A DNA stretch of 64,000 bases from positions 10,483,001-10,547,000 of the forward strand of contig NC_135254.1 of the NCBI RefSeq assembly GCF_964204865.1. Reading direction: 5' to 3'. Below the pieces are notes generated by a model that made no database searches, was not told the origin of the DNA, and saw only the letters and a list, made by a program, of their open reading frames with translations. The DNA is from Styela clava (lineage: Eukaryota > Chordata > Ascidiacea > Stolidobranchia > Styelidae). Positions 1-64,000 of the stretch are shown here, in pieces. A program made the translations under genes and the position numbers. Within the stretch, counting starts at the first letter, position 1. Every line of letters starts with the position of its first letter.

Positions 1-352
1 TCATGGATTGAATATTTTACGCAACAGAAATCTCGTTATCCGTTTTTTTTTAATCGCGAAGAATGTTGCGCGGAAATTCCCCTCCCCCCCCCCCACCCCC
101 TCCTATTAAAAATCCTGGCTGCAAATAATGTCATTTTTTAATTCCGCCTCTTTGCCATATTTTGAGGCTATATTGTTGTCAAATTTTATCAAAGCTGTTA
201 TTGCTTCTTATAAGAACAGTTACAAAATGAGCCAAGTCAGTATTTTGAAAAGTAATCAAATAGCTCGCCGAGCCCATGGGTTTCTCTCGCGGAGCTCTGG
301 GGCTCCGTACGAAGCACTTTTAGAACCTATGCTCTAGTCTAGACTCTAGAGC

Positions 353-430
353 AGTGGTTCTCAAACGTTTTTAGTCTCAGAGCCGCATTTCAAACCTCAA
401 AGCTGTGAAGAGCCGCACACAAGCAACGCA
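353..430 (+). mobile_element. hAT-type terminal sequence, partial
   Basis: The stretch opens with cagtggttctcaaacg followed by ttttagtctcagagccgc, the typical start of Charlie/Tip100-like hAT elements, directly after ctctagag, which could be an 8 bp target site. I could not find the matching opposite terminus nearby, so this is a truncated or diverged copy. The family assignment rests on remembered terminal consensus. Confidence 0.4.
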
Positions 431-2094
431 AGGTAAAATAACAACAAACCTTAAGCGCGTATTTAAAATACCAAGTCCTCGTAACAATAACACACCTAAC
501 AACTAGAGCTGGGCAAAATATTCGAATGCCATTTTACTATTCGAATATCCGGTACCACGTGACCTGCGCCGCTCTGCTTGGACACCGAACTCGCGCGTCT
601 CCAACTCAATCGTGAATTGTGCGAGATTTCCCTACGCCGCTCGCTATCAGAAAAAAAAAGACAAACTTGAAAAGTCGTTGTTTTTGGGTTATGGTGTTAT
701 ATGCTTATCTTCGCACTTAACGTATTGTTTCAATACATTATTTTGCAAAAAACCTATCGACCGTTCCGTAAATTTAGAAACGTCAAATCAGATTAGGTAT
801 TTAAAATAAATTTCCCAGATTTTAAACACCGCATGCTAGGTGACATATCATTACCCATTTCTTGCATTACCGAACATAAAGTTGATTGAAATTAAATGTT
901 AAAATGACTTTTCGGTGTTTCATTGTGAAAAAGGCAATTTTAGATCGTTAGAAAACTCTAGTTATGTAAATAGCATGGATTTAAAAATGACCAGAAATTT
1001 TTCCAAAAGCTGGTATTGGTTACTTGTATGAAAAACACTCATTAAATTGTAACCAGATAAGAAATGTCATTAGCCTACTCCCTTTAAAGCACTTTGTATT
1101 AGCTCTTTAGTTATCCCTTCCATCCTTGGCCAAGTGATGTTTCGAATATGTAACATTGTACTCGACCATACATGGCCGCTGAGCCAAGAGTAAAACGTAA
1201 AATTAATCGTGAATTTCGTTGTGACAATGCACACTGACTCGTTCACGAATTGTTGCGTCTATTATCATCGAAAATGATTACAATTGGTAAATTTCGAAGC
1301 AATTGGGCAGTACTAATTAAGTCTTATAGCATGACATAATCAAAATCATTAAGTGAAGTGGTGAATTTGCAAATTCCGTAAAGAAAATTGAGCATTACTC
1401 AGTAAGTATTTTAGCTATAATAACCATCGGGGTGTTGTTTTGTTGAAAAAAAAAACCTTAAAACTTTAGAGAATTAGGTATAATTAGCGTCTGACCCTCG
1501 ATTAGGCACAATGGCCTAGGAATGCCTTTATTGCCAATTTATTTAATCGCTTTTTCAAAATCAACATTCAGGATTCACGCAATCGTAAATTTGCTAGGTT
1601 TACCTATCTAATACTAAAATAACACGAACACCATAAGAAAGCACGAGAAACTTAAGTATCGTTTTAATAAATATCTGCATCTTGGTTACCGTTCACTTTA
1701 GACAGACACGGTTAATTTACAAGCGTTGATAAGGAAGATCAAATCCAAGACAGGGAAAAAAACTCAGAATAAAATTAATTTGGTTTAGAAAATCAGCCCT
1801 TAATGTATTCAACAGCTGTCGCTGATGTGAACGCAAGGATATACTAGAAATATGAAACTTCGATATTCGGCGACCGCTTATTCTTGCAAAAAACGAGAAA
1901 GGGCGGGAATATAGAATACAAACTCTAGGATATCGCCGCCAAAACGATCGCGGTGACAAAGACAATCAGCGATTTTGATGAAATCAACCAATAACCAATA
2001 AAAAAAACGCTTTTTTGCCGACTTTTCAATGTTTCTATCAATTTCTAAATGGTGTATCGAACTCCGACGTTCTGGAGTAACTCCAGATTCTGAG

Positions 2095-2139
2095 TTCAGG
2101 TTGTGCGCCATCTTGGTGCGCATACTTCAGGAGGTCCCA
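2095..2139 (+). repeat. Half copy of the ~100 bp foldback MITE
   Basis: This matches the right half of the foldback elements at 14227-14323 and 22974-23083 (gttcaggttgtgcgccatct, then a tacttcaggagg-like end). The left arm is degenerate or missing. A further fragment of the same end (atacttcaggaggtcc) lies at about 3298-3313. Confidence 0.6.
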
Positions 2140-2599
2140 ATTAACATACAAGTTGGGCGAGGCCTCTTGAATATTGAGAAACAAATAAGCCCTAATCATT
2201 TCTGCAAACGCAATATCATCAATTAGCGTTAGCAATACCATCAAATAAAATTACGTTAGTCATTCAATCCTTATATATTTTGAGTTTTCGAGCTGGTATA
2301 ATTTTACCACAACATTTTCCCAATATTTTGTCCGTTTGAATTCGCCGCGGCGACCTTGTATATAGCTTTATACCTATATAGCTGCAGTGACCTCGTGGAT
2401 TAAAGTCGGTTGGCAGAATGTAATTAAATTGGATAGGCAATGACAACCAAAAATATGCTAGTTGTCCTAGACTAGAGTTATTGAATCGTAAGGGATCGTA
2501 GGCTGACAGTACGGTACAATATTCGTGGTAAATGTTTAGGAATATTTCATACCAAACATGAAAACGTTAACACGTAAATCAAATTCATCTCTTTTTCAG

Positions 2600-5500
2600 G
2601 AATACCTTATGGGTTTTTTATTGGATTACGTGACAAATATGGAAACAATACTTACACATGGAATGATGGATCAACATTGACCTACAGCAATTGGCTTAAT
2701 TCTGTCACTGAGCCAAATAACGTCAATGAAACATGTGCTATGATGGGGTGGACACATACTTTCAAAGCCAATTTACCGTGGTACGACATAAAATGCCAAA
2801 CACGAAATGGATTTGTATGCCAAAGATATGTAGGTACGTTTATTTTAATGAATAAATTATTTTTGAACGTAATTATGATAAACAATACATACGTACAATA
2901 AACATGAATAAAAATGATTTTGAACCATTCTAAGTACAGAAATGGTAAACCAAGTTTTAGTTCATAGTTTAGGTGTCTTACATACCTTTACTGTGTAACA
3001 AAGTATAATTATGTTACTACCAATTAGTTACTATGTGATATGCAATGTAACTTAATTTGCAGAAATGAGGCTGATCAAAAATGTTTTTATTTTGTTCACT
3101 CAAATTCCTTTTCATAGGTCTATATTGGAGTGAGTGGAGTGGCTTTTCATCGTGCAACTGCAGCGGTTTTCAGCAGCGTACACGGACATGCATAGACTCT
3201 GGACGTGACGGGCCAAACAACTGTTCCACTGCAGATATAGTTAATATAAATGTACGCAGAAATACTAATAATTGCATTAGCGAATAAAGCTATATACATA
3301 CTTCAGGAGGTCCGCTATACCAGTATAGTGAGTCTACCTACTCGAACCAACCCTAGTGTTTAATATTACAAATCATTGCATTTTTTTTAATACCTCTTTC
3401 CGCCAAACGGTATTTCGAGACACTACCATTTAAATGAGTTCATTTAACAATATCTGATTTTGTTTTTATAAATATGTTAAATGCTCAAATATTTTATCTG
3501 AGAGTTTTTGTACCATAAATAGCATGAGATTCGAGGACTTCTTCAGATTACCGTAAAGTGAGTCATTTTATAACAACTACGTATACGTATATGATTCAAG
3601 TACATATTGTAAATTGGATCTTGAAGTCTTCAAGCTCAGACTAAACATGGGCATTTAAATAAAACGAATATTACCAAATTAATAATGAACATTTAACTTA
3701 TCTCTAGAGGCAAAACTGTTCAATTCCATCGGAATGCCCAACAACAACAACAACATCGATTCCTGAAACCACAACAGAACTTACATCAAAACTTATAACA
3801 ACAGGTATCGCCACTACTACAACTTGTAAATATAAATACATAATGAATATGATACAGTGGCGGGATTCGCACAGATTCGCGCGAACACTTTTCGAAACTT
3901 TGTCATAACCCATTCTTGAGCTGACGACTAGTGTTATATTTTGTGGTTCAAAGGTTGTATTAGATTTATGTACAGTGTTTCAAATTACTGTAACTTACGC
4001 AGGGTCACGCATTAGAAAATAAGACGTGTGGAGTTATAAAGCTGTAAATTCGGCACTATTTTTAGTGAGTTCGATACAAAAGAAAACCTAAAAGTTTGAA
4101 TCCCACCATCGGATATGAACCATGATTCAATTGATAGAGTCTTAGTCAGATTGATTTTGGAATTCATGTACGTCTCACAAAACAAGGTTCCTGAGTATTT
4201 TACAGCACATTTACACGTTTTAGTTTGTTCGATGTGTTTACATTACATACATTTTTGCAGTTACAACGAAAGACTCCATGCCAACCTCCGCAATCTCTAC
4301 TTCCGGTAAGCTATCGTTAGGAATAATATTTTTATTATTGTTTCTATGTTCTTGAGTATCTCTAAGTCTAGTGCTTTACAATGCATGCTACAACTTTTAT
4401 CTTACATTTTTATAACCTATATATTATATTTACAGTTACAGCAAAAATTCCCACCACCTCCACTTCTGGTACGTCATCATTATGTGTAATTACGTTGAAT
4501 ATTGAAGAAGTTGTTTTGCCGACAGTTTAAAAACTTTCGTATTTCTTAAAATATATATGTATAAAATAGTGGTAGTTTTTCTCGCTGATTGCTTTTTATA
4601 TATTGAGATAAAATTGAAAAATATGTCATGCAAATTGATGATTTGATCATATTTTCAATCAGTGGGTGGTGCAATGACTATTTCTTTTCAGAAACAACAC
4701 CACTTCTTTATATTGCGATAGGAGGTGCGGGTGGAGCAGTAATTCTACTTGCTGTTGTTATTGTAGTTGTCTGCTTGGTCCGTAAACGGTAAGTCAACGG
4801 TATAATTACTTTTAAATGTTAATTTGATATATTTTCAGTAGAATATCAATATAAAACATATTAAAAGTGGACAATCCTACCCATGCATACGTTGTCATTT
4901 CATTACAGTATGTGTAAGTGTGAAAACGTTTAAATTTCGCAGTGGGCTCTAATTTGTATAAAAGCTTAACATAAACCAAAATACATTTCCAGTAGACTGC
5001 ATATGCTTTAGTTAATGTGGCTCAGTTGAAGACATATTAGTATAACCCCCAAAATGACCAGCCTCATTTCAACGCGAACGACTAATTATACAATGAATTT
5101 GCCTACATGACAATAAAAATGCATGTTCATAAAATGATTTTTAAGAACTACCACAAGCAAAAGTTCCAGTGAAAAAACTCAAAATGACGAGACACCAGTG
5201 GAAGAAGCCGAATACTCAACTATTGTTGGCACTAATGTTGAAGGTAAAGTGTTCTGTATCACATTTTGTACCTCGAATGGGATTCTTAAATTTCCATGCT
5301 AAATTGTAATCCGGCGCTACAAGTTCGAAGTATATTCATGGTAATGATAACTGTGTTAGTCAACGAGGAAGTCTGAATTTTCGATTCGTTAATACCAATT
5401 AGATATGAATCATACAAAATGAACTGGAACTTAGAAGTGAATGCCTAATACCACTTCTTTCTCTCTTATTTTGTGTTAGTTGATTCATATGCACTGACGA

Positions 5501-8500
5501 TGAAAAAGAATCAGAACGTTTATGTTGAGTTTTAACCACCTAATCATATTGATGTGTATTGTTTTTAGCTCTTCCCGAAGGAGAATATGCAACCATGGGA
5601 ATAACAAATTCCCCGCATAACAAACAGGAACTCCCAGAAAGAAATCCATATCAAAGTAAACTCAGCGTAAAGATTACTAAGAAAACGAACATTGAAGCAG
5701 GTATGACAAATGGATGAATTATAAGAATTTATATTTTTTGGCATACTACACGATATACGCTGATTATTTGGTTTCTGCGAGACTAACTACTTATCCTTCT
5801 TCTATGTTTTTGTGCCGGTGGATCCGTATGCATATCTTGCAAGGATGCTGTAGCAAGAGTAGAGATAACAATCCTAAGTGATTCAAGAGTCTTGCTGCAC
5901 ACTAACACAAATATATTTCTGTAACGTTTCGTCTGACCAAGGTCAGACTTCTTCAGACATACATAATTCAACTACAACACGAAAAGCAGTTACATGCATA
6001 TTTAAACAATCATAGTAGAATTATAGGAGTCACGCATGTTAAATAATCAATAAAATCTGTGAATTTCTTGATTAAATAACAGCGGGTGGCCGAAATAAGT
6101 GTCATTGATGAGATCTCTCTCTTTGTTTTATATTTAGCAATTGAAGTCCAAATTATACAATGGTGTTTTATTTCTCAGTATTGTATAATGCAGACCAGAA
6201 AAGTTGTCTGTGTGTCAAATGTAATATAGTGATATTTTGTCTGTTATTAGCATATCTGGCCATGCATGATCCAATTCTGAGAGAAAAATATATTAGGTAC
6301 AAGAATTGATTAAAACAATGAATGAAAATATCTAAACTTCCTTAATATTCATCCCTTGTGGCTCGTGTGTCCCGAAAAGATGAATGTAATGGGATTCCTT
6401 GTTCTTTCGATAAATGTGGTCATGAAATAGTTTTTCAATGCCAATGACACTCAAATCTTTAAGTGCATGTCCCGGTTGACTGAAATGGGCGCCAACAACC
6501 AGATCTTTGTTTTGGGTTTTTATACTTCTAATATGCTCAGTTATTCGGTATTTTAAATGTCTTCCCGTTTCTCCTATGTATTGCATGCCACACTTTTTGC
6601 AGCTTATCAGGTAGATTACATTTTCCGAGTTGCATGTAACTTTTTGACGAATCCTTATTTCTGCTGTCTTTTGTTTGTTTGTTGCAATTTTCCTTTCTTC
6701 GGAATATTGGCAGGTACTGCACGATTTTCTGCCACATTTGAAAAAGCCTGGATTCTTTTTAACGGGGGTTTCTGGTTTCAATTTTGCTCTGACTAATTTG
6801 TCCCTTAGTGTGGGGCATTTACGATAGGCTAATCTTGGTGGTTTTGGGAAAATTTCTTTTAGTCTATCGTTGTTATCTAAAATGTATTGGTGATCTGAAA
6901 ATATTTTTCGAAGGTTTGGTTGGGTCGGGTGATAGTTTGTGATGAAGGGAAGCAAAGTTTCTTTTTTGGTTTCAGTTTTTGGGATTAAAAGGAGTTTTCT
7001 GTCGAGTTCTTTTGCAGATTGTATTGCATCTTCAACTAAATTTTCTTTGTAGTTTCTCTTCGTGAGGTATGTTTTCATTATTTTTGCATGTTTATCAAAG
7101 AGCTCATTTGTTGAACAGGTTCTTCTTATTCTGATGAATAGACTTTTTGGAATATTTTTAGTGACATGTTTAGGGTGGCAGGACGATTTTCATTCATTGT
7201 TTTAATCAACTCTTGTACCTAATATATTTTTCTCTCAGAATTGGATCATGCATGGCCAGATATGCTAATAACAGACAAAATATCACTATATTACATTTGA
7301 CACACAGACAACTTTTCTGGTCTGCATTATACAATACTGAGAAATAAAACACCATTGTATAATTTGGACTCCAATTGCTAAATATAAAACAAAGAGAGAG
7401 ATCTCATCAATGACACTTATTTCGGCCACCCGCTGTTATTTAATCAAGAAATTCACAGATTTTATTGATTATTTAACATGCGTGACTCCTATAATTCTAC
7501 TATGATTGTTTAAATATGCATGTAACTGCTTTTCGTGTTGTAGTTGAATTATGTATGTCTGAAGAAGTCTGACCTTGGTCAGACGAAACGTTACAGAAAT
7601 ATATTTGTGTTAGTGTGCAGCAAGACTCTTGAATCACTACACGATATATATGCTATTAATTACAAGAACAACAACATAATACCAAAACTATCCATATATA
7701 TGCACACTTCGTTTCCGATAATTATAATTCCATATTATATTATCTATAAATTCTTATACCATTTCGACATAATTTCAATATAGACAGATTTAATATTGAG
7801 CACAAAGATGACCTATTGATTGTATTGCAATACTTATTGCTGTTTCTTGTGCTGTTTTGGAATGAATTCACTTTTATCTATACCTACTGGTCGTAAAGCT
7901 TCCAAATATAAAGCGCAAAAGCTTTTATTCTTTTTCAACCTTTGAAATTATTCTGGGCATCTTGTCAAAAACCTTGCCTTTAAAAATCTGTCTTCACGTC
8001 GATTTTCTTCCCATTTATTCAATTTTCAAGTGATTCTGCATCCATGTTGAAAGTCACGAAATAAGGTATTTTTGTTCAAATAGAATGAGGTCTTGATGTT
8101 TAAGTGGTATTTTAAAAATTCTGTGCTGAATTATTTTTTCTTTAACGCAGCAGGACCAACCGATGAATATGCCACTATACTAAACAGTACCAAAATGAAT
8201 GCAAAAGTGACCGAAAGCGAATACACTGTCATGCAAGGTAGTTCGAAAAAAGGGAAAGGCAAGCTAAATACAGATAAACAACTCCAAGTTCTGGACGAAA
8301 CAACAGAATCCACAATCAACACTATGAGCACGCAAAATATTTCATCTGAAAATGCTGAGCTTTATGCGGCTGTGATTCCAAAAGCTAAGCGAACAACTAT
8401 CAATAAAAGACAGAGCACTCGTGGAGACACACAGAAGCCGGTGATAACCAAAATCGAACCTGTGATCGGAGAAATAAATGACCCTCCTGTCAATGATTTG

Positions 8501-8929
8501 TACTCTTCATTGATCAAGCAATCACCAGCGGGTGCCACAGGACCTTCAGATCAAATGTATGACGTTTTGAATTCACAAGATGGCTCAGTGAAAGCTTTGT
8601 CAAAAATAGCGCAGCCCTCCATTAAAAACCAACACGATTCAAACTACGAAGAAACAATGCTGAATTCAGGAAACCTGCCCATGGGAACAGCGAGCAATCA
8701 ACCAGAAAAACAAATCGATTACGTAGAAGAAGCCATGTATTCTTCATTGTCTGATGCGTCCACCACCACAGGCGTACCTACAACTTCGGAAACAGCTAAA
8801 AAATCATTGAAAGCTGAAAATTCCACACTTAATGACAAGGAAAATGAAACTGAAATGTACGCATTATTGAAAACCAATCCTGATGCTAACACCACAAACG
8901 AACAAATGTATGATGTACTGAAATTATAA
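2600..8929 (+). CDS. C-type lectin-TSP1 transmembrane receptor with long multi-tyrosine tail (5' end missing)
   Basis: Exons read at 2600-2833, 3118-3251, about 3710-3823, 4261-4305, 4436-4468, 4692-4789, 5146-5243, 5569-5700 and 8151-8929, all with compatible phases. The first gives the second half of a C-type lectin domain (PYGFFIGL, EPNN loop, WYDIKC, GFVCQR). The next is a thrombospondin-1 repeat (WSEWSGFSSCNCSG, RTRTCIDSGR). Three short exons form a Thr-rich stalk. One transmembrane helix (AVILLAVVIVVVCLV) is followed by KR. The tail carries EYSTI, EYATM, EYATIL, EYTVM, LYAAV, LYSSL, MYDVL, MYSSL, MYALL and a final MYDVL. The exons for the signal peptide and first lectin half, present in the paralogues at 31, 44 and 56 kb, are not in the window. 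AATAAA lies 39 nt past the stop. A type I signalling receptor is inferred; ligand and partners are unknown. The last intron carries a Penelope-like insertion. Confidence 0.8.
5480..5535 (+). other. Possible alternative last exon giving a short tail
   Basis: A good acceptor (ttttgtgttag) precedes a reading frame that joins in phase 1 to the exon ending at 5243 and gives VDSYALTMKKNQNVYVEF then TAA. No in-phase donor follows the last coding codon, so inclusion ends translation here instead of entering the long tail encoded from 5569. It could be an alternative terminal exon, a poison exon or a decayed exon. No polyadenylation signal is obvious before 5569. Confidence 0.35.
5877..6329 (+). repeat. 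Left inverted arm (pseudo-LTR) of the Penelope-like element
   Basis: The arm runs from agtgattcaagagtcttgct to aatgaatgaaaat and is the reverse complement of 7187-7635 with few differences. It contains the hammerhead-like motif in minus orientation at 5925-5956. It immediately follows the endonuclease stop codon in element orientation, so it is the 3' pseudo-LTR. Confidence 0.85.
6332..7186 (-). pseudogene. Penelope-like element RT C-terminus plus GIY-YIG endonuclease (5' truncated)
   Basis: The frame is open from about 7184 down to the stop at 6332-6334. It starts inside the reverse transcriptase C-terminal region (HPKHVTKNIPKSLFIRIRRT), continues through the first internal Met at 7078, a linker, a CxxxxCxxC zinc-binding cluster (KCGRKSCSTCQY), then the GIY-YIG nuclease signature of this class (VIYLISCKKCGMQYIGETGR) with a following RITEH. 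The linker and endonuclease make up most of the 248-residue ORF that starts at that Met. The catalytic RT palm and everything upstream are missing, replaced at 7187 by the inverted arm, so this copy cannot be autonomous. It represents a dead or trans-mobilised insertion. Confidence 0.85.
7187..7635 (-). repeat. Right inverted arm (pseudo-LTR) of the Penelope-like element
   Basis: This is the reverse complement of 5877-6329. It joins the reverse transcriptase fragment at attttcattc and ends at gaatc, directly before the second actacacgatata flank. It holds the hammerhead-like motif in plus orientation at 7559-7590. Confidence 0.85.
7559..7590 (+). ncRNA. Hammerhead-like ribozyme core in the pseudo-LTR
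   Basis: The order is CTGAAGA, an 8 bp stem (gtctgacc / ggtcagac) closed by a two-base loop, then GAAAC. This is the layout of a hammerhead core (CUGANGA, stem II, GAAA). One extra A lies between the first box and stem II, and I did not identify a convincing stem III/cleavage site, so activity is uncertain. Hammerhead motifs are an established feature of Penelope-like pseudo-LTRs. The other arm carries the same motif at 5925-5956 on the minus strand. Confidence 0.5.
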
Positions 8930-8967
8930 AGAGACTAAATGGTTTCATGTTTTCCTAAAGTTGGGGG

Positions 8968-8973
8968 AATAAA
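8968..8973 (+). promoter_or_regulatory. Polyadenylation signal AATAAA of the 5' lectin receptor gene
   Basis: A canonical AATAAA lies 39 nt after the TAA stop at 8927-8929, followed by a T-rich stretch. It fits the end of the transcript. Confidence 0.6.
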
Positions 8974-9964
8974 AATATAACTTTTTTTTGTTCATTTTTT
9001 GATGAAATATTCTCTATATTTATTTATTATATAACTCTTATATTTATAATATAAATCATTTATAATATACCTAAATCTTGAAAATACAGTAGATATCGAA
9101 GATGAAACTAGCCTCTGCCTGACAATGTGTGATATATATAATCGGTGAATTCATCACTAACTACAGATGTACGCACGAGTAGTTTCAGAAGCACCTGACG
9201 ATCAAAGTTTCCATTTGATCTCGATAATGAAATTTCTGCAAGCATACTTAATAATGTTGAATGTAATGTGACAGTTGAAAATTTTCTTGTTTATTTTAAA
9301 ACTTACGATATTTATATATATATATATTTTTTTTTGTTGTATATAGTTTTGTAAATACTGTTTTATGTCCTAATCTCAGGACACTTTAGGGAATCTGTTC
9401 GAAACTTCGCGAAATCGTTATTGAGCCATTTGGCTTAAATTTATTTAGTTTTGTATTTTCAACTCTCTGTAATGTGTGATATAGCATGCATGTAATAAAA
9501 ATATTGAAAGTGTACGCATTCTTTACTTTACTCACGAATTACACAAAATACCGGCAACGTGCAAAGTGTCATCAAACGACACGAGCGTACCGAGGGCCAC
9601 TGGGCTACGCTACTTCTCACGAATATCAGATGTATTATGCCGCACGGCCATGACGTCCGATGCCCTCCCACAATTGCTTTTGAATATGAAGGTATTGCGG
9701 AATAATTGTACGTGATGACAGTGCCAAATAAGCTGTAACGATATGCAAATGACATTGACAATCCGCGCCGTATAGTTAAGAAAAACAAGAAAATAATTGA
9801 CACAAATATACATCTTCTACTAGTGGTTCGGCAGAATCGGACCTTAACATTGTTTTGGGACATAAAGTTTTTTTTTTCATTGTTTAGATATAATGTATAT
9901 GACATATATAATGATACCCAGGTGGGTGTGGAGTATATAATGTTGAGCATTTTTTTTTAAGTGG

Positions 9965-10068
9965 ATTTAGAGTATTCGGTCCAAGATGACGCACATCCTG
10001 AACCCTAACCTGGTAAACATACAATGTTCAGGTTGTGCGACATCTTGGTACGAATACTTCACGAGCGC
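9965..10068 (+). repeat. Foldback MITE copy
   Basis: Palindromic unit with ccaagatgacgcacatcctg in the left arm and caggttgtgcgacatcttgg in the right arm, with caccctaacctggtaaac-type sequence in the loop. The outer left end is degenerate. Confidence 0.65.
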
Positions 10069-10305
10069 CTTTTTGTTAAAAACAATTATTTCATAACTAC
10101 ATGGTTTAGTTTTGCATACATAGTAACATTGAATCTCCTTATAATGTCAAAAATTCAATTTTAGTAGAATAAATGGTAGTTTATTTCACTAATACAAGCT
10201 AGGATCCATCGACAGCATCTAGCCACTTTCTATTGCGCTCTTCAAACTACATTTGCGTTGTCGCGCGCATTTCGTTTTCCTAGTTTAAGCTTAGGGACTT
10301 GGGAA

Positions 10306-11749
10306 TAGGCTTGCACGTAATTTACGGATTTACGGAATTACGGAATTATTTCGAGTTACGGAAGCGAAGTTACGAATTACGTAAAGTCGTAATTATTGGT
10401 CGAGCGCTTTGGCAATTGAAACGAGCTCTTTTCAGAGCAGTCAATTCCGTCGATTGTAAAAAATTAAAGTTTAATAAGTAGAAGAAGTTAGAGTTCCGGT
10501 ATTCGCAGCCGTTTTTCTCTCTCTTGTCACGCAGGTGGGGAAGGCATAACGCGTTGCCATTTACTAATCTATTATCAACTTATCTAGCATGGCCAATGTA
10601 CATATTAACCGTAGATAATGCCGTGATAATTAATGTCGCGCTTATCAAACAGCAATATGACGACGGAAGAGAAATTGCGTAATGAACCAACGCAACTTAG
10701 TCTTTTCGGCATCGGTAAAGCGATTGAGCCGGCAGAGAGACGACGGGATTTCCCGTGTTTATTCTGCGCGAGAACCATTTTCTATTACAGAATCTTGATG
10801 TTCTGTTACCGGTTTTATCGTTAAATATCTCTCCAGACATGGCCTTGCTCAATATGTTTTTCACAATGCCTCGCAACATTTCGGCCAAATATGATTAAAT
10901 GTCTTTACCAAATGCGGCAACTTATTTTGATTCATCATCGTCTCGAATACCGCCAGCATTCGACCAAACTTGTGTCAATCTTGGCCGATAGGATTGTCGA
11001 CTTGAGTTAGAAAAATAAATTAATATTTTCGTGAGTGCAAAATAATTGTCACAAAATGCATTGTTTTGCGATATAACTTTGTATTTCCGGAGAAGGCATG
11101 TCATATAAGTACGGTATTTAAATTATGCGCAAATAATTAGTATTTGATCTGAATTATCGCAAATAATGTTATAATATTTAGGCCGCGAAATGATTTAATG
11201 TAAAATGAAGCATGGTAATCGGAATATCGTCAATAACTCGGCATCAATAATTATTATAAAATGCTAACTAAATAGTAAAGTCGGATATTGTATAAAAACG
11301 GTGAAATAACAAGTCTGATTAATAAATTAGAAACCCGAAATTTTTATTTAATACGAAAGTCCTATTAATACGCTAATACGATTTTAAAAAAGTCAACTAT
11401 CGTTTCATAAATATCCGTATACCAGTGTCGGTAATGATAAAATTGATCGCATAAAATTGGGTGATAAATGTGATAAAGGAAAATCAAAGCTAACACAAAA
11501 GATAAAAATCAGAATAAAATTAATTTGAATTCACTCCTTGATATTTGTCTTTAACACCTGTCGCCGGCGTGTAGTACTGTCGGGAATATGAAAACCAAAC
11601 TTCGATGTCCCATTCGGAATAGAAGTGGATTCAATTGGTTGTTATGATAGGTTTAAATGCGTGAAAAAAATATCGAAATTACGGGGTCATTACGTAATCG
11701 ATTTGGCCGTAATTACGGAATTGATTTTTGTCAATTACGTGCAAGCCTA
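10306..11749 (+). mobile_element. Non-autonomous hAT-type DNA transposon, 1444 bp
   Basis: The element begins taggcttgcacgtaat and ends with its reverse complement attacgtgcaagccta. It is flanked on both sides by the 8 bp direct repeat cttgggaa (10298-10305 and 11750-11757), the target-site length of hAT transposases. Both subterminal regions are full of short attacg/cgtaat repeats, as hAT subtermini often are. Internal frames are at most about 60 codons with no transposase motif, so it must be mobilised in trans or is a dead internal-deletion copy. Confidence 0.8.
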
Positions 11750-13845
11750 CTTGGGAAATATTTTTTTAGTAGAATTGGATTGGAATATTTGACCTCGTCT
11801 TTCACCCCGAACAAGGCCATGTAAAACCATCCACTGGTATCTGAAGATGTGTAACGTGTTTTCTTTTGGAAGAACCGCAACCTTTCAGTGCTGCATTGAC
11901 TTTGGCAAAATTAATTTATCCTTGTGAAGATAGAAGGTATGCGAAACCGATATGTGCACCTGTTATGCCAACATAGTTGAGTCAAACGTTTTGAATACTA
12001 GTACATCACACACATTTTCCTGCGTGCTTCGGTTGTACGTAGTAACGCGCACATTTTTGCGCACATGCATCAAATTCCACTTGATTATTGAGCTATAGGT
12101 TTTTGACGAGCTTGTGTTTATGATTTCATTCCATAGAATTTGTATGCTGTTCTAAAGAATACTAGTTTCAGCTATTTCATTCAATTCCAACCGCGTGTGG
12201 AAAGTAAGTTTTGTAATATTGCGTGTTGGTTTACAACATCCTTGAATCGGTGATGCCAGTAAATCTTTAATACAAAAAGATCAGTAACATCTGCAATACA
12301 AACAGCAGTACCCACTCAAATGACAGCTGGGGAATGGATCTGCTCCATCACGAGCCTCCTACAGTCTTACCAGTTTACATGAGTGCCAATTGCTATCTAG
12401 GCTCAGCCAGAGACAAAAAGTTTCGGACTGCAGTTGGCGTGACGAAATGTTTTCAAATATATATTCTAAAATAAGATTATTTGATTGCATACTACTAAAA
12501 GTTCCGCCTTACATGTCTTTTCCCATTGCACTATTCCTTTACTGATATTCGATAATATGACGCTCATCTGACATAGTTCTTAAAGTGTGTAGATGGGTAT
12601 AATCTTTTCCACGCTGTTCAGATGGGAATGCGCGAATATATAAATAAGAATTGCTAATATTGGTTTGCAATGCAATGAAATCCCATCTTGGCATTTCTGC
12701 CTCTCGCAATTGCTCTCGCTTATACTTATCGGGGAAGTTCTGTGGCGTGGTTATCAAATGAAAAAAAAAACATGGGAGTATTTTTTTCTACTTCTCTACT
12801 ACTATCAAACCTTGACATTTTGTGAAAACTTTTTTCCATGCAACCTTTTTTTAAAACATCCCCAACAACCACAAATAATTCTGTTATTAAACTTCCGAAA
12901 CAAACACATAAAATCATCAACAGTTGCATATCACCAAGTAGATATTGCTGAATTTATCTTTATTTTACCATTTTTCATGTAATTCTTTTTGGTAAACCTG
13001 TTATCTATCGTAAATACAGCACATTTGACAATGTTGTAGTGTGACTTTTTTGGCCTCATATTTTTGATATTTGTAGTTAGAGTTCTTGGGGCTCTGTCAA
13101 GCAAAGTTACATACAAAATATTGGTTGTAAATTGCAAAACACGATCATGTTGTTGGAATAACTTGGCATTTTACAACCCGTATATCATTCATTGTTGCGA
13201 ATATTAATAAAATCATAAAATTTAAAAATCCGTTTTCGTGAAACTTTTGTTGTAGCCGAATTCCAGAGACAGCATGACAACAGGCAAGAGAAGGACGGTC
13301 GCCTCTTTTAGTTTATGACAGGGTTTCCTAAAAGGGGACCCCGTCCTCCTTGGAGGACGCTGATCGGTATCTGGGAGCACGAACAAACAGATGGAAATGT
13401 GAATATATATTAACAATGTATTTTTATAGAAGAAAAGAAGCAAAAGTGTTGAGAGTCTTTGGTAGTTTGAAAAGCATTGGCATGGAACATAAGAATGAAC
13501 TACATTCTTTCCCAGGGATATACTATAAAATGTAGCAATTTTCTCATTCTTGTTCTCGTGATATCATTATCTTTCACTGCGTCGTCGTGATCATCCCGCT
13601 GCATAACAATTCTCGCTAACAAATAATTGACTGTTCTCCACCGGGTATATATCCACTTGAACCACTGGCGACTGCATTAGCAGGCTTGTATTGTTAATTG
13701 CGACAAAAACGGGTATTTTGAAATAGTACTCTTTATTTTACGCGTATGTTTCGACAGTATTTCCATATACTGTATATGGGTCGCGACCCAAAGCTGGGCT
13801 CAACAAATACCTAGAAGTTATTTATTTTATTTCCTAGTAAATTTG

Positions 13846-13945
13846 GGGCTTGCGTAGTTTGTGCACCAAGATTGCGCACAACCTGAACATAGTATTGTAA
13901 CAGAGTATGGTTCAGGTTGTGCGTCATTATGATGCACAGGTTTGA
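13846..13945 (+). repeat. Foldback MITE copy, diverged
   Basis: The arms gcaccaagattgcgcacaac and ggttcaggttgtgcgtcatt match the foldback family at 14227 and 22974 with several substitutions. This is an older copy. Confidence 0.55.
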
Positions 13946-14226
13946 CGAAAAGCACTAATACAAATATCGAGCCGTAAAAAAAATTGCTCAAGGCTGCAAA
14001 CTCCACACCCATGTAGAAATGATGTGCAATGACCCCAAGATGAATAATCACAAATAAAAAAAAACTTTATGTCTGAAATCAAACTTGGGCCAAAAAGGTC
14101 CCCTTATCTGCCGGACTTATAGTGCTTTGGACACTATTTCATAAATGCCAATACTTCAGAAGTTACTCATATATTGTTCCATGGCGGGGCATCAGATCAG
14201 ATCAGTCTGGTTGATATTTGGATTTG

Positions 14227-14323
14227 AGCGCTCCGGAAGTATTTATACCAAGATGACGCACAACCTGAACACATACTATGTTTAGACTGTGCGCCATCTT
14301 GGTACGAATACTTCGGGAGCATC
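14227..14323 (+). mobile_element. Foldback MITE, 97 bp, with 8 bp target-site duplication
   Basis: The unit agcgctccggaagtattt through cttcgggagcatc is almost entirely an imperfect palindrome (arms read ataccaagatgacgcacaac and its complement). It is flanked by tggatttg at 14219-14226 and 14324-14331. The 8 bp duplication suggests hAT-type mobilisation. Confidence 0.75.
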
Positions 14324-15321
14324 TGGATTTGTTGATTTTGAATGATCAAAAATCGGATCTCAATTTAGGTCGCAGAGGATATGTTACCGGTATGTTGCTG
14401 ATCATTTGACTGTTGTGTCAACATATTTTAGCATTGTTCTCTTGCTTGTAGGCGTGATCCCAAACCACTGAAACCGGAAATAATTTCTACACCACACCAA
14501 AACAGAGTATCTAATCTCTGAGAATCGTTCGTGTGAAAAGGTTCTTCATCGTTTCAATATAACTACAATGTAGGCGGATGTAAAAAAAAACAGCTTTATT
14601 AGGTCATTTATAATAATGAGTATGTCTCCATCTACAATATCTGTAACACGACCTGTAATATCTTCTTCAAAACGTACAGTCTGTATGAACTTGACTACTC
14701 CTAATTCATAAAAAAGTCGTTGTTTCAATTTCAGGCTGATGAAAAAGCGGAAATGATTATTGAATATTCTATTTCTAAGAACTGGAAACATAATTATTCA
14801 AAACAGATACAAAATTAAATGATAAGTAGTGAAATATGATATGAAGACATCGTGACATGTAAATAAAGAAAATACACTTCTATAAGTTTCGCAATATTTA
14901 AAATGCAATAATAAAATTGTAAAAAATGCAATACAAATTTTATATAAATGATCTGGACAAGGAGGTTTGTCTAAACAGGAATGCAGCATATGAATCAATA
15001 ACTTTAAAATATGGATTATATATTATACTATTACACACTATTAACTCAAAATGGAAAACTTGAATTTTTTGATCAATCTCTTGAAACGTTGGTGCAATCG
15101 CTTGCAATATCGCAAGGAATCGCACTTTCTAGAATTTCCGATATGTATACATGCGAGTGAACAGGTATATATATGTTCGGCATCTCTAGTTCTTCATGCA
15201 ACATCGGCGCCCCCATGTATATTCCGTTTCGGCTCTTCTAGAAAACTCGACATTTTGATGGAATACTATACAACCTACCATTTCTAGCAAAAAAGTCCAT
15301 GTAATTAATTGACACCATGTG

Positions 15322-15753
15322 AAATGAGCTGGCGACTGTTTGTTCTATTTTCTCCACTTTATTGTTATTCATATATTGTTAGTATTGTTTCAAATTGTCA
15401 TGTATATATACATTCAAGCCACAGAAGGCAGAATGATGTGAAGCTCTTGTTGACGATTTCATGGTGTCTCACTGCATTCATTGTTCTAGGTAAGTTGATT
15501 CGATGATTATTCACTTTCTTCAGTAGGAAAGGTATGTCATATCGTCAGAGGAAGTTCACTGTTGTTATTAATTAATAAAATGATGTCTACGCAACTTGTA
15601 GAGGGAGAAACGGCAATAATGAATTACTTCATAGCTTTTTCGATCAATGCGGAATTTACCTTCCGTATCGTAACTTTTCGTTTGTTATGTACTGTAGCTG
15701 TACAGTCCGATAACAGTGGAGATTCAGGCGAAAAAAACGTATCGTATAAATAG
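15322..15753 (+). CDS. Candidate small secreted peptide gene (two exons)
   Basis: Exon 1 (15322-15489) ends in phase 1 at a strong gtaagt donor; its last residues VKLLLTISWCLTAFIVLG look like a signal peptide. Exon 2 (15698-15753), after a pyrimidine-rich stretch ending gtag, joins in frame as AVQSDNSGDSGEKNVSYK and a stop. The same phase-1 signal-exon layout is used by the lectin and vWA genes. The upstream part of exon 1 is another hydrophobic stretch, so the real start is unclear. No homologue is recognised, and this may be coincidence. It ends about 30 bp from the 3' end of the convergent gene at 15815. Confidence 0.25.
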
Positions 15754-15784
15754 ACGAACCTTCAAACAGACTGGCGTGAAAAAT

Positions 15785-15790
15785 TTTATT
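15785..15790 (-). promoter_or_regulatory. Polyadenylation signal of the two-TM protein gene
   Basis: TTTATT on the plus strand reads AATAAA on the minus strand, 25 nt after the stop codon at 15815-15817. Confidence 0.55.
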
Positions 15791-15814
15791 CATAACATAT
15801 TCGGTAAAATATTA

Positions 15815-17285
15815 TCATTTTTTGTCGACGGCACTTTCGTATGAAGGAGGAGAAAATGCAGGCTGTGCTGGATAAGGAGTTGAATACTGAGTTTGTGACG
15901 GATCTGTTCCTGGCATGATGGGATAAGGAGGAGGTGCGCCACCGGAAGCGTTGTTCGTATAAGCTTGGGTTGGATACGGCGCAGTCGTTTGCAAAGTAGG
16001 TCCCATGCCATATTGTGTTGGCTGTCCTCCCCAGTATCCTGTTTGTGGCGAAGTGGGGTTCGTCGTGCCTTGCTGAAATACGACTGGAGGGTGGTTGATA
16101 TGAGCCATACCTGCCGGCGGAGGGGCGATTGGTACAGAAAAATTTTGAGCTGGGGGATTTTTTGCTAATACGTGCCTTCTGTATGCCATAATAAAGCACA
16201 TTATAGACCATACGAGGATTACAGCTCCCGGTCCAATAATTGAAAAACTGAAAAAAATACTTCCAGCCACGATTAGTCCGATTCCGACGAAAAAAACTGT
16301 TATACCCATCACAAGGAAACAGATCGACTGCTGACGAAGTTTTTCCTGAGTCCTGAAATTAACAAAATAAATTGCAGATTATACATCATAGCCTCCCACT
16401 TGGGGTCTATAAGATATGTCTATATGATTTGCATTTGTAGTTAAAGTTTAGGGACTGATTCTAACGAGTGAATTAAATCTCGAACAGGCCAGTTTAGCCA
16501 ACGCTGTTTCGGCTTATCCAAACACTGGCAAAGGAAACAAAGCGCTCTGTACGGTCTCGGTTGGTTTATTCATAAATGGCTGTACGATATATGTTAGACT
16601 GTGAACGATTTTCTTTCTAAACAATGTTTTGTAAAGAATCGTGTATACTTACGAGGTTCGAGTCTCTATTCAAACAGTATTTACTATCGTAAATGCCACA
16701 ATAGTTTATCAATGTACATATAGAACACGTAGACTAAGATGTAAAGGATGTTATGGGAGTGCCGTCGCCCATGCTCACAATGCAAATTAGAAACAAATTA
16801 ATATTATAAAAACTCTATAGATTCATTTCCATGTTTATATCATGGTTCTTCAAGTTTATTTACGTTCAATTTAATAACGTTTAACCGGATTTAATCCTCA
16901 GAATGCAAACTCTATCGACCCACCTGTATTATTTTACTAAAACTGGAAATACAAAGCAAAAAATCAAACAAAAAAACATATAATTAAATAAAGTCGATTG
17001 GCATCATTCTTAGAATAAATTATTTCAAACTCAATATGGGAACGCCCCAAATATGTCAGCCACATTTACAAAGTTATGTAATAATAATATAACCTTGTAT
17101 ACGTGATCCATATTTTATCATTCAATGTAACATTGTCACTATGTGTTTAAAAGTAATGTTCAAATTTAACACAGATTTCAAAATAAATCTGGAGATAAAA
17201 GTTGATATGATATAAGATCAGAAAGAAATTCCACTTACGGTACGCCTGGAAGCATTCTTGGTTGAACGACAGTTGTCGACTGCAT
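15815..17285 (-). CDS. Two-TM membrane protein with proline-rich PPxY tail
   Basis: Two exons, 17239-17285 and 15815-16352, join in phase 2 to 194 residues. The short N-terminus (MQSTTVVQPRMLPGVPTQEK) is followed by two adjacent hydrophobic helices (about residues 24-48 and 52-70, the second containing PGAVILVWSIMCFIM), then YRRH and a roughly 120-residue cytoplasmic tail rich in Pro, Gln, Tyr and Gly. The tail has PPPYP near the middle and PPSYES near the C-terminus, both PPxY WW-domain ligands of the kind bound by Nedd4-family ligases. A two-helix hairpin with both ends cytosolic is the simplest topology. I do not recognise the family. The start is the first ATG, and tctag sits 11 nt upstream, which could serve as a trans-splice acceptor. 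AATAAA lies just past the stop. Confidence 0.75.
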
Positions 17286-17289
17286 GGTT

Positions 17290-20200
17290 ATGTTTTCTAG
17301 ACACTTACACAAATATGTTGCGCTTATATATATTATATCTGAATAGAACAATATAGGAATCTATTAGCATCTATCTCCACTCAAATACAAACTGCTCACA
17401 TGCCGGAAACGTAGTCAAGCAGAAATTAAACCAAAAAGAAAGAATATGAGCGAGGAGGTCATTTATAAACTCAGTATTTCTTTGATAGTTTTGGGCGGGC
17501 TCACTTTTGTAGGTAAAACACCATTCCGACGACAAATAACAGAACAAAAGTGACTAAAATGATTCTATTGATTCAAATAACTTGATCGATTATTTATCTT
17601 AAATTTTTATATATTTTTGGAAAAATGAACTTGGTTCTCATAGGATTCAAAAAAAAGATAAAGATAAAAGAGTAATACCCTTCCAGTAACCTCCTCCGTC
17701 TTTGGATACGGAACACTTAATATCGATTGATTTAGGAGTTACGGAGAAAAGCGATCATTTCACGACGACAATAAGCAACCCATAAAAAATTCAACAGAAC
17801 GATAAATATTTACACTTCGTTTCTTATAAACTGAAATTACAATCAGACACAAACAGCGCATTCACGATTTACGATTATGATTTAGTCTCCGCTTATGAAC
17901 ATTGGAATTCAAATATTTTCAGCATTTAATGGCGTTCTACTTGCGCACACAACATAATGTTTCAATAAGTCAGTACTTTCACTATATTGCACAATGGTCG
18001 GGTGACGAAATGTTGTAAATGTCTTGCTTTAAAGACTTTCCATTCGATTTGCCTTCAAACGTCACAATCGAAATATGGTGGTAACGATAACAACTATACT
18101 TTACGTATAACTTCAATGGCAAACTCCATTAAAAGTCGGAACCATATTTTTAAACGTATAGGAGCCAGAATTCGATCGAAACTGGAAAAGAATAAGACAA
18201 TACAAAGGTTTTCACATCCAAATTTTGTGGCCGTGGAATCAATTACGTTATCAACTTGGATTCGAATGTCGAATTTTTGTTATCTGGAAGTCAGCTCAAT
18301 AAAAATTCCCTAAACTTTACCGACTTGGTTCTTCTATATTAGCTTCGTTATTTTGATTTATAATGTACGGGCGAATATAGCATGGATCTATCATAAAATT
18401 ACATTCCGATAAAATACAAAAATAGAAACAAAAACTGACGGTAATAATGAAGTTTAATATGTTTGGTGGCATATTAAGCAGCAGAAGTGTCAAATTAAGT
18501 AAGAAGTATTTTCAGCGTTCTATTGGAAGAAGATTAAAAAAGCACCTTAATCCCAAGGAATGAATACCTTTGTATTAATACCTAAGAACAGCCTAACCAG
18601 ATACAGGAAGTGAATAAAAAGGTTGCGTGATATAATGATAATCATATACGTATGCATGCGCAATATATTTAATGACTCGTTGTTACAGTAATTACAAATC
18701 ATCAGTCATTTTAAATAACAATTCTGTTAATATTGTAACGAACTGTGACAAATTGAACGGATCACTTTCGCGTTATAAAGGGACTACACAACACAGACTA
18801 ATCAGGAAATGTGAATGGAAAATAATAAGAGCTCTCTTATTACATGCGAATGTTTTTGTTTTTAAACTCGATTAATAATTCGTCACGTGATGAGACTAAC
18901 GAATCCCAGTCGCATTTTGTGATGTCCCACTTCAGTGTTGCGAACAAATTCTACTCAAGCTGCGGTATTTACTATCAAAATGGCGCGGTTTTGTTCGGTA
19001 TAACGCAATTAACGTAACCATTGTACGGCGGTAGGGATAAAAGAAATCCTCTCAAACAAATTTTATCTCCCCGGAGAAACGAACCTGCAAGCCTCGTGCA
19101 GTCAGCCATTTACCCACGCAACAGCAAATCGCCTTATACAATAAAACGATGAATAATTAAAAAGATTAACAGCACTCGAAACCGCGCCAGTGATATATGT
19201 CTTAGGTTTAGGATACGGTTTGAATTTCAAATTCATTGCGTATTTAGGAATATATATTAATTAAAAGAAGTGATGTTAATCAATGAAATAGTAAAAGTCA
19301 TTCCGCGTGACAAAATGATCTGAAGAGAAAGGTTGCCAAGTAAAAAGTAATTTTTATCCTAATTTCAAATATTGAGATACATATATAAATACTCAAATAC
19401 TCGGTCAAACTCAGATCACTCAGGAGTTTCATCTCGAAACACACAAACCCAACGTCAGCAGCGATAACCATGATACATTAGCAACTTAGCTGTTATATAT
19501 ATCGAGAAAGATTAACTGATAATCACGCAGTTTATTAAATCAGAACAAATACCAATACCAAAACTGTGTAAAATATCGCCCATAAAACTATCTGACTTCT
19601 AAGCACGCTGAACAAAACTCACAACGAGCTCGTCCTAATTCTCCTGATATTGTCGAGTGGAACTATGTACACAAATGAATGAAACCAATATTGATTACAA
19701 TTCAATAGCTAGACTAAAAGCTTCGTCATTCCTACGTCATTCACGTGATTTGTGATCAGAAAACAACTGATCCTTTACCAAAAACGAATGGGTGAGGGGG
19801 AATTTCCAATCACTCTAGGCTGATTTTAAAACTTTGATTCTATTCTTCACACCACCGCCTAAAGCTGTAAAATATTTTCCGTGAATTTTTGCGCGAGCTT
19901 ACCGTAGGAACAACGTAAAACTATACAAACGGTAGGTAACGCATCAATGATTCACGATGCCCGATAGCCCGATAGCCCGATAGCATAAAATATTTCGAGC
20001 ATGCGCAGAGCTTAAGATCAACTTTATATTTCTGGCGGCATTTCATTAAGTTGACGTATTAACCATGGCGTCTTGAATGAGTAATTTTCGTAACTTCGTC
20101 GGATTAAGAACGATAAAACGTGATATAAATCGATATACGTATTTCCATCCATTTTGTATTTGTATTTTCCAAGTGCAAAACTCAACTTAAAAAATTATAT

Positions 20201-20620
20201 CATATATATATATATATCAAGAAGGAGCACATACATAAGATAAGTTTACGAATTTGGGAGCTACACTTCCATTTTCAGTAATGAAAATAAACCCTGAAAC
20301 CAACCCAAAAAGTATGTATTCTACTATGATGCTGTGGTATCATGTTTCCATATTTATGCTGTTTCAACAATATATAATAATTTTTTTTATATTCTTTGTA
20401 AAATTTCCCGAATACTATAAACTCATCTCCAACTTCAATTTTGTAATGTGGCCGTGCTGTGAACATTCATCTTGCTAAAAAAATGTTTCAGCACAGTAAA
20501 ACAACTACATTTCAAAAAAGCCTCAATACTCAAGATATTACTTGTCATGAGTTCAAAAATACATAGTACAAGGCCTATGCAGGAATTAATACTTGCTTCT
20601 GATTACGTCTCGGTAAAAAA
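17290..20620. other. Intergenic region without recognised genes
   Basis: Frames here are short; the longest (plus strand, about 17987-18313) has no ATG near its start and no motif I recognise. A small tandem repeat, three copies of gcccgata, lies at about 19969-19990, and TA-rich runs lie near 20199-20215. Nothing else is supportable. Confidence 0.5.
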
Positions 20621-22223
20621 TATTTTAACCAAAGAGCATCAACCCTGAATTAGTGGATTCTAAAATATTTGACACAATCAACGTAACAAACTATATAAAA
20701 TATAGCGAAACTAGTTTTGGGGATATAATTTCAGTAATTTGTAATTTTCTATTAGAGAAAAGTTTGGAAATGAGAAACATATTCTAAATTTCAGTGATTT
20801 GGTTTTATGAACAAGTGTTTACTAGAGATCAACATTTCTGCGTTTTTATATTTGTAAAAATGGTGGAGAAAATTTCATTTTCCAAAGTAAATATCATAGA
20901 AGTAGATGGATTCCTCAGTTCATCGGATCTCCTCCAAAGGCATGTGCTTAGCTATTAGGCAAATTGTAAGAATGATTTTAGATTCAGTTATATATTCGAA
21001 GTGTGAGCTCCCAAATAATGTGAAGAATATTGGAAACTTGTTTTCGTTAATGTCAAATGTCATTGCCTCGATTGACTGTTCCTTTCGAGGAAAATAGGCT
21101 TTTTCCCCCAGTTCTAAGTGTCTAGCAAATTTGTGGGGATATTAAAAGTATAAACAACAAAGTCATTATGTTTAAATTACGTGGAATTTATATGCATTTG
21201 AACGTCTGGGATTCGCTATTCGAGGTTCTCGACAGTCACATAGAATCACATTTATACAATCAATCGTTCGTTAGTGACATACAATCGATAGAAATTTTCA
21301 AAATGCTCAAATAGCGTGCATGCAAGTGATTGAGAGTTGTGATTTATATTATCAAATATTTATTTATTCTAGGTGAAACGTGTTTATTGAATATTGATTT
21401 CAACATCATATTGATTCATATAACAATCGTAATCATATTATAAAACGTTATGGATATACCTGTTCAGTACCATAGACTCTTTGATCATTTTCTGAAAGTT
21501 TTAGACTGATTCAGGTAAAGCAAGGTGATATAGTTATAAGGAAATGGCATTTACTTGACTACGGTATTATATTATGAGCGAAAGGATAATTATTGCTTAT
21601 TGGATCACAAAGCATGTTTGTTTAAGTGTCGTTTGCAGTGACAAAATGTTGAGTATAAACACTGAAAATAAGGCAACATCCATTTTAATACTACTCGCTC
21701 TTCTAAGCGACCATTTGCAGACTTTCAGATAAAGCAAATGAATGAAGCCTCTTGTGAAGCAAATTAATGTCCCCAAGGCATCAAAAAGTAGCCAATACAT
21801 TGCGATTTTCTCATAAATATTTTCGAGTTTTACGAAGTGATTGGTAATGCAGGACATCATTCACAATTCTTAGTAGCCGCTAGGCAGAATGACGGCAATA
21901 TCAGCACAATATTCTAATTTAAAAATTATAAAAAAGTTAGATGTTTTGATGAACAATGGGCAAAGGTTTTTAGTATAATTTTAGTTGCTTATATAACTGA
22001 GGCAGCATTAAGGATAATAGATAAATATCAGTTGGTAACAAAGTTGGAATTTTGATAAAACAAAATACATCGACTTAACATGATGACAAACAGTTGTAAG
22101 TAAACATAATATTGACATCTAATTGATTTTTTGAGCAAAATTCAATTACCACATGGAAAGTATTTTTGAACTTATGCAATGTGTTTTAAATTCTAATTTG
22201 ATTAGAGCACTTTAGTTTATAAA

Positions 22224-25200
22224 ATGCCATTCTCAAACGAAGGAGATCGAGTAGGACATGATGAAATAAAAACAAGTAGAATGGGAATGTCTGAAGATGA
22301 TTTTCGAAATGCAGCTAACGAAATGTCTGAATATATCATCAGTTATTACAAAAGTCTGAATGGGAGACAAGCCATACCATCAGTTACTCCTGGTAAATAT
22401 TTCTTAAATGTAAAAGCGTGATATGGAATACATATGTGGGGTTCTACGGTTCAAGGTTCACAGGAAAATAGTTTTAATGGTTCGGATACTTAAATATATA
22501 ATGAAAATGCTTATTGATTAGTTCGAAACATAGAAGACTTTCATAATCATATGTCAAAGGTCCTCTTTGAGTAATGAGTAGCATACTCAGTACGTAGAAA
22601 AAAGCTCGATTTCTCAGTTATTTAACAGAATACATCAAACAAATTTCACAACATTTTTACAGGATTTTTAACCGATCTGCTACCCAAAGATCCACCAAAC
22701 CGGCCCGAAAACTGGGAGAAAATATTCGTTGATCTTGAAAAAGTTGTTATGAAGGGAATGACTCACTGGCAATCTTCAAACTTTTTTGCGTACTTTCCTA
22801 CCGGAACTAGTTATCCCTCGATTCTTGCAGATATGCTCTCGAATGCTGTATCAAGCGTTGACTTAAGCTGGGTATAAACCTTCAATAACAAGTTAATTTA
22901 GCAACAATATGAACTAAATTTCTATAAAATATTCTGTGTTTTACTATTTCGTTTTAACTCAGGAACAAAAATGGGCGCTCCTGAAGTATTCGTACCAAGA
23001 TGACGCACAACCTGAACACTGACCTGGTTAACATACTATGTTCAGGTTGTGCGCCATCTTGGTACAGATGCTTCGGAAGCACCCAAAAATGTACCTTTAC
23101 CTTTAAAACGAAGAGTTATATATTATACTGAAGTGAATCAGTATTCGCAAATCCTTTTTCCATTTGTTTGAAAAAAAATTTGATATGCTTCCAGGCATCG
23201 TCTCCCATAAGTACGGAAATGGAGGCTACAGTCCTGGGTTGGTTAGGGCAAGCAATCGGATTACCAGATTGTTTTATACATTCAAAAGTCGGACCTGGAT
23301 ACGGAGTGATTCAAGGTCGGTAAAATGTTTTAAATATTTCAAGGAGTCCTACGAACTGAGATGATTGAAAATATTTCTCAATGATAATTTTTATTATTCT
23401 ATATCCAGGTTCTGCAAGCGAGGCAACACTTATGACGTTGCTAGCAGCAAGATCTAAAACGCTGTCGCTATTGAGTAACAAATATCCAGAAAAATCGCAA
23501 TACGAATTATTGTCAAAGTTGGTTGCTTACTCCTCCAAATATAGTCATTCATCGGTAGAAAGGGCATGTACGATTTTGTGATTTTAAATAATTTACTGAA
23601 AATCGTAATTCACTGACTCATGAGAGCTTGTATGTCAAGATACTCAACATAAACGATTACTATTGCATTCAAAATTACTGTAAAATCTATTCTGCGTCAT
23701 TTACATTAGTTTTATACTTGCTAGTTAAATGAAACAAATTAAGTACATTTTTTAAATATCCTTTTTTTTCTGGATTAAAATGCCTTTCGCACTAAAGCTA
23801 GAATCTTATTAGGCCGATTTCTTATATTCTCAAATAAGCCAACGATTCCTTAATGTGCATATGAAGAAGGATAGTCCAGGTTTTCACATAAAAATTTTAG
23901 AAGCGATTTATTTATACAAAACTAATATTTATAAATGTAACATTTGAACAAATAACAATTATTGAATAGAATAATAAATATTCACTATATTTTGCACACA
24001 ACCATCAAACGATCATGGTTAGTCGAAAGAATATATATGAGAAAGATATGTAATACATTAATGTTACGCCGCAGATAGAAATAAGGCGAATTCGAGTGAT
24101 ATGACTGATTGTGCAACTTACAACAACGTTTATCTCGAATATCTCGCGAGGCAAATCATATCTGGATTATAGTGCCAAATTGGTTACGAATTGACTATTT
24201 TCAGGTCTAATGGGAATGGTACAATTGCACAAATTGCCTGTGGATGAAAATATATCAGTGACTAAGAAAATTTTGGAAGAAGCAATAAAAATAGATATGG
24301 AGAATGGAAAAATTCCTTTTTACGTGAGATTTGTTCCAACATCCGGCAACAACAAAAAATTACAAAAATCCCAATTTTACATAACTCTTGTCTATGCAGG
24401 TTTGTGCAACATTGGGAACCACGTCATGCGTTTCATTTGATGACGTAAGTGGGATCGGAGAAGTTTGTGAGTGTTAAACCTGTTGATTCAATTTTTATTT
24501 ATTGTGAATTAGGTCGGGAAGAACTCTAGCGAGTGAGTCTAGCACAGTGTACTCTGGTGGTTAGCACACAGGATGGATTTGTCATAGGCTAAGCAGACTT
24601 AAAGCTCGAAATCTATAGGAACTTCCGACATACAATTTTAAACTATCTGTCATACTTGCTTACATTAAAGTTATATTTTTCTCCTATCGTTTCTGATATC
24701 TTCGTTTCTAACTTACATTGCAGGTCGCAATAATATACTCATGAAGTCAAGTACCAAATCGGCAATTATAACAGCCCGATTTATGATAGTTATGTATGTA
24801 TGTTACAGCAGTTATTATATTAAACTATACATCTCTCATCGAATATGTCCTCTTTTATAGGCGCGGAAAATGATATATGGCTTCATGTGGACGCTGCTTA
24901 TGCCGGATGTAGTTTCGTGTGTCAGGAATTCCGTCATCATATGAAAGGAATAGAGGTCGGTCTCGTGATTTCATTCCTCCTCCAGTTTATTTCCATGTTT
25001 TCATATTTAGGAGCTTCAGTACGTTAGATACGCAGAACGTCGATGTGAAAATAATATGAATGAACATACGTTCAATGACTTAATGTTTATACATTTCCAT
25101 CAACTATTGTGGCGCAACCAGGCTAGTTACTATATAACTTCTGTAACTTTTTCATCTCCCAATATAGATTATACTTTATTCAAAAATTGGATACGACAGC

Positions 25201-26516
25201 GTTTACTATGTATGTAAAGAATATCTTCTATTTTAATAAAATTGATTGCATTCAATACTGAACAAAACTTTGTTTTTTGATTTTGAACTCAATTAGCATG
25301 CCCCCCAACTCCCCTACCCGATTATGAACGCAACTTAAAACTTTGATTTTATTGCAGATGGCAAGTTCTTTCAATTGCAGTCCGCATAAGTGGTTGATGG
25401 TTAACACTGATTGTTCGGTTCTCTGGTAAACAAGCATTTTTTTACTGTCACATTAAGCACTGGTAAACAGCCAATAAAAAACATACTAATTGCAGAGATT
25501 ATATAGAATACGGAAACCAATAATTTGAAACTGTAGGGTATTCTAAGCAAACTATCGCATTCAAAAGCTTGGGACCTGCTTCTTTTTTCGCATTCATTAT
25601 TCAAATTTTGTTACAGAAAAAAAATAAAAAATAATATTTTTCACGGTCACGAGACTTAATTCAATCACACATTGTCGAACTATTTTTCAGTATTGGTGTT
25701 TTATTAATTAAACTAGTGTAATCTCTCTTGCGCGCCAGGGTGAAAAACAATAAAGATTTGCTTGAAGCTTTTAAAATGCAGCCTGAATATGCGAGACATC
25801 CTGAAGATGACATAACTATCGACCACAGGGTTAGTATTGTTAGTAACTACATTTTTTATTAAGAATTAGTCTTACATCCTGATCATGCTTTCATGTGTGT
25901 GAGTGCGGTAGTTTGGTAGTGCGGTATGTTTTATCTGTAACATAATTTATATAATTTCAGCACATGCGGGTCGCATTTGGTTGTCGATTTCGTTCTTTAA
26001 AACTTTGGTTCGTATTTCGACTGATTGGTGTCGACGGTTTAAAACAAAAAATAAGAGATGACGTCAAGATGGCAAAATTGTTTGAAACATACGTCAAGAA
26101 AGACAAAAGATTTGAAGTTGTTTTTCCAGTACATTTATCTCTTGTGTGCATTCGCTTGGCAGTTTCAGAGGATTCGAAGGTAACAATACAATATATACTT
26201 TTGGAAATTGGTAGATTCAGCTCTAGTTAAAGCTGTTATAAAATATTGATATAATTTTTTGAGTTTCATTGTCGACTATTCATGCCAACTTTATTCTTCC
26301 AAGGTAAATAAAGGTATCAATGTTGAACTTCTGAAAAGGATCAATCAAGCAAAAGAGATTTATTTAGTTCCCAGTGAAGTTGAAGACGTTTATTTCCTCA
26401 GGATATCTGTTGGCACTGTAGCTTGTGATGAAAATGCCATAAAGAATTGCTGGAATGTTATACAAAAGCATGCAGATTTGATATTTAGGAATTCATTAGA
26501 AAATGGTTCGATGTAG
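22224..26516 (+). CDS. Aromatic-L-amino-acid decarboxylase-like enzyme, copy A
   Basis: Eleven exons: 22224-22392, 22663-22871, 23195-23315, 23409-23567, 24205-24323, 24400-24466, 24861-24955, 25358-25425, 25739-25829, 25961-26179, 26304-26516; 509 residues with all phases consistent. This is a PLP-dependent group II decarboxylase (DDC/HDC/TDC family): [32 protein letters not shown] (His213, ring stacking), [16 protein letters not shown] (Asp292), SPHKW with the PLP lysine at 324, mobile-loop Tyr353 and FGCRFRSLK. The residue matching DDC Gly354 (Ser in HDC) is Gly373, which favours DDC-like over HDC substrates. Odd points: Cys374 where the family has Arg (GRRFRSL), HMRVAF where DYRHWQLPL is usual, and SSPISTE for SSPACTE. 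Cytosolic, making an amine from an aromatic amino acid (inferred). Tail-to-tail with lectin-A. Confidence 0.9.
22974..23083 (+). mobile_element. Foldback MITE in intron 2 of AADC-A
   Basis: 110 bp, ggcgctcctgaagtattcg through cttcggaagcacc, flanked by caaaaatg at 22966-22973 and 23084-23091. The arms can pair over about 43 bp. The same insertion occupies the same intron of AADC-B (48185-48294), so it predates the duplication. Confidence 0.8.
24510..24640 (+). repeat. Possible SINE-like sequence in AADC-A intron 6
   Basis: The stretch gcgagtgagtctagcacagt followed by ctggtggttagcacacagg resembles the A-box region of tRNA-derived SINEs, and it is absent from the same intron of copy B. There is no clear B box or tail, so this is weak. 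Confidence 0.2.
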
Positions 26517-27682
26517 CCTTAAAACAGAATTATTACGTTATGTTTTATTAAGCAAGAAACTTGTTGATTCAAGGGCGAGAATGCTATTTAAAAAGATTTG
26601 GTTTTACGTCACAACTCAAAAATACCGCCATCGATGTTATGCTACGGTTCACATCATCAGAAGGCGTTTACTAAGATTTTATTTGATTCGTGTTTACTTT
26701 TAAAATATCTAGGACAGGTCATATTTAAACAGATGCATTCAATTTGAAATATTAATTTGTGATTTATGCTTACAAACATTATTATATTGAATATATAAAC
26801 TTTTAGTCATAGTTCTGTACAAAACAATAACATTAATTAAACATACAAGTAGTATGTTCTGCATTTAGTAACATTTTGAAGTTATGTGGTCGTAATTTCT
26901 ATTATTCTTGTGTGAATTTATCACTTGAAAAAGTGAAGCTTATAAATTACTTGATAGTGTTGATAAAAAAATTCAGGAAATTTCGTTTTTACTGATAACA
27001 TGCATATTCTCATTCAAATTTGTGTTTAATCTAATACTTGAAAAGTCTTTATCAAGAATGAAATCAATCGAAGCGAGTAAAATAAAAGCTTATTATATTT
27101 TCTGCTCATCTTTTATTCAAAGTATTGACATGCAAGGCAAATAGGTGAGTGTGAACTCATCACTTAGTCCTATAGCATTATATAATAAGACGATTTTACC
27201 AAGCTTCAAATTATTAAATAGCGAATATTGAAAGAAGAATGTCAGTGGCACATACAAACAAAGAAGAAACAAACTTTACAAGAAATGTGTTTCTATTTCA
27301 GAAGCAAACAAGGGATGCATGTTATTATGCCTAGATCATGTTATACGAGTTATACAAATCCAGATCCATTTTCGGCATATTTAACAAAACGCATCAGCAG
27401 ATGACGTCACTACACTTGAGTTGCCTTTATAATGAAAGATACAATTTTTACATCTCCTAATCTCACGAAAATTAAACGTTCATAATTTGAACAACAGGAA
27501 AAACATGAACCAATATGCAATGTTATTTTTGTTTCAATAAATATCAGCTAACACAAGGACAGAAGTTCAAGAACAAGTAGTAATAGCTAAAGTTACAATG
27601 TGTGTATGCGTTTCGGAAAGTATAACAAGATTCAAAACTAAACAGGAGTGGCAATGAATGATCGCCATTTAAAATCAACATA
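26517..27682. other. Convergent 3' flanks of AADC-A and lectin-A
   Basis: No coding exon is supported. The sequence is shared with unit 3 (51623-52788) and, from about 26603 on, with the unit 2 flank (39620-40811). An AATAAA at 27081-27086 could serve a long 3' UTR of the decarboxylase. Confidence 0.5.
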
Positions 27683-30600
27683 TCAAGCATCATAATCATT
27701 TTCAGGCATTGAATTGATGTACGGATGTTCTTTTGTTGTGGTATCAATCATTTCTTTGTATTGAAGATCTCCGTCTTTTATTTTCTCATAATTATGCGGG
27801 ATTTCATAATTTCCTTCTTTCTCTTCTCTTAACTCATAATTTCCGGAGTTCAGTTGTGATGTTTGAATTTCATTGATTTTTTCATAAGAACTCGGGACAT
27901 CATTAACAACGTTATTCATCTCTGAAAGACGTTGTGGTTGAGTTGCGATTTTTTCAGAAATTCCCCTTGTAAACAACAATAAGTTAGAAATAATTCACAA
28001 GTAGGATTTGAATAGGAAACAATGGATTTATTTTCGGAATTGCTTCTACCATAGAGGAGTTAGACAAAACAATCGACGAAAATTTTAGAGCCTAGTACCG
28101 CAGACATTGTTCCAGACATTGAGATTGGGTATACAGCTGTATAAAGATTCACACCTTACTGATTCAATTAAGAGTGAATACTCCAAATTTTCGGAAAATA
28201 TACATATTTTGTTGTAGTATCAAACATTTCTCACCTCATTATTTTGTATCTACAAATCAGCAAACCGATTCCAAATAAAATGGTTGCAAGAATCAATGTG
28301 ACTATGGATGAGACGATTGCAACCAATAAATTGTTGTGGTCTGCAATATAATATATAGTACGAATCATAAACCTTAAACAATTTATCAGAAATTTACAAC
28401 TCAACAGTACTGAAGACAAGTTGAACATGAGTTGTAAAAATCACAAGGTCAGTGAGCATATTGTACCACAAGATAGTAGTAATATATAATCTATATAATC
28501 TTATATATATAATCTTACCACAAGAAGTCATTGTAGCAGTAGTGATTGCACTAGTGGGAAAGAGAATGTTTATCTCCGTAGATTTTGTGTTATTTGCATT
28601 GGCAGACAATGTGGAAGTATGTGTCATGTCATTGAGAGTTGTAAATTTATGATGGTGTAAATTTATGACGGTGGACGTTGTATTACAGGCAGTGTCTCTT
28701 GAACAATTGGTCGTCTGAAGAAGGTAATTGAGTTTGGCAATTTTTCGATACCATTTATGTACAATATATTTATATTTCCAACATTTATTTAAATCCGAAG
28801 TTTAATGGTTTAACGTTCTTCAAAAAGTTAAACAAATTCAAAAATGCTCACAAAAATATTAATTCACACGCTTATGAAAAATAACGAAAGTGAATAATTT
28901 AGATTTTAGATGAATCAAAACTTTTTAGGAGAATTTGTCTATAGCCAGGTCGGGCGCCCTGAATAAGAACTACTACATACTTACGTTTACGACTGCGGTT
29001 ATACGCTATAAAATAGTAAAAACTATTCAAACAACATAGAATGATGATCCTTTTTCTTTTGAGCCCTTTAGAAAATTAGAAATTATCAACTTTCTACAAA
29101 AAATGGCATTTTTTTTGTTTCTTACCTCAAAATTAGAACCAATGCAAATATTGGGCCCCGTTCTTCCCGAGTCAATGCATGTTCGATTCCGTACTTTCAT
29201 CATTGAGCTGCAGTTACATATACTTCACGATGACCAGGTTTCCCAGTATCTTCCTACATAGTGTAAAGATAATCTTAATTCAGAATTACCGCGCGCATAC
29301 TCTTTTCATCGATGTTGTTAATGATGCATACTCAAACTATATCATATTCTAATTTTTCTGCTCATTTAAATTGTTGTTTTTTTACAGTCAATCAATAGTT
29401 TATTTATCACCAAAATGAACAGACACTTGAATCAAACAAAAACTAGGAAAAAAACATGAGACATCGATGAAATGAAACACGCCATATCGGTGAGTAAAAT
29501 AATTTACGAATTATTAACGTATTCTTCTAATACTTGAGATAAAGTAAATATGAAGTGATGACGTGACATGTCAAACTGCTATATTTATTCAAAATAGCTT
29601 CAATGTAATCAAGGATTTGTTCAAAGGAAATTGTTTTAAAACGAGTTTTTTTGCCTGTTTCGATTAGAATGACTGTATTTTTTTACGTAGTAAATAGGTT
29701 TAAACATAAATAGGAAAAATTGCCAATTGCTTCTTATTCGTATACAAATATACAAATATCGATGACTTGCTTATACACGCCTTCTCAAGCTGTAGTGCAA
29801 TACGTCCGCAAACATGGTCGGCGGAGAAAGACGTAAACGATAAGCCATTACGTGAACCTCTGTGTCGACGAGAAGTCCAACATTCTTGCACATTGTCACA
29901 TCACTCATGAGGCCAGGGGCGAATATACCATTGGGCAAGGTAGGCTAAAGCCTTGAGGCCTCTAACCTCGTGGGCCTTAACAATCAATTTTGAACTTATA
30001 TTAATTTAAAATCGTTTTTGATTTGTTAAGGCTTGTTCCAGGATAATGTCACTTTAAAACTTTAAAACTAGTTATCATATTTGTTATTCAGGTTATTTTT
30101 TTCAAATATTTACCGAATAAAAGATTGAAAAGTTAAAATATGGCCGAATAAATGAATTTGTAATAATACATAAATTTGAAATCCCTATCATGGCGTTATA
30201 TCCCATCGATGACAGTGAAACTTGAAGCAAACACTATAATAATCATTTATGTACTAATAATTATTCAAGAGTAGTTAGTTTTGAACGGAATATTTATGAT
30301 AGAATTCAGCTGTTCGGTTTTGAGCATTTTTTTTTTATCAGAAACTGAAATTTCTGCTGTCAGTAAATTTATAATATTGTGCGATCGCTGAAATGCCAAG
30401 TGCTACTGAAATCATACAGTATTTTGTTGGTGCAATAAGCAACAGCGAATACCTGTTGATGCGATACTTTAAATTATTTAAATTAATGTTTTAAAGTTTA
30501 TATAAACTATCGAGCAGTAAACATTTGCATGATTAAAATGAACTAAATTAAAGTTAATGGCATTAAAATACATAAATAGTTATTTGTATAAAGAAAAAAG

Positions 30601-31377
30601 GACATAATCTACAAATTAAGTAGACTTATTACAATAAAAGTTTGTTACCTATTAATCGTTGACAGACAAATCCAGTCGGTGCATTCGCAGCGCATTTGAC
30701 GTCATACCACGGTAGATTTGCATAATACGTGTGAAACCACCCCATAGCAACACAAGGTTCAGATTTATCAACATGAGGTTCTCCCAAGTTCCAGTTATCG
30801 TAGGTTAGTTCTGAATTGTCCTTCCATTTGAAGGTATTGCTCGTGCCAACCTCCTTTAATCCTATATAAAATCCATAGGGTTGTCCTGTAGACAATAAAA
30901 TGCCTTAGAGAAAAAAAAAGTTTTGTCGTGTGTAATATCTATTGTATGTAAACATGATTGGTTGGGACTGTTGGACATTATTGTAAACATGTACAAATAT
31001 ATGAACACTGACGATTCAAGAATAAAAACAAAAATTCGGGGGAAAACGTAAAATGTCCTATATACCTGAAGTAGCTGAGACTTGATTTTGAATAAACGTT
31101 TGAATCTCGCTCGTTTTTATCATTGCCATCTCACCATCATTGTTTTTACAGAATTTTTCACCATCAACATATGATTTTATATCATCTTTTCCAGATACGT
31201 AGTATTGGTAACTTCCAAATGCATTCCACTCACCTCTATCTGGTCGCAAAAATAAAGGGTTCAGGAATAAGCACATAATTTGAAAGACGTGAGGATATAT
31301 AGTATATGCCAACCTGCGCTAACGACGGCAACCATCCAAGCAAATATTCCAACGAATATCAAAAGATTCTCCTTCAT
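27683..31377 (-). pseudogene. Lectin-A: C-type lectin-TSP1 receptor with nonsense codon in TSP1
   Basis: Seven exons in minus order: 31314-31377 (signal peptide, MKENLLIFVGIFAWMVAVVS), 31066-31239 and 30649-30885 (C-type lectin domain), 29126-29253 (TSP1), 28519-28714 (Thr-rich stalk), 28235-28340 (TM) and 27683-27965 (tail). Splice sites and phases all fit for 395 codons. In the TSP1 exon the third tryptophan codon of the WxxWxxW ladder is TGA (plus-strand tca at 29225-29227) where lectin-C has TGG. The product would stop after the lectin domain, before stalk and TM, as a soluble fragment or through mRNA decay. The stalk is also six residues shorter than in B and C. The tail (SYEKI, NYELR, NYEIP, NYEKI, QYKEM, PYINS, DYDA) matches lectin-C exactly as far as I compared, so the nonsense change looks recent. 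A sequencing error or a segregating null allele is possible. Confidence 0.8.
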
Positions 31378-33811
31378 TTCCGCGCTAATATCTAACTTTC
31401 TTAGCCCATAACATTCTAATTTGAATCCAAAAATTGAAATAAAACAAGGTTGATATATACCAGATAGGGAAAACTAACGAGTAACGACATAAACTTTCCA
31501 TGACAATACTAAAACATCAAAAGCTATGATTCGATTAGATAACACTACTACATATCTCCAAAGCAAATAATACACAATACATAATACTTTATGCAATACT
31601 TAGGAATGAATGATTTGATTGCCAACAATAGCATTAAGTATAATTATTCGAAAACCTTCGATAATATTTTTAAGTACACTGCAACTAAGAATCATATTTC
31701 AAGCCGCATATTTCAAGCCGCATTATCAGAAGAGTAATGCAGATAAGACCCTAATTCGACTTGCCGGGATGAAATCATAAGCAATATGATCTGACAGTTC
31801 TTACCTTACAATAACTAAGTCTAATATGAGTAATGAAGTTAATAAAGGTAATATTTTTATAGAATACAGAATGAAACTTCCTATTACGAGTAGGATGTTT
31901 CAATAACCTTTTAGTCACAACATTTTTGAAATTACAGCAAAGAGATGATTAATGACGAATATGCTTCAGAAGAAATACCTATTACAAGACTGATTAGCAT
32001 TGTTATGCGGTATTCTCTAGTTACTTATGTTTATGTCATGTATAAAGCAATCCTTATTCATACAGAAACATAGCGGTATTTAAAAAAATAAAGCACTCAG
32101 ATATCAAAATTTGACAATTAGAACGGGAGAGGATTGACCTATTTAGTTGAGATTTGAACGCAACAATTGTTTCTTTTCTAAAAATAAATATATGTATCAT
32201 ATTTTAATATGTGAGTTGTTTCTAATATTGGACGAGTTTTTCAGTATGAAATCCTTGATTCTGGTTTCACCAATCAACTCAAATTATTTGCTTATGTTGA
32301 AAATGATATTTCGATCATATTCATATTTGTAGTATAATAAACAATAACTATAATAAAGTAAATAATATTTATTTCACTACTGACACATGAATAACAGACG
32401 GAAAGAATGAATGAATTGTATTGTTTGCTACATTGATTGGCTCATTGGTTGTGTTTTCCGTTTTGGCTTCTACTACAGAAGCCATACGATAACCATTACT
32501 ATGGCCTTCTTACTAAGGAAATGCATGTCGAGAAAACAACAACGGAGAATATGACTAATCTAAGCAGAACGAAGATGGAAATTACATAAACAACAACTAT
32601 TAAAGTCATACATGAATATCATGACAACTTTATAAGCAAAGTCTGGTAAAGCGATGAATATTGTGGGCTATACTAACCTGAGTTTTAACCTGATAAATGT
32701 ATAGTAATCTGTTGTGACCGACTGCTGTGCTATCGTAAATGACAGAAGGATTATTGAACCATTATTCAAAATACACAATTCGATATTTGTAGAAAAATTA
32801 TTCATTTATAAAATAATAAATACATGAGTTCAAATCAATTTCGTTTTGTGGAACAAAAAAAAATAATCCTAAAATTCTAAAATTTGTGTTGAAATAAATG
32901 AACGATTGTTGGTGAATGAAATGAATTCAGGTTTTAAGTTACAAAAAAAATTAAATTATATGTAACAACATGATTTCTCGAAAATCATTCTTTCTCCTAA
33001 GGGGTGTAATTAGACACTTTTATTTTCCATTGCAGAAATGAGTGTAACATTACGATGATGACTTGTGCAACAAACACTATTTTCTGAGAGTAAATGTGTG
33101 AGCTACATATTTAGTGACGACTTGGGTTTATTTGGTATGTGTATGTGATTCGTCCCATTTTTTTTAGAACTTGAGCAAGTTTTGGGGAAAGTTGAACGAA
33201 ATTTGATTCAAAATTTACGATTATATATTGTAAACTGTATTTTATAGATACACTAAAATAACTGTTAACGTTATGGCATTTGCGAAAATGATTCACTGTA
33301 ATAATTAGTCATAAAAAACGAACCGTGGTGATCCCCTCGCATTTAATTGATTATAGTATAGTTAAATCTGTATTCAATTTGCATTTGTTCGTTTATCATT
33401 GCATCTTAGCCACCTGTGATGTATATTTGGAAGATATGAGCATTTCGCTCTGTGACTAAATATCCCCAATCGAAATTAGTATAGCGATACTAAGCAGTGA
33501 TATGTAAATGGGGCATTGGCGTATGTATCAAGCGCACGTATTTAACTTATCTATTACATATGCCTGAAATTATACATATTTTAAATTTTAATAAAATGTG
33601 AATAAATTAATAGGGGCAGAAGTAACTGAATGTCAAGTATTTATCAATTCTTTGGAACAAGTTTCTTTAAAAATGTTTTGGTATTTTTATTATTCATTTT
33701 GTTTAACAGAGCGTTTAATGTTTTTCAGAGCTAATCATTTTTACTGCTAGTTACATCCGCAAAGCATTACAATCTATATTTGAATTTTGTCAGCTTATAT
33801 GATTCAGAAGA
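31378..33811. other. Upstream flank of lectin-A and of the vWA gene (divergent promoters)
   Basis: The two genes diverge from this 2.4 kb region. No exon is supported. Parts are conserved in units 2 and 3: about 31920-32050, which in unit 2 became the 124 bp tandem array; about 32140-32210; and about 33000-33130 (gtgtaattagacac onward). These conserved noncoding blocks are the best candidates for shared lectin control elements, though conservation here may only reflect the duplication. Confidence 0.45.
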
Positions 33812-36800
33812 ATGAGAATCGAATTATTATTTTTGTTGGTTCTTCCTCAATATCCGAGGCCTCTGAACGCAACAGGTATTATTTCATTATTATGACTTTT
33901 TTTAGAAAATTTACTGAAAATAAGGTTACTCATACAGGTATAAGGGAGATTGATCTGATCAAAGATTTTGAGACTATAAAAGATTAAAGGATAGAATTGA
34001 GCGTTGGTAAATACCGATCGGCACTAAGCTTAAAAGCAGTTTATATCAATACAATCAGTAAAAGACGTGTGAGGTATTGAATTCCATATACATGGAGTTT
34101 TTGTAATGAACCTAGGAATTATAGGTCCACTAACAGTAAACCGATGAGAGCTCACAGTCAATCGTATTTAACGGCTGAAAACTTTTTAGGGGGACAATAT
34201 TCACATTTTTGAACATTTGGTAAGCGGTAACAACGGTTGCCTGACAATATGAAATGGTAAAATTTGTTTAGATAATATAGGATTACATTACGTTATGTCT
34301 CAAATATTAATTTATTTTGCCAGAATGTCGGGAAACGCCCATGGATCTTGTATTTATGCTGGATGGATCGGGTTCTATCACAAATGTGAATTGGGAGCTT
34401 ATGAAGTCATGGGTCAAGTTAGTAGCAGAAAATTATGACTTAGGCGGATTAACACAGATTGGCGTCGTTCAGTTCTCACACTGGTTTTCAAATGAGAAGT
34501 AAGCTATAGAAATAGATTTGATTTTATTTAATTAGATTTTAAGTCGCATTTATAAACATTTTATTTAAATTATTCAAAGCAGCGGCTCAATCAGTCAAGA
34601 TCAAATTTCCCAGAAACAGCTGCCATGACATGTATTTGGCTTAACTTTGTGGCGAAGAATGATTCCTTCTTAAACGTCAAATGAGATCATCATGATCACC
34701 ATAGTTGTCAAAATTATGTCAACAGTGTTTTAGCTCTGTTGTGTATTTTAGTGCTTTATTAAAAATTAACAAGGAATTAGTTTTGATCGTTTTCCACTTT
34801 GTTCCACTTCGCTGCGAGCGTTTTTACGACTTTTATCTGGGTACAGTAAGACTAAGATACATTCTTCTAAAATCATTTTCAGCGTTTGTTTGTGTTTTCA
34901 AATTCATTGTTATTCAATAAAAAAATTCGATAAAACAATTTTCATTTTTTTTTTCATAGCACACACTCACACAGCCATATTTAAAAACTGAAATTCAGCT
35001 AGGAAAACTGAAGACCAAAGCCCAATTGAAGGTAAAATATTCATCAAGGGTTGAACAGTCGAGACTGGTACCGTCGCGGTAAGATCGGACCACAGTTCTT
35101 GCAGATAAGGTATCGAACATGGCGGAATAAAAAGTATTCAATACAATAGTAAACTTTCGAGAAAATCATTTGGTTCTATAATTCTTAAAAAAAATTCCAT
35201 TCGTAACAACAACAAAAAAAAAAACCCAGAATTTAGCATGTTTTAGATTCACATGTACAATAAACGCAGTTGCAAAACAATGCTAGTGAGATAGTGCGGG
35301 GTCACGTTCTATGCAAAAAAGAACTAAAGTAATATTTATTAAAGTAATATAAGAACTAAAATAATAACTGAGTAGTCATTAGGCCGCTGTTGACGAAATA
35401 TCAATTCATGGATTCACAACTTACACTGCACATGCTATCAACAAAACAGTAAACGAAGATTTCATGAGATCTGATCGTTTCTATGATGCTTCAGTAAAGA
35501 AAGTCATTATTTTATTTACAGATGGAAGGTAATAATTTTATTTATTTCAATGCCTGAATACACGCAAAATGCATCTTTGAATCGTATCGTTAACTGTTGT
35601 TCATTTTTTTGTTAATATTGTTAATTTCCACGGTTCATGTAGTGGTAGTTAGCAGAGTTCTTTTGATATATCCGTATATTTAGACCCTTTGTTTTTTTTT
35701 CAACTTGGGTTTCTGCGCGATATATATTATTTTTATACCATTTTGGACATCCAAAAATTAAGAAGTAGTATAAAACCGTTTTTGTTTTGCTCGATTTATT
35801 GAAGTTATGTAGATTATATGTATGTAGATTGTAGATAATTGTTTAAATCTTTTGAAGATCTACCGACAGAAATGATTTGCTTTCGTCAGCAAAATATGCT
35901 CGGTCAAATGGGATTACTATATTTGCAGTTGGTGCTGGAGGTTATGTAATGGAGGAATTACAGGTAATCTGAAAAGTTGTAACAAATTGAAATAAGAGAC
36001 ATTTTATGTATCAATATGTTATAGCTTTTCTATCTTTTGTCTAATCATTATATTTCTGTGTATTAAAGATTGTTCATCAACAAGACTGAGAAAGTATAAC
36101 CAAATTAGTTATCAGGATAAAACTCTTTTTGACGGAGATTGATAAGTAACAATGTAGGCTACTGTAGTTGTTTAAATGTTCTTTCTATTTGGGCATTAGT
36201 GAGTGAGACCAGCTTCTTCTCTGTTTCTTATATCTGGGATTGGCAAAAAATATTTCATTCAAATAATATTTTTTATTAAATAATTAGGCATGTTGCACGG
36301 AGAAATGACGTATCGCGGGAGCTCGAGCTGATATGCGACTGGCGACGTTCCATTTAATCGCCCAGGATCTCCGCTGATACATTAGGCCCGTTCTCCAGCA
36401 AAACGTTAAGCCATGCATGCAAAATTGCAGATCAATAACGGCAGTGTATTGCGGAACTGCCAGTTTATTTGGACGCTGCGCGGCTCTTCAACATCTCAGC
36501 TTGTGCGATTTTCTGTGGCTAATTGTCAAAACATGTTCACTTGAATTCCTAACTTTCAAAGTTTCCCCAGTTGTGGAATATCGAAGTTAGTTTACGAGAA
36601 AATCACCTGGAGCAACATCCAACAAATCGATACATCCATACGTTTGATATCAGAGCATTTTGTTTCCTTATTGCAAACGATTGCGAGAGTGCTACCATAA
36701 TACACTGCATTTGATGAACGATCGTTTGCAATGAATTTTCTTTTTACTTGTCATATGGAATATTTACTAGTGACGCTCTGATTCGAGTCTTTTGCCACCA

Positions 36801-38796
36801 TTCACGTTTTGCCTGTGCTTGAACTTATTTGAATAAACAGAGCTAGGATTGTGGGCATGGACGTGCCAAACTTTACTGCTGTCCAGAATGAGGTTATGAT
36901 AATGATGTCCTCCAACTTCAAAAATAATTCGGGGGATAAACAAATTAAAGCTGTTGCTATACATGAGAATGAATAAATTAAAGGTCACGTATGAGGGGAA
37001 TGTTTGTAAAATTGTGATAAATCACTTAATGACCAGACGAGCAAAAGGGCGGTCATCCATTGCTGATTCATCACAATCAGTCACACAAATCTATACACGT
37101 CATGTCATCTTTTACTTGAATAAAACACATAGAGATAAAATGTGTGATATCGCGAACTCTACAGCTTGGATTTGCTGCCCGCTCATCCGCTGGCCCGCCT
37201 CAGAGTGAGGATGAAATTCACTTAGTCTAAGTTGAATTAAATGTTTCAAGCATGGTCTCTACTGGCACAATAAACCACTTCTCAAATATCTCAATACTTG
37301 TATCTTAAAAAAACAGATTCGAGCTATGTTCATCTATAGATCATAGTTGAATTATACTCGATGAAACTTGAACTCGACCTCGGCAAAATCAACTTTGTGT
37401 TGGCATGTAATAAGACTCCGGCATCCCTTTTAATTTAGCATTCACTGGTATCATTGTCTCCATTACGATTTTAATATTCATAGTTGTAGCAAATTTTATT
37501 TATGTCTTTGTGTTCACGTTTAACGACATAGTTGAATTGGGATCATATGAGTAGGAAGTATCAAATAAAACGATAACAAAAATATTTTTTTATTAACAAA
37601 CAAGACCTAACTTTGTGTAGCTTTGCTACATCGGATGTTTAAACCGAAAAATATAAAAAAGTTACCACGATAAGTTGTGATTGAAAAAGCAGATTGGGAC
37701 AGTCGTAAAATGCAACAAGTTAAACTTAACTGACGGATAAATTTTATATACATTGACAGTAACTTTTATTTACAGATTATTGCAAATGGCCAGATCAATA
37801 GCAATGAACGAGTGATTACAGTTTCAAATTTTACTAGGCTGAATACTACGGTAGACATTTTAAAGCAAGGTATATGCGCTATCCAAGGTAATGTTGATAT
37901 TAATAGTCAGTATTTATTGAAGCTGCTACGATATGTTAGTAGCCTATAATTTCGAACTACGTTTTCAAAATATTCTTTGCGCCCGAATCTGATATTAAGC
38001 CAAGACCCTATAATAATTAAATGTTCCCCATCTCGACGTCTTAGCCGAAATGATATTCGATTTTTTTTTGTTAAAATCAGTGGATTATAAGATGAGATGC
38101 TTTTTGCGCGCTACCACAACAAAATTAACGATTGAAATTTATTTTCTTGTTTTCGAAAAGCATTTCGTTCAATGCGCAGAGCTAATAATAACTCATTTCC
38201 TACATATTTTATCACATATAATATAGAAATTCACATTCACAACAAGGTATAACAACTAAAATGTACAAATTAAAGAGGGAATTATATGAGATTCAAAAAA
38301 ATATTTATATTTGTTTATAGTTCCCTTCATAGTGTCTCGCTACACTTGCACAACTTCATCGTTAGAAGTTCAATGGAAAACAACTACATTTAAGTCGATC
38401 TTCTCATACAGACTTCAAATTCAGGTTATATTAATAAATAGAATAAAAGTCATTTTATTGGTTTAAACACTTTCAGTTTGCGTTATAACATGTAATTTTA
38501 TGCTAAATATCACATTTATGTATTTAACTTATAAGGATCTCAAGACCAAAGAAATCAAGAAGACAAGTGTTCAATTACTCATGAAAAAGGAACCAACAAT
38601 AAAAATTCACGAAGAAAACACATCTTCGAAGTTTGCTTGCGTCACTACGACAAATTTGTATATTTCAAGCAACTACGAAATCGTTGTTGAGCAAATATCG
38701 GCAAAAACAAACAATCAAATAAAAACCATATCCAAAGTTCTTCACAATGCAAATGGGAAGACTATTATGCGGTTAACGTTTCTTGATTTTGTCTAA
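33812..38796 (+). CDS. Secreted von Willebrand factor A / fibronectin III-like protein
   Basis: Exons: 33812-33875 (signal peptide MRIELLFLLVLP), 34324-34498, 34960-35031, 35383-35528, 35858-35963, 37776-37887, 38321-38424 and 38536-38796. Exons 2-6 make one vWA domain with an intact MIDAS: DGSGS after DLVFML, a central TTYT and FTDG after KKVIIL. Exons 7-8 look like a single FN3 fold (VQWKTTTFKSIFSYRLQI, NYEIVVEQI) before the stop. Similar vWA-FN3 proteins are extracellular adhesion or matrix components. One problem: exon 2 ends in phase 2 (gagaa then gtaagc) but exon 3 reads openly only in phase 0 from its AG, so either a small exon, another donor or a frame-breaking change is involved. The 1.8 kb intron 5 holds a GC-richer insert. 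Confidence 0.7.
36285..37215. repeat. GC-richer insert in intron 5 of the vWA gene
   Basis: Base composition changes at about 36290 and returns to AT-rich near 37215. Internally there are complementary runs (gcaaacgattgc / gatcgtttgc near 36673-36730) and phrases such as ctcatccgctggcccgcctc near the right end. It looks like a transposable-element fragment, but I cannot name the family and did not find termini. Confidence 0.3.
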
Positions 38797-40811
38797 GTTA
38801 TATTCCGGATATCAGACTATTTCAAAAAAAAATATTTTTTCCACATACCAGCTTGAAACACATGTGAATATATATATGTGTGCGTGTTTTTTTCATTCAG
38901 TCTATCGGTGGAAACCAAATAAACATATTAGGACAATCCATCTATTATATGCTGATATAGCCACCACCACATTCAGATTGTAACAAACTGGGTTAGGAAT
39001 GCGGAACCGGAAATACCCTGGTCTACCAAGCTCTGTTCTTTAGGCATTATTTACTACTTCCATGGTTTCTTATCCGGGGTGAAATTGTGGATAACATTTC
39101 ATAAAAATAATGCCAACTGATTACAGCTCCAAACTTGATTGGAATCATGATTCGAATTGATAATACATTCAATTATTCAGGCTTTACTTGGGCATTTGCT
39201 ACTGGCAAGAAAAGCCAACACTGCTCGAAAACACAATCAAACTCAGTTCAGGTGAATTAAACTGAATGTTCTCTTGGTCATTAAGATTTCAGATTCTGTC
39301 AAATAGATTATCACCATGTAATGTAAATAAATTAAAATCATATATTCAAATTTATATGAAAAATATGTAGATTTTTTTAATATTTTTCGAAATCGTTTTC
39401 GAAATTAATTTGTTTCGATTCATTTTAATTGAATATTTACTATGAACACATTTCAAACTTATATTAATAAATTTAGAAAAAAAACGAGAAACTGTCATTG
39501 CCATTATCTTAATATTTTGTACAAAACTATATTATTTAGTTCATATACTCTGTCGAATAACTTATCCTCGAACGTAAGGGCAATCAGCTAACTAAAGAAA
39601 ATCTTACGAGCGTGTATGTTTTTACGTCACAACTCACAATTACCGCCATCGGTATCACATCATGAGAAAGCGTTTACCAAGATTTTATTTGTGCTTTTGT
39701 TTTCTTTGGAGATATCTAGGTCATATTTGAACAAATACATTCAATTTAAAATATTAATTTGTTAATATATGCTATCAAACAATATTTGTATTGAATATAT
39801 AAACTTTTTGACCTTCAATCATAGTTTTGTACAAAACGAAAATATAAATTGACCATACAAGTATGTTGATACATAATTACAAGAAATTTCGTTTTTATTG
39901 ATAACATACATGTCCTTCATGTTTAATCAACTACTTGAAAAGTCGTTATCAAGAATGTAACCAATTGAAGCGAGTCAAATGGAAGCATATTATATTTTAT
40001 GCTCTTCCTTCATTCAAAGTATTAACATGCAAAGCAAATAGATGAGTGTGAACTCATGACTTAGTCCTATAGCATTAAATAATAAGACGATACCACCAAG
40101 CTTCAAATTATTAATATCAGTTATTGCAAGAAGAATGTCAATGGCCCCAATAGACAAAAAATGAAAAAACTTCACAAAAAATGTTTATAATTCAGAAGGA
40201 AACGTGGGATGGCTGTTATCAGGATAAAGCTTTCCATAGATTATGACTTTAATTTACTCGAGTTTAGAAATATTTGTTGAAAACACTTGATAATTAGACA
40301 ATAGTGCTTGAGTACCCGTTTTCATTTTTGGTGGGAAATAGAGAGCCAAGGAATATCACAATGCATCCATAATATACTACATCAAACTTATATTATTAAA
40401 CGGAACGCTTGAAAAGGGGCAAATGCATTTCAAAGAAACCATTAGCAGCTCAGATCATGCCATGAGAGTTATACAAATCTAGATCCTCCTTAGATGGTTC
40501 GTATGCCACTTCCGGTCTTCGCCACATTTAAAAAAAAACGCATCAGCAGATGACTTAACTACACGTGACTTGCCTTTATAATAAAAGAACCGAATTTCAC
40601 ATCCAAATCTCACGAAAAATAAACGAAAAAAAACTTGAATCAATATGCAATGGTATTTTGTTTCAACAAATATCAGTCAACACAAGCGCAGAAGTTTAAG
40701 ATCAAGGAGTAATAGTTAAAGTCACAATGTGTATATGTGTCTCGGAAAAAATACCATGATTCAGGATTAAACAAAAATGACAAAGGGTGATCGCCATTTA
40801 TATGTAACATG

Positions 40812-43800
40812 TCAAGCATCATATTCATTTTCAGGCATTGAATTGATGTACGGATGTTCTTTTGTCATGCTATTATTCATTTCTTCGTATTGATGATCTC
40901 CTTCTTTTATTTCCTCATAATTATGTGGGATTTCATAATTACCTTCTTTTTTTTCTCTTAACTCATAATTTTCGGAGTTCAATTGTGATGTTTGAATTTC
41001 ATCAAATTTTTCGAAAAAACTCGGGACATCATTAACAACGTTATTCATCTCTGAAAGGCGTTGTGGTTGAGATGCGATTTTTTGACAATTCCTCCTTAAA
41101 TAATTTACACGTGGACTTTTGAATAGGAAACAATGGATTCATTTCTTGAATTGCTTCTATCATAGAGATTTTAGTCATCATTGTGATCGATAGACACAAA
41201 ACACTGGACAAAAATGTTAGAGCCCAGTATCTCAGCCATTGTTCCGGACATTGAGAATGGGTATACGACTGTATAAAAAGTTTTATTACACTTATTCAAT
41301 TGAGAGGAAATACTCGAAATTTTTGAAAATATACACACTATATCGTAGTATCGCACATTTCTCACCTGATTACTTTGCATCTACGAATCAGCAAACCAAT
41401 TCCGAATAAAATGGCCGCAAGAATCAATGTGACTATGGATGAGATTATGGCAACCAATAAATTGTTGTGGTCTGCAATATAATTCAACATATAGTAAGAA
41501 TCATAAAACTTGAAAATCTATCAGGAATTTACCACGTACTGAAGAGAGGTCAAACATGAGTTGTAAAATCAAAAAGTCAGTGAGCATAATGTACTGCAAA
41601 ATGGTAGTTTATAAACCCTAATTTTGTGCACTTCAGACTAATGTCTCTTACAATTTGTAATCTATATAATCTTACCACCAGAAGCCGTTGTGGTAGTGGT
41701 GATTGCACTAGTGGGAAAGAGAATGTTTATCTCCGTGGTTTTTGTGTTGTTTGCATTGGCAGACAATGTGAAAGTTTGTGTCATGTCAGTAGGAGTTGTA
41801 AATTCATGATATGTATTTGTTGTCGTCATTTCAACAGTTGCCGCGGTGGACATTGTTTCACAGGCAGTGTCTCTTGAACAATTGGTCGTCTGAAGAAAGT
41901 AATTCTGATTTAGCAATTTTCCGATTCAAAAAATAAAAAATCACACGATAATGAAAAATATAAACATAGAATAATTTAGATGCATCAGAAACTTTATAGG
42001 AATATTTGCGAGGTCGTGAGCCCTGAATCTGAAGTTGCGGAGATTCACCCTAAAGGTTGCGGCTTATACACTGAAATAGTAAGATATTTTAAAACAACTT
42101 AGTAGAATGATGATCAACTATTATTTCAGCATTTCAGAAAATCAGAAATTATTAAATTATCACAATCAGGAGCATTTTTTCATTTCTCATACCTCAAAAT
42201 TCGTTACAGCTAGGTAATGAGCAAGCATTTTGAACGGAAACACAATTATAATGAATTACATATGTAAAAAAAATTACTTCCGATTGTGTTGCCTTGTCAT
42301 TGCATTGGTTTGATCCAATTCTACCGCTGTCAACACACGTTCTGTTACGCTGGCTTATTCCCTGGCATTCACAACTTCCCCAAGACTCCCATGATCCCCA
42401 ATTCCGACCTGCAGAAACATACAGAGCAAAATAAGAGTAATATATTTTACAACTAATATGATATCGGTAAGATTATGTCAAGATAAACTGTTAATGTGTT
42501 AACACTAATAACGGTGAGAACAATAGCATAGCTGTGCGAGGTATAAAGAGTGGTAAAATGACATTATTAAAACTTTCAAACACTATCAGAATCTTTCCTG
42601 CAAAAATAGCTAATCAAACGTTGTTAGTTTTGTACGAGATATACATGATAAAATTCAGCTGACAGGTTTTGGTCAACTTTCTTTTATCAAAATCAGAAAG
42701 TGCTGCTGGCAGTAAATAAATAATATTGTGCAACTGCTTTCTTATAACCATAACTTATCCAGTTGAATCCAATTCTCCCATTTTCAGAAGAATTTGCCCG
42801 AAGCAAAGTTAGTCTCACTCATTCGGAATACGATGTACTCGTATCTTGATCAAAATACGAGCGGTCTCTGAAATGCCTAGTGTTACTGAAATCATAAAGT
42901 ATTTTGATATTTGGTGGCGAAATGAGCACCAGCGAATACCTGTTGATGCGAAACTTGAAGCACTATCAATGCTATAAACTATGAGGCATTCAACATTGGC
43001 ACGAATGAAATGAACTAAATTGAAGTCAGTAGCATTATAATATATAAATAGTTATTTGTATAAAGAAAATAGTTAATAATCTACAAATTAAGTAGACTTA
43101 TTACAATAAAAGTTTGTTACCGATTAATCGTTGACAGACAAATCCAGTCGGTGCATTCGCAGCGCATTTTACGCCATACCATGGTAGATTTGCACTATAC
43201 GTGTGCCACCATCCCATAGCAACACAAGGTTCAAGTGGATAATCAGAAGGTTCTCCTAAGTACCAGTTAGTGTAGTTTAGTTCCGAATTGTCATTCCATA
43301 TGAAGTTATTAACTGTGCCAACTTCATTTAATCCAATATAAAATCCATAGGGTATTCCTGTAGACAATAAAATCCTTTAGAGTAATAAAAAGTTTTGTGG
43401 TGTGTACTATTGGTTGTATGTAAACAGGGCTGCATAGTTGGGGCTGTTGGACATAATTGAAAACATGTGCAAGTATATGAAGACTGACAAATTAGGAATA
43501 TTAAAAATTCCTAAACAAAAGGATTCTTGTGCAAATCCCAAACTACAGAAACAAAAGAATCTGATGACCATGATGTTAAATATCCTGAAGCATATGTATT
43601 TCGTATTTGTGGCAGAACCTAAAATGTCCCATTTACCTGAGATAGCTGAGACTTGATTCTGAATAAACGTTTGGATCTCGCTAGTCTTTATCATTGCCAT
43701 CTCGCCATCATTGTTTTTACAAAATGATTCACCATCATCATAAGATTTTTTATCTCCTTTTCCAGATACGTAGTATTGGTAACTTCCAAATGCATTCCAC

Positions 43801-43948
43801 TCACCTCTACCTGGTCGCAAAAAAAAACAGTCTATAAATAAGCACATAATTTGAAAGACATGATGATATTTAATATATACCAACCTGCGCTAACGACAGA
43901 AACCTTCCAAGCGAATAATCCGATGTATATCAAAAGTTTCTCCTTCAT
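40812..43948 (-). CDS. Lectin-B: intact C-type lectin-TSP1 receptor with phosphotyrosine-motif tail
   Basis: Exons in minus order: 43885-43948, 43637-43810, 43121-43357, 42278-42408, 41676-41889, 41366-41471, 40812-41094; 402 residues, no breaks. Residues 1-21 are a signal peptide (MKEKLLIYIGLFAWKVSVVS). Residues 22-158 form one short C-type lectin domain with four cysteines (FCKNND, EPCVAM, GVKC, FVCQR). Residues 159-202 are a TSP1 repeat with an intact WGSWESW ladder; 203-273 a Thr/Ser-rich stalk; about 277-301 the TM helix (SIVTLILAAILFGIGLLI) followed by RRCK; 310-402 the cytoplasmic tail. Tail tyrosines: Y352 (YELR), Y362 (YEIP), Y368 (YEEI), Y378 (YEEM), Y391 (YINS), Y400. EPN is replaced by EPS and the late WYD by WYG, so classical calcium-dependent sugar binding is doubtful. 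A signalling receptor is inferred. Confidence 0.85.
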
Positions 43949-46900
43949 TTCCGCGGCTAATAATATAACATTTCTAACTTTCCCAATAACATTCTAGTTT
44001 AATCTGAAAATTGAAATAAAACAAGGATGATGTATATTCGCGAGCAGAAAACGTTTCCATTTTATTCATCGCAAAAATGAGAAAGTTTTCAGGTAAGTTT
44101 AAAAACTGACATAAATTTGTCAATATACTGTGACCTAACATTCTGACTGTGAATCCTGCTATGTTTTCATCCAGTAGTGAACCAGTATTGAAAACTAGCG
44201 ACATGAACTTTCCTATGACAATATTAACATCAAAAGCTATGAACCGATTAGATAACACTACTGAAGAATTTCTTTTGAAGCTAATACTTAATGCAATACT
44301 TATGAATGAAGGATTTGATTGCCAACAATAACATTAAATTTACTATTCGTAATTTTTCGATACTATTTTGAGTACACTGCAGATAATTACCAAATTTCTA
44401 GCGGCATTACTTTCATTATCAGAAGAGTGAGGCAGATAAATCCCTAATTCGACTTGCCTGGATGGAATAATAAGCAATATGATGTCTTACCTTACAATAA
44501 CCAAGAGAATGAGTAATGAAGTTAATATTTTCACAAATGTAAAAACAAATAAAGCTTTTGTGGGGGATAGAATAGAGTAAAACTTCCTATCATGAGTTGG
44601 ACGTTTCAATAACCTTTCTCTTACAAAGTTTTTGATATGACAGCAAAAACAAGATTAATGATATAATTCCTCATATGAAATATGCCTATTACAAAGATAA
44701 TTAGCATTGTTAAGTATTCTCTAGTAACCTATGTTGATGTTATATCACAAAGTTTTTGATATGACAGCAAAAACAAGATTAATGATATAATTCCTCATAG
44801 GAAATATGCCTATTACAAAGATAATTAGCATTGTTAAGTATTCTCTAGTAACCTATGTTGATGTTATATCACAAAGTTTTTGATATGACAGCAAAAACAA
44901 GATTAATGATATAATTCCTCATATGAAATATGCCTATTACAAAGATAATTAGCATTGTTAAGTATTCTCTAGTAACCTATGTTGATGTTATATCACAAAG
45001 TTTTTGATATGACAGCAAAAACAAGATTAATGATATAATTCCTCATATGAAATATGCCTATTACAAAGATAATTAGCATTGTTAAGTATTCTCTGGTAAC
45101 CTATGTTGATGTTATATCTTGATCAAACCTTATTTATACAGGAACATAGAGGTATTTAAAAAATAATTCAAGTAAACATTCTTGGAGAACATAGGAAATT
45201 AAATGATAGACATTTAAAAATTAAGGTATTGAAAATGACACACTCAGATATCAAAATGTGAAAAATTAGCAGAGGGTTGGCCTAATATTATTTAGTTGAG
45301 ATTTGAACGAAATAATTATTTTCTATTCTGAAAATAAATTTTCATTATAGACATGAATTGTTTCTTATATAGGTCAAATTGTTTTAATATGAAATTCTAA
45401 ATTTGTTACAAAATTAGGCCAGATTTGGAAAAAGTTTAATCAATTTCATCTAAAATTTCTGAATACATGTTGTAAATTACATAAATACCTGTTAACGGAA
45501 TGATTCACTGAAATATTTAGTCATAAGAAACAAACATTGGCGATTCTCTCACATATCATTTATTACAGTATAATTAAGCAAGTCTTTGATTATCAATGCA
45601 TCTTAGCTACCTATGCTGTATATTAAGGAGATATGAGCTTCTTGCACTGAGCCAAAAAACCCAAATCGAAAATAGTTTAGCGAAACCAAGCAGTGTTATG
45701 TAAGTGAGGTATTGACGTATGTATATAAAAAGTTCGGCTATTTTAGCTCCAATAACGTAAAACACAATTATCTGCTTTTTGTAGTTTAGTGAATGAGATA
45801 CTGTACAGCAAAAACTGCAAATGTTAGGTGTCACTCAACTCTTATTTTAACCAAAGAACATTAATCCTGAATTAGTGGGTTCTAAAATTTTTGACACAAT
45901 CAACCTAGACACAATCAACCTAACAAACTATACATATTAGCAAAATTAGTTTCTGGGATATAATTTCAGTAATTCGTAATTTTCTATTAAAGAAAAGCCC
46001 GAAAATGAGAATCATATCATAAATTTGAATGATTTGTTTTTATGAACAAATAATTACTACAGATCAGCCTTTCTACGTTTTTATATTTGTAAAAATTGTG
46101 GAAGAAATTTCATTTTTCAAAGTAAATATCATAGAAGTAGATGGATTCCTCAATTCATCTGATCTCCTCCAAAGGCATCTACTTAGCTATTACGCAAATT
46201 GTAATATTGATTTTAGACAGTTATTCAAAGTGTGAACTACCAAATAAATGAAAAGAATATTGGAAACTTGTTTTCGTTAATGTCAAATGTAATTGCTTCG
46301 ATTGACTGTTTCTTTCGCGGAAGATAGGCTTACTTCCCCGGTTCTAATTGTCTAGCAAATTTGTGGGGATATTAAAAGTATAAACAACAAAGTCATTATG
46401 TTTAAATTACGAGGAATTTATATGCATTTGAACGTCTGGGATTCGCTGTTCGAGATTTTCAACAGTCACATAGAAGCACATTTATACAATCAATCGTTGT
46501 TAGTGACATACAATCGATAGAAACTTTCAAAATGCTCAAATAGCGTGCATGCAAGTGATGGAGAGTTGTGATTTATATTATGAAATATTTATTTATTCTA
46601 GGTGAAACGTGTTTATTGAATATTGATTTCAACATCATATTGATTCATATAACAATCGTAATTATATTATAAAACGTTATGGATATACCTGTTCAGTACC
46701 ATAGACTCTTTGATCATTTTCTGAAAGTTTTAGACTGATTCAGGTAAAGCAAGGTGATATAGTTATAAGGAAATGGCATTTACTTGACTACGGTATTATA
46801 TTATAAGCGAAGCGATAATTATTGCTTATTGGATCACAAAGCATGTTTAAGTGTCGTTTGCAGTGACAAAAAGTTGAGTATAAACACTGAAAATAAGGCA

Positions 46901-47434
46901 ACATTCATTTTAATACTACTCGGTATTCTAACCGACCAATTGCAGACTTTCAAACAAAGCAGATGATTGAAGTCTTTTTGTGAAGCAAATTAATGTCCCC
47001 AAGGCATCAAAAAGTAGCCCATACATTGCGATTTTCTCTTGAAAATTTTCGAGTTTTACAAAGTGATTGGTAATGCAGGACATTATTCTTCGTAGCCGCT
47101 AGGCAGAATGACGGCAATATCAGCACAATATTCTAATTTACAAAAAGGTTAGATGTTTTGATGAACAATGGGCAAAGGTTTTCAGTATAATTATAGTTGC
47201 TTATACAACTGAGGCAGCATTAAGGATAATAGATAAATATCAGTTGGTAACAAATGTTTGAATTTCGATAAAAAAAATACATCGTTTTAACATGATGACA
47301 AACAGTTGTAAGTAAACATAATATTGACATCTAATTGATTTTTTGAGCAAAATTCAATTACCACATGGAAAGTATTTTTGAACTCATGCAATGTGTTTTA
47401 AATTCTAATTTGATTAGAGCACTTTAGTTTGAAA
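43949..47434. other. Upstream flanks of lectin-B and AADC-B
   Basis: Divergent promoter region of 3.5 kb. It contains the 124 bp x 4 tandem array (44622-45117), the junction between units 2 and 3 near 45840, and sequence collinear with 20625-22220. A short tandem duplication (acacaatcaacctag-like) lies at about 45893-45926. The small frames near 43974-44331 and 46784-46966 are not conserved as proteins among units. Confidence 0.5.
44622..45117 (+). repeat. Tandem array, four copies of 124 bp
   Basis: Copies start at 44622, 44746, 44870 and 44994, each beginning with acaaagtttttgatatgaca and ending with atgttgatgttatatc. They are nearly identical; copy 2 has cataggaaat for catatgaaat and copy 4 has ctggtaacc for ctagtaacc. 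Related single-copy sequence lies at about 31925-32045 and 57255-57370, so the array grew from a unique lectin-upstream segment. There is no open frame through it. Confidence 0.9.
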
Positions 47435-50400
47435 ATGTCATTCTCAAACGAAGGAGATCGAGTTGGACATGGTGAAACCAAAACAAGTAGAATGGGAATG
47501 TCTGAAGATGATTTTCGAGATGCAGCTAACGAAATGTCTGAATATATCATCAGTTATTACAAAAGTCTGAATGGGAGACAAGTCATACCATCAGTTACTC
47601 CTGGTAAATATTTCTTAAATGTAAAGGCGTGCTACGGAATACATATCTAGGGTTCTGCGGTTCAAGGTTCACAGGAAAATAGTTTTAATGGTTCGGATAC
47701 TTAAATATATAATGAAAATGCTTATTGATTAGTTCGAAACATAGAAGACTTTCATAATCATATGTCAAAGGTCCTCTTTATGTAATGAGTAGCATACTCA
47801 GTACGTAGAAAAAAGCTCGATTTTTCAGTTATTTAACAGAATACAACAAACAAATTTCACAACATTTTTACAGGATTTTTAACCGATCTGCTACACAAAG
47901 ATCCACCAAACCGGCCCGAAAACTGGGAGAAAATATTCGTTGATCTTGAAAAAGTTGTTATGAAGGGAATGACTCACTGGCAATCTTCAAACTTTTTTGC
48001 GTACTTTCCTACCGGAACTAGTTATCCCTCGATTCTTGCAGATATGCTCTCGAATGCTGTATCAAGCGTTGACTTAAGCTGGGTATGAACCTTCAATAAT
48101 AAGTTAATTTAGCAACAATATGAACTAAATTTCTATAAAATATTCTGTGTTTCCCTATTTCGTTCTCACTCAGGAAGAAAAATGGGCGCTCCGGAAGTAT
48201 TCTTACCAATATGACGCACAACCTGAATCCTAACCTGGTACACAGACAATGTTCAGGTTGTGCGCCATCTTGGTACAGATACTTCAGGAGCACCCAAAAA
48301 TGTACTTATGCTTTTAAAACGACAAGTCATTCATTATACTAAAGTGACTCAGTATTTGCAAACCCTTTTCCCATTTCAAAAAAAAAAAAAACTGATATGA
48401 TTCCAGGCATCGTCTCCCATAAGTACGGAAATGGAGGCTACAGTCCTGGGTTGGTTAGGGCAAGCAATTGGACTACCAGATTGTTTTATACATTCAAAAG
48501 TTGGACCTGGATACGGAGTGATTCAAGGTCGGTATAATATTTTAAACATTTCAAGGAGTCTTACGAACTGAGATGCTTAAAATATTTCTCAATGATAATT
48601 TTTACTATTATACCCAGGTTCTGCAAGCGAGGCAACACTTGTGACGTTGCTAGCAGCAAGATCTAAAAAGCTGTCGCTATTGAGTAATAAATATCCAGAA
48701 AAATCGCAATACGAATTATTGTCAAAGTTGGTTGCTTACTCCTCCAAATATAGTCATTCATCGGTAGAAAGGGCATGTACGTTTTCGTGATTTTAAACAA
48801 TTTACTGAAAATCGTGATTTACTGATTCATAAGAGATTGTATGGCAAGATACTTAACATAAACTATTACTATTGCATTCAAAAATACTGAAAAATCTATG
48901 CTGCGTCATTTACATTAGTTTTATACTTGCTAGTTAAATGAAACAAATTAAGTACATTTTTTAAATAACCATTTTCGATCGATTAAAATGCCTTTTGTAC
49001 TAAATATAGAATCTTATTAGGCCGATTTCTTATATTCTCAAATAAGCCAACGAATCCGCAACGTGCATATAAAGAAGGATAGTCCAGGTTTCCACAAAAA
49101 AATTTTAGAAGCCATTTATTTATACGAAACTAATATTTATAAATGTAACATTTGAACAAATAACAATTAATGAATAGAATAATAAATATTCACTATATTT
49201 TGCACACAACCATCAAACGATCATGGTTAGTCGAAAGAATATATATGAGAAAGATATGTAATACATTAACGTTACACCGTGGATATAAATAAGGCCGAAT
49301 CTAGCGATATATATGACTGATTGTGCAACTTACAACAACGTTTATCTCAAATATCTCACAAGGCAAATCATATCTGTATTATAGTGTCGAATTGGTTACA
49401 AATTGACTATTTTCAGGTCTGATGGGAATGGTACAATTGCACAAATTGCCTGTGGACGAAAATATATCAGTGACTAAGCATATTTTGGAAGAAGCAATAA
49501 AAATAGATATGGAGAATGGAAAAATTCCTTTTTACGTGAGATTTGTTCCAACATCCGGCAACAACAAAAAATTACAAAAATCCCATTTTTACATGACTCT
49601 TGTCTATGCAGGTTTGTGCAACATTGGGAACTACGTCATGCGTTTCATTTGATGACCTAAGTGGGATCGGAGAAGTTTGTAAGTGTTCAAAACCTCTCAC
49701 TGAATTTTTTGTTTGGCTTTATGTTTGCGGTGCACTGACGTACAGTTGCGACCATTTTTTGGCTCCGGGAATACTGTTAATATTTATTGAGAGAAATTTT
49801 GTCTGCCAAACTGGATCACTAATTATGCAGGAGTTTCACCGCAGAATCATTCACCGTTTTCCATTGGTCATGAAAGTACTCAAACAATTCTATGCACGAT
49901 TTGTTATATATATATACATGCTTCATCATCTCTAATATCAAACGTCTTCTTCTTCCATTAAATCTGTGTTTCTTTATAGGCGCGGAAGAGGATATATGGC
50001 TTCATGTGGACGCTGCTTATGCCGGATGTAGTTTCGTGTGTCAGGAATTCCGTCATCATATGAAAGGAATTGAGGTCGGTCTCGTGATTTCATTCCTCCT
50101 CCAGTTTATTCCCATGTTTTCATATTTAGGAGCTTCAGTACGTTAGATACGCAGAACGTCGATGTGAAAATAATATGAATGAACATACGTTCAATGACTT
50201 AATGTTTATACATTTTCATCAACTATTGTGGCGCAACCAGGCTAGTTACTATATAACTTCTGTAACTTTTTCATCTCCCAATATAGATTATACTTTATTC
50301 AAAAATTGGATACGACAGCGTTTACTATGTATGTAAAGAATATCTTCTATTTTAATAAAATTGATTGCATTCAATACTGAACAAAACTTTGTTTTTTGAT

Positions 50401-51622
50401 TTTGAACTCAAGCATGCCCCCCAACTCCTCTACCCGATTATGAACGCAACTTAAAACTTTGATTTTATTGCAGATGGCAAGTTCCTTCAATTGCAGTCCG
50501 CATAAGTGGTTGATGGTTAACACTGATTGTTCGGTTCTCTGGTAAACAAGCATTTTTTTTATTGTCACAGTAAGCACTGGTAAACAGCCAATAAAAAACA
50601 TACTAATTGCAGAGATTTTATAGAATACGGAAACCAATAATTTGAAACTGTAGGGTATTCTAAGCAAACTATCGCATTCAAAAACTTGGGATCTGTTTCT
50701 TTTTTTGCATTCATTATTCAAATTTTGTTACAGAAAAAAAATAAAAAATAATATTTTTCACGGTCACGAGACTTAATTCAATCACACATTGTCGAACTAT
50801 TTTTCAGTATTGGTGTTTTATTAATTAAACTAGTGTAATCTCTCTTGCGCGCCAGGGTGAAAAACAATAAAGATTTGCTTGAAGCTTTTAAAATGCAGCC
50901 TGAATATGCGAGACATCCTGAAGATGACATAACTATCGACCACAGGGTTAGTAACTACATTTTTTATTAAGAATTAGTCTTACATCCTGATCATGCTTTC
51001 ATGTGTGTGAGTGCGGTAGCTTGGTAGTGCGGTATGTTTTATCTGTAACATAATTTATATATTTTTAGCACATGCGGGTCGCATTTGGTTGTCGATTTCG
51101 TTCTTTAAAACTTTGGTTCGTATTTCGACTAATTGGTGTCGACGGTTTAAAACAAAAAATCAGAGATGACGTCAAGTTGGCAAAATTGTTTGAAACATAC
51201 GTCAAGAAAGACAAAAGATTTGAAGTTGTTTTTCCAGTACATTTATCTCTTGTGTGCATTCGCTTGAAAGTTTCAGAGGATTCGAAGGTAACAATACAAT
51301 ATACTTTTGGAAATTGGTAGATTCAGCTCTAGTTAAAGCTGTTATAAAATATTGATATAATTTTTTGAGTTTCATTGTCGACTTTTCATGCCAACTTTAT
51401 TCTTCCAAGGTAAATAAAGGTATCAATGTTGAACTTCTGAAAAGGATCAATCAAGCAAAAGAGATTTATTTAGTTCCCAGTGAAGTTGAAGACATTTATT
51501 TCCTCAGGATATCTGTTGGCACTGTAGCTTGTGATGAAAATGCCATAAAGAATTGCTGGAATGTTATACAAAAGCATGCAGATTTGATATTTAGGAATTC
51601 ATTAGAAAACGGTTCGATGTAG
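47435..51622 (+). CDS. Aromatic-L-amino-acid decarboxylase-like enzyme, copy B
   Basis: Eleven exons: 47435-47603, 47874-48082, 48407-48527, 48618-48776, 49417-49535, 49612-49678, 49980-50074, 50474-50541, 50856-50946, 51069-51287, 51410-51622; 509 residues and the same phases as copy A. All landmark residues are kept: His213, Asp292, PLP Lys324, mobile-loop Tyr353, Gly373 and the unusual Cys374. Changes from copy A are scattered and mild, for example GETKTSR for DEIKTSR, LLHKDPP for LLPKDPP, SVTKHIL for SVTKKIL and DDLSGIG for DDVSGIG. No break was seen, so both copies appear functional. The ATG at 47435 is chosen because it aligns with the only ATG of copy A. Tail-to-tail with lectin-C. Confidence 0.9.
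48185..48294 (+). mobile_element. Foldback MITE in intron 2 of AADC-B
   Basis: Same insertion site as the copy at 22974-23083. The flank gaaaaatg / caaaaatg has one mismatch. The loop reads tcctaacctggtacacagac, closer to the copies at 9965 and 63461 than its unit 1 counterpart is. Confidence 0.75.
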
Positions 51623-52788
51623 CCTTAAAACAGAATTATTACGTTATGTTTTATTAAGCAAGAAACTTGTTGATTCAAGGGCGAGATTGCTATTTAAAAA
51701 GATTTGGTTTTACGTCACAACTCAAAAATACCGCCATCGATGTTATGCTACGGTTCACATCATCAGAAGGCGTTTACTAAGATTTTATTTGATTCGTGTT
51801 TTCTTTTAAAATATCTAGGACAGGTCATATTTAAACAAATGCATTCAATTTGAATTATTAATTTGTGATTTATGCTTACAAACATTATTATATTGAATAT
51901 AGAAACTTTTGGTCATGGTTCTGTACAAAACAATAACATTAATTGAACATACAAGTAGTATGTTCTGCATTTAGTAACATTTTGAAGTTATGTGGTCGTA
52001 ATTTCCATTATTCTTGTGTGAATTTATCACTTGAAAAAGTGAAGCTTATAAATTACTTGATAGTGTTGATAAAAAAATTCAGAAAATTTCGTTTTTACTG
52101 ATAACATGCATATTCTCATTCAAATTTGTGTTTAATCTAATACTTGAAAAGTCTTTATCAAGAATGAAATCAATCGAAGCGAGTAAAATAAAAGCTTATT
52201 ATATTTTCTGCTCATCTTTTATTCAAAGTATTGACATGCAAGTCAAATAGGTGAGTGTGAACTCATCACTTAGTCCTATAGCATTATATAATAAGACGAT
52301 TTAACCAAGCTTCAAATTATTAAATAATAATTATTGCAAGAAGAATGTCAGTGGCACCTACAAACAAAGAAGAAACAAACTTTACAAGAAATGTGTTTCT
52401 AATTCAGAAGCACACATGGGATGCATGTTATTATGCCTAGATCATGTTATACGAGTTATACAAATCCAGATCCATCTTTGGCATATTTAACAAAACGCAT
52501 CAGCAGATGACGTCACTACACTTGAGTTGCCTTTATAATGAAAGATACAATTTTTACATCTCCTAATCTCACGAAAATTAAACGTTCATAATTTGAACAA
52601 CAGGAAAAACATGAACCAATATGCAATGTTATTTTTGTTTCAATAAATATCAGCTGACACAAGGACAGAAGTTCAAGAACAAGTAGTAATAGCTAAAGTT
52701 ACAATGTGTGTATGCGTTTCGGAAAGTATAACAAGATTCAAAACTAAACAGGAGTGGCAATGAATGATCGCCATTTAAAATCAACATA
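51623..52788. other. Convergent 3' flanks of AADC-B and lectin-C
   Basis: Nearly the same sequence as 26517-27682 with scattered substitutions. No exon supported. Confidence 0.5.
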
Positions 52789-55700
52789 TCAAGCATCATA
52801 ATCATTTTCAGGCATTGAATTGATGTACGGATGTTCTTTTGTTGTGGTATCAATCATTTCTTTGTATTGAAGATCTCCGTCTTTTATTTTCTCATAATTA
52901 TGCGGGATTTCATAATTTCCTTCTTTCTCTTCTCTTAACTCATAATTTCCGGAGTTCAGTTGTGATGTTTGAATTTCATTGATTTTTTCATAAGAACTCG
53001 GGACATCATTAACAACGTTATTCATCTCTGAAAGACGTTGTGGTTGAGTTGCGATTTTTTCAGAAATTCCCCTTGTAAACAACAATAAGTTAGAAATAAT
53101 TCACAAGTAGGATTTGAATAGGAAACAATGGATTTATTTTCGTAATTGCTTCTACCATAGAGGAGTTAGACAAAACAATCGACGAACATTTTAGAGCCCA
53201 GTACCGCAGACATTGTTCCAGACATTGAGATTGGTTATACAGCTGTATAAAGATTCACACCTTACTGATTTAATTAAGAGTGAATACTCCAAATTTTCGG
53301 AAAATTTACACATTTTATTGTAGTATCAAACATTTCTCACCTCATTATTTTGCATCTACAAATCAGCGAACCAATTCCAAATAAAATGATTGCAAGAATC
53401 AATGTGACTATGGATGAGACAATTGCAACCAATAAATTGTCGTGGCCTGCAATATAATATATAGTAAGAATCATAAACCTTAAACAATTTATCAGAAATT
53501 TACAACTCAACAGTACTGAAGACAAGTTGAACATGAGTTGTAAAAATCACAAGGTCAGTGAGCATATTGTACCACAAGATAGTAGTTTAAAAACCCAATT
53601 ATGAGCACTTGAGAATAATGTCTCTTATAATTTGTAAGCTATATAATCTTACCACAAGAAGTCATTGTAGTAGTAGTGATTGCACTAGTGGGAAAGAAAA
53701 TGTTTATCTCCGTAGATTTTGTGTTATTTGCATTGGCAGACAATGTGGAAGTACGTGTCATGTCATTGAGAGTTGTAAATTTATGATAAATATTTGTAGT
53801 TGTCATTTCAGCAGGCGCCGCGGTGGACGTTGTATTACAGGCAGTGTCTCTTGAACAATTGGTCGTCTGAAGAAGGTAATTGAGTTTGGCAATTTTTCGA
53901 TACCATTTATGTACAATAATATTCATATATTCCAACATTTATTTAAATCCGAAGTTTAATGGTTTAACGTTCTTCAAAAAGTTAAACAAATTTAAAAATG
54001 CTCACAAAAGATTTAATTCGGACGCTTATGAAAAATAACGAAAGTGAATAATTTAGATGATTCAGAACTTTTTAGGAGAATTTGTCAATAGCCAGGTCGG
54101 GCGCCCTGAAACAGGACTACTAGATAGGCTTATACGCAATAAAATAGTAAAAACTATTCAAACAACATAGAATGATGATCCTTTTTCTTTTGAGCCTTTT
54201 AGAAAATCAGAAATTATTAACGTACTACAAATAATGGCATTTTTTTTTTATTTCTTACCTCAAAATTAGAACCAATGCAAATATTGGGCCCCGTTCTTCC
54301 CGAGTCAATGCATGTTCGATTCCGTACTTTCATCATTGAGCTGCAGTTACATGTACTCCACGATGACCAGGTTTCCCAGTATCTTCCTGCACAGTGTAAA
54401 GATTTAAAACAATTGTTTTAAACAATTGTTTTAAATCAAGTTTTTTTGCCTGTTTTGATTAGAATGGCTGTATTTTTTTACGTAGTAAATAGGTTTAAAC
54501 TTAAATAGGAAAAATTTCCAATTGCTTCTTATTCGCAATAAATCTTTCGAAACTCTACAAATATCGATGACTTGCCCATACACGCCTTCTCAAGCTGTAG
54601 TGCAATACGTCCGCAAACATGGTCGGCGGAGAAAGACGCAAACAATAAGCCATCAAGTGAACCATTCCGTGTCGAAGAGAAGTCCAACACTCTTGCACAT
54701 TGTCACATCACTCATTAGATTCGAACCAGGGGCGAATATACCATTGGGCAAGGTAGGCTAAAGCCTTGGGGCCTCTAACCTCGTGGGCCTTAACAATCAA
54801 TTTTGAACTCATATTCATTTAAAATCGTTTTTGATTTGTGAAGGCTTGTTCCAGAATAATGTCACTTTAAAACTTTATAGTTCTCATACTTGTTATTCAG
54901 GTTAATAATTCCAAATATTTACCGAATAAAAGATTGTAAATTTGAAATATGGCCGAATAAATGAATTTGTAATAATACATCAACTTGAAATCCCTATTAT
55001 GTTATATCCCATCGCATTTACAAGCGGTGACCGGGCCCCTGATGCAAATGTCTTTGGATTGTAGTGGGCCCGTGAGACATGTTACATGATTTTTCTTGCT
55101 TTTTTTACTCAAAGCGTCACCCTGATAACTCAGATAAACATTCCTGTTAAAATCTTACGACTTTAGTGTTGGTAATAAGTTGGAGATATAGTTGCACGAT
55201 GACAGTGAAACTTGAAGCAAACATTGTAATAATCATTTATGCACTAATAATTAATCAAGAGTAGTTAGTTTTGAACGGAATATTTATGATAAAATTCAGC
55301 TGACAAGTTTAGAGCAATTTTTTTTTATCAAAAACTGAAATTTTTGCTGTAAATTATTGATATTGTGCCACTGCTTTCTTTGATAAACATAATTTATCCA
55401 GTTGAATTTAAAACATCGGACCCAGATAACCCAATTCTCACTTTTCTTAAAGAGAATTTGCTCAAAGCAAAGTAAGTCGCACTCACTAGGGAAAAAAAAA
55501 ATTCGTATCTGATCAAAATACGGGCGATCGCTGAAATGCCAAGTACTACTGAAATCATACAGTATTTTGTTGGTGCAATAAGCAACAGCGAATACCTGTT
55601 GATGCGATATTTGAAGTTATTTAAATTAATGTTATAAAGTTTATATAAACTATCGAGCAGTAGACATTGGCATGATTAAAATGAACTAAATTAAAGTCAA

Positions 55701-56615
55701 TGGCATTACAGTACATAAATAATTATTTGTATAAAGAAAAAAGAACATATTCTACAAATTAAGTAGACTTATTACAATAAAAGTTTGTTACCCATTAATC
55801 GTTGACAGACAAATCCAGTCGGTGCATTCGCAGCGCATTCGACGTCATACCACGGTAGATTTGCATGATACGCGTGCCACCACCCCATAGCAACACAAGG
55901 TTCAGGTTTCTCAATAGAAGGTTCTCCCGAGTCCCAGTTAGTATAGGTTAGTTCTGATATGTCATTCCATATGAAGATATTGCTTGTGCTAAATTCCTTT
56001 AAGCCAATATAAAATCCGTAGGGTTGTCCTGTAGACAATAAAATGCCTTAGAGAAATAAAAAGTTTTGTCGCGTGTAATATCTAATGTATGTAAACATGA
56101 TTGGTTGGGACTGTTGGACATTATTGTAAACATGTACAAATATATGAAGACTGACGAATTAAGAATATTAAGAATTTCTTAAACAAACGTATGAATAATT
56201 CTCGCGCAAATCCTAAAACACAGGAACAAAAAATTCTAATGACCATAATATTAAATAACATTAGGCAAATTCATTCGGGGATTTAGGATAAAACGTAAAT
56301 TGTCCTATTTACCTGAGGTAGCTGAGACTTGATTCTGAATAAACGTTTGAATTTCACTCGTTTTTATCATTGCCATCTCACCATCATTGTTTTTACAGAA
56401 TATTTCACTATCATCATAAGATTTTATATCGCCGTTTCCAGATACGTAATATTGGTAACTTCCAAATGCATTCCACTCACCTCTATCTGGTCGAAAAAAT
56501 AAAGAGTTTATGAATGAGCACATAATTGAAAAGACATGCTGATATACCAACCTGCGCTAACGATGGTAATCATCCAAGCAAATATCCCGACGAATATCAA
56601 AAGTTTCTCTCTCAT
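52789..56615 (-). CDS. Lectin-C: intact C-type lectin-TSP1 receptor
   Basis: Exons in minus order: 56552-56615, 56313-56486, 55792-56028, 54259-54386, 53653-53866, 53341-53446, 52789-53071; 401 residues, all phases consistent. Signal peptide MREKLLIFVGIFAWMITIVS; lectin domain with DRGEWNAFGSYQYYVSG, FCKNND, PYGFYIGL, GEPSIEKPEPCVAM, LPWYDVEC and GFVCQR; TSP1 with an intact ladder (YWETWSSWSTCNCSS) where lectin-A has a stop; Thr-rich stalk; TM SIVTLILAIILFGIGSLI followed by CRCK; then the tail with seven tyrosines. The tail appears identical to lectin-A, while the ectodomain differs more, especially around the EPx loop. This is the functional partner of the lectin-A/AADC-A unit. Ligand unknown. 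Confidence 0.85.
54408..54440 (+). repeat. Palindromic repeat at a deletion junction
   Basis: Two tandem copies of a unit like aaacaattgtttt, each self-complementary, sit exactly where unit 3 lacks the stretch of about 380 bp present at 29275-29640 of unit 1. This looks like a deletion or repair scar. Confidence 0.55.
54726..54830 (+). repeat. hAT-like terminal remnant, shared with unit 1 (29918-30020)
   Basis: Starts caggggcgaatataccattg and continues ggcaaggtaggctaaagcct, resembling the opening of hAT-type elements. Present at the same place in both units, so older than the duplication. No opposite end was found. Confidence 0.3.
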
Positions 56616-58141
56616 TTCCGCTGCTAATTATCTAACATTTCTAACTTTCACCAAAACATTCTAATTTGTATCCGAAGCTGAGACCTTTGCCATCTTCTTC
56701 ATCACAAAAATGAGAATATTTAAAAAGTTTTTGGGTAAGTTTAAAAACTGACATAAAATTTGTTAATATACTCTGACTGTGAATTCAGCTATGTTTTTTT
56801 TTTTCAGTAGGGAACCAGTAGGGGAAAACTAACGACATAAACTTTCCATGAAAATATTAAAATATCGAAAGCTATGAACCGATTAGATAGCACTACTAAA
56901 TTTCTTTCAAATTTAATAATACAATATTATGGAGGTACTCATGAATGAATAATTGTATTGCCCACAAAAGCATTAAATATAGGTATTCAAAAATCTTCGA
57001 TAATGTTTCCAGTACACTGCAACTAAGAATAAAACTTCCAGCCTCATTAGTTCCATTATCAGAACAGTGGTGCAGATGAAATCTAATTCGACTTGCTAGG
57101 ATGAATCCTAAGCATTAGGATCTGATATTTACAATACCTAAGCCTAATATGAGTAATGAGGTTAACATTTTCACAAACGTCAAAAATAATGAAGCTTTTG
57201 TGGGAGACAGAAAGAGTAGAACTTCCTATTACGAGTGGGACGTTTCGATAACCTTTTAGTTACAACGTTTTTGAAATGACAGCAAAGAGATGATTAATGA
57301 CGAAATTTCCTTCAGAAGAAGATGCCTATTACAAAGCTCATTAGCATTCTCTAGTCACTTATGTGTATGTTAAGCAAACCTTATTCATACAGTAAAATAG
57401 AGGTATTTCAAAAATTAATTTAATTAAATATTCTTGGAGAACATGGGAAATTAAATAATAGACATTTAAAAATTAATTTATTAAAAATGACTCACTCAGA
57501 TATCAAAATGTGAAAAATTATACCAGTAGAGGATCGGCCTAATACTATTTAGTACTAAACTTTAGTTGAGATTTGAACGCAATAATTTAACTGTATTCTA
57601 AAAATAAATATATGTGTCAAATTTCAATATAGATATGAATTGTTTTGAATATTGGTAGATTTGTTTTTTAATATTATTTCCAATTAGTGGTGTAATTAGA
57701 CACCCCATTTTCCAGAAAATAGTGTAATATTACGATGATACCTTGTGCAACAAAAGCTATTTTCTGAGAATAAATGTGTGAGTTACATATTTAATGACGG
57801 ATTTGTGTTGGTTTGTGTATGAGACTCGTTCAATTTGTTTTAAATCAGGCAAGAGTCGGAAAAAGTTGAATGAATTCCATCTAAAATTTCTGAATGTGTA
57901 AGTGAATGATAAAATGAGTGTAAATTACATTCTAAAGACAGACTGAAATAACTTGTAACGAAATGATTCCCTGGAATACTAAACAAACATTGCTGAATAT
58001 TTTGCATACAATTGATTGCAGTATAATTAAGCCTGCCTTTACTTTACCTAGGCTTGTTCATCATTGCATCTGAGACACATGTGCTGTATAATTGGGAGAT
58101 ATAAGCTTCTTGCACTGTAACGAGAAAACCCGAATTTTGCT
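56616..58141. other. Upstream flank of lectin-C
   Basis: Noncoding; follows 31378-33740 of unit 1 with indels. Conserved blocks include about 57255-57370 (single copy of the 124 bp unit) and about 57690-57800 (gtgtaattagacacc onward). Confidence 0.45.
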
Positions 58142-58475
58142 GCTTGTCTGTACAGCATTACAATCTATATTTGAATTTTGTCAGCTTTTGTGATTTAGAA
58201 GAATGAGAATTGAATCAATATTTTTGTTTATTCTTTTTCAATACCCAAGGCATCTCAACAGAGCAGAGCAAATCTTTTTTTAATTTTAATTTTTTTATTT
58301 AATTTAATCAAATTTAATTAATTTTAAGCCAAATTTAGAAATTATTCATTTAAATTATTCAAAGCAACTGCTCAATTTGTCGAGATCAAATTGTCTAGAA
58401 ACAGCTGCCATGACATTTATGGGGCTTAATTTTGTGGCGAAGAATAATTCCTTTTTAAGCGTCAAATGCGATCAA
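58142..58475 (+). pseudogene. vWA gene remnant (signal exon plus intron piece)
   Basis: The leader acattacaatctatatttg and the signal exon from ATG 58203 (MRIESIFLFILFQYP) match the vWA gene start at 33750-33875. At about 58265 the match jumps to intron sequence equivalent to 34560-34690 (gccatgacatttatggggct). The donor, intron 1 and the first vWA exon with the MIDAS are gone, and no later vWA exon follows. The gene was truncated after the segmental duplication. Confidence 0.75.
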
Positions 58476-58479
58476 CAAT

Positions 58480-59110
58480 TAGTTTCTTTTCTAAAAATAA
58501 ATATATGTATTATATTTTAATGTGAATTAAAAATGATATAGCTTAGTGCCATTCACACACTTTTGGTTTTCATAAATAAATAGTGAGTTGTGAAAATAAA
58601 ATTGCAAAACTCCTAAATGCAAGTATATACAAGTGTTATAGTGATCATTGGCTCAGAGATATCTTTATGCGGTAATGTAATAAATAAGGATAAGTTTGTT
58701 CCTATATTTCATAAAAATGTCTTTTTATGAATTATAATAAAACCGTTAAATTTGAGGTGAGATAGCGGGTTCTACAGGATTTAGGATAATGTGAAAGACA
58801 TAATATATATAAGCAATGGCATTCTTGCGGTTTTGCAATCTTTAGGTAATGGGAATCAGGAACCGATTAGTTGGAGTTCAATTACGACAAAATAGCATAT
58901 AGGTTCATCCCTACAACTTCGACAACAACAGTAATTTTAGAAAAACGATTTATATGTCCATTTCGTGTTCACAATTTGCACGGGACTCTATTGCATTCAA
59001 ATAACTATTTTCGATTGTTACTTCAGATTTCAAGATTAGACACCTTGCTGTCATCATCTGAGTGCCAACAACAAACGGCCCGTCAGGCGATAATGTTACT
59101 TGAGCATAGC
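58480..59110. other. Intergenic stretch
   Basis: AT-rich, no supported exon. A short repeat of lectin-flank sequence (tttcttttctaaaaataaat, compare 32170) opens it. Confidence 0.45.
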
Positions 59111-59116
59111 GATCAA

Positions 59117-61080
59117 TTAGACTTCTTTTGTCACAATGACATATTCATCACCATTAGGACCAATAACTGTCCTTTGTATTCTATTCTGCCTTCTGACTGC
59201 CGTGGTCTTATCAATTTCCTCGTATACATCCTGTTTACATGATTTAAAACTTGGATTGACCGGTGTTGCAACCTTATTTCAAGACTCCCTTCTTCAGCTA
59301 GAGATGGACGGAGTGCGGTCGAGACTACTTTGATTGTTGATTCCCTTTGTATTTCAGCGAAAATTTAGTTTCGACTTTCCACAGGAGAATTTCTATCGTC
59401 TATTGATATTGGTATTGCAGGTAAAATCATATTCTGTATGACTGAATTATTCCTATTTGAATCATTGTTGAGACTTTCTTTAGTTCTCCGGGGTTCTTCG
59501 GTCTCTGTAGATTTTTTGCTCGTATTCAATTGCAACATAAGGCATAATATCATTTTTGATTTTTATGTCCGTGGCTTTGAGTGAGGTCGGCAAAGTAATG
59601 TGCTACAATATTTTGATTTTGCTACTATTCTTGGTCTTTCTTCTCATTGAATTTTGTTTTGTTGGGATAACTTCAGGCGGCATTACAACCTATATTGACA
59701 CAGTTTTCATTTCTGCCATTATTATTGGGTTCTCCAGTAAACCATGTTTCATAAGATTTAGCCTCGCCATCAATCCACGCAAAGATGTTATTTCTCACTC
59801 TTTGTAATCCAATAAAAAAGCCATATGGCTTACTTGTGCAATAAATTTTTGTTGTTAACATTTTGTCGATTATTATGGGCTACAATAAATCTTTGTCGTT
59901 AAGACTTCGTTGATTTTTACGGAAAATTGGTTAAATAAGAATAAACGTTTCACATTTTTAGGTAAGGTAAGTATATTTTTAACAAATAAAATAAATACAC
60001 CAAGTCGTAGACACAGTTTTGCTTGTTAAAGTTAGTACAACCTAAAATAATAACCAATAATTCAGAAACTTCAAAATGAAACAAATTTTTATCAGCTATA
60101 TAAAAAAGCTTTTGTCATATTTTCAGAAATTTGATGTCAAACTTAATACTACGCTTTTTCAATACTGAATGACGACTACACGAAAAACACCAAGAAAGGA
60201 GTATTCGCTCAATGTCATAGCCTATACAACATTGGTAACCAAACTATTATCGCTCGTGGCCCCCTACCAGAGGCGTTTGGCCCTCATGGCCCCCTGTTTA
60301 TCAATCCAGTAGTATTTTGTATTGTTATTTTGATTGGTAAATTCCAAATCCCATCATGTTCAAACAATTCAAACTCAACAAAGTGAAAATACCTTGTGAA
60401 ATACCTTTAACGGTCAATGAAATTAGGAAAAACTTGAAATTTCCATGTAACGTAAAAAGTAAAATCAGAGTTGAGTCTAGCATGGTGGCCCCCTCCAACT
60501 GCTCTGTAGCCTTTGTAAACCACAGGTCATAGGTTGGAAACTGCTGCTATACAATATAATCATGCCTGAGTCCGGGATCACAAGACTAGAGATGAAATTT
60601 AGCGTTTCGCTTGTTTTACCAAGAGCATCCCACCCTGTTGTATACAAAAGTTTATACTTTTGTCGAAACTCCATATGTCATCAGCTTTAGATACATAATA
60701 TTCGATATTTTTATAGTCTCTGCCAACTCCCACGACGATCTATTTAGAGAAAAACTTTGGTACACTGGTTGTGTACATTAAAATTTATATAAAAAAAAAC
60801 TCAATCGTCTTTTGGTTTTCGAAAATTTGAGATTAATATTTTTGAAAAATCATTTTCTCTGGCTACTGTTTAATAATTTCGTAAACTCTTTCAAATACCT
60901 TTGAAAAATAAAACATATTTGGAGATGTATTTTTTTTAATTTTTGAATAACGTTTAATTTTAACATTGTAATTATTTCCATCATCGTTGTTATATTGAGT
61001 GTCAAATTGGAACAATTTCTCGAGTGCAGAATACATGTTTTGAAGAGAATCGACTTACATATATCACGTACCTTGGACAG
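59117..61080 (-). pseudogene. Lectin-D: decayed C-type lectin receptor with two-tyrosine tail
   Basis: Minus-strand pieces in gene order: about 60590-60745, first half of a C-type lectin domain (GRDYKNIEYYVSKADDIWSF, INFCIQQGG) broken by TAA after KQAKR and carrying a MITE just downstream; about 59690-59850, second half (KPYGFFIGL, WIDGEAKSYETW, GEPNNNGRNENCVNI) with a canonical EPN, ending before the expected WxD..C..FVC part; 59117-59272, a tail exon after aataag with VYEEI and DEYVIV before the stop. A further open stretch at 59365-59553 may be a juxtamembrane exon. I found no TSP1, stalk or TM exon. Phases do not join cleanly, so it is probably a pseudogene, though the tail exon looks undamaged and could belong to another transcript. 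Confidence 0.5.
60230..60546 (-). mobile_element. hAT-type MITE, 317 bp
   Basis: Flanked by the 8 bp direct repeat ctatacaa at 60222-60229 and 60547-60554. In minus orientation it starts cagcagtttccaacctatga, a typical hAT terminus, and the other end (cattggtaaccaaactatta) is a degraded inverted match. Internal gtggccccct repeats mark both subtermini. Confidence 0.65.
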
Positions 61081-61084
61081 AAGT

Positions 61085-61370
61085 AAATTCATAAAGGTTC
61101 GTGCTTTGAGTTGTTTTTGTTGATCGGGTTGATATAATGTATGTCGATGCCGTTGAAAAGATTTTGTCTACCATATAGTTTGGGAACTGGTTTTATCCGA
61201 TGTCCATATTGCCTCTAGAGTTGTCTGCTGGACTGATTGGTTGACGGAAGTGCAAAGCAAAAACAGTCTCCTTATCATAAACTGTTGGGGCGATGTTGTC
61301 AGCGTTGGCTGTTGTCGATTCGTCCCACCCAAAACCAGATGAGCCCAGAACAGCTATTTAAAAAATCACA
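61085..61370 (-). pseudogene. Relic resembling a Myb/SANT-like DNA-binding domain
   Basis: One minus frame reads SSGFGWDESTTANADNIAPT and, after a TAA, NQFPNYMVDKIF. This recalls the Myb/SANT-like domain often linked to PIF/Harbinger-type elements (consensus about GFGWDeet... then FpnYd.L..if). The conserved tryptophan of the middle helix is not visible and the frame is broken. An overlapping frame could instead encode a leader (MIRRLFLLCTSV). The identification is tentative. Confidence 0.25.
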
Positions 61371-61399
61371 ACAACTAAGCTTCAACCTTTTTGATACTT

Positions 61400-63045
61400 G
61401 ATTCATTCAGAGTAATTTTTCATAAAAACACGAAAACCCTTTCCCTTATTTATTATTTATTTCACATCTTCGATTCTAGAAAGTAAATATTTGGTGCTAT
61501 CTAAATCTATATTCTGCAAATTTTTTGATTTATATTCACAGTATTGCAAAACTCTTACTTGTAAATTTCATGACACAGAAGATCCAGTAGCAGAAGAAGA
61601 ATTTCTACGTTTACGTCAACATATATAATAAAATCTCAATAATAACTTGAAATCCCTTTTTATCTTGAACTACCAATCAAAAAATTTGCGCACGTGTATC
61701 CAGCTCAAATCGTTTTATCCTGCCTCCTACAAACCCTATCCAATCGTCTTATATATTTCACAGACCTACAAAATATTGCATGTCCTGTTACTTCCCTGTA
61801 TTGCCCTATTTTAAAGATATAACTTTAATCCTTCTCAGCGATTAATGAACAGATTTTATGTATGCAAAATGGATATATTTTTTCTGTTTCATGAAGTTTA
61901 CACATCCCAATCGTTTACATTATTTGTATTAACGTATTTTCTATACGTAGTTTCTACATCACCACGCTTTCCTATTCTTGCTAATATACCTACATGCATG
62001 CAGCTATACGTAATGTTTTTTTGAGTCGATAAATTTATAACAAGACATTTACACAAAGTGAATTACATGAAAAAGAGATGGTGAAATTTTAGAGATCTTA
62101 CAGTAAGTTTCTTATTGTTCACACTTGTTCTGGCATATGTAACACCAAAGTAATCAATTGTATTAGTGGACAAGAGCCCTCTCCTAAATTTATTGTATGT
62201 TTTTTCACATATGTGACTTTTGGTTGAATACAACTATATAAAATTAAACTCAGTTACTTTGTAGCTTCATTCAACAAATCTTGTAACATGGCCCTGATTA
62301 GGTAACAAAATTTTGGACAAATATTGGCTGTGACCTCCAAGTCAGGAAGTTTGATTAAAATTTATATGAATTTACAACGAAAGCTATATATGTGAAGGTA
62401 AACTAGTAATATATATTTGCGAAATGCGTTTTAAATTCAATGTTGGAATAAAATAAATTCAAATTAGTAAACAATTCTCCGACCAACTTTATCGCATATG
62501 TATATTTGAATAAATGTCAAATTTTAACACGATTGTCAGCTCTACCACTAGAATCAGATGAAATTGAGTTTTGTATATTTCATACCTTTATTGCGAGATT
62601 TAATAGATAAAACGGAAAAATTAGATTTGATAAAAACACCCATCGATTAAATAAAATTGGTAGTGTAAATTTTTATATCTTGGAATGAAACATTGTTACC
62701 AAGTCGAAAAAGGCAATGTTATGAATGATTGAAAAGTATGGATTCAGCTTTATTTATGGAATCTTATGAATCATTTTTTTTTCTGTTTTATCAGTGTATA
62801 TATTATATAAAGCGGTATGAGGCAGAACAGCGTAACATATTCGAAAACTAAAAAATAGACAAAATTTACGGTAAAAATAACTTGAAAAACCCTTCCAGGT
62901 AACCGGACAAATTAATATTGCTCCCAATACATGTTTATATCATGGTATCAAAGTAGATATAATTTATAAGATTTGAACAACGACGGCGTTTTGTCTAATA
63001 ACCGATCCGGGTCCGATCTGTAAATAGTTAACCAAGTAATCGTTC
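61400..63045. other. Intergenic AT-rich region
   Basis: Frames are short on both strands; TA runs and poly-A/T stretches dominate. No repeat family from elsewhere in the window was recognised. Confidence 0.5.
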
Positions 63046-63048
63046 CAA

Positions 63049-63743
63049 ATGCACAACGTGAAAGCAACACGATACTTTCCATTGGATTTGGATCAACGAA
63101 ATTCTGCTTTACTGCTTGTTTGTTTCATTGAAGAAGAATATCGTGACAATTTTCCAAGTTTCGTTCACACCTTCAATGAAAATAACGCTTTGGTAAAGCA
63201 GTTTGAATTGGATTGTTCAAATTCATAATTATTTTACAAAATTAATTGAAGTAAATTCATTGTGAATTTAACTTATATATTGGTACTATGCTGATTTGTT
63301 TGTCAGTTTTCTTTTATAAATTTTCGACGATGGGGCGAAGTTGTTGAATCTTCATCATTCAATCAATTTATAAAAGAGCTCCAAAATTACTATCGTAAAG
63401 TTCATTGGGATCAGAAAATACCTTTTAAAAAAACAAAGCAGGAGCAGTTTATAATCAACCCGGGGCGCTCCGGAGGTGTGTGTACCAATATGGAAGTAGC
63501 TAATTTTGTTCGCCTACTTTACATCAAGTTGTGTGAAGGTACTGAAACCTGTGGGCAGAGGGCATGTTCACTTGGCTAACACAGACAGTCCCAATCTTGT
63601 AATAGAACTAAAATAGGGGGAAATCGGAAGAAAATTATGGCCTAACCCTAACCTGGTACGCACACTACGGGAGTAGCCAACCAGATGTATGACATATTAG
63701 ATAATCAACAGTTACTTCCAGAGGCAACATGGCTCGAAGTTAG
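63049..63743 (+). CDS. Unrecognised gene fragment, exon interrupted by a MITE
   Basis: Exon 63049-63192 (48 codons, MHNVKATRYFPLDLDQRNSA onward, then CFIEEEYRDNFPSFVHTF) ends at a gtaaag donor in phase 0. It joins an exon from 63307 (FSFINFRRWGEVVES, NYYRKVHWDQKIPFK) that runs into a MITE at 63461. After the insert the frame continues as MYDILDNQQLLPEATWLEV to a gtaagc donor at 63744. Removing the insert with one aacc copy leaves the frame open across the junction, which argues for real coding sequence. Codon use and soluble, mixed-charge composition also look coding. I do not recognise the family, and the gene probably continues to the right. Confidence 0.45.
63461..63678 (+). mobile_element. 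MITE inserted in an exon, 218 bp
   Basis: Left end cggggcgctccggaggtgtg and right end (reverse complement) ggctactcccgtagtgtgcg share a degenerate terminal repeat reaching gtacca, as in the foldback family at 14227 and 22974, but with an unrelated interior. The flanks share aacc (63457-63460 and 63679-63682); an 8 bp duplication is not evident. Confidence 0.6.
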
Positions 63744-63844
63744 GTAAGCATTAGTAGATTTATTTATCAGTCTGAACCTGTTTTTCTGCTACTAATCCAA
63801 TAAATATGTGATATTGATTATAGTTTAATTTAACTTTCCCATCC

Positions 63845-64000
63845 TTATTTAATATTGTCAATATTTGCATAGGGGTCATCGTTTACTTCAATGTCAGACC
63901 ATTCAGCATCTCCTGTGACATCGGAATTCTGATCTGTTTCAAGTTTATTGACCGTTGCATAAGTTACTTCATTGAAGTTCGAAGAATCATCTTTCTTGGG
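63845..64000 (-). CDS. Last exon of an ITIM-bearing receptor (continues past window)
   Basis: The minus strand is open from 64000 to the stop at 63845-63847, 51 residues. It reads as a cytoplasmic tail: PKKDDSSNFNEVTYATVNKL, then an acidic stretch and DDPYANIDNIK at the end. VTYATV fits the ITIM consensus (S/I/V/L-x-Y-x-x-I/V/L) exactly, and PYANI is a second YxxI motif 37 residues on. An AATAAA on the minus strand at 63759-63764 lies about 80 nt past the stop. The ectodomain is outside the window, so whether this is another C-type lectin gene of the cluster is inference from location. Confidence 0.6.
   Translation of the reverse strand, partial: PKKDDSSNFNEVTYATVNKLETDQNSDVTGDAEWSDIEVNDDPYANIDNIK

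Follow-up and report, generated by a model that had tools for sequence, protein, structure and literature searches.

One end of a tandem array of type I transmembrane receptor genes lies within the 64,000-nucleotide stretch of Styela clava DNA analyzed here (the window), and we consider this array to be, probably, a tunicate cluster of paired activating/inhibitory C-type lectin receptors. The array occupies about 370 kb on one chromosome (C5) of the 377 Mb genome. An earlier note made from the window alone had described a tandem array of one receptor family in which ectodomains that resemble one another are joined, in neighbouring genes, to distinctly unlike tyrosine tails; both parts were borne out, and the array continues far past the window. 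The source genome carries a tunicate-type pair, a GT2 cellulose synthase domain (C9:16177301-16177801) and a GH6 domain (C9:16179895-16180164) on the same strand and 2.1 kb apart. A GT2 cellulose synthase beside a GH6 domain is a mark of tunicates.

Two genes of the window, both on the minus strand and both with the tail class that we call T, are complete. Gene C (40812..43948; exons 43948-43885, 43810-43637, 43357-43121, 42408-42278, 41889-41676, 41471-41366 and 41094-40812) and gene D (52789..56615; exons 56615-56552, 56486-56313, 56028-55792, 54386-54259, 53866-53653, 53446-53341 and 53071-52789) each encode a signal peptide, a C-type lectin domain divided over two exons, a TSP1 module, a Thr-rich stalk, a transmembrane (TM) segment and a tail. 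Their spliced frames run without interruption over 402 and 401 amino acids, respectively, with identical exon phases. Gene B, also of the T class (27683..31377, minus strand), has signal (31377-31314), lectin (31239-31066 and 30885-30649), TSP1 (29253-29126), stalk (28714-28519), TM (28340-28235) and tail (27965-27683) exons. An in-frame TGA at 29225-29227, within its TSP1 exon, rules B out as an intact gene, and not every gene of the window is therefore usable; B is likely a pseudogene or encodes a truncated product.

Gene A, on the plus strand and with a tail class of its own, has its 5' exons outside the window, the first lectin exon lying about 1.4 kb to the left (C5:10481439-10481615). 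Inside the window are its second lectin exon (2600..2833), a TSP1 exon (3118..3251), an exon with the end of TSP1 and the Thr-rich stalk (3708..3804), a TM exon (4692..4788) and three tail exons: 5165..5243 (EEAEYSTI), whose acceptor position is uncertain, 5569..5700 (EGEYATM) and 8151..8929, which has two C18 relatives. Gene F68, of the F tail class, enters the window at its right end with the last 51 tail codons (63848..64000, minus strand; VTYATV and DPYANI); most of it lies to the right of the window, where it extends to about 68.7 kb if the numbering is carried on. Element E (59120..60724, minus strand) is a decayed lectin relic with broken frames. It consists of lectin pieces at 60724-60605 and 59834-59688 and a tail-like YEEI/EYVIV piece at 59230-59120; a TSP1 or TM match was looked for in it and none was found. 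Its pieces recur at three further places in the 264 kb that we read, having been co-duplicated.

The paralogous lectin exons postulated earlier proved real and far beyond chance in a self-comparison of the open reading frames of the window: the second lectin exons of B, C and D are 79-81% identical to one another, and those of A and B are 50% identical (E 2.8e-28). Across the genes read individually (16 of 24), the second lectin exon measures 237 nt in 16/16 and the first 174 nt in 15/16. Because the search for splice sites in the array genes was confined to the phase predicted by B, C and D, it does not test phase independently; better evidence comes from the open frames and the uniformity of exon length. 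Decarboxylase genes and a VWA-domain gene (34323..37946, plus strand) sit between the lectin genes of the window. The VWA gene is divergent from gene B, whose start codon is about 2.9 kb away; the VWA unit recurs beside other lectin genes, and the head-to-head arrangement with a lectin gene was seen in 10 of the 16 genes read.

Domain prediction supported the C-type lectin assignment. Pfam Lectin_C scored above its cut-off of 22.6 bits in C (50.3 bits, 4.5e-13), D (49.9 bits, 6e-13) and A (41.7 bits, 2.1e-10), and the best PDB matches of the D lectin domain were mannose receptors. Pfam TSP_1, with a cut-off of 21.6 bits, gave 16.7 bits in D and 14.9 in A, both under the cut-off, and was unlisted for C; in F204, an F-type relative outside the window, it exceeded the cut-off (26.5 bits, 7.5e-6). 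The TSP1 stretch of gene D had complement C7 as a PDB match (1e-4), and six cysteines are spread across the TSP1 and stalk exons of that gene. The TSP1 modules of C and D are unlike each other because C keeps the first-module type and D the second-module type; fast change was ruled out as the cause (dS was not computable). In the proteins scanned, Pfam listed Lectin_C and TSP_1 and gave no match to an Ig or sushi domain. The signal-like exon is N-terminal and the TM segment lies between stalk and tail, a topology that is not type II. EPN and QPD are the canonical sugar motifs of C-type lectin domains. They are absent from 16/16 first-module lectin copies, which have EPS, EPH, EPT or QPS instead; EPN is present in gene A, and second-module copies have EPN or QPN. 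Sugar binding by the first lectin module is therefore doubtful, as judged from its motifs, and the fold assignment is unaffected.

A genome search located at least 24 copies of the first lectin module in C5 10.51-10.85 Mb, together with at least 16 T and at least 8 F tails, and no such tails elsewhere among the scored candidates. All these copy numbers are lower bounds because genome searches score the best candidates only (for the first module, 150 of 200). Pairing of lectin domains with tails by position gave at least 23 genes, and the ectodomains in the 264 kb read contain one to four lectin domains.

The T and F genes are homologous in their 5' halves, upstream DNA included, and not in their tails. 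Over 1843 bp, of which about 0.8 kb precede the ATG, the 5' part of F68 is 89.1% identical to gene B (T class), whereas its stalk-TM-tail part matched F204 and F235 at 91-95% and, when searched against B, C and D, gave no match. In a lectin tree (one tree of 15 short sequences), F68 grouped with C (0.909) and the other three F genes grouped together (0.615-0.717). Clean T and F clades were thus not obtained, and tail class does not cleanly track the lectin tree. Homologous ectodomains on unlike tails within one cluster are a mark of paired receptors, and the shared 5' halves with dissimilar F and T tails are as expected of them.

The tyrosine tails fall into three classes, T, F and A. Four sets had been proposed earlier; that the tails are distinct stands, and the fourth set, 'YEEI+EYVIV', was dropped since it belongs to element E and is the tail of a relic. 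The ITIM-type tail that had been noticed is real, but the window holds only the end of its exon of about 243 codons. T tails contain an ITAM-spaced YEEI-x6-YEEM, plus YEIP and YINS. The spaced pair, as YxxI-x6-YxxM, was present in 3/3 T tails tested (shuffle P 0.013-0.028), and its first Tyr was found in 13/13 and its second in 12/13 aligned T tails. None of the three tails has a strict ITAM; the spacing fits, but Met occupies the last place. No charged residue was found by eye within the hydrophobic run of the T membrane spans. Yxx[ILVM] showed no enrichment in the T tails (P 0.24 and 0.12), and their tyrosine columns were no more conserved than other columns (mean 0.88 for both), so tyrosine conservation was dropped as proof of signalling. 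The F tails have motifs of ITIM/ITSM type, namely YATV, YATI and YAVV, as in F204 (VVYATV and VTYATI of ITIM form, TQYAVV of ITSM form), with Yxx[ILVM] at 6/10 tyrosines in an F tail (shuffle P 0.0007). No similarity between T and F tails was detected. The joined A tail has Yxx[ILVM] at 10/13 tyrosines; the idea that it is a copy of the F tail was dropped, only weak alignments having been obtained (E 0.16 for the best among the matches listed).

From these features we infer how paired receptors of this kind might work. Each product would start with a signal peptide, continue with C-type lectin domains, one to four in number and joined to TSP1 modules, and cross the membrane once, between a Thr-rich stalk and a tyrosine tail. 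Src-type kinases may phosphorylate YEEI-x6-YEEM in the T tail, which would then recruit SH2 proteins and be activating; YEIP, YEEM and YINS resemble adaptor and PI3-kinase sites. The repeated YATV/YATI/YAVV of the F tail would recruit SH2 phosphatases and be inhibitory. Since the 5' half and the DNA upstream of it are common to T and F genes, the two receptor classes may be expressed in overlapping cells and bind related ligands, in which case the balance between them would decide the response. An immune or allorecognition function, presumably in blood cells that recognize microbes or non-self, would fit this scheme.

The genes may instead encode endocytic or scavenger lectins with YxxPhi sorting signals, expanded for dosage or ligand range without any activating/inhibitory pairing. 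Many tail sites do fit YxxPhi, among them 10/13 tyrosines in the A tail and 6/10 in the F tail, and the match to mannose receptors points the same way, but sorting alone leaves unexplained the two dissimilar tails on shared 5' halves and the YEEI, YEEM and YIN sites; we regard this explanation as unlikely. Somewhat less likely still are receptors for gamete or self-sterility recognition rather than blood-cell receptors: the domains are of adhesion type and ascidian gamete recognition genes are likewise variable, but the tails are of signalling type.

The earlier suggestion of a fast-evolving ectodomain held to the extent that amino-acid changes concentrate in the second lectin exon. Over 15 genes, residues 32-55 of this exon, a window chosen after the alignment was inspected, gave a dN/dS of 1.88 (bootstrap 1.04-4.03) against 0.37 elsewhere in the exon, and the best 24-codon window was residues 37-60 (permutation P 0.014). 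The change clusters in and beside the putative binding loop, which in its strict definition (residues 10-43) had a pN/pS of 0.85. Positive selection across the whole lectin domain was unsupported (whole second exon 0.67, bootstrap 0.42-1.10); the first lectin exon (0.39) and TSP1 (0.32) are constrained, and gene conversion can mimic a selection signal. Among the 16 genes read, stops or frame breaks occur in B, T196, T127 and F181, and T98 and T111 have lost their last tail residues. That most of the array is a repeat in decay, or one inflated by the assembly, in which few genes still work is very improbable, since these stops, the relic E and near-equal match pairs (for example, two tails, at 10780343 and 10793729, that are the same in identity and TAA count) are set against 7/12 T genes without a stop in any detected exon (264 kb read), 5/8 uninterrupted F-tail loci, the constraint just described and differences among the copies themselves.

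Most discussion of paired activating/inhibitory clusters concerns vertebrates; Botryllus FcoR and Hydractinia Alr are the examples from invertebrates. Like the present family, the Ly49/NKG2 and Dectin-type receptors of the mammalian NK complex form a cluster of C-type lectin-domain proteins in which activating and inhibitory forms occur. They are of type II, have the lectin domain at the C-terminus and lack TSP1, whereas in the present family a signal peptide precedes an N-terminal lectin domain. A bolder and rather doubtful extension would give the array the place in a tunicate that the NK complex has in mammals, as a single, copy-number-variable locus of C-type lectin-TSP1 pairs that swap promoters and ectodomains between ITAM-like and ITIM tails and vary in lectin module number, with the highly conserved head-to-head VWA protein as secreted partner or ligand. 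It might then serve the species as its locus for allorecognition, or as the main one for non-self, and have evolved independently of fester/FcoR. Paired CEACAM, Siglec-11/16 and KIR also combine near-equal ectodomains with tails of opposite kind, and exchange takes place among their copies, but their ectodomains are Ig-fold and not C-type lectin-TSP1. The mannose receptor family supplies the closest solved lectin domains by sequence and may have several lectin domains per chain; to our knowledge it has neither TSP1 modules nor immunoreceptor-type tails.

In the open PMC literature searched, we found no described family with the domain order lectin-TSP1-stalk-TM. In Elysia sea slugs, membrane lectins and TSP1 proteins have been studied as recognition receptors; in the parts of that report drawn on here (PMC7663992) the two domains belong to separate proteins, whereas they are joined in one gene in Styela. 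The FcoR of the Botryllus fuhc locus, as far as the portions of the source used here describe them (PMC12065747), are clustered type I receptors, some activating and others inhibitory, with an ectodomain of IgV, sushi and two Ig domains and tails of the YxxI/L/V core, ITIM or hemITAM type. The present array resembles them in its tunicate host, clustered type I receptors and activating- and inhibitory-looking tails, and differs in having C-type lectin-TSP1 modules where Ig and sushi were unmatched in the Pfam scans. If our reading is true, the paired-receptor arrangement has arisen again in a tunicate from other domains, and C, D and F204 offer defined genes for asking if an invertebrate chordate tells self from non-self by weighing kinase against phosphatase tails. 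Outer parts that are alike on inner tails that look opposite make up a layout known from fast-evolving immune receptors, put together here from other building parts.

We compared the open frames of the window with one another and found lectin genes B, C and D on the minus strand and gene A on the plus strand, together with a fragment, E, and a piece at the right edge. The earlier note had claimed at least five lectin-TSP1-TM receptor genes or gene pieces with differing tyrosine tails; genes A, B, C and D are present, E is a fragment and the right-edge piece is a tail only. Genes C (402 aa) and D (401 aa) have open frames after splicing, with exons in the order signal peptide, two lectin exons, TSP1, Thr-rich stalk, TM and tail, and phases of 1, 1, 1, 0, 1 and 2. 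Gene B has the same exon set, but a Trp codon in its TSP1 exon is changed to TGA. Of gene A, the window contains the second of the two lectin exons, the exons for TSP1, stalk and TM, and three exons of the tail. Its first lectin exon lies outside, with compatible splice phases; a signal exon of gene A was looked for and not found. The Lectin_C match was strong in all lectin genes of the window. The Pfam TSP_1 match was below cut-off for A and D, unlisted for C and above cut-off for F204, a gene of the F type; gene D also matched the complement C7 TSP1.

The block at 20.7-31.4 kb is duplicated at 45.9-56.6 kb, each carrying a DOPA-decarboxylase-like gene and a lectin gene, and a partial third copy surrounds gene C. 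The two decarboxylase-like genes (22224-26513 and 47435-51619, both plus strand) are near-identical, are convergent with B and D, and have DOPA decarboxylases as best PDB matches. The tail intron of gene A holds a mobile element (5878-7652) with a GIY-YIG open frame (6335-7189, minus strand) and long inverted repeats on both sides, an arrangement that is Penelope-like. An open frame of 187 residues at 15818-16378 (minus strand) is hydrophobic in places and rich in Pro and Tyr at its end (PPSYES); it had no Pfam match above cut-off. A tandem repeat of a 124-nt unit lies at 44492-45235 (five overlapping 248-nt windows), and an interspersed repeat, whose copies have frames related to one another (13 protein letters, not shown), occurs at 2041, 9970, 14200, 22957 and 48096, in both introns and intergenic DNA.

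We examined sixteen genes over 264 kb (the window plus adjoining pieces L031-L050), of which 12 carry the YEEI/YEEM (T) tail and 4 the YATV/YATI (F) tail. B, C, D, T98, T111, F68 and F204 have one lectin domain, T85, T196 and T222 two, T172 and T257 three, and T152 four; T127 has a partial second domain, of which F181 and F235 show no more than a remnant. The TSP1 exons of the first and second modules are unlike, and the C and D exons are distant because these genes retain different module types. A small exon (ICTPSASCNATMP...) lies between the first TSP1 and second lectin in 7 of the 10 intervals searched. Seven of the 12 T genes (C, D, T85, T152, T172, T222, T257) are stop-free in every detected exon, with one cysteine missing in each of T85 and T222. 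B, T196, T127 and F181 are interrupted, and the tail ends early in T98 and T111.

A VWA-domain gene is present in ten copies over the 264 kb, each divergent from a lectin gene and 2.8-3.1 kb from its start codon in all ten cases, a layout that may reflect common regulation. The window copy lies at 34323-37946 (plus strand) and the others at 71.6, 88.3, 101.5, 114.8, 130.3, 155.2, 184.6, 207.8 and 238.5 kb on the 264 kb scale; their first VWA exons are 91-100% identical to that of the window copy.

A search of the whole 376.6 Mb assembly, in which the window is C5:10483001-10547000, scored the best candidates and gave at least 16 copies of the D tail, 8 loci with an F tail and 24 copies of the first lectin module (identity 60% or more). 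Every one of these lies on C5, at 10.51-10.85 Mb. By position they form 23 lectin-tail pairs, and a tail at 10728193 and a lectin at 10755579 stay unpaired. This tail, of the T class and lacking lectin exons of its own (245193-245472 on the 264 kb scale), lies 2 kb beyond the T257 tail. TAA occurs inside 4 of the 16 T tails, and 3 of the 8 F-tail loci are interrupted. Weaker lectin-TSP1 matches lie on contigs C18 (two), C1 and C3; two A-like tail matches adjoin those on C18, with stops within the matched stretch. Genome-wide, Lectin_C gave at least 149 exon matches, several of them closely clustered on further contigs, C13 and C16 among them. Contig C9 carries GT2 and GH6 matches on one strand, 2.1 kb apart, the signature of the tunicate cellulose synthase.

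F68 and B share 1843 bp at 89.1% identity, a stretch that runs from some 0.8 kb upstream of the ATG across the second lectin exon; F68 is also, in pieces, 76-85% identical to C and 70-85% to D. Beyond the TSP1 region it aligned with F genes only (91-95% over stalk, TM and tail), and in the lectin tree it groups with C, apart from other F genes. At the level of sequence, this 5' sharing between T and F genes with different tails is what is seen in paired receptors whose classes exchange sequence; conversion is indistinguishable here from unequal crossing-over.

For 15 genes (T127 was excluded for its short first exon), dN/dS was 0.39 in the first lectin exon and 0.67 in the second. Residues 32-55 of the second exon, a region picked after inspection, gave 1.88 (1.04-4.03), and the remainder 0.37. 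A 24-codon window scan over all 135 codons had its maximum at residues 37-60 (P 0.014), and strict loop limits (10-43) gave a pN/pS of 0.85. The site of the EPN/QPD motif falls within the high-change region. The motif is gone from all 16 first modules, so that their lectin domains may have protein, not sugar, as ligand; second modules retain EPN or QPN.

The T tails carry YEIP, YEEI/YEKI, YEEM/YKEM and YINS, and their YxxI-x6-YxxM has ITAM spacing with Met in the last place; a strict ITAM was sought in three of them and is absent, Yxx[ILVM] is not enriched in T tails, and T-tail tyrosines show no special conservation. The F tail (242 residues) carries YTAV, YAVV, YATV, YATV, YATI and YANI, above shuffles (P 0.0007), with two motifs of ITIM form and one of ITSM form. 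In the A tail, a third class, Yxx[ILVM] occurs at 10 of 13 tyrosines, none of which has the strict ITIM form. The SH2 assignments of these motifs are putative and follow general motif knowledge.

We found no lectin-TSP1-TM family with tyrosine tails in the literature, which is weak evidence of absence because most subscription papers and preprints lay outside the search. The closest system in logic is Botryllus FcoR, which differs in having Ig/sushi ectodomains (PMC12065747). Judged from its sequence, the array appears to be a variant, not previously described in the literature searched, of an already known kind of receptor system.
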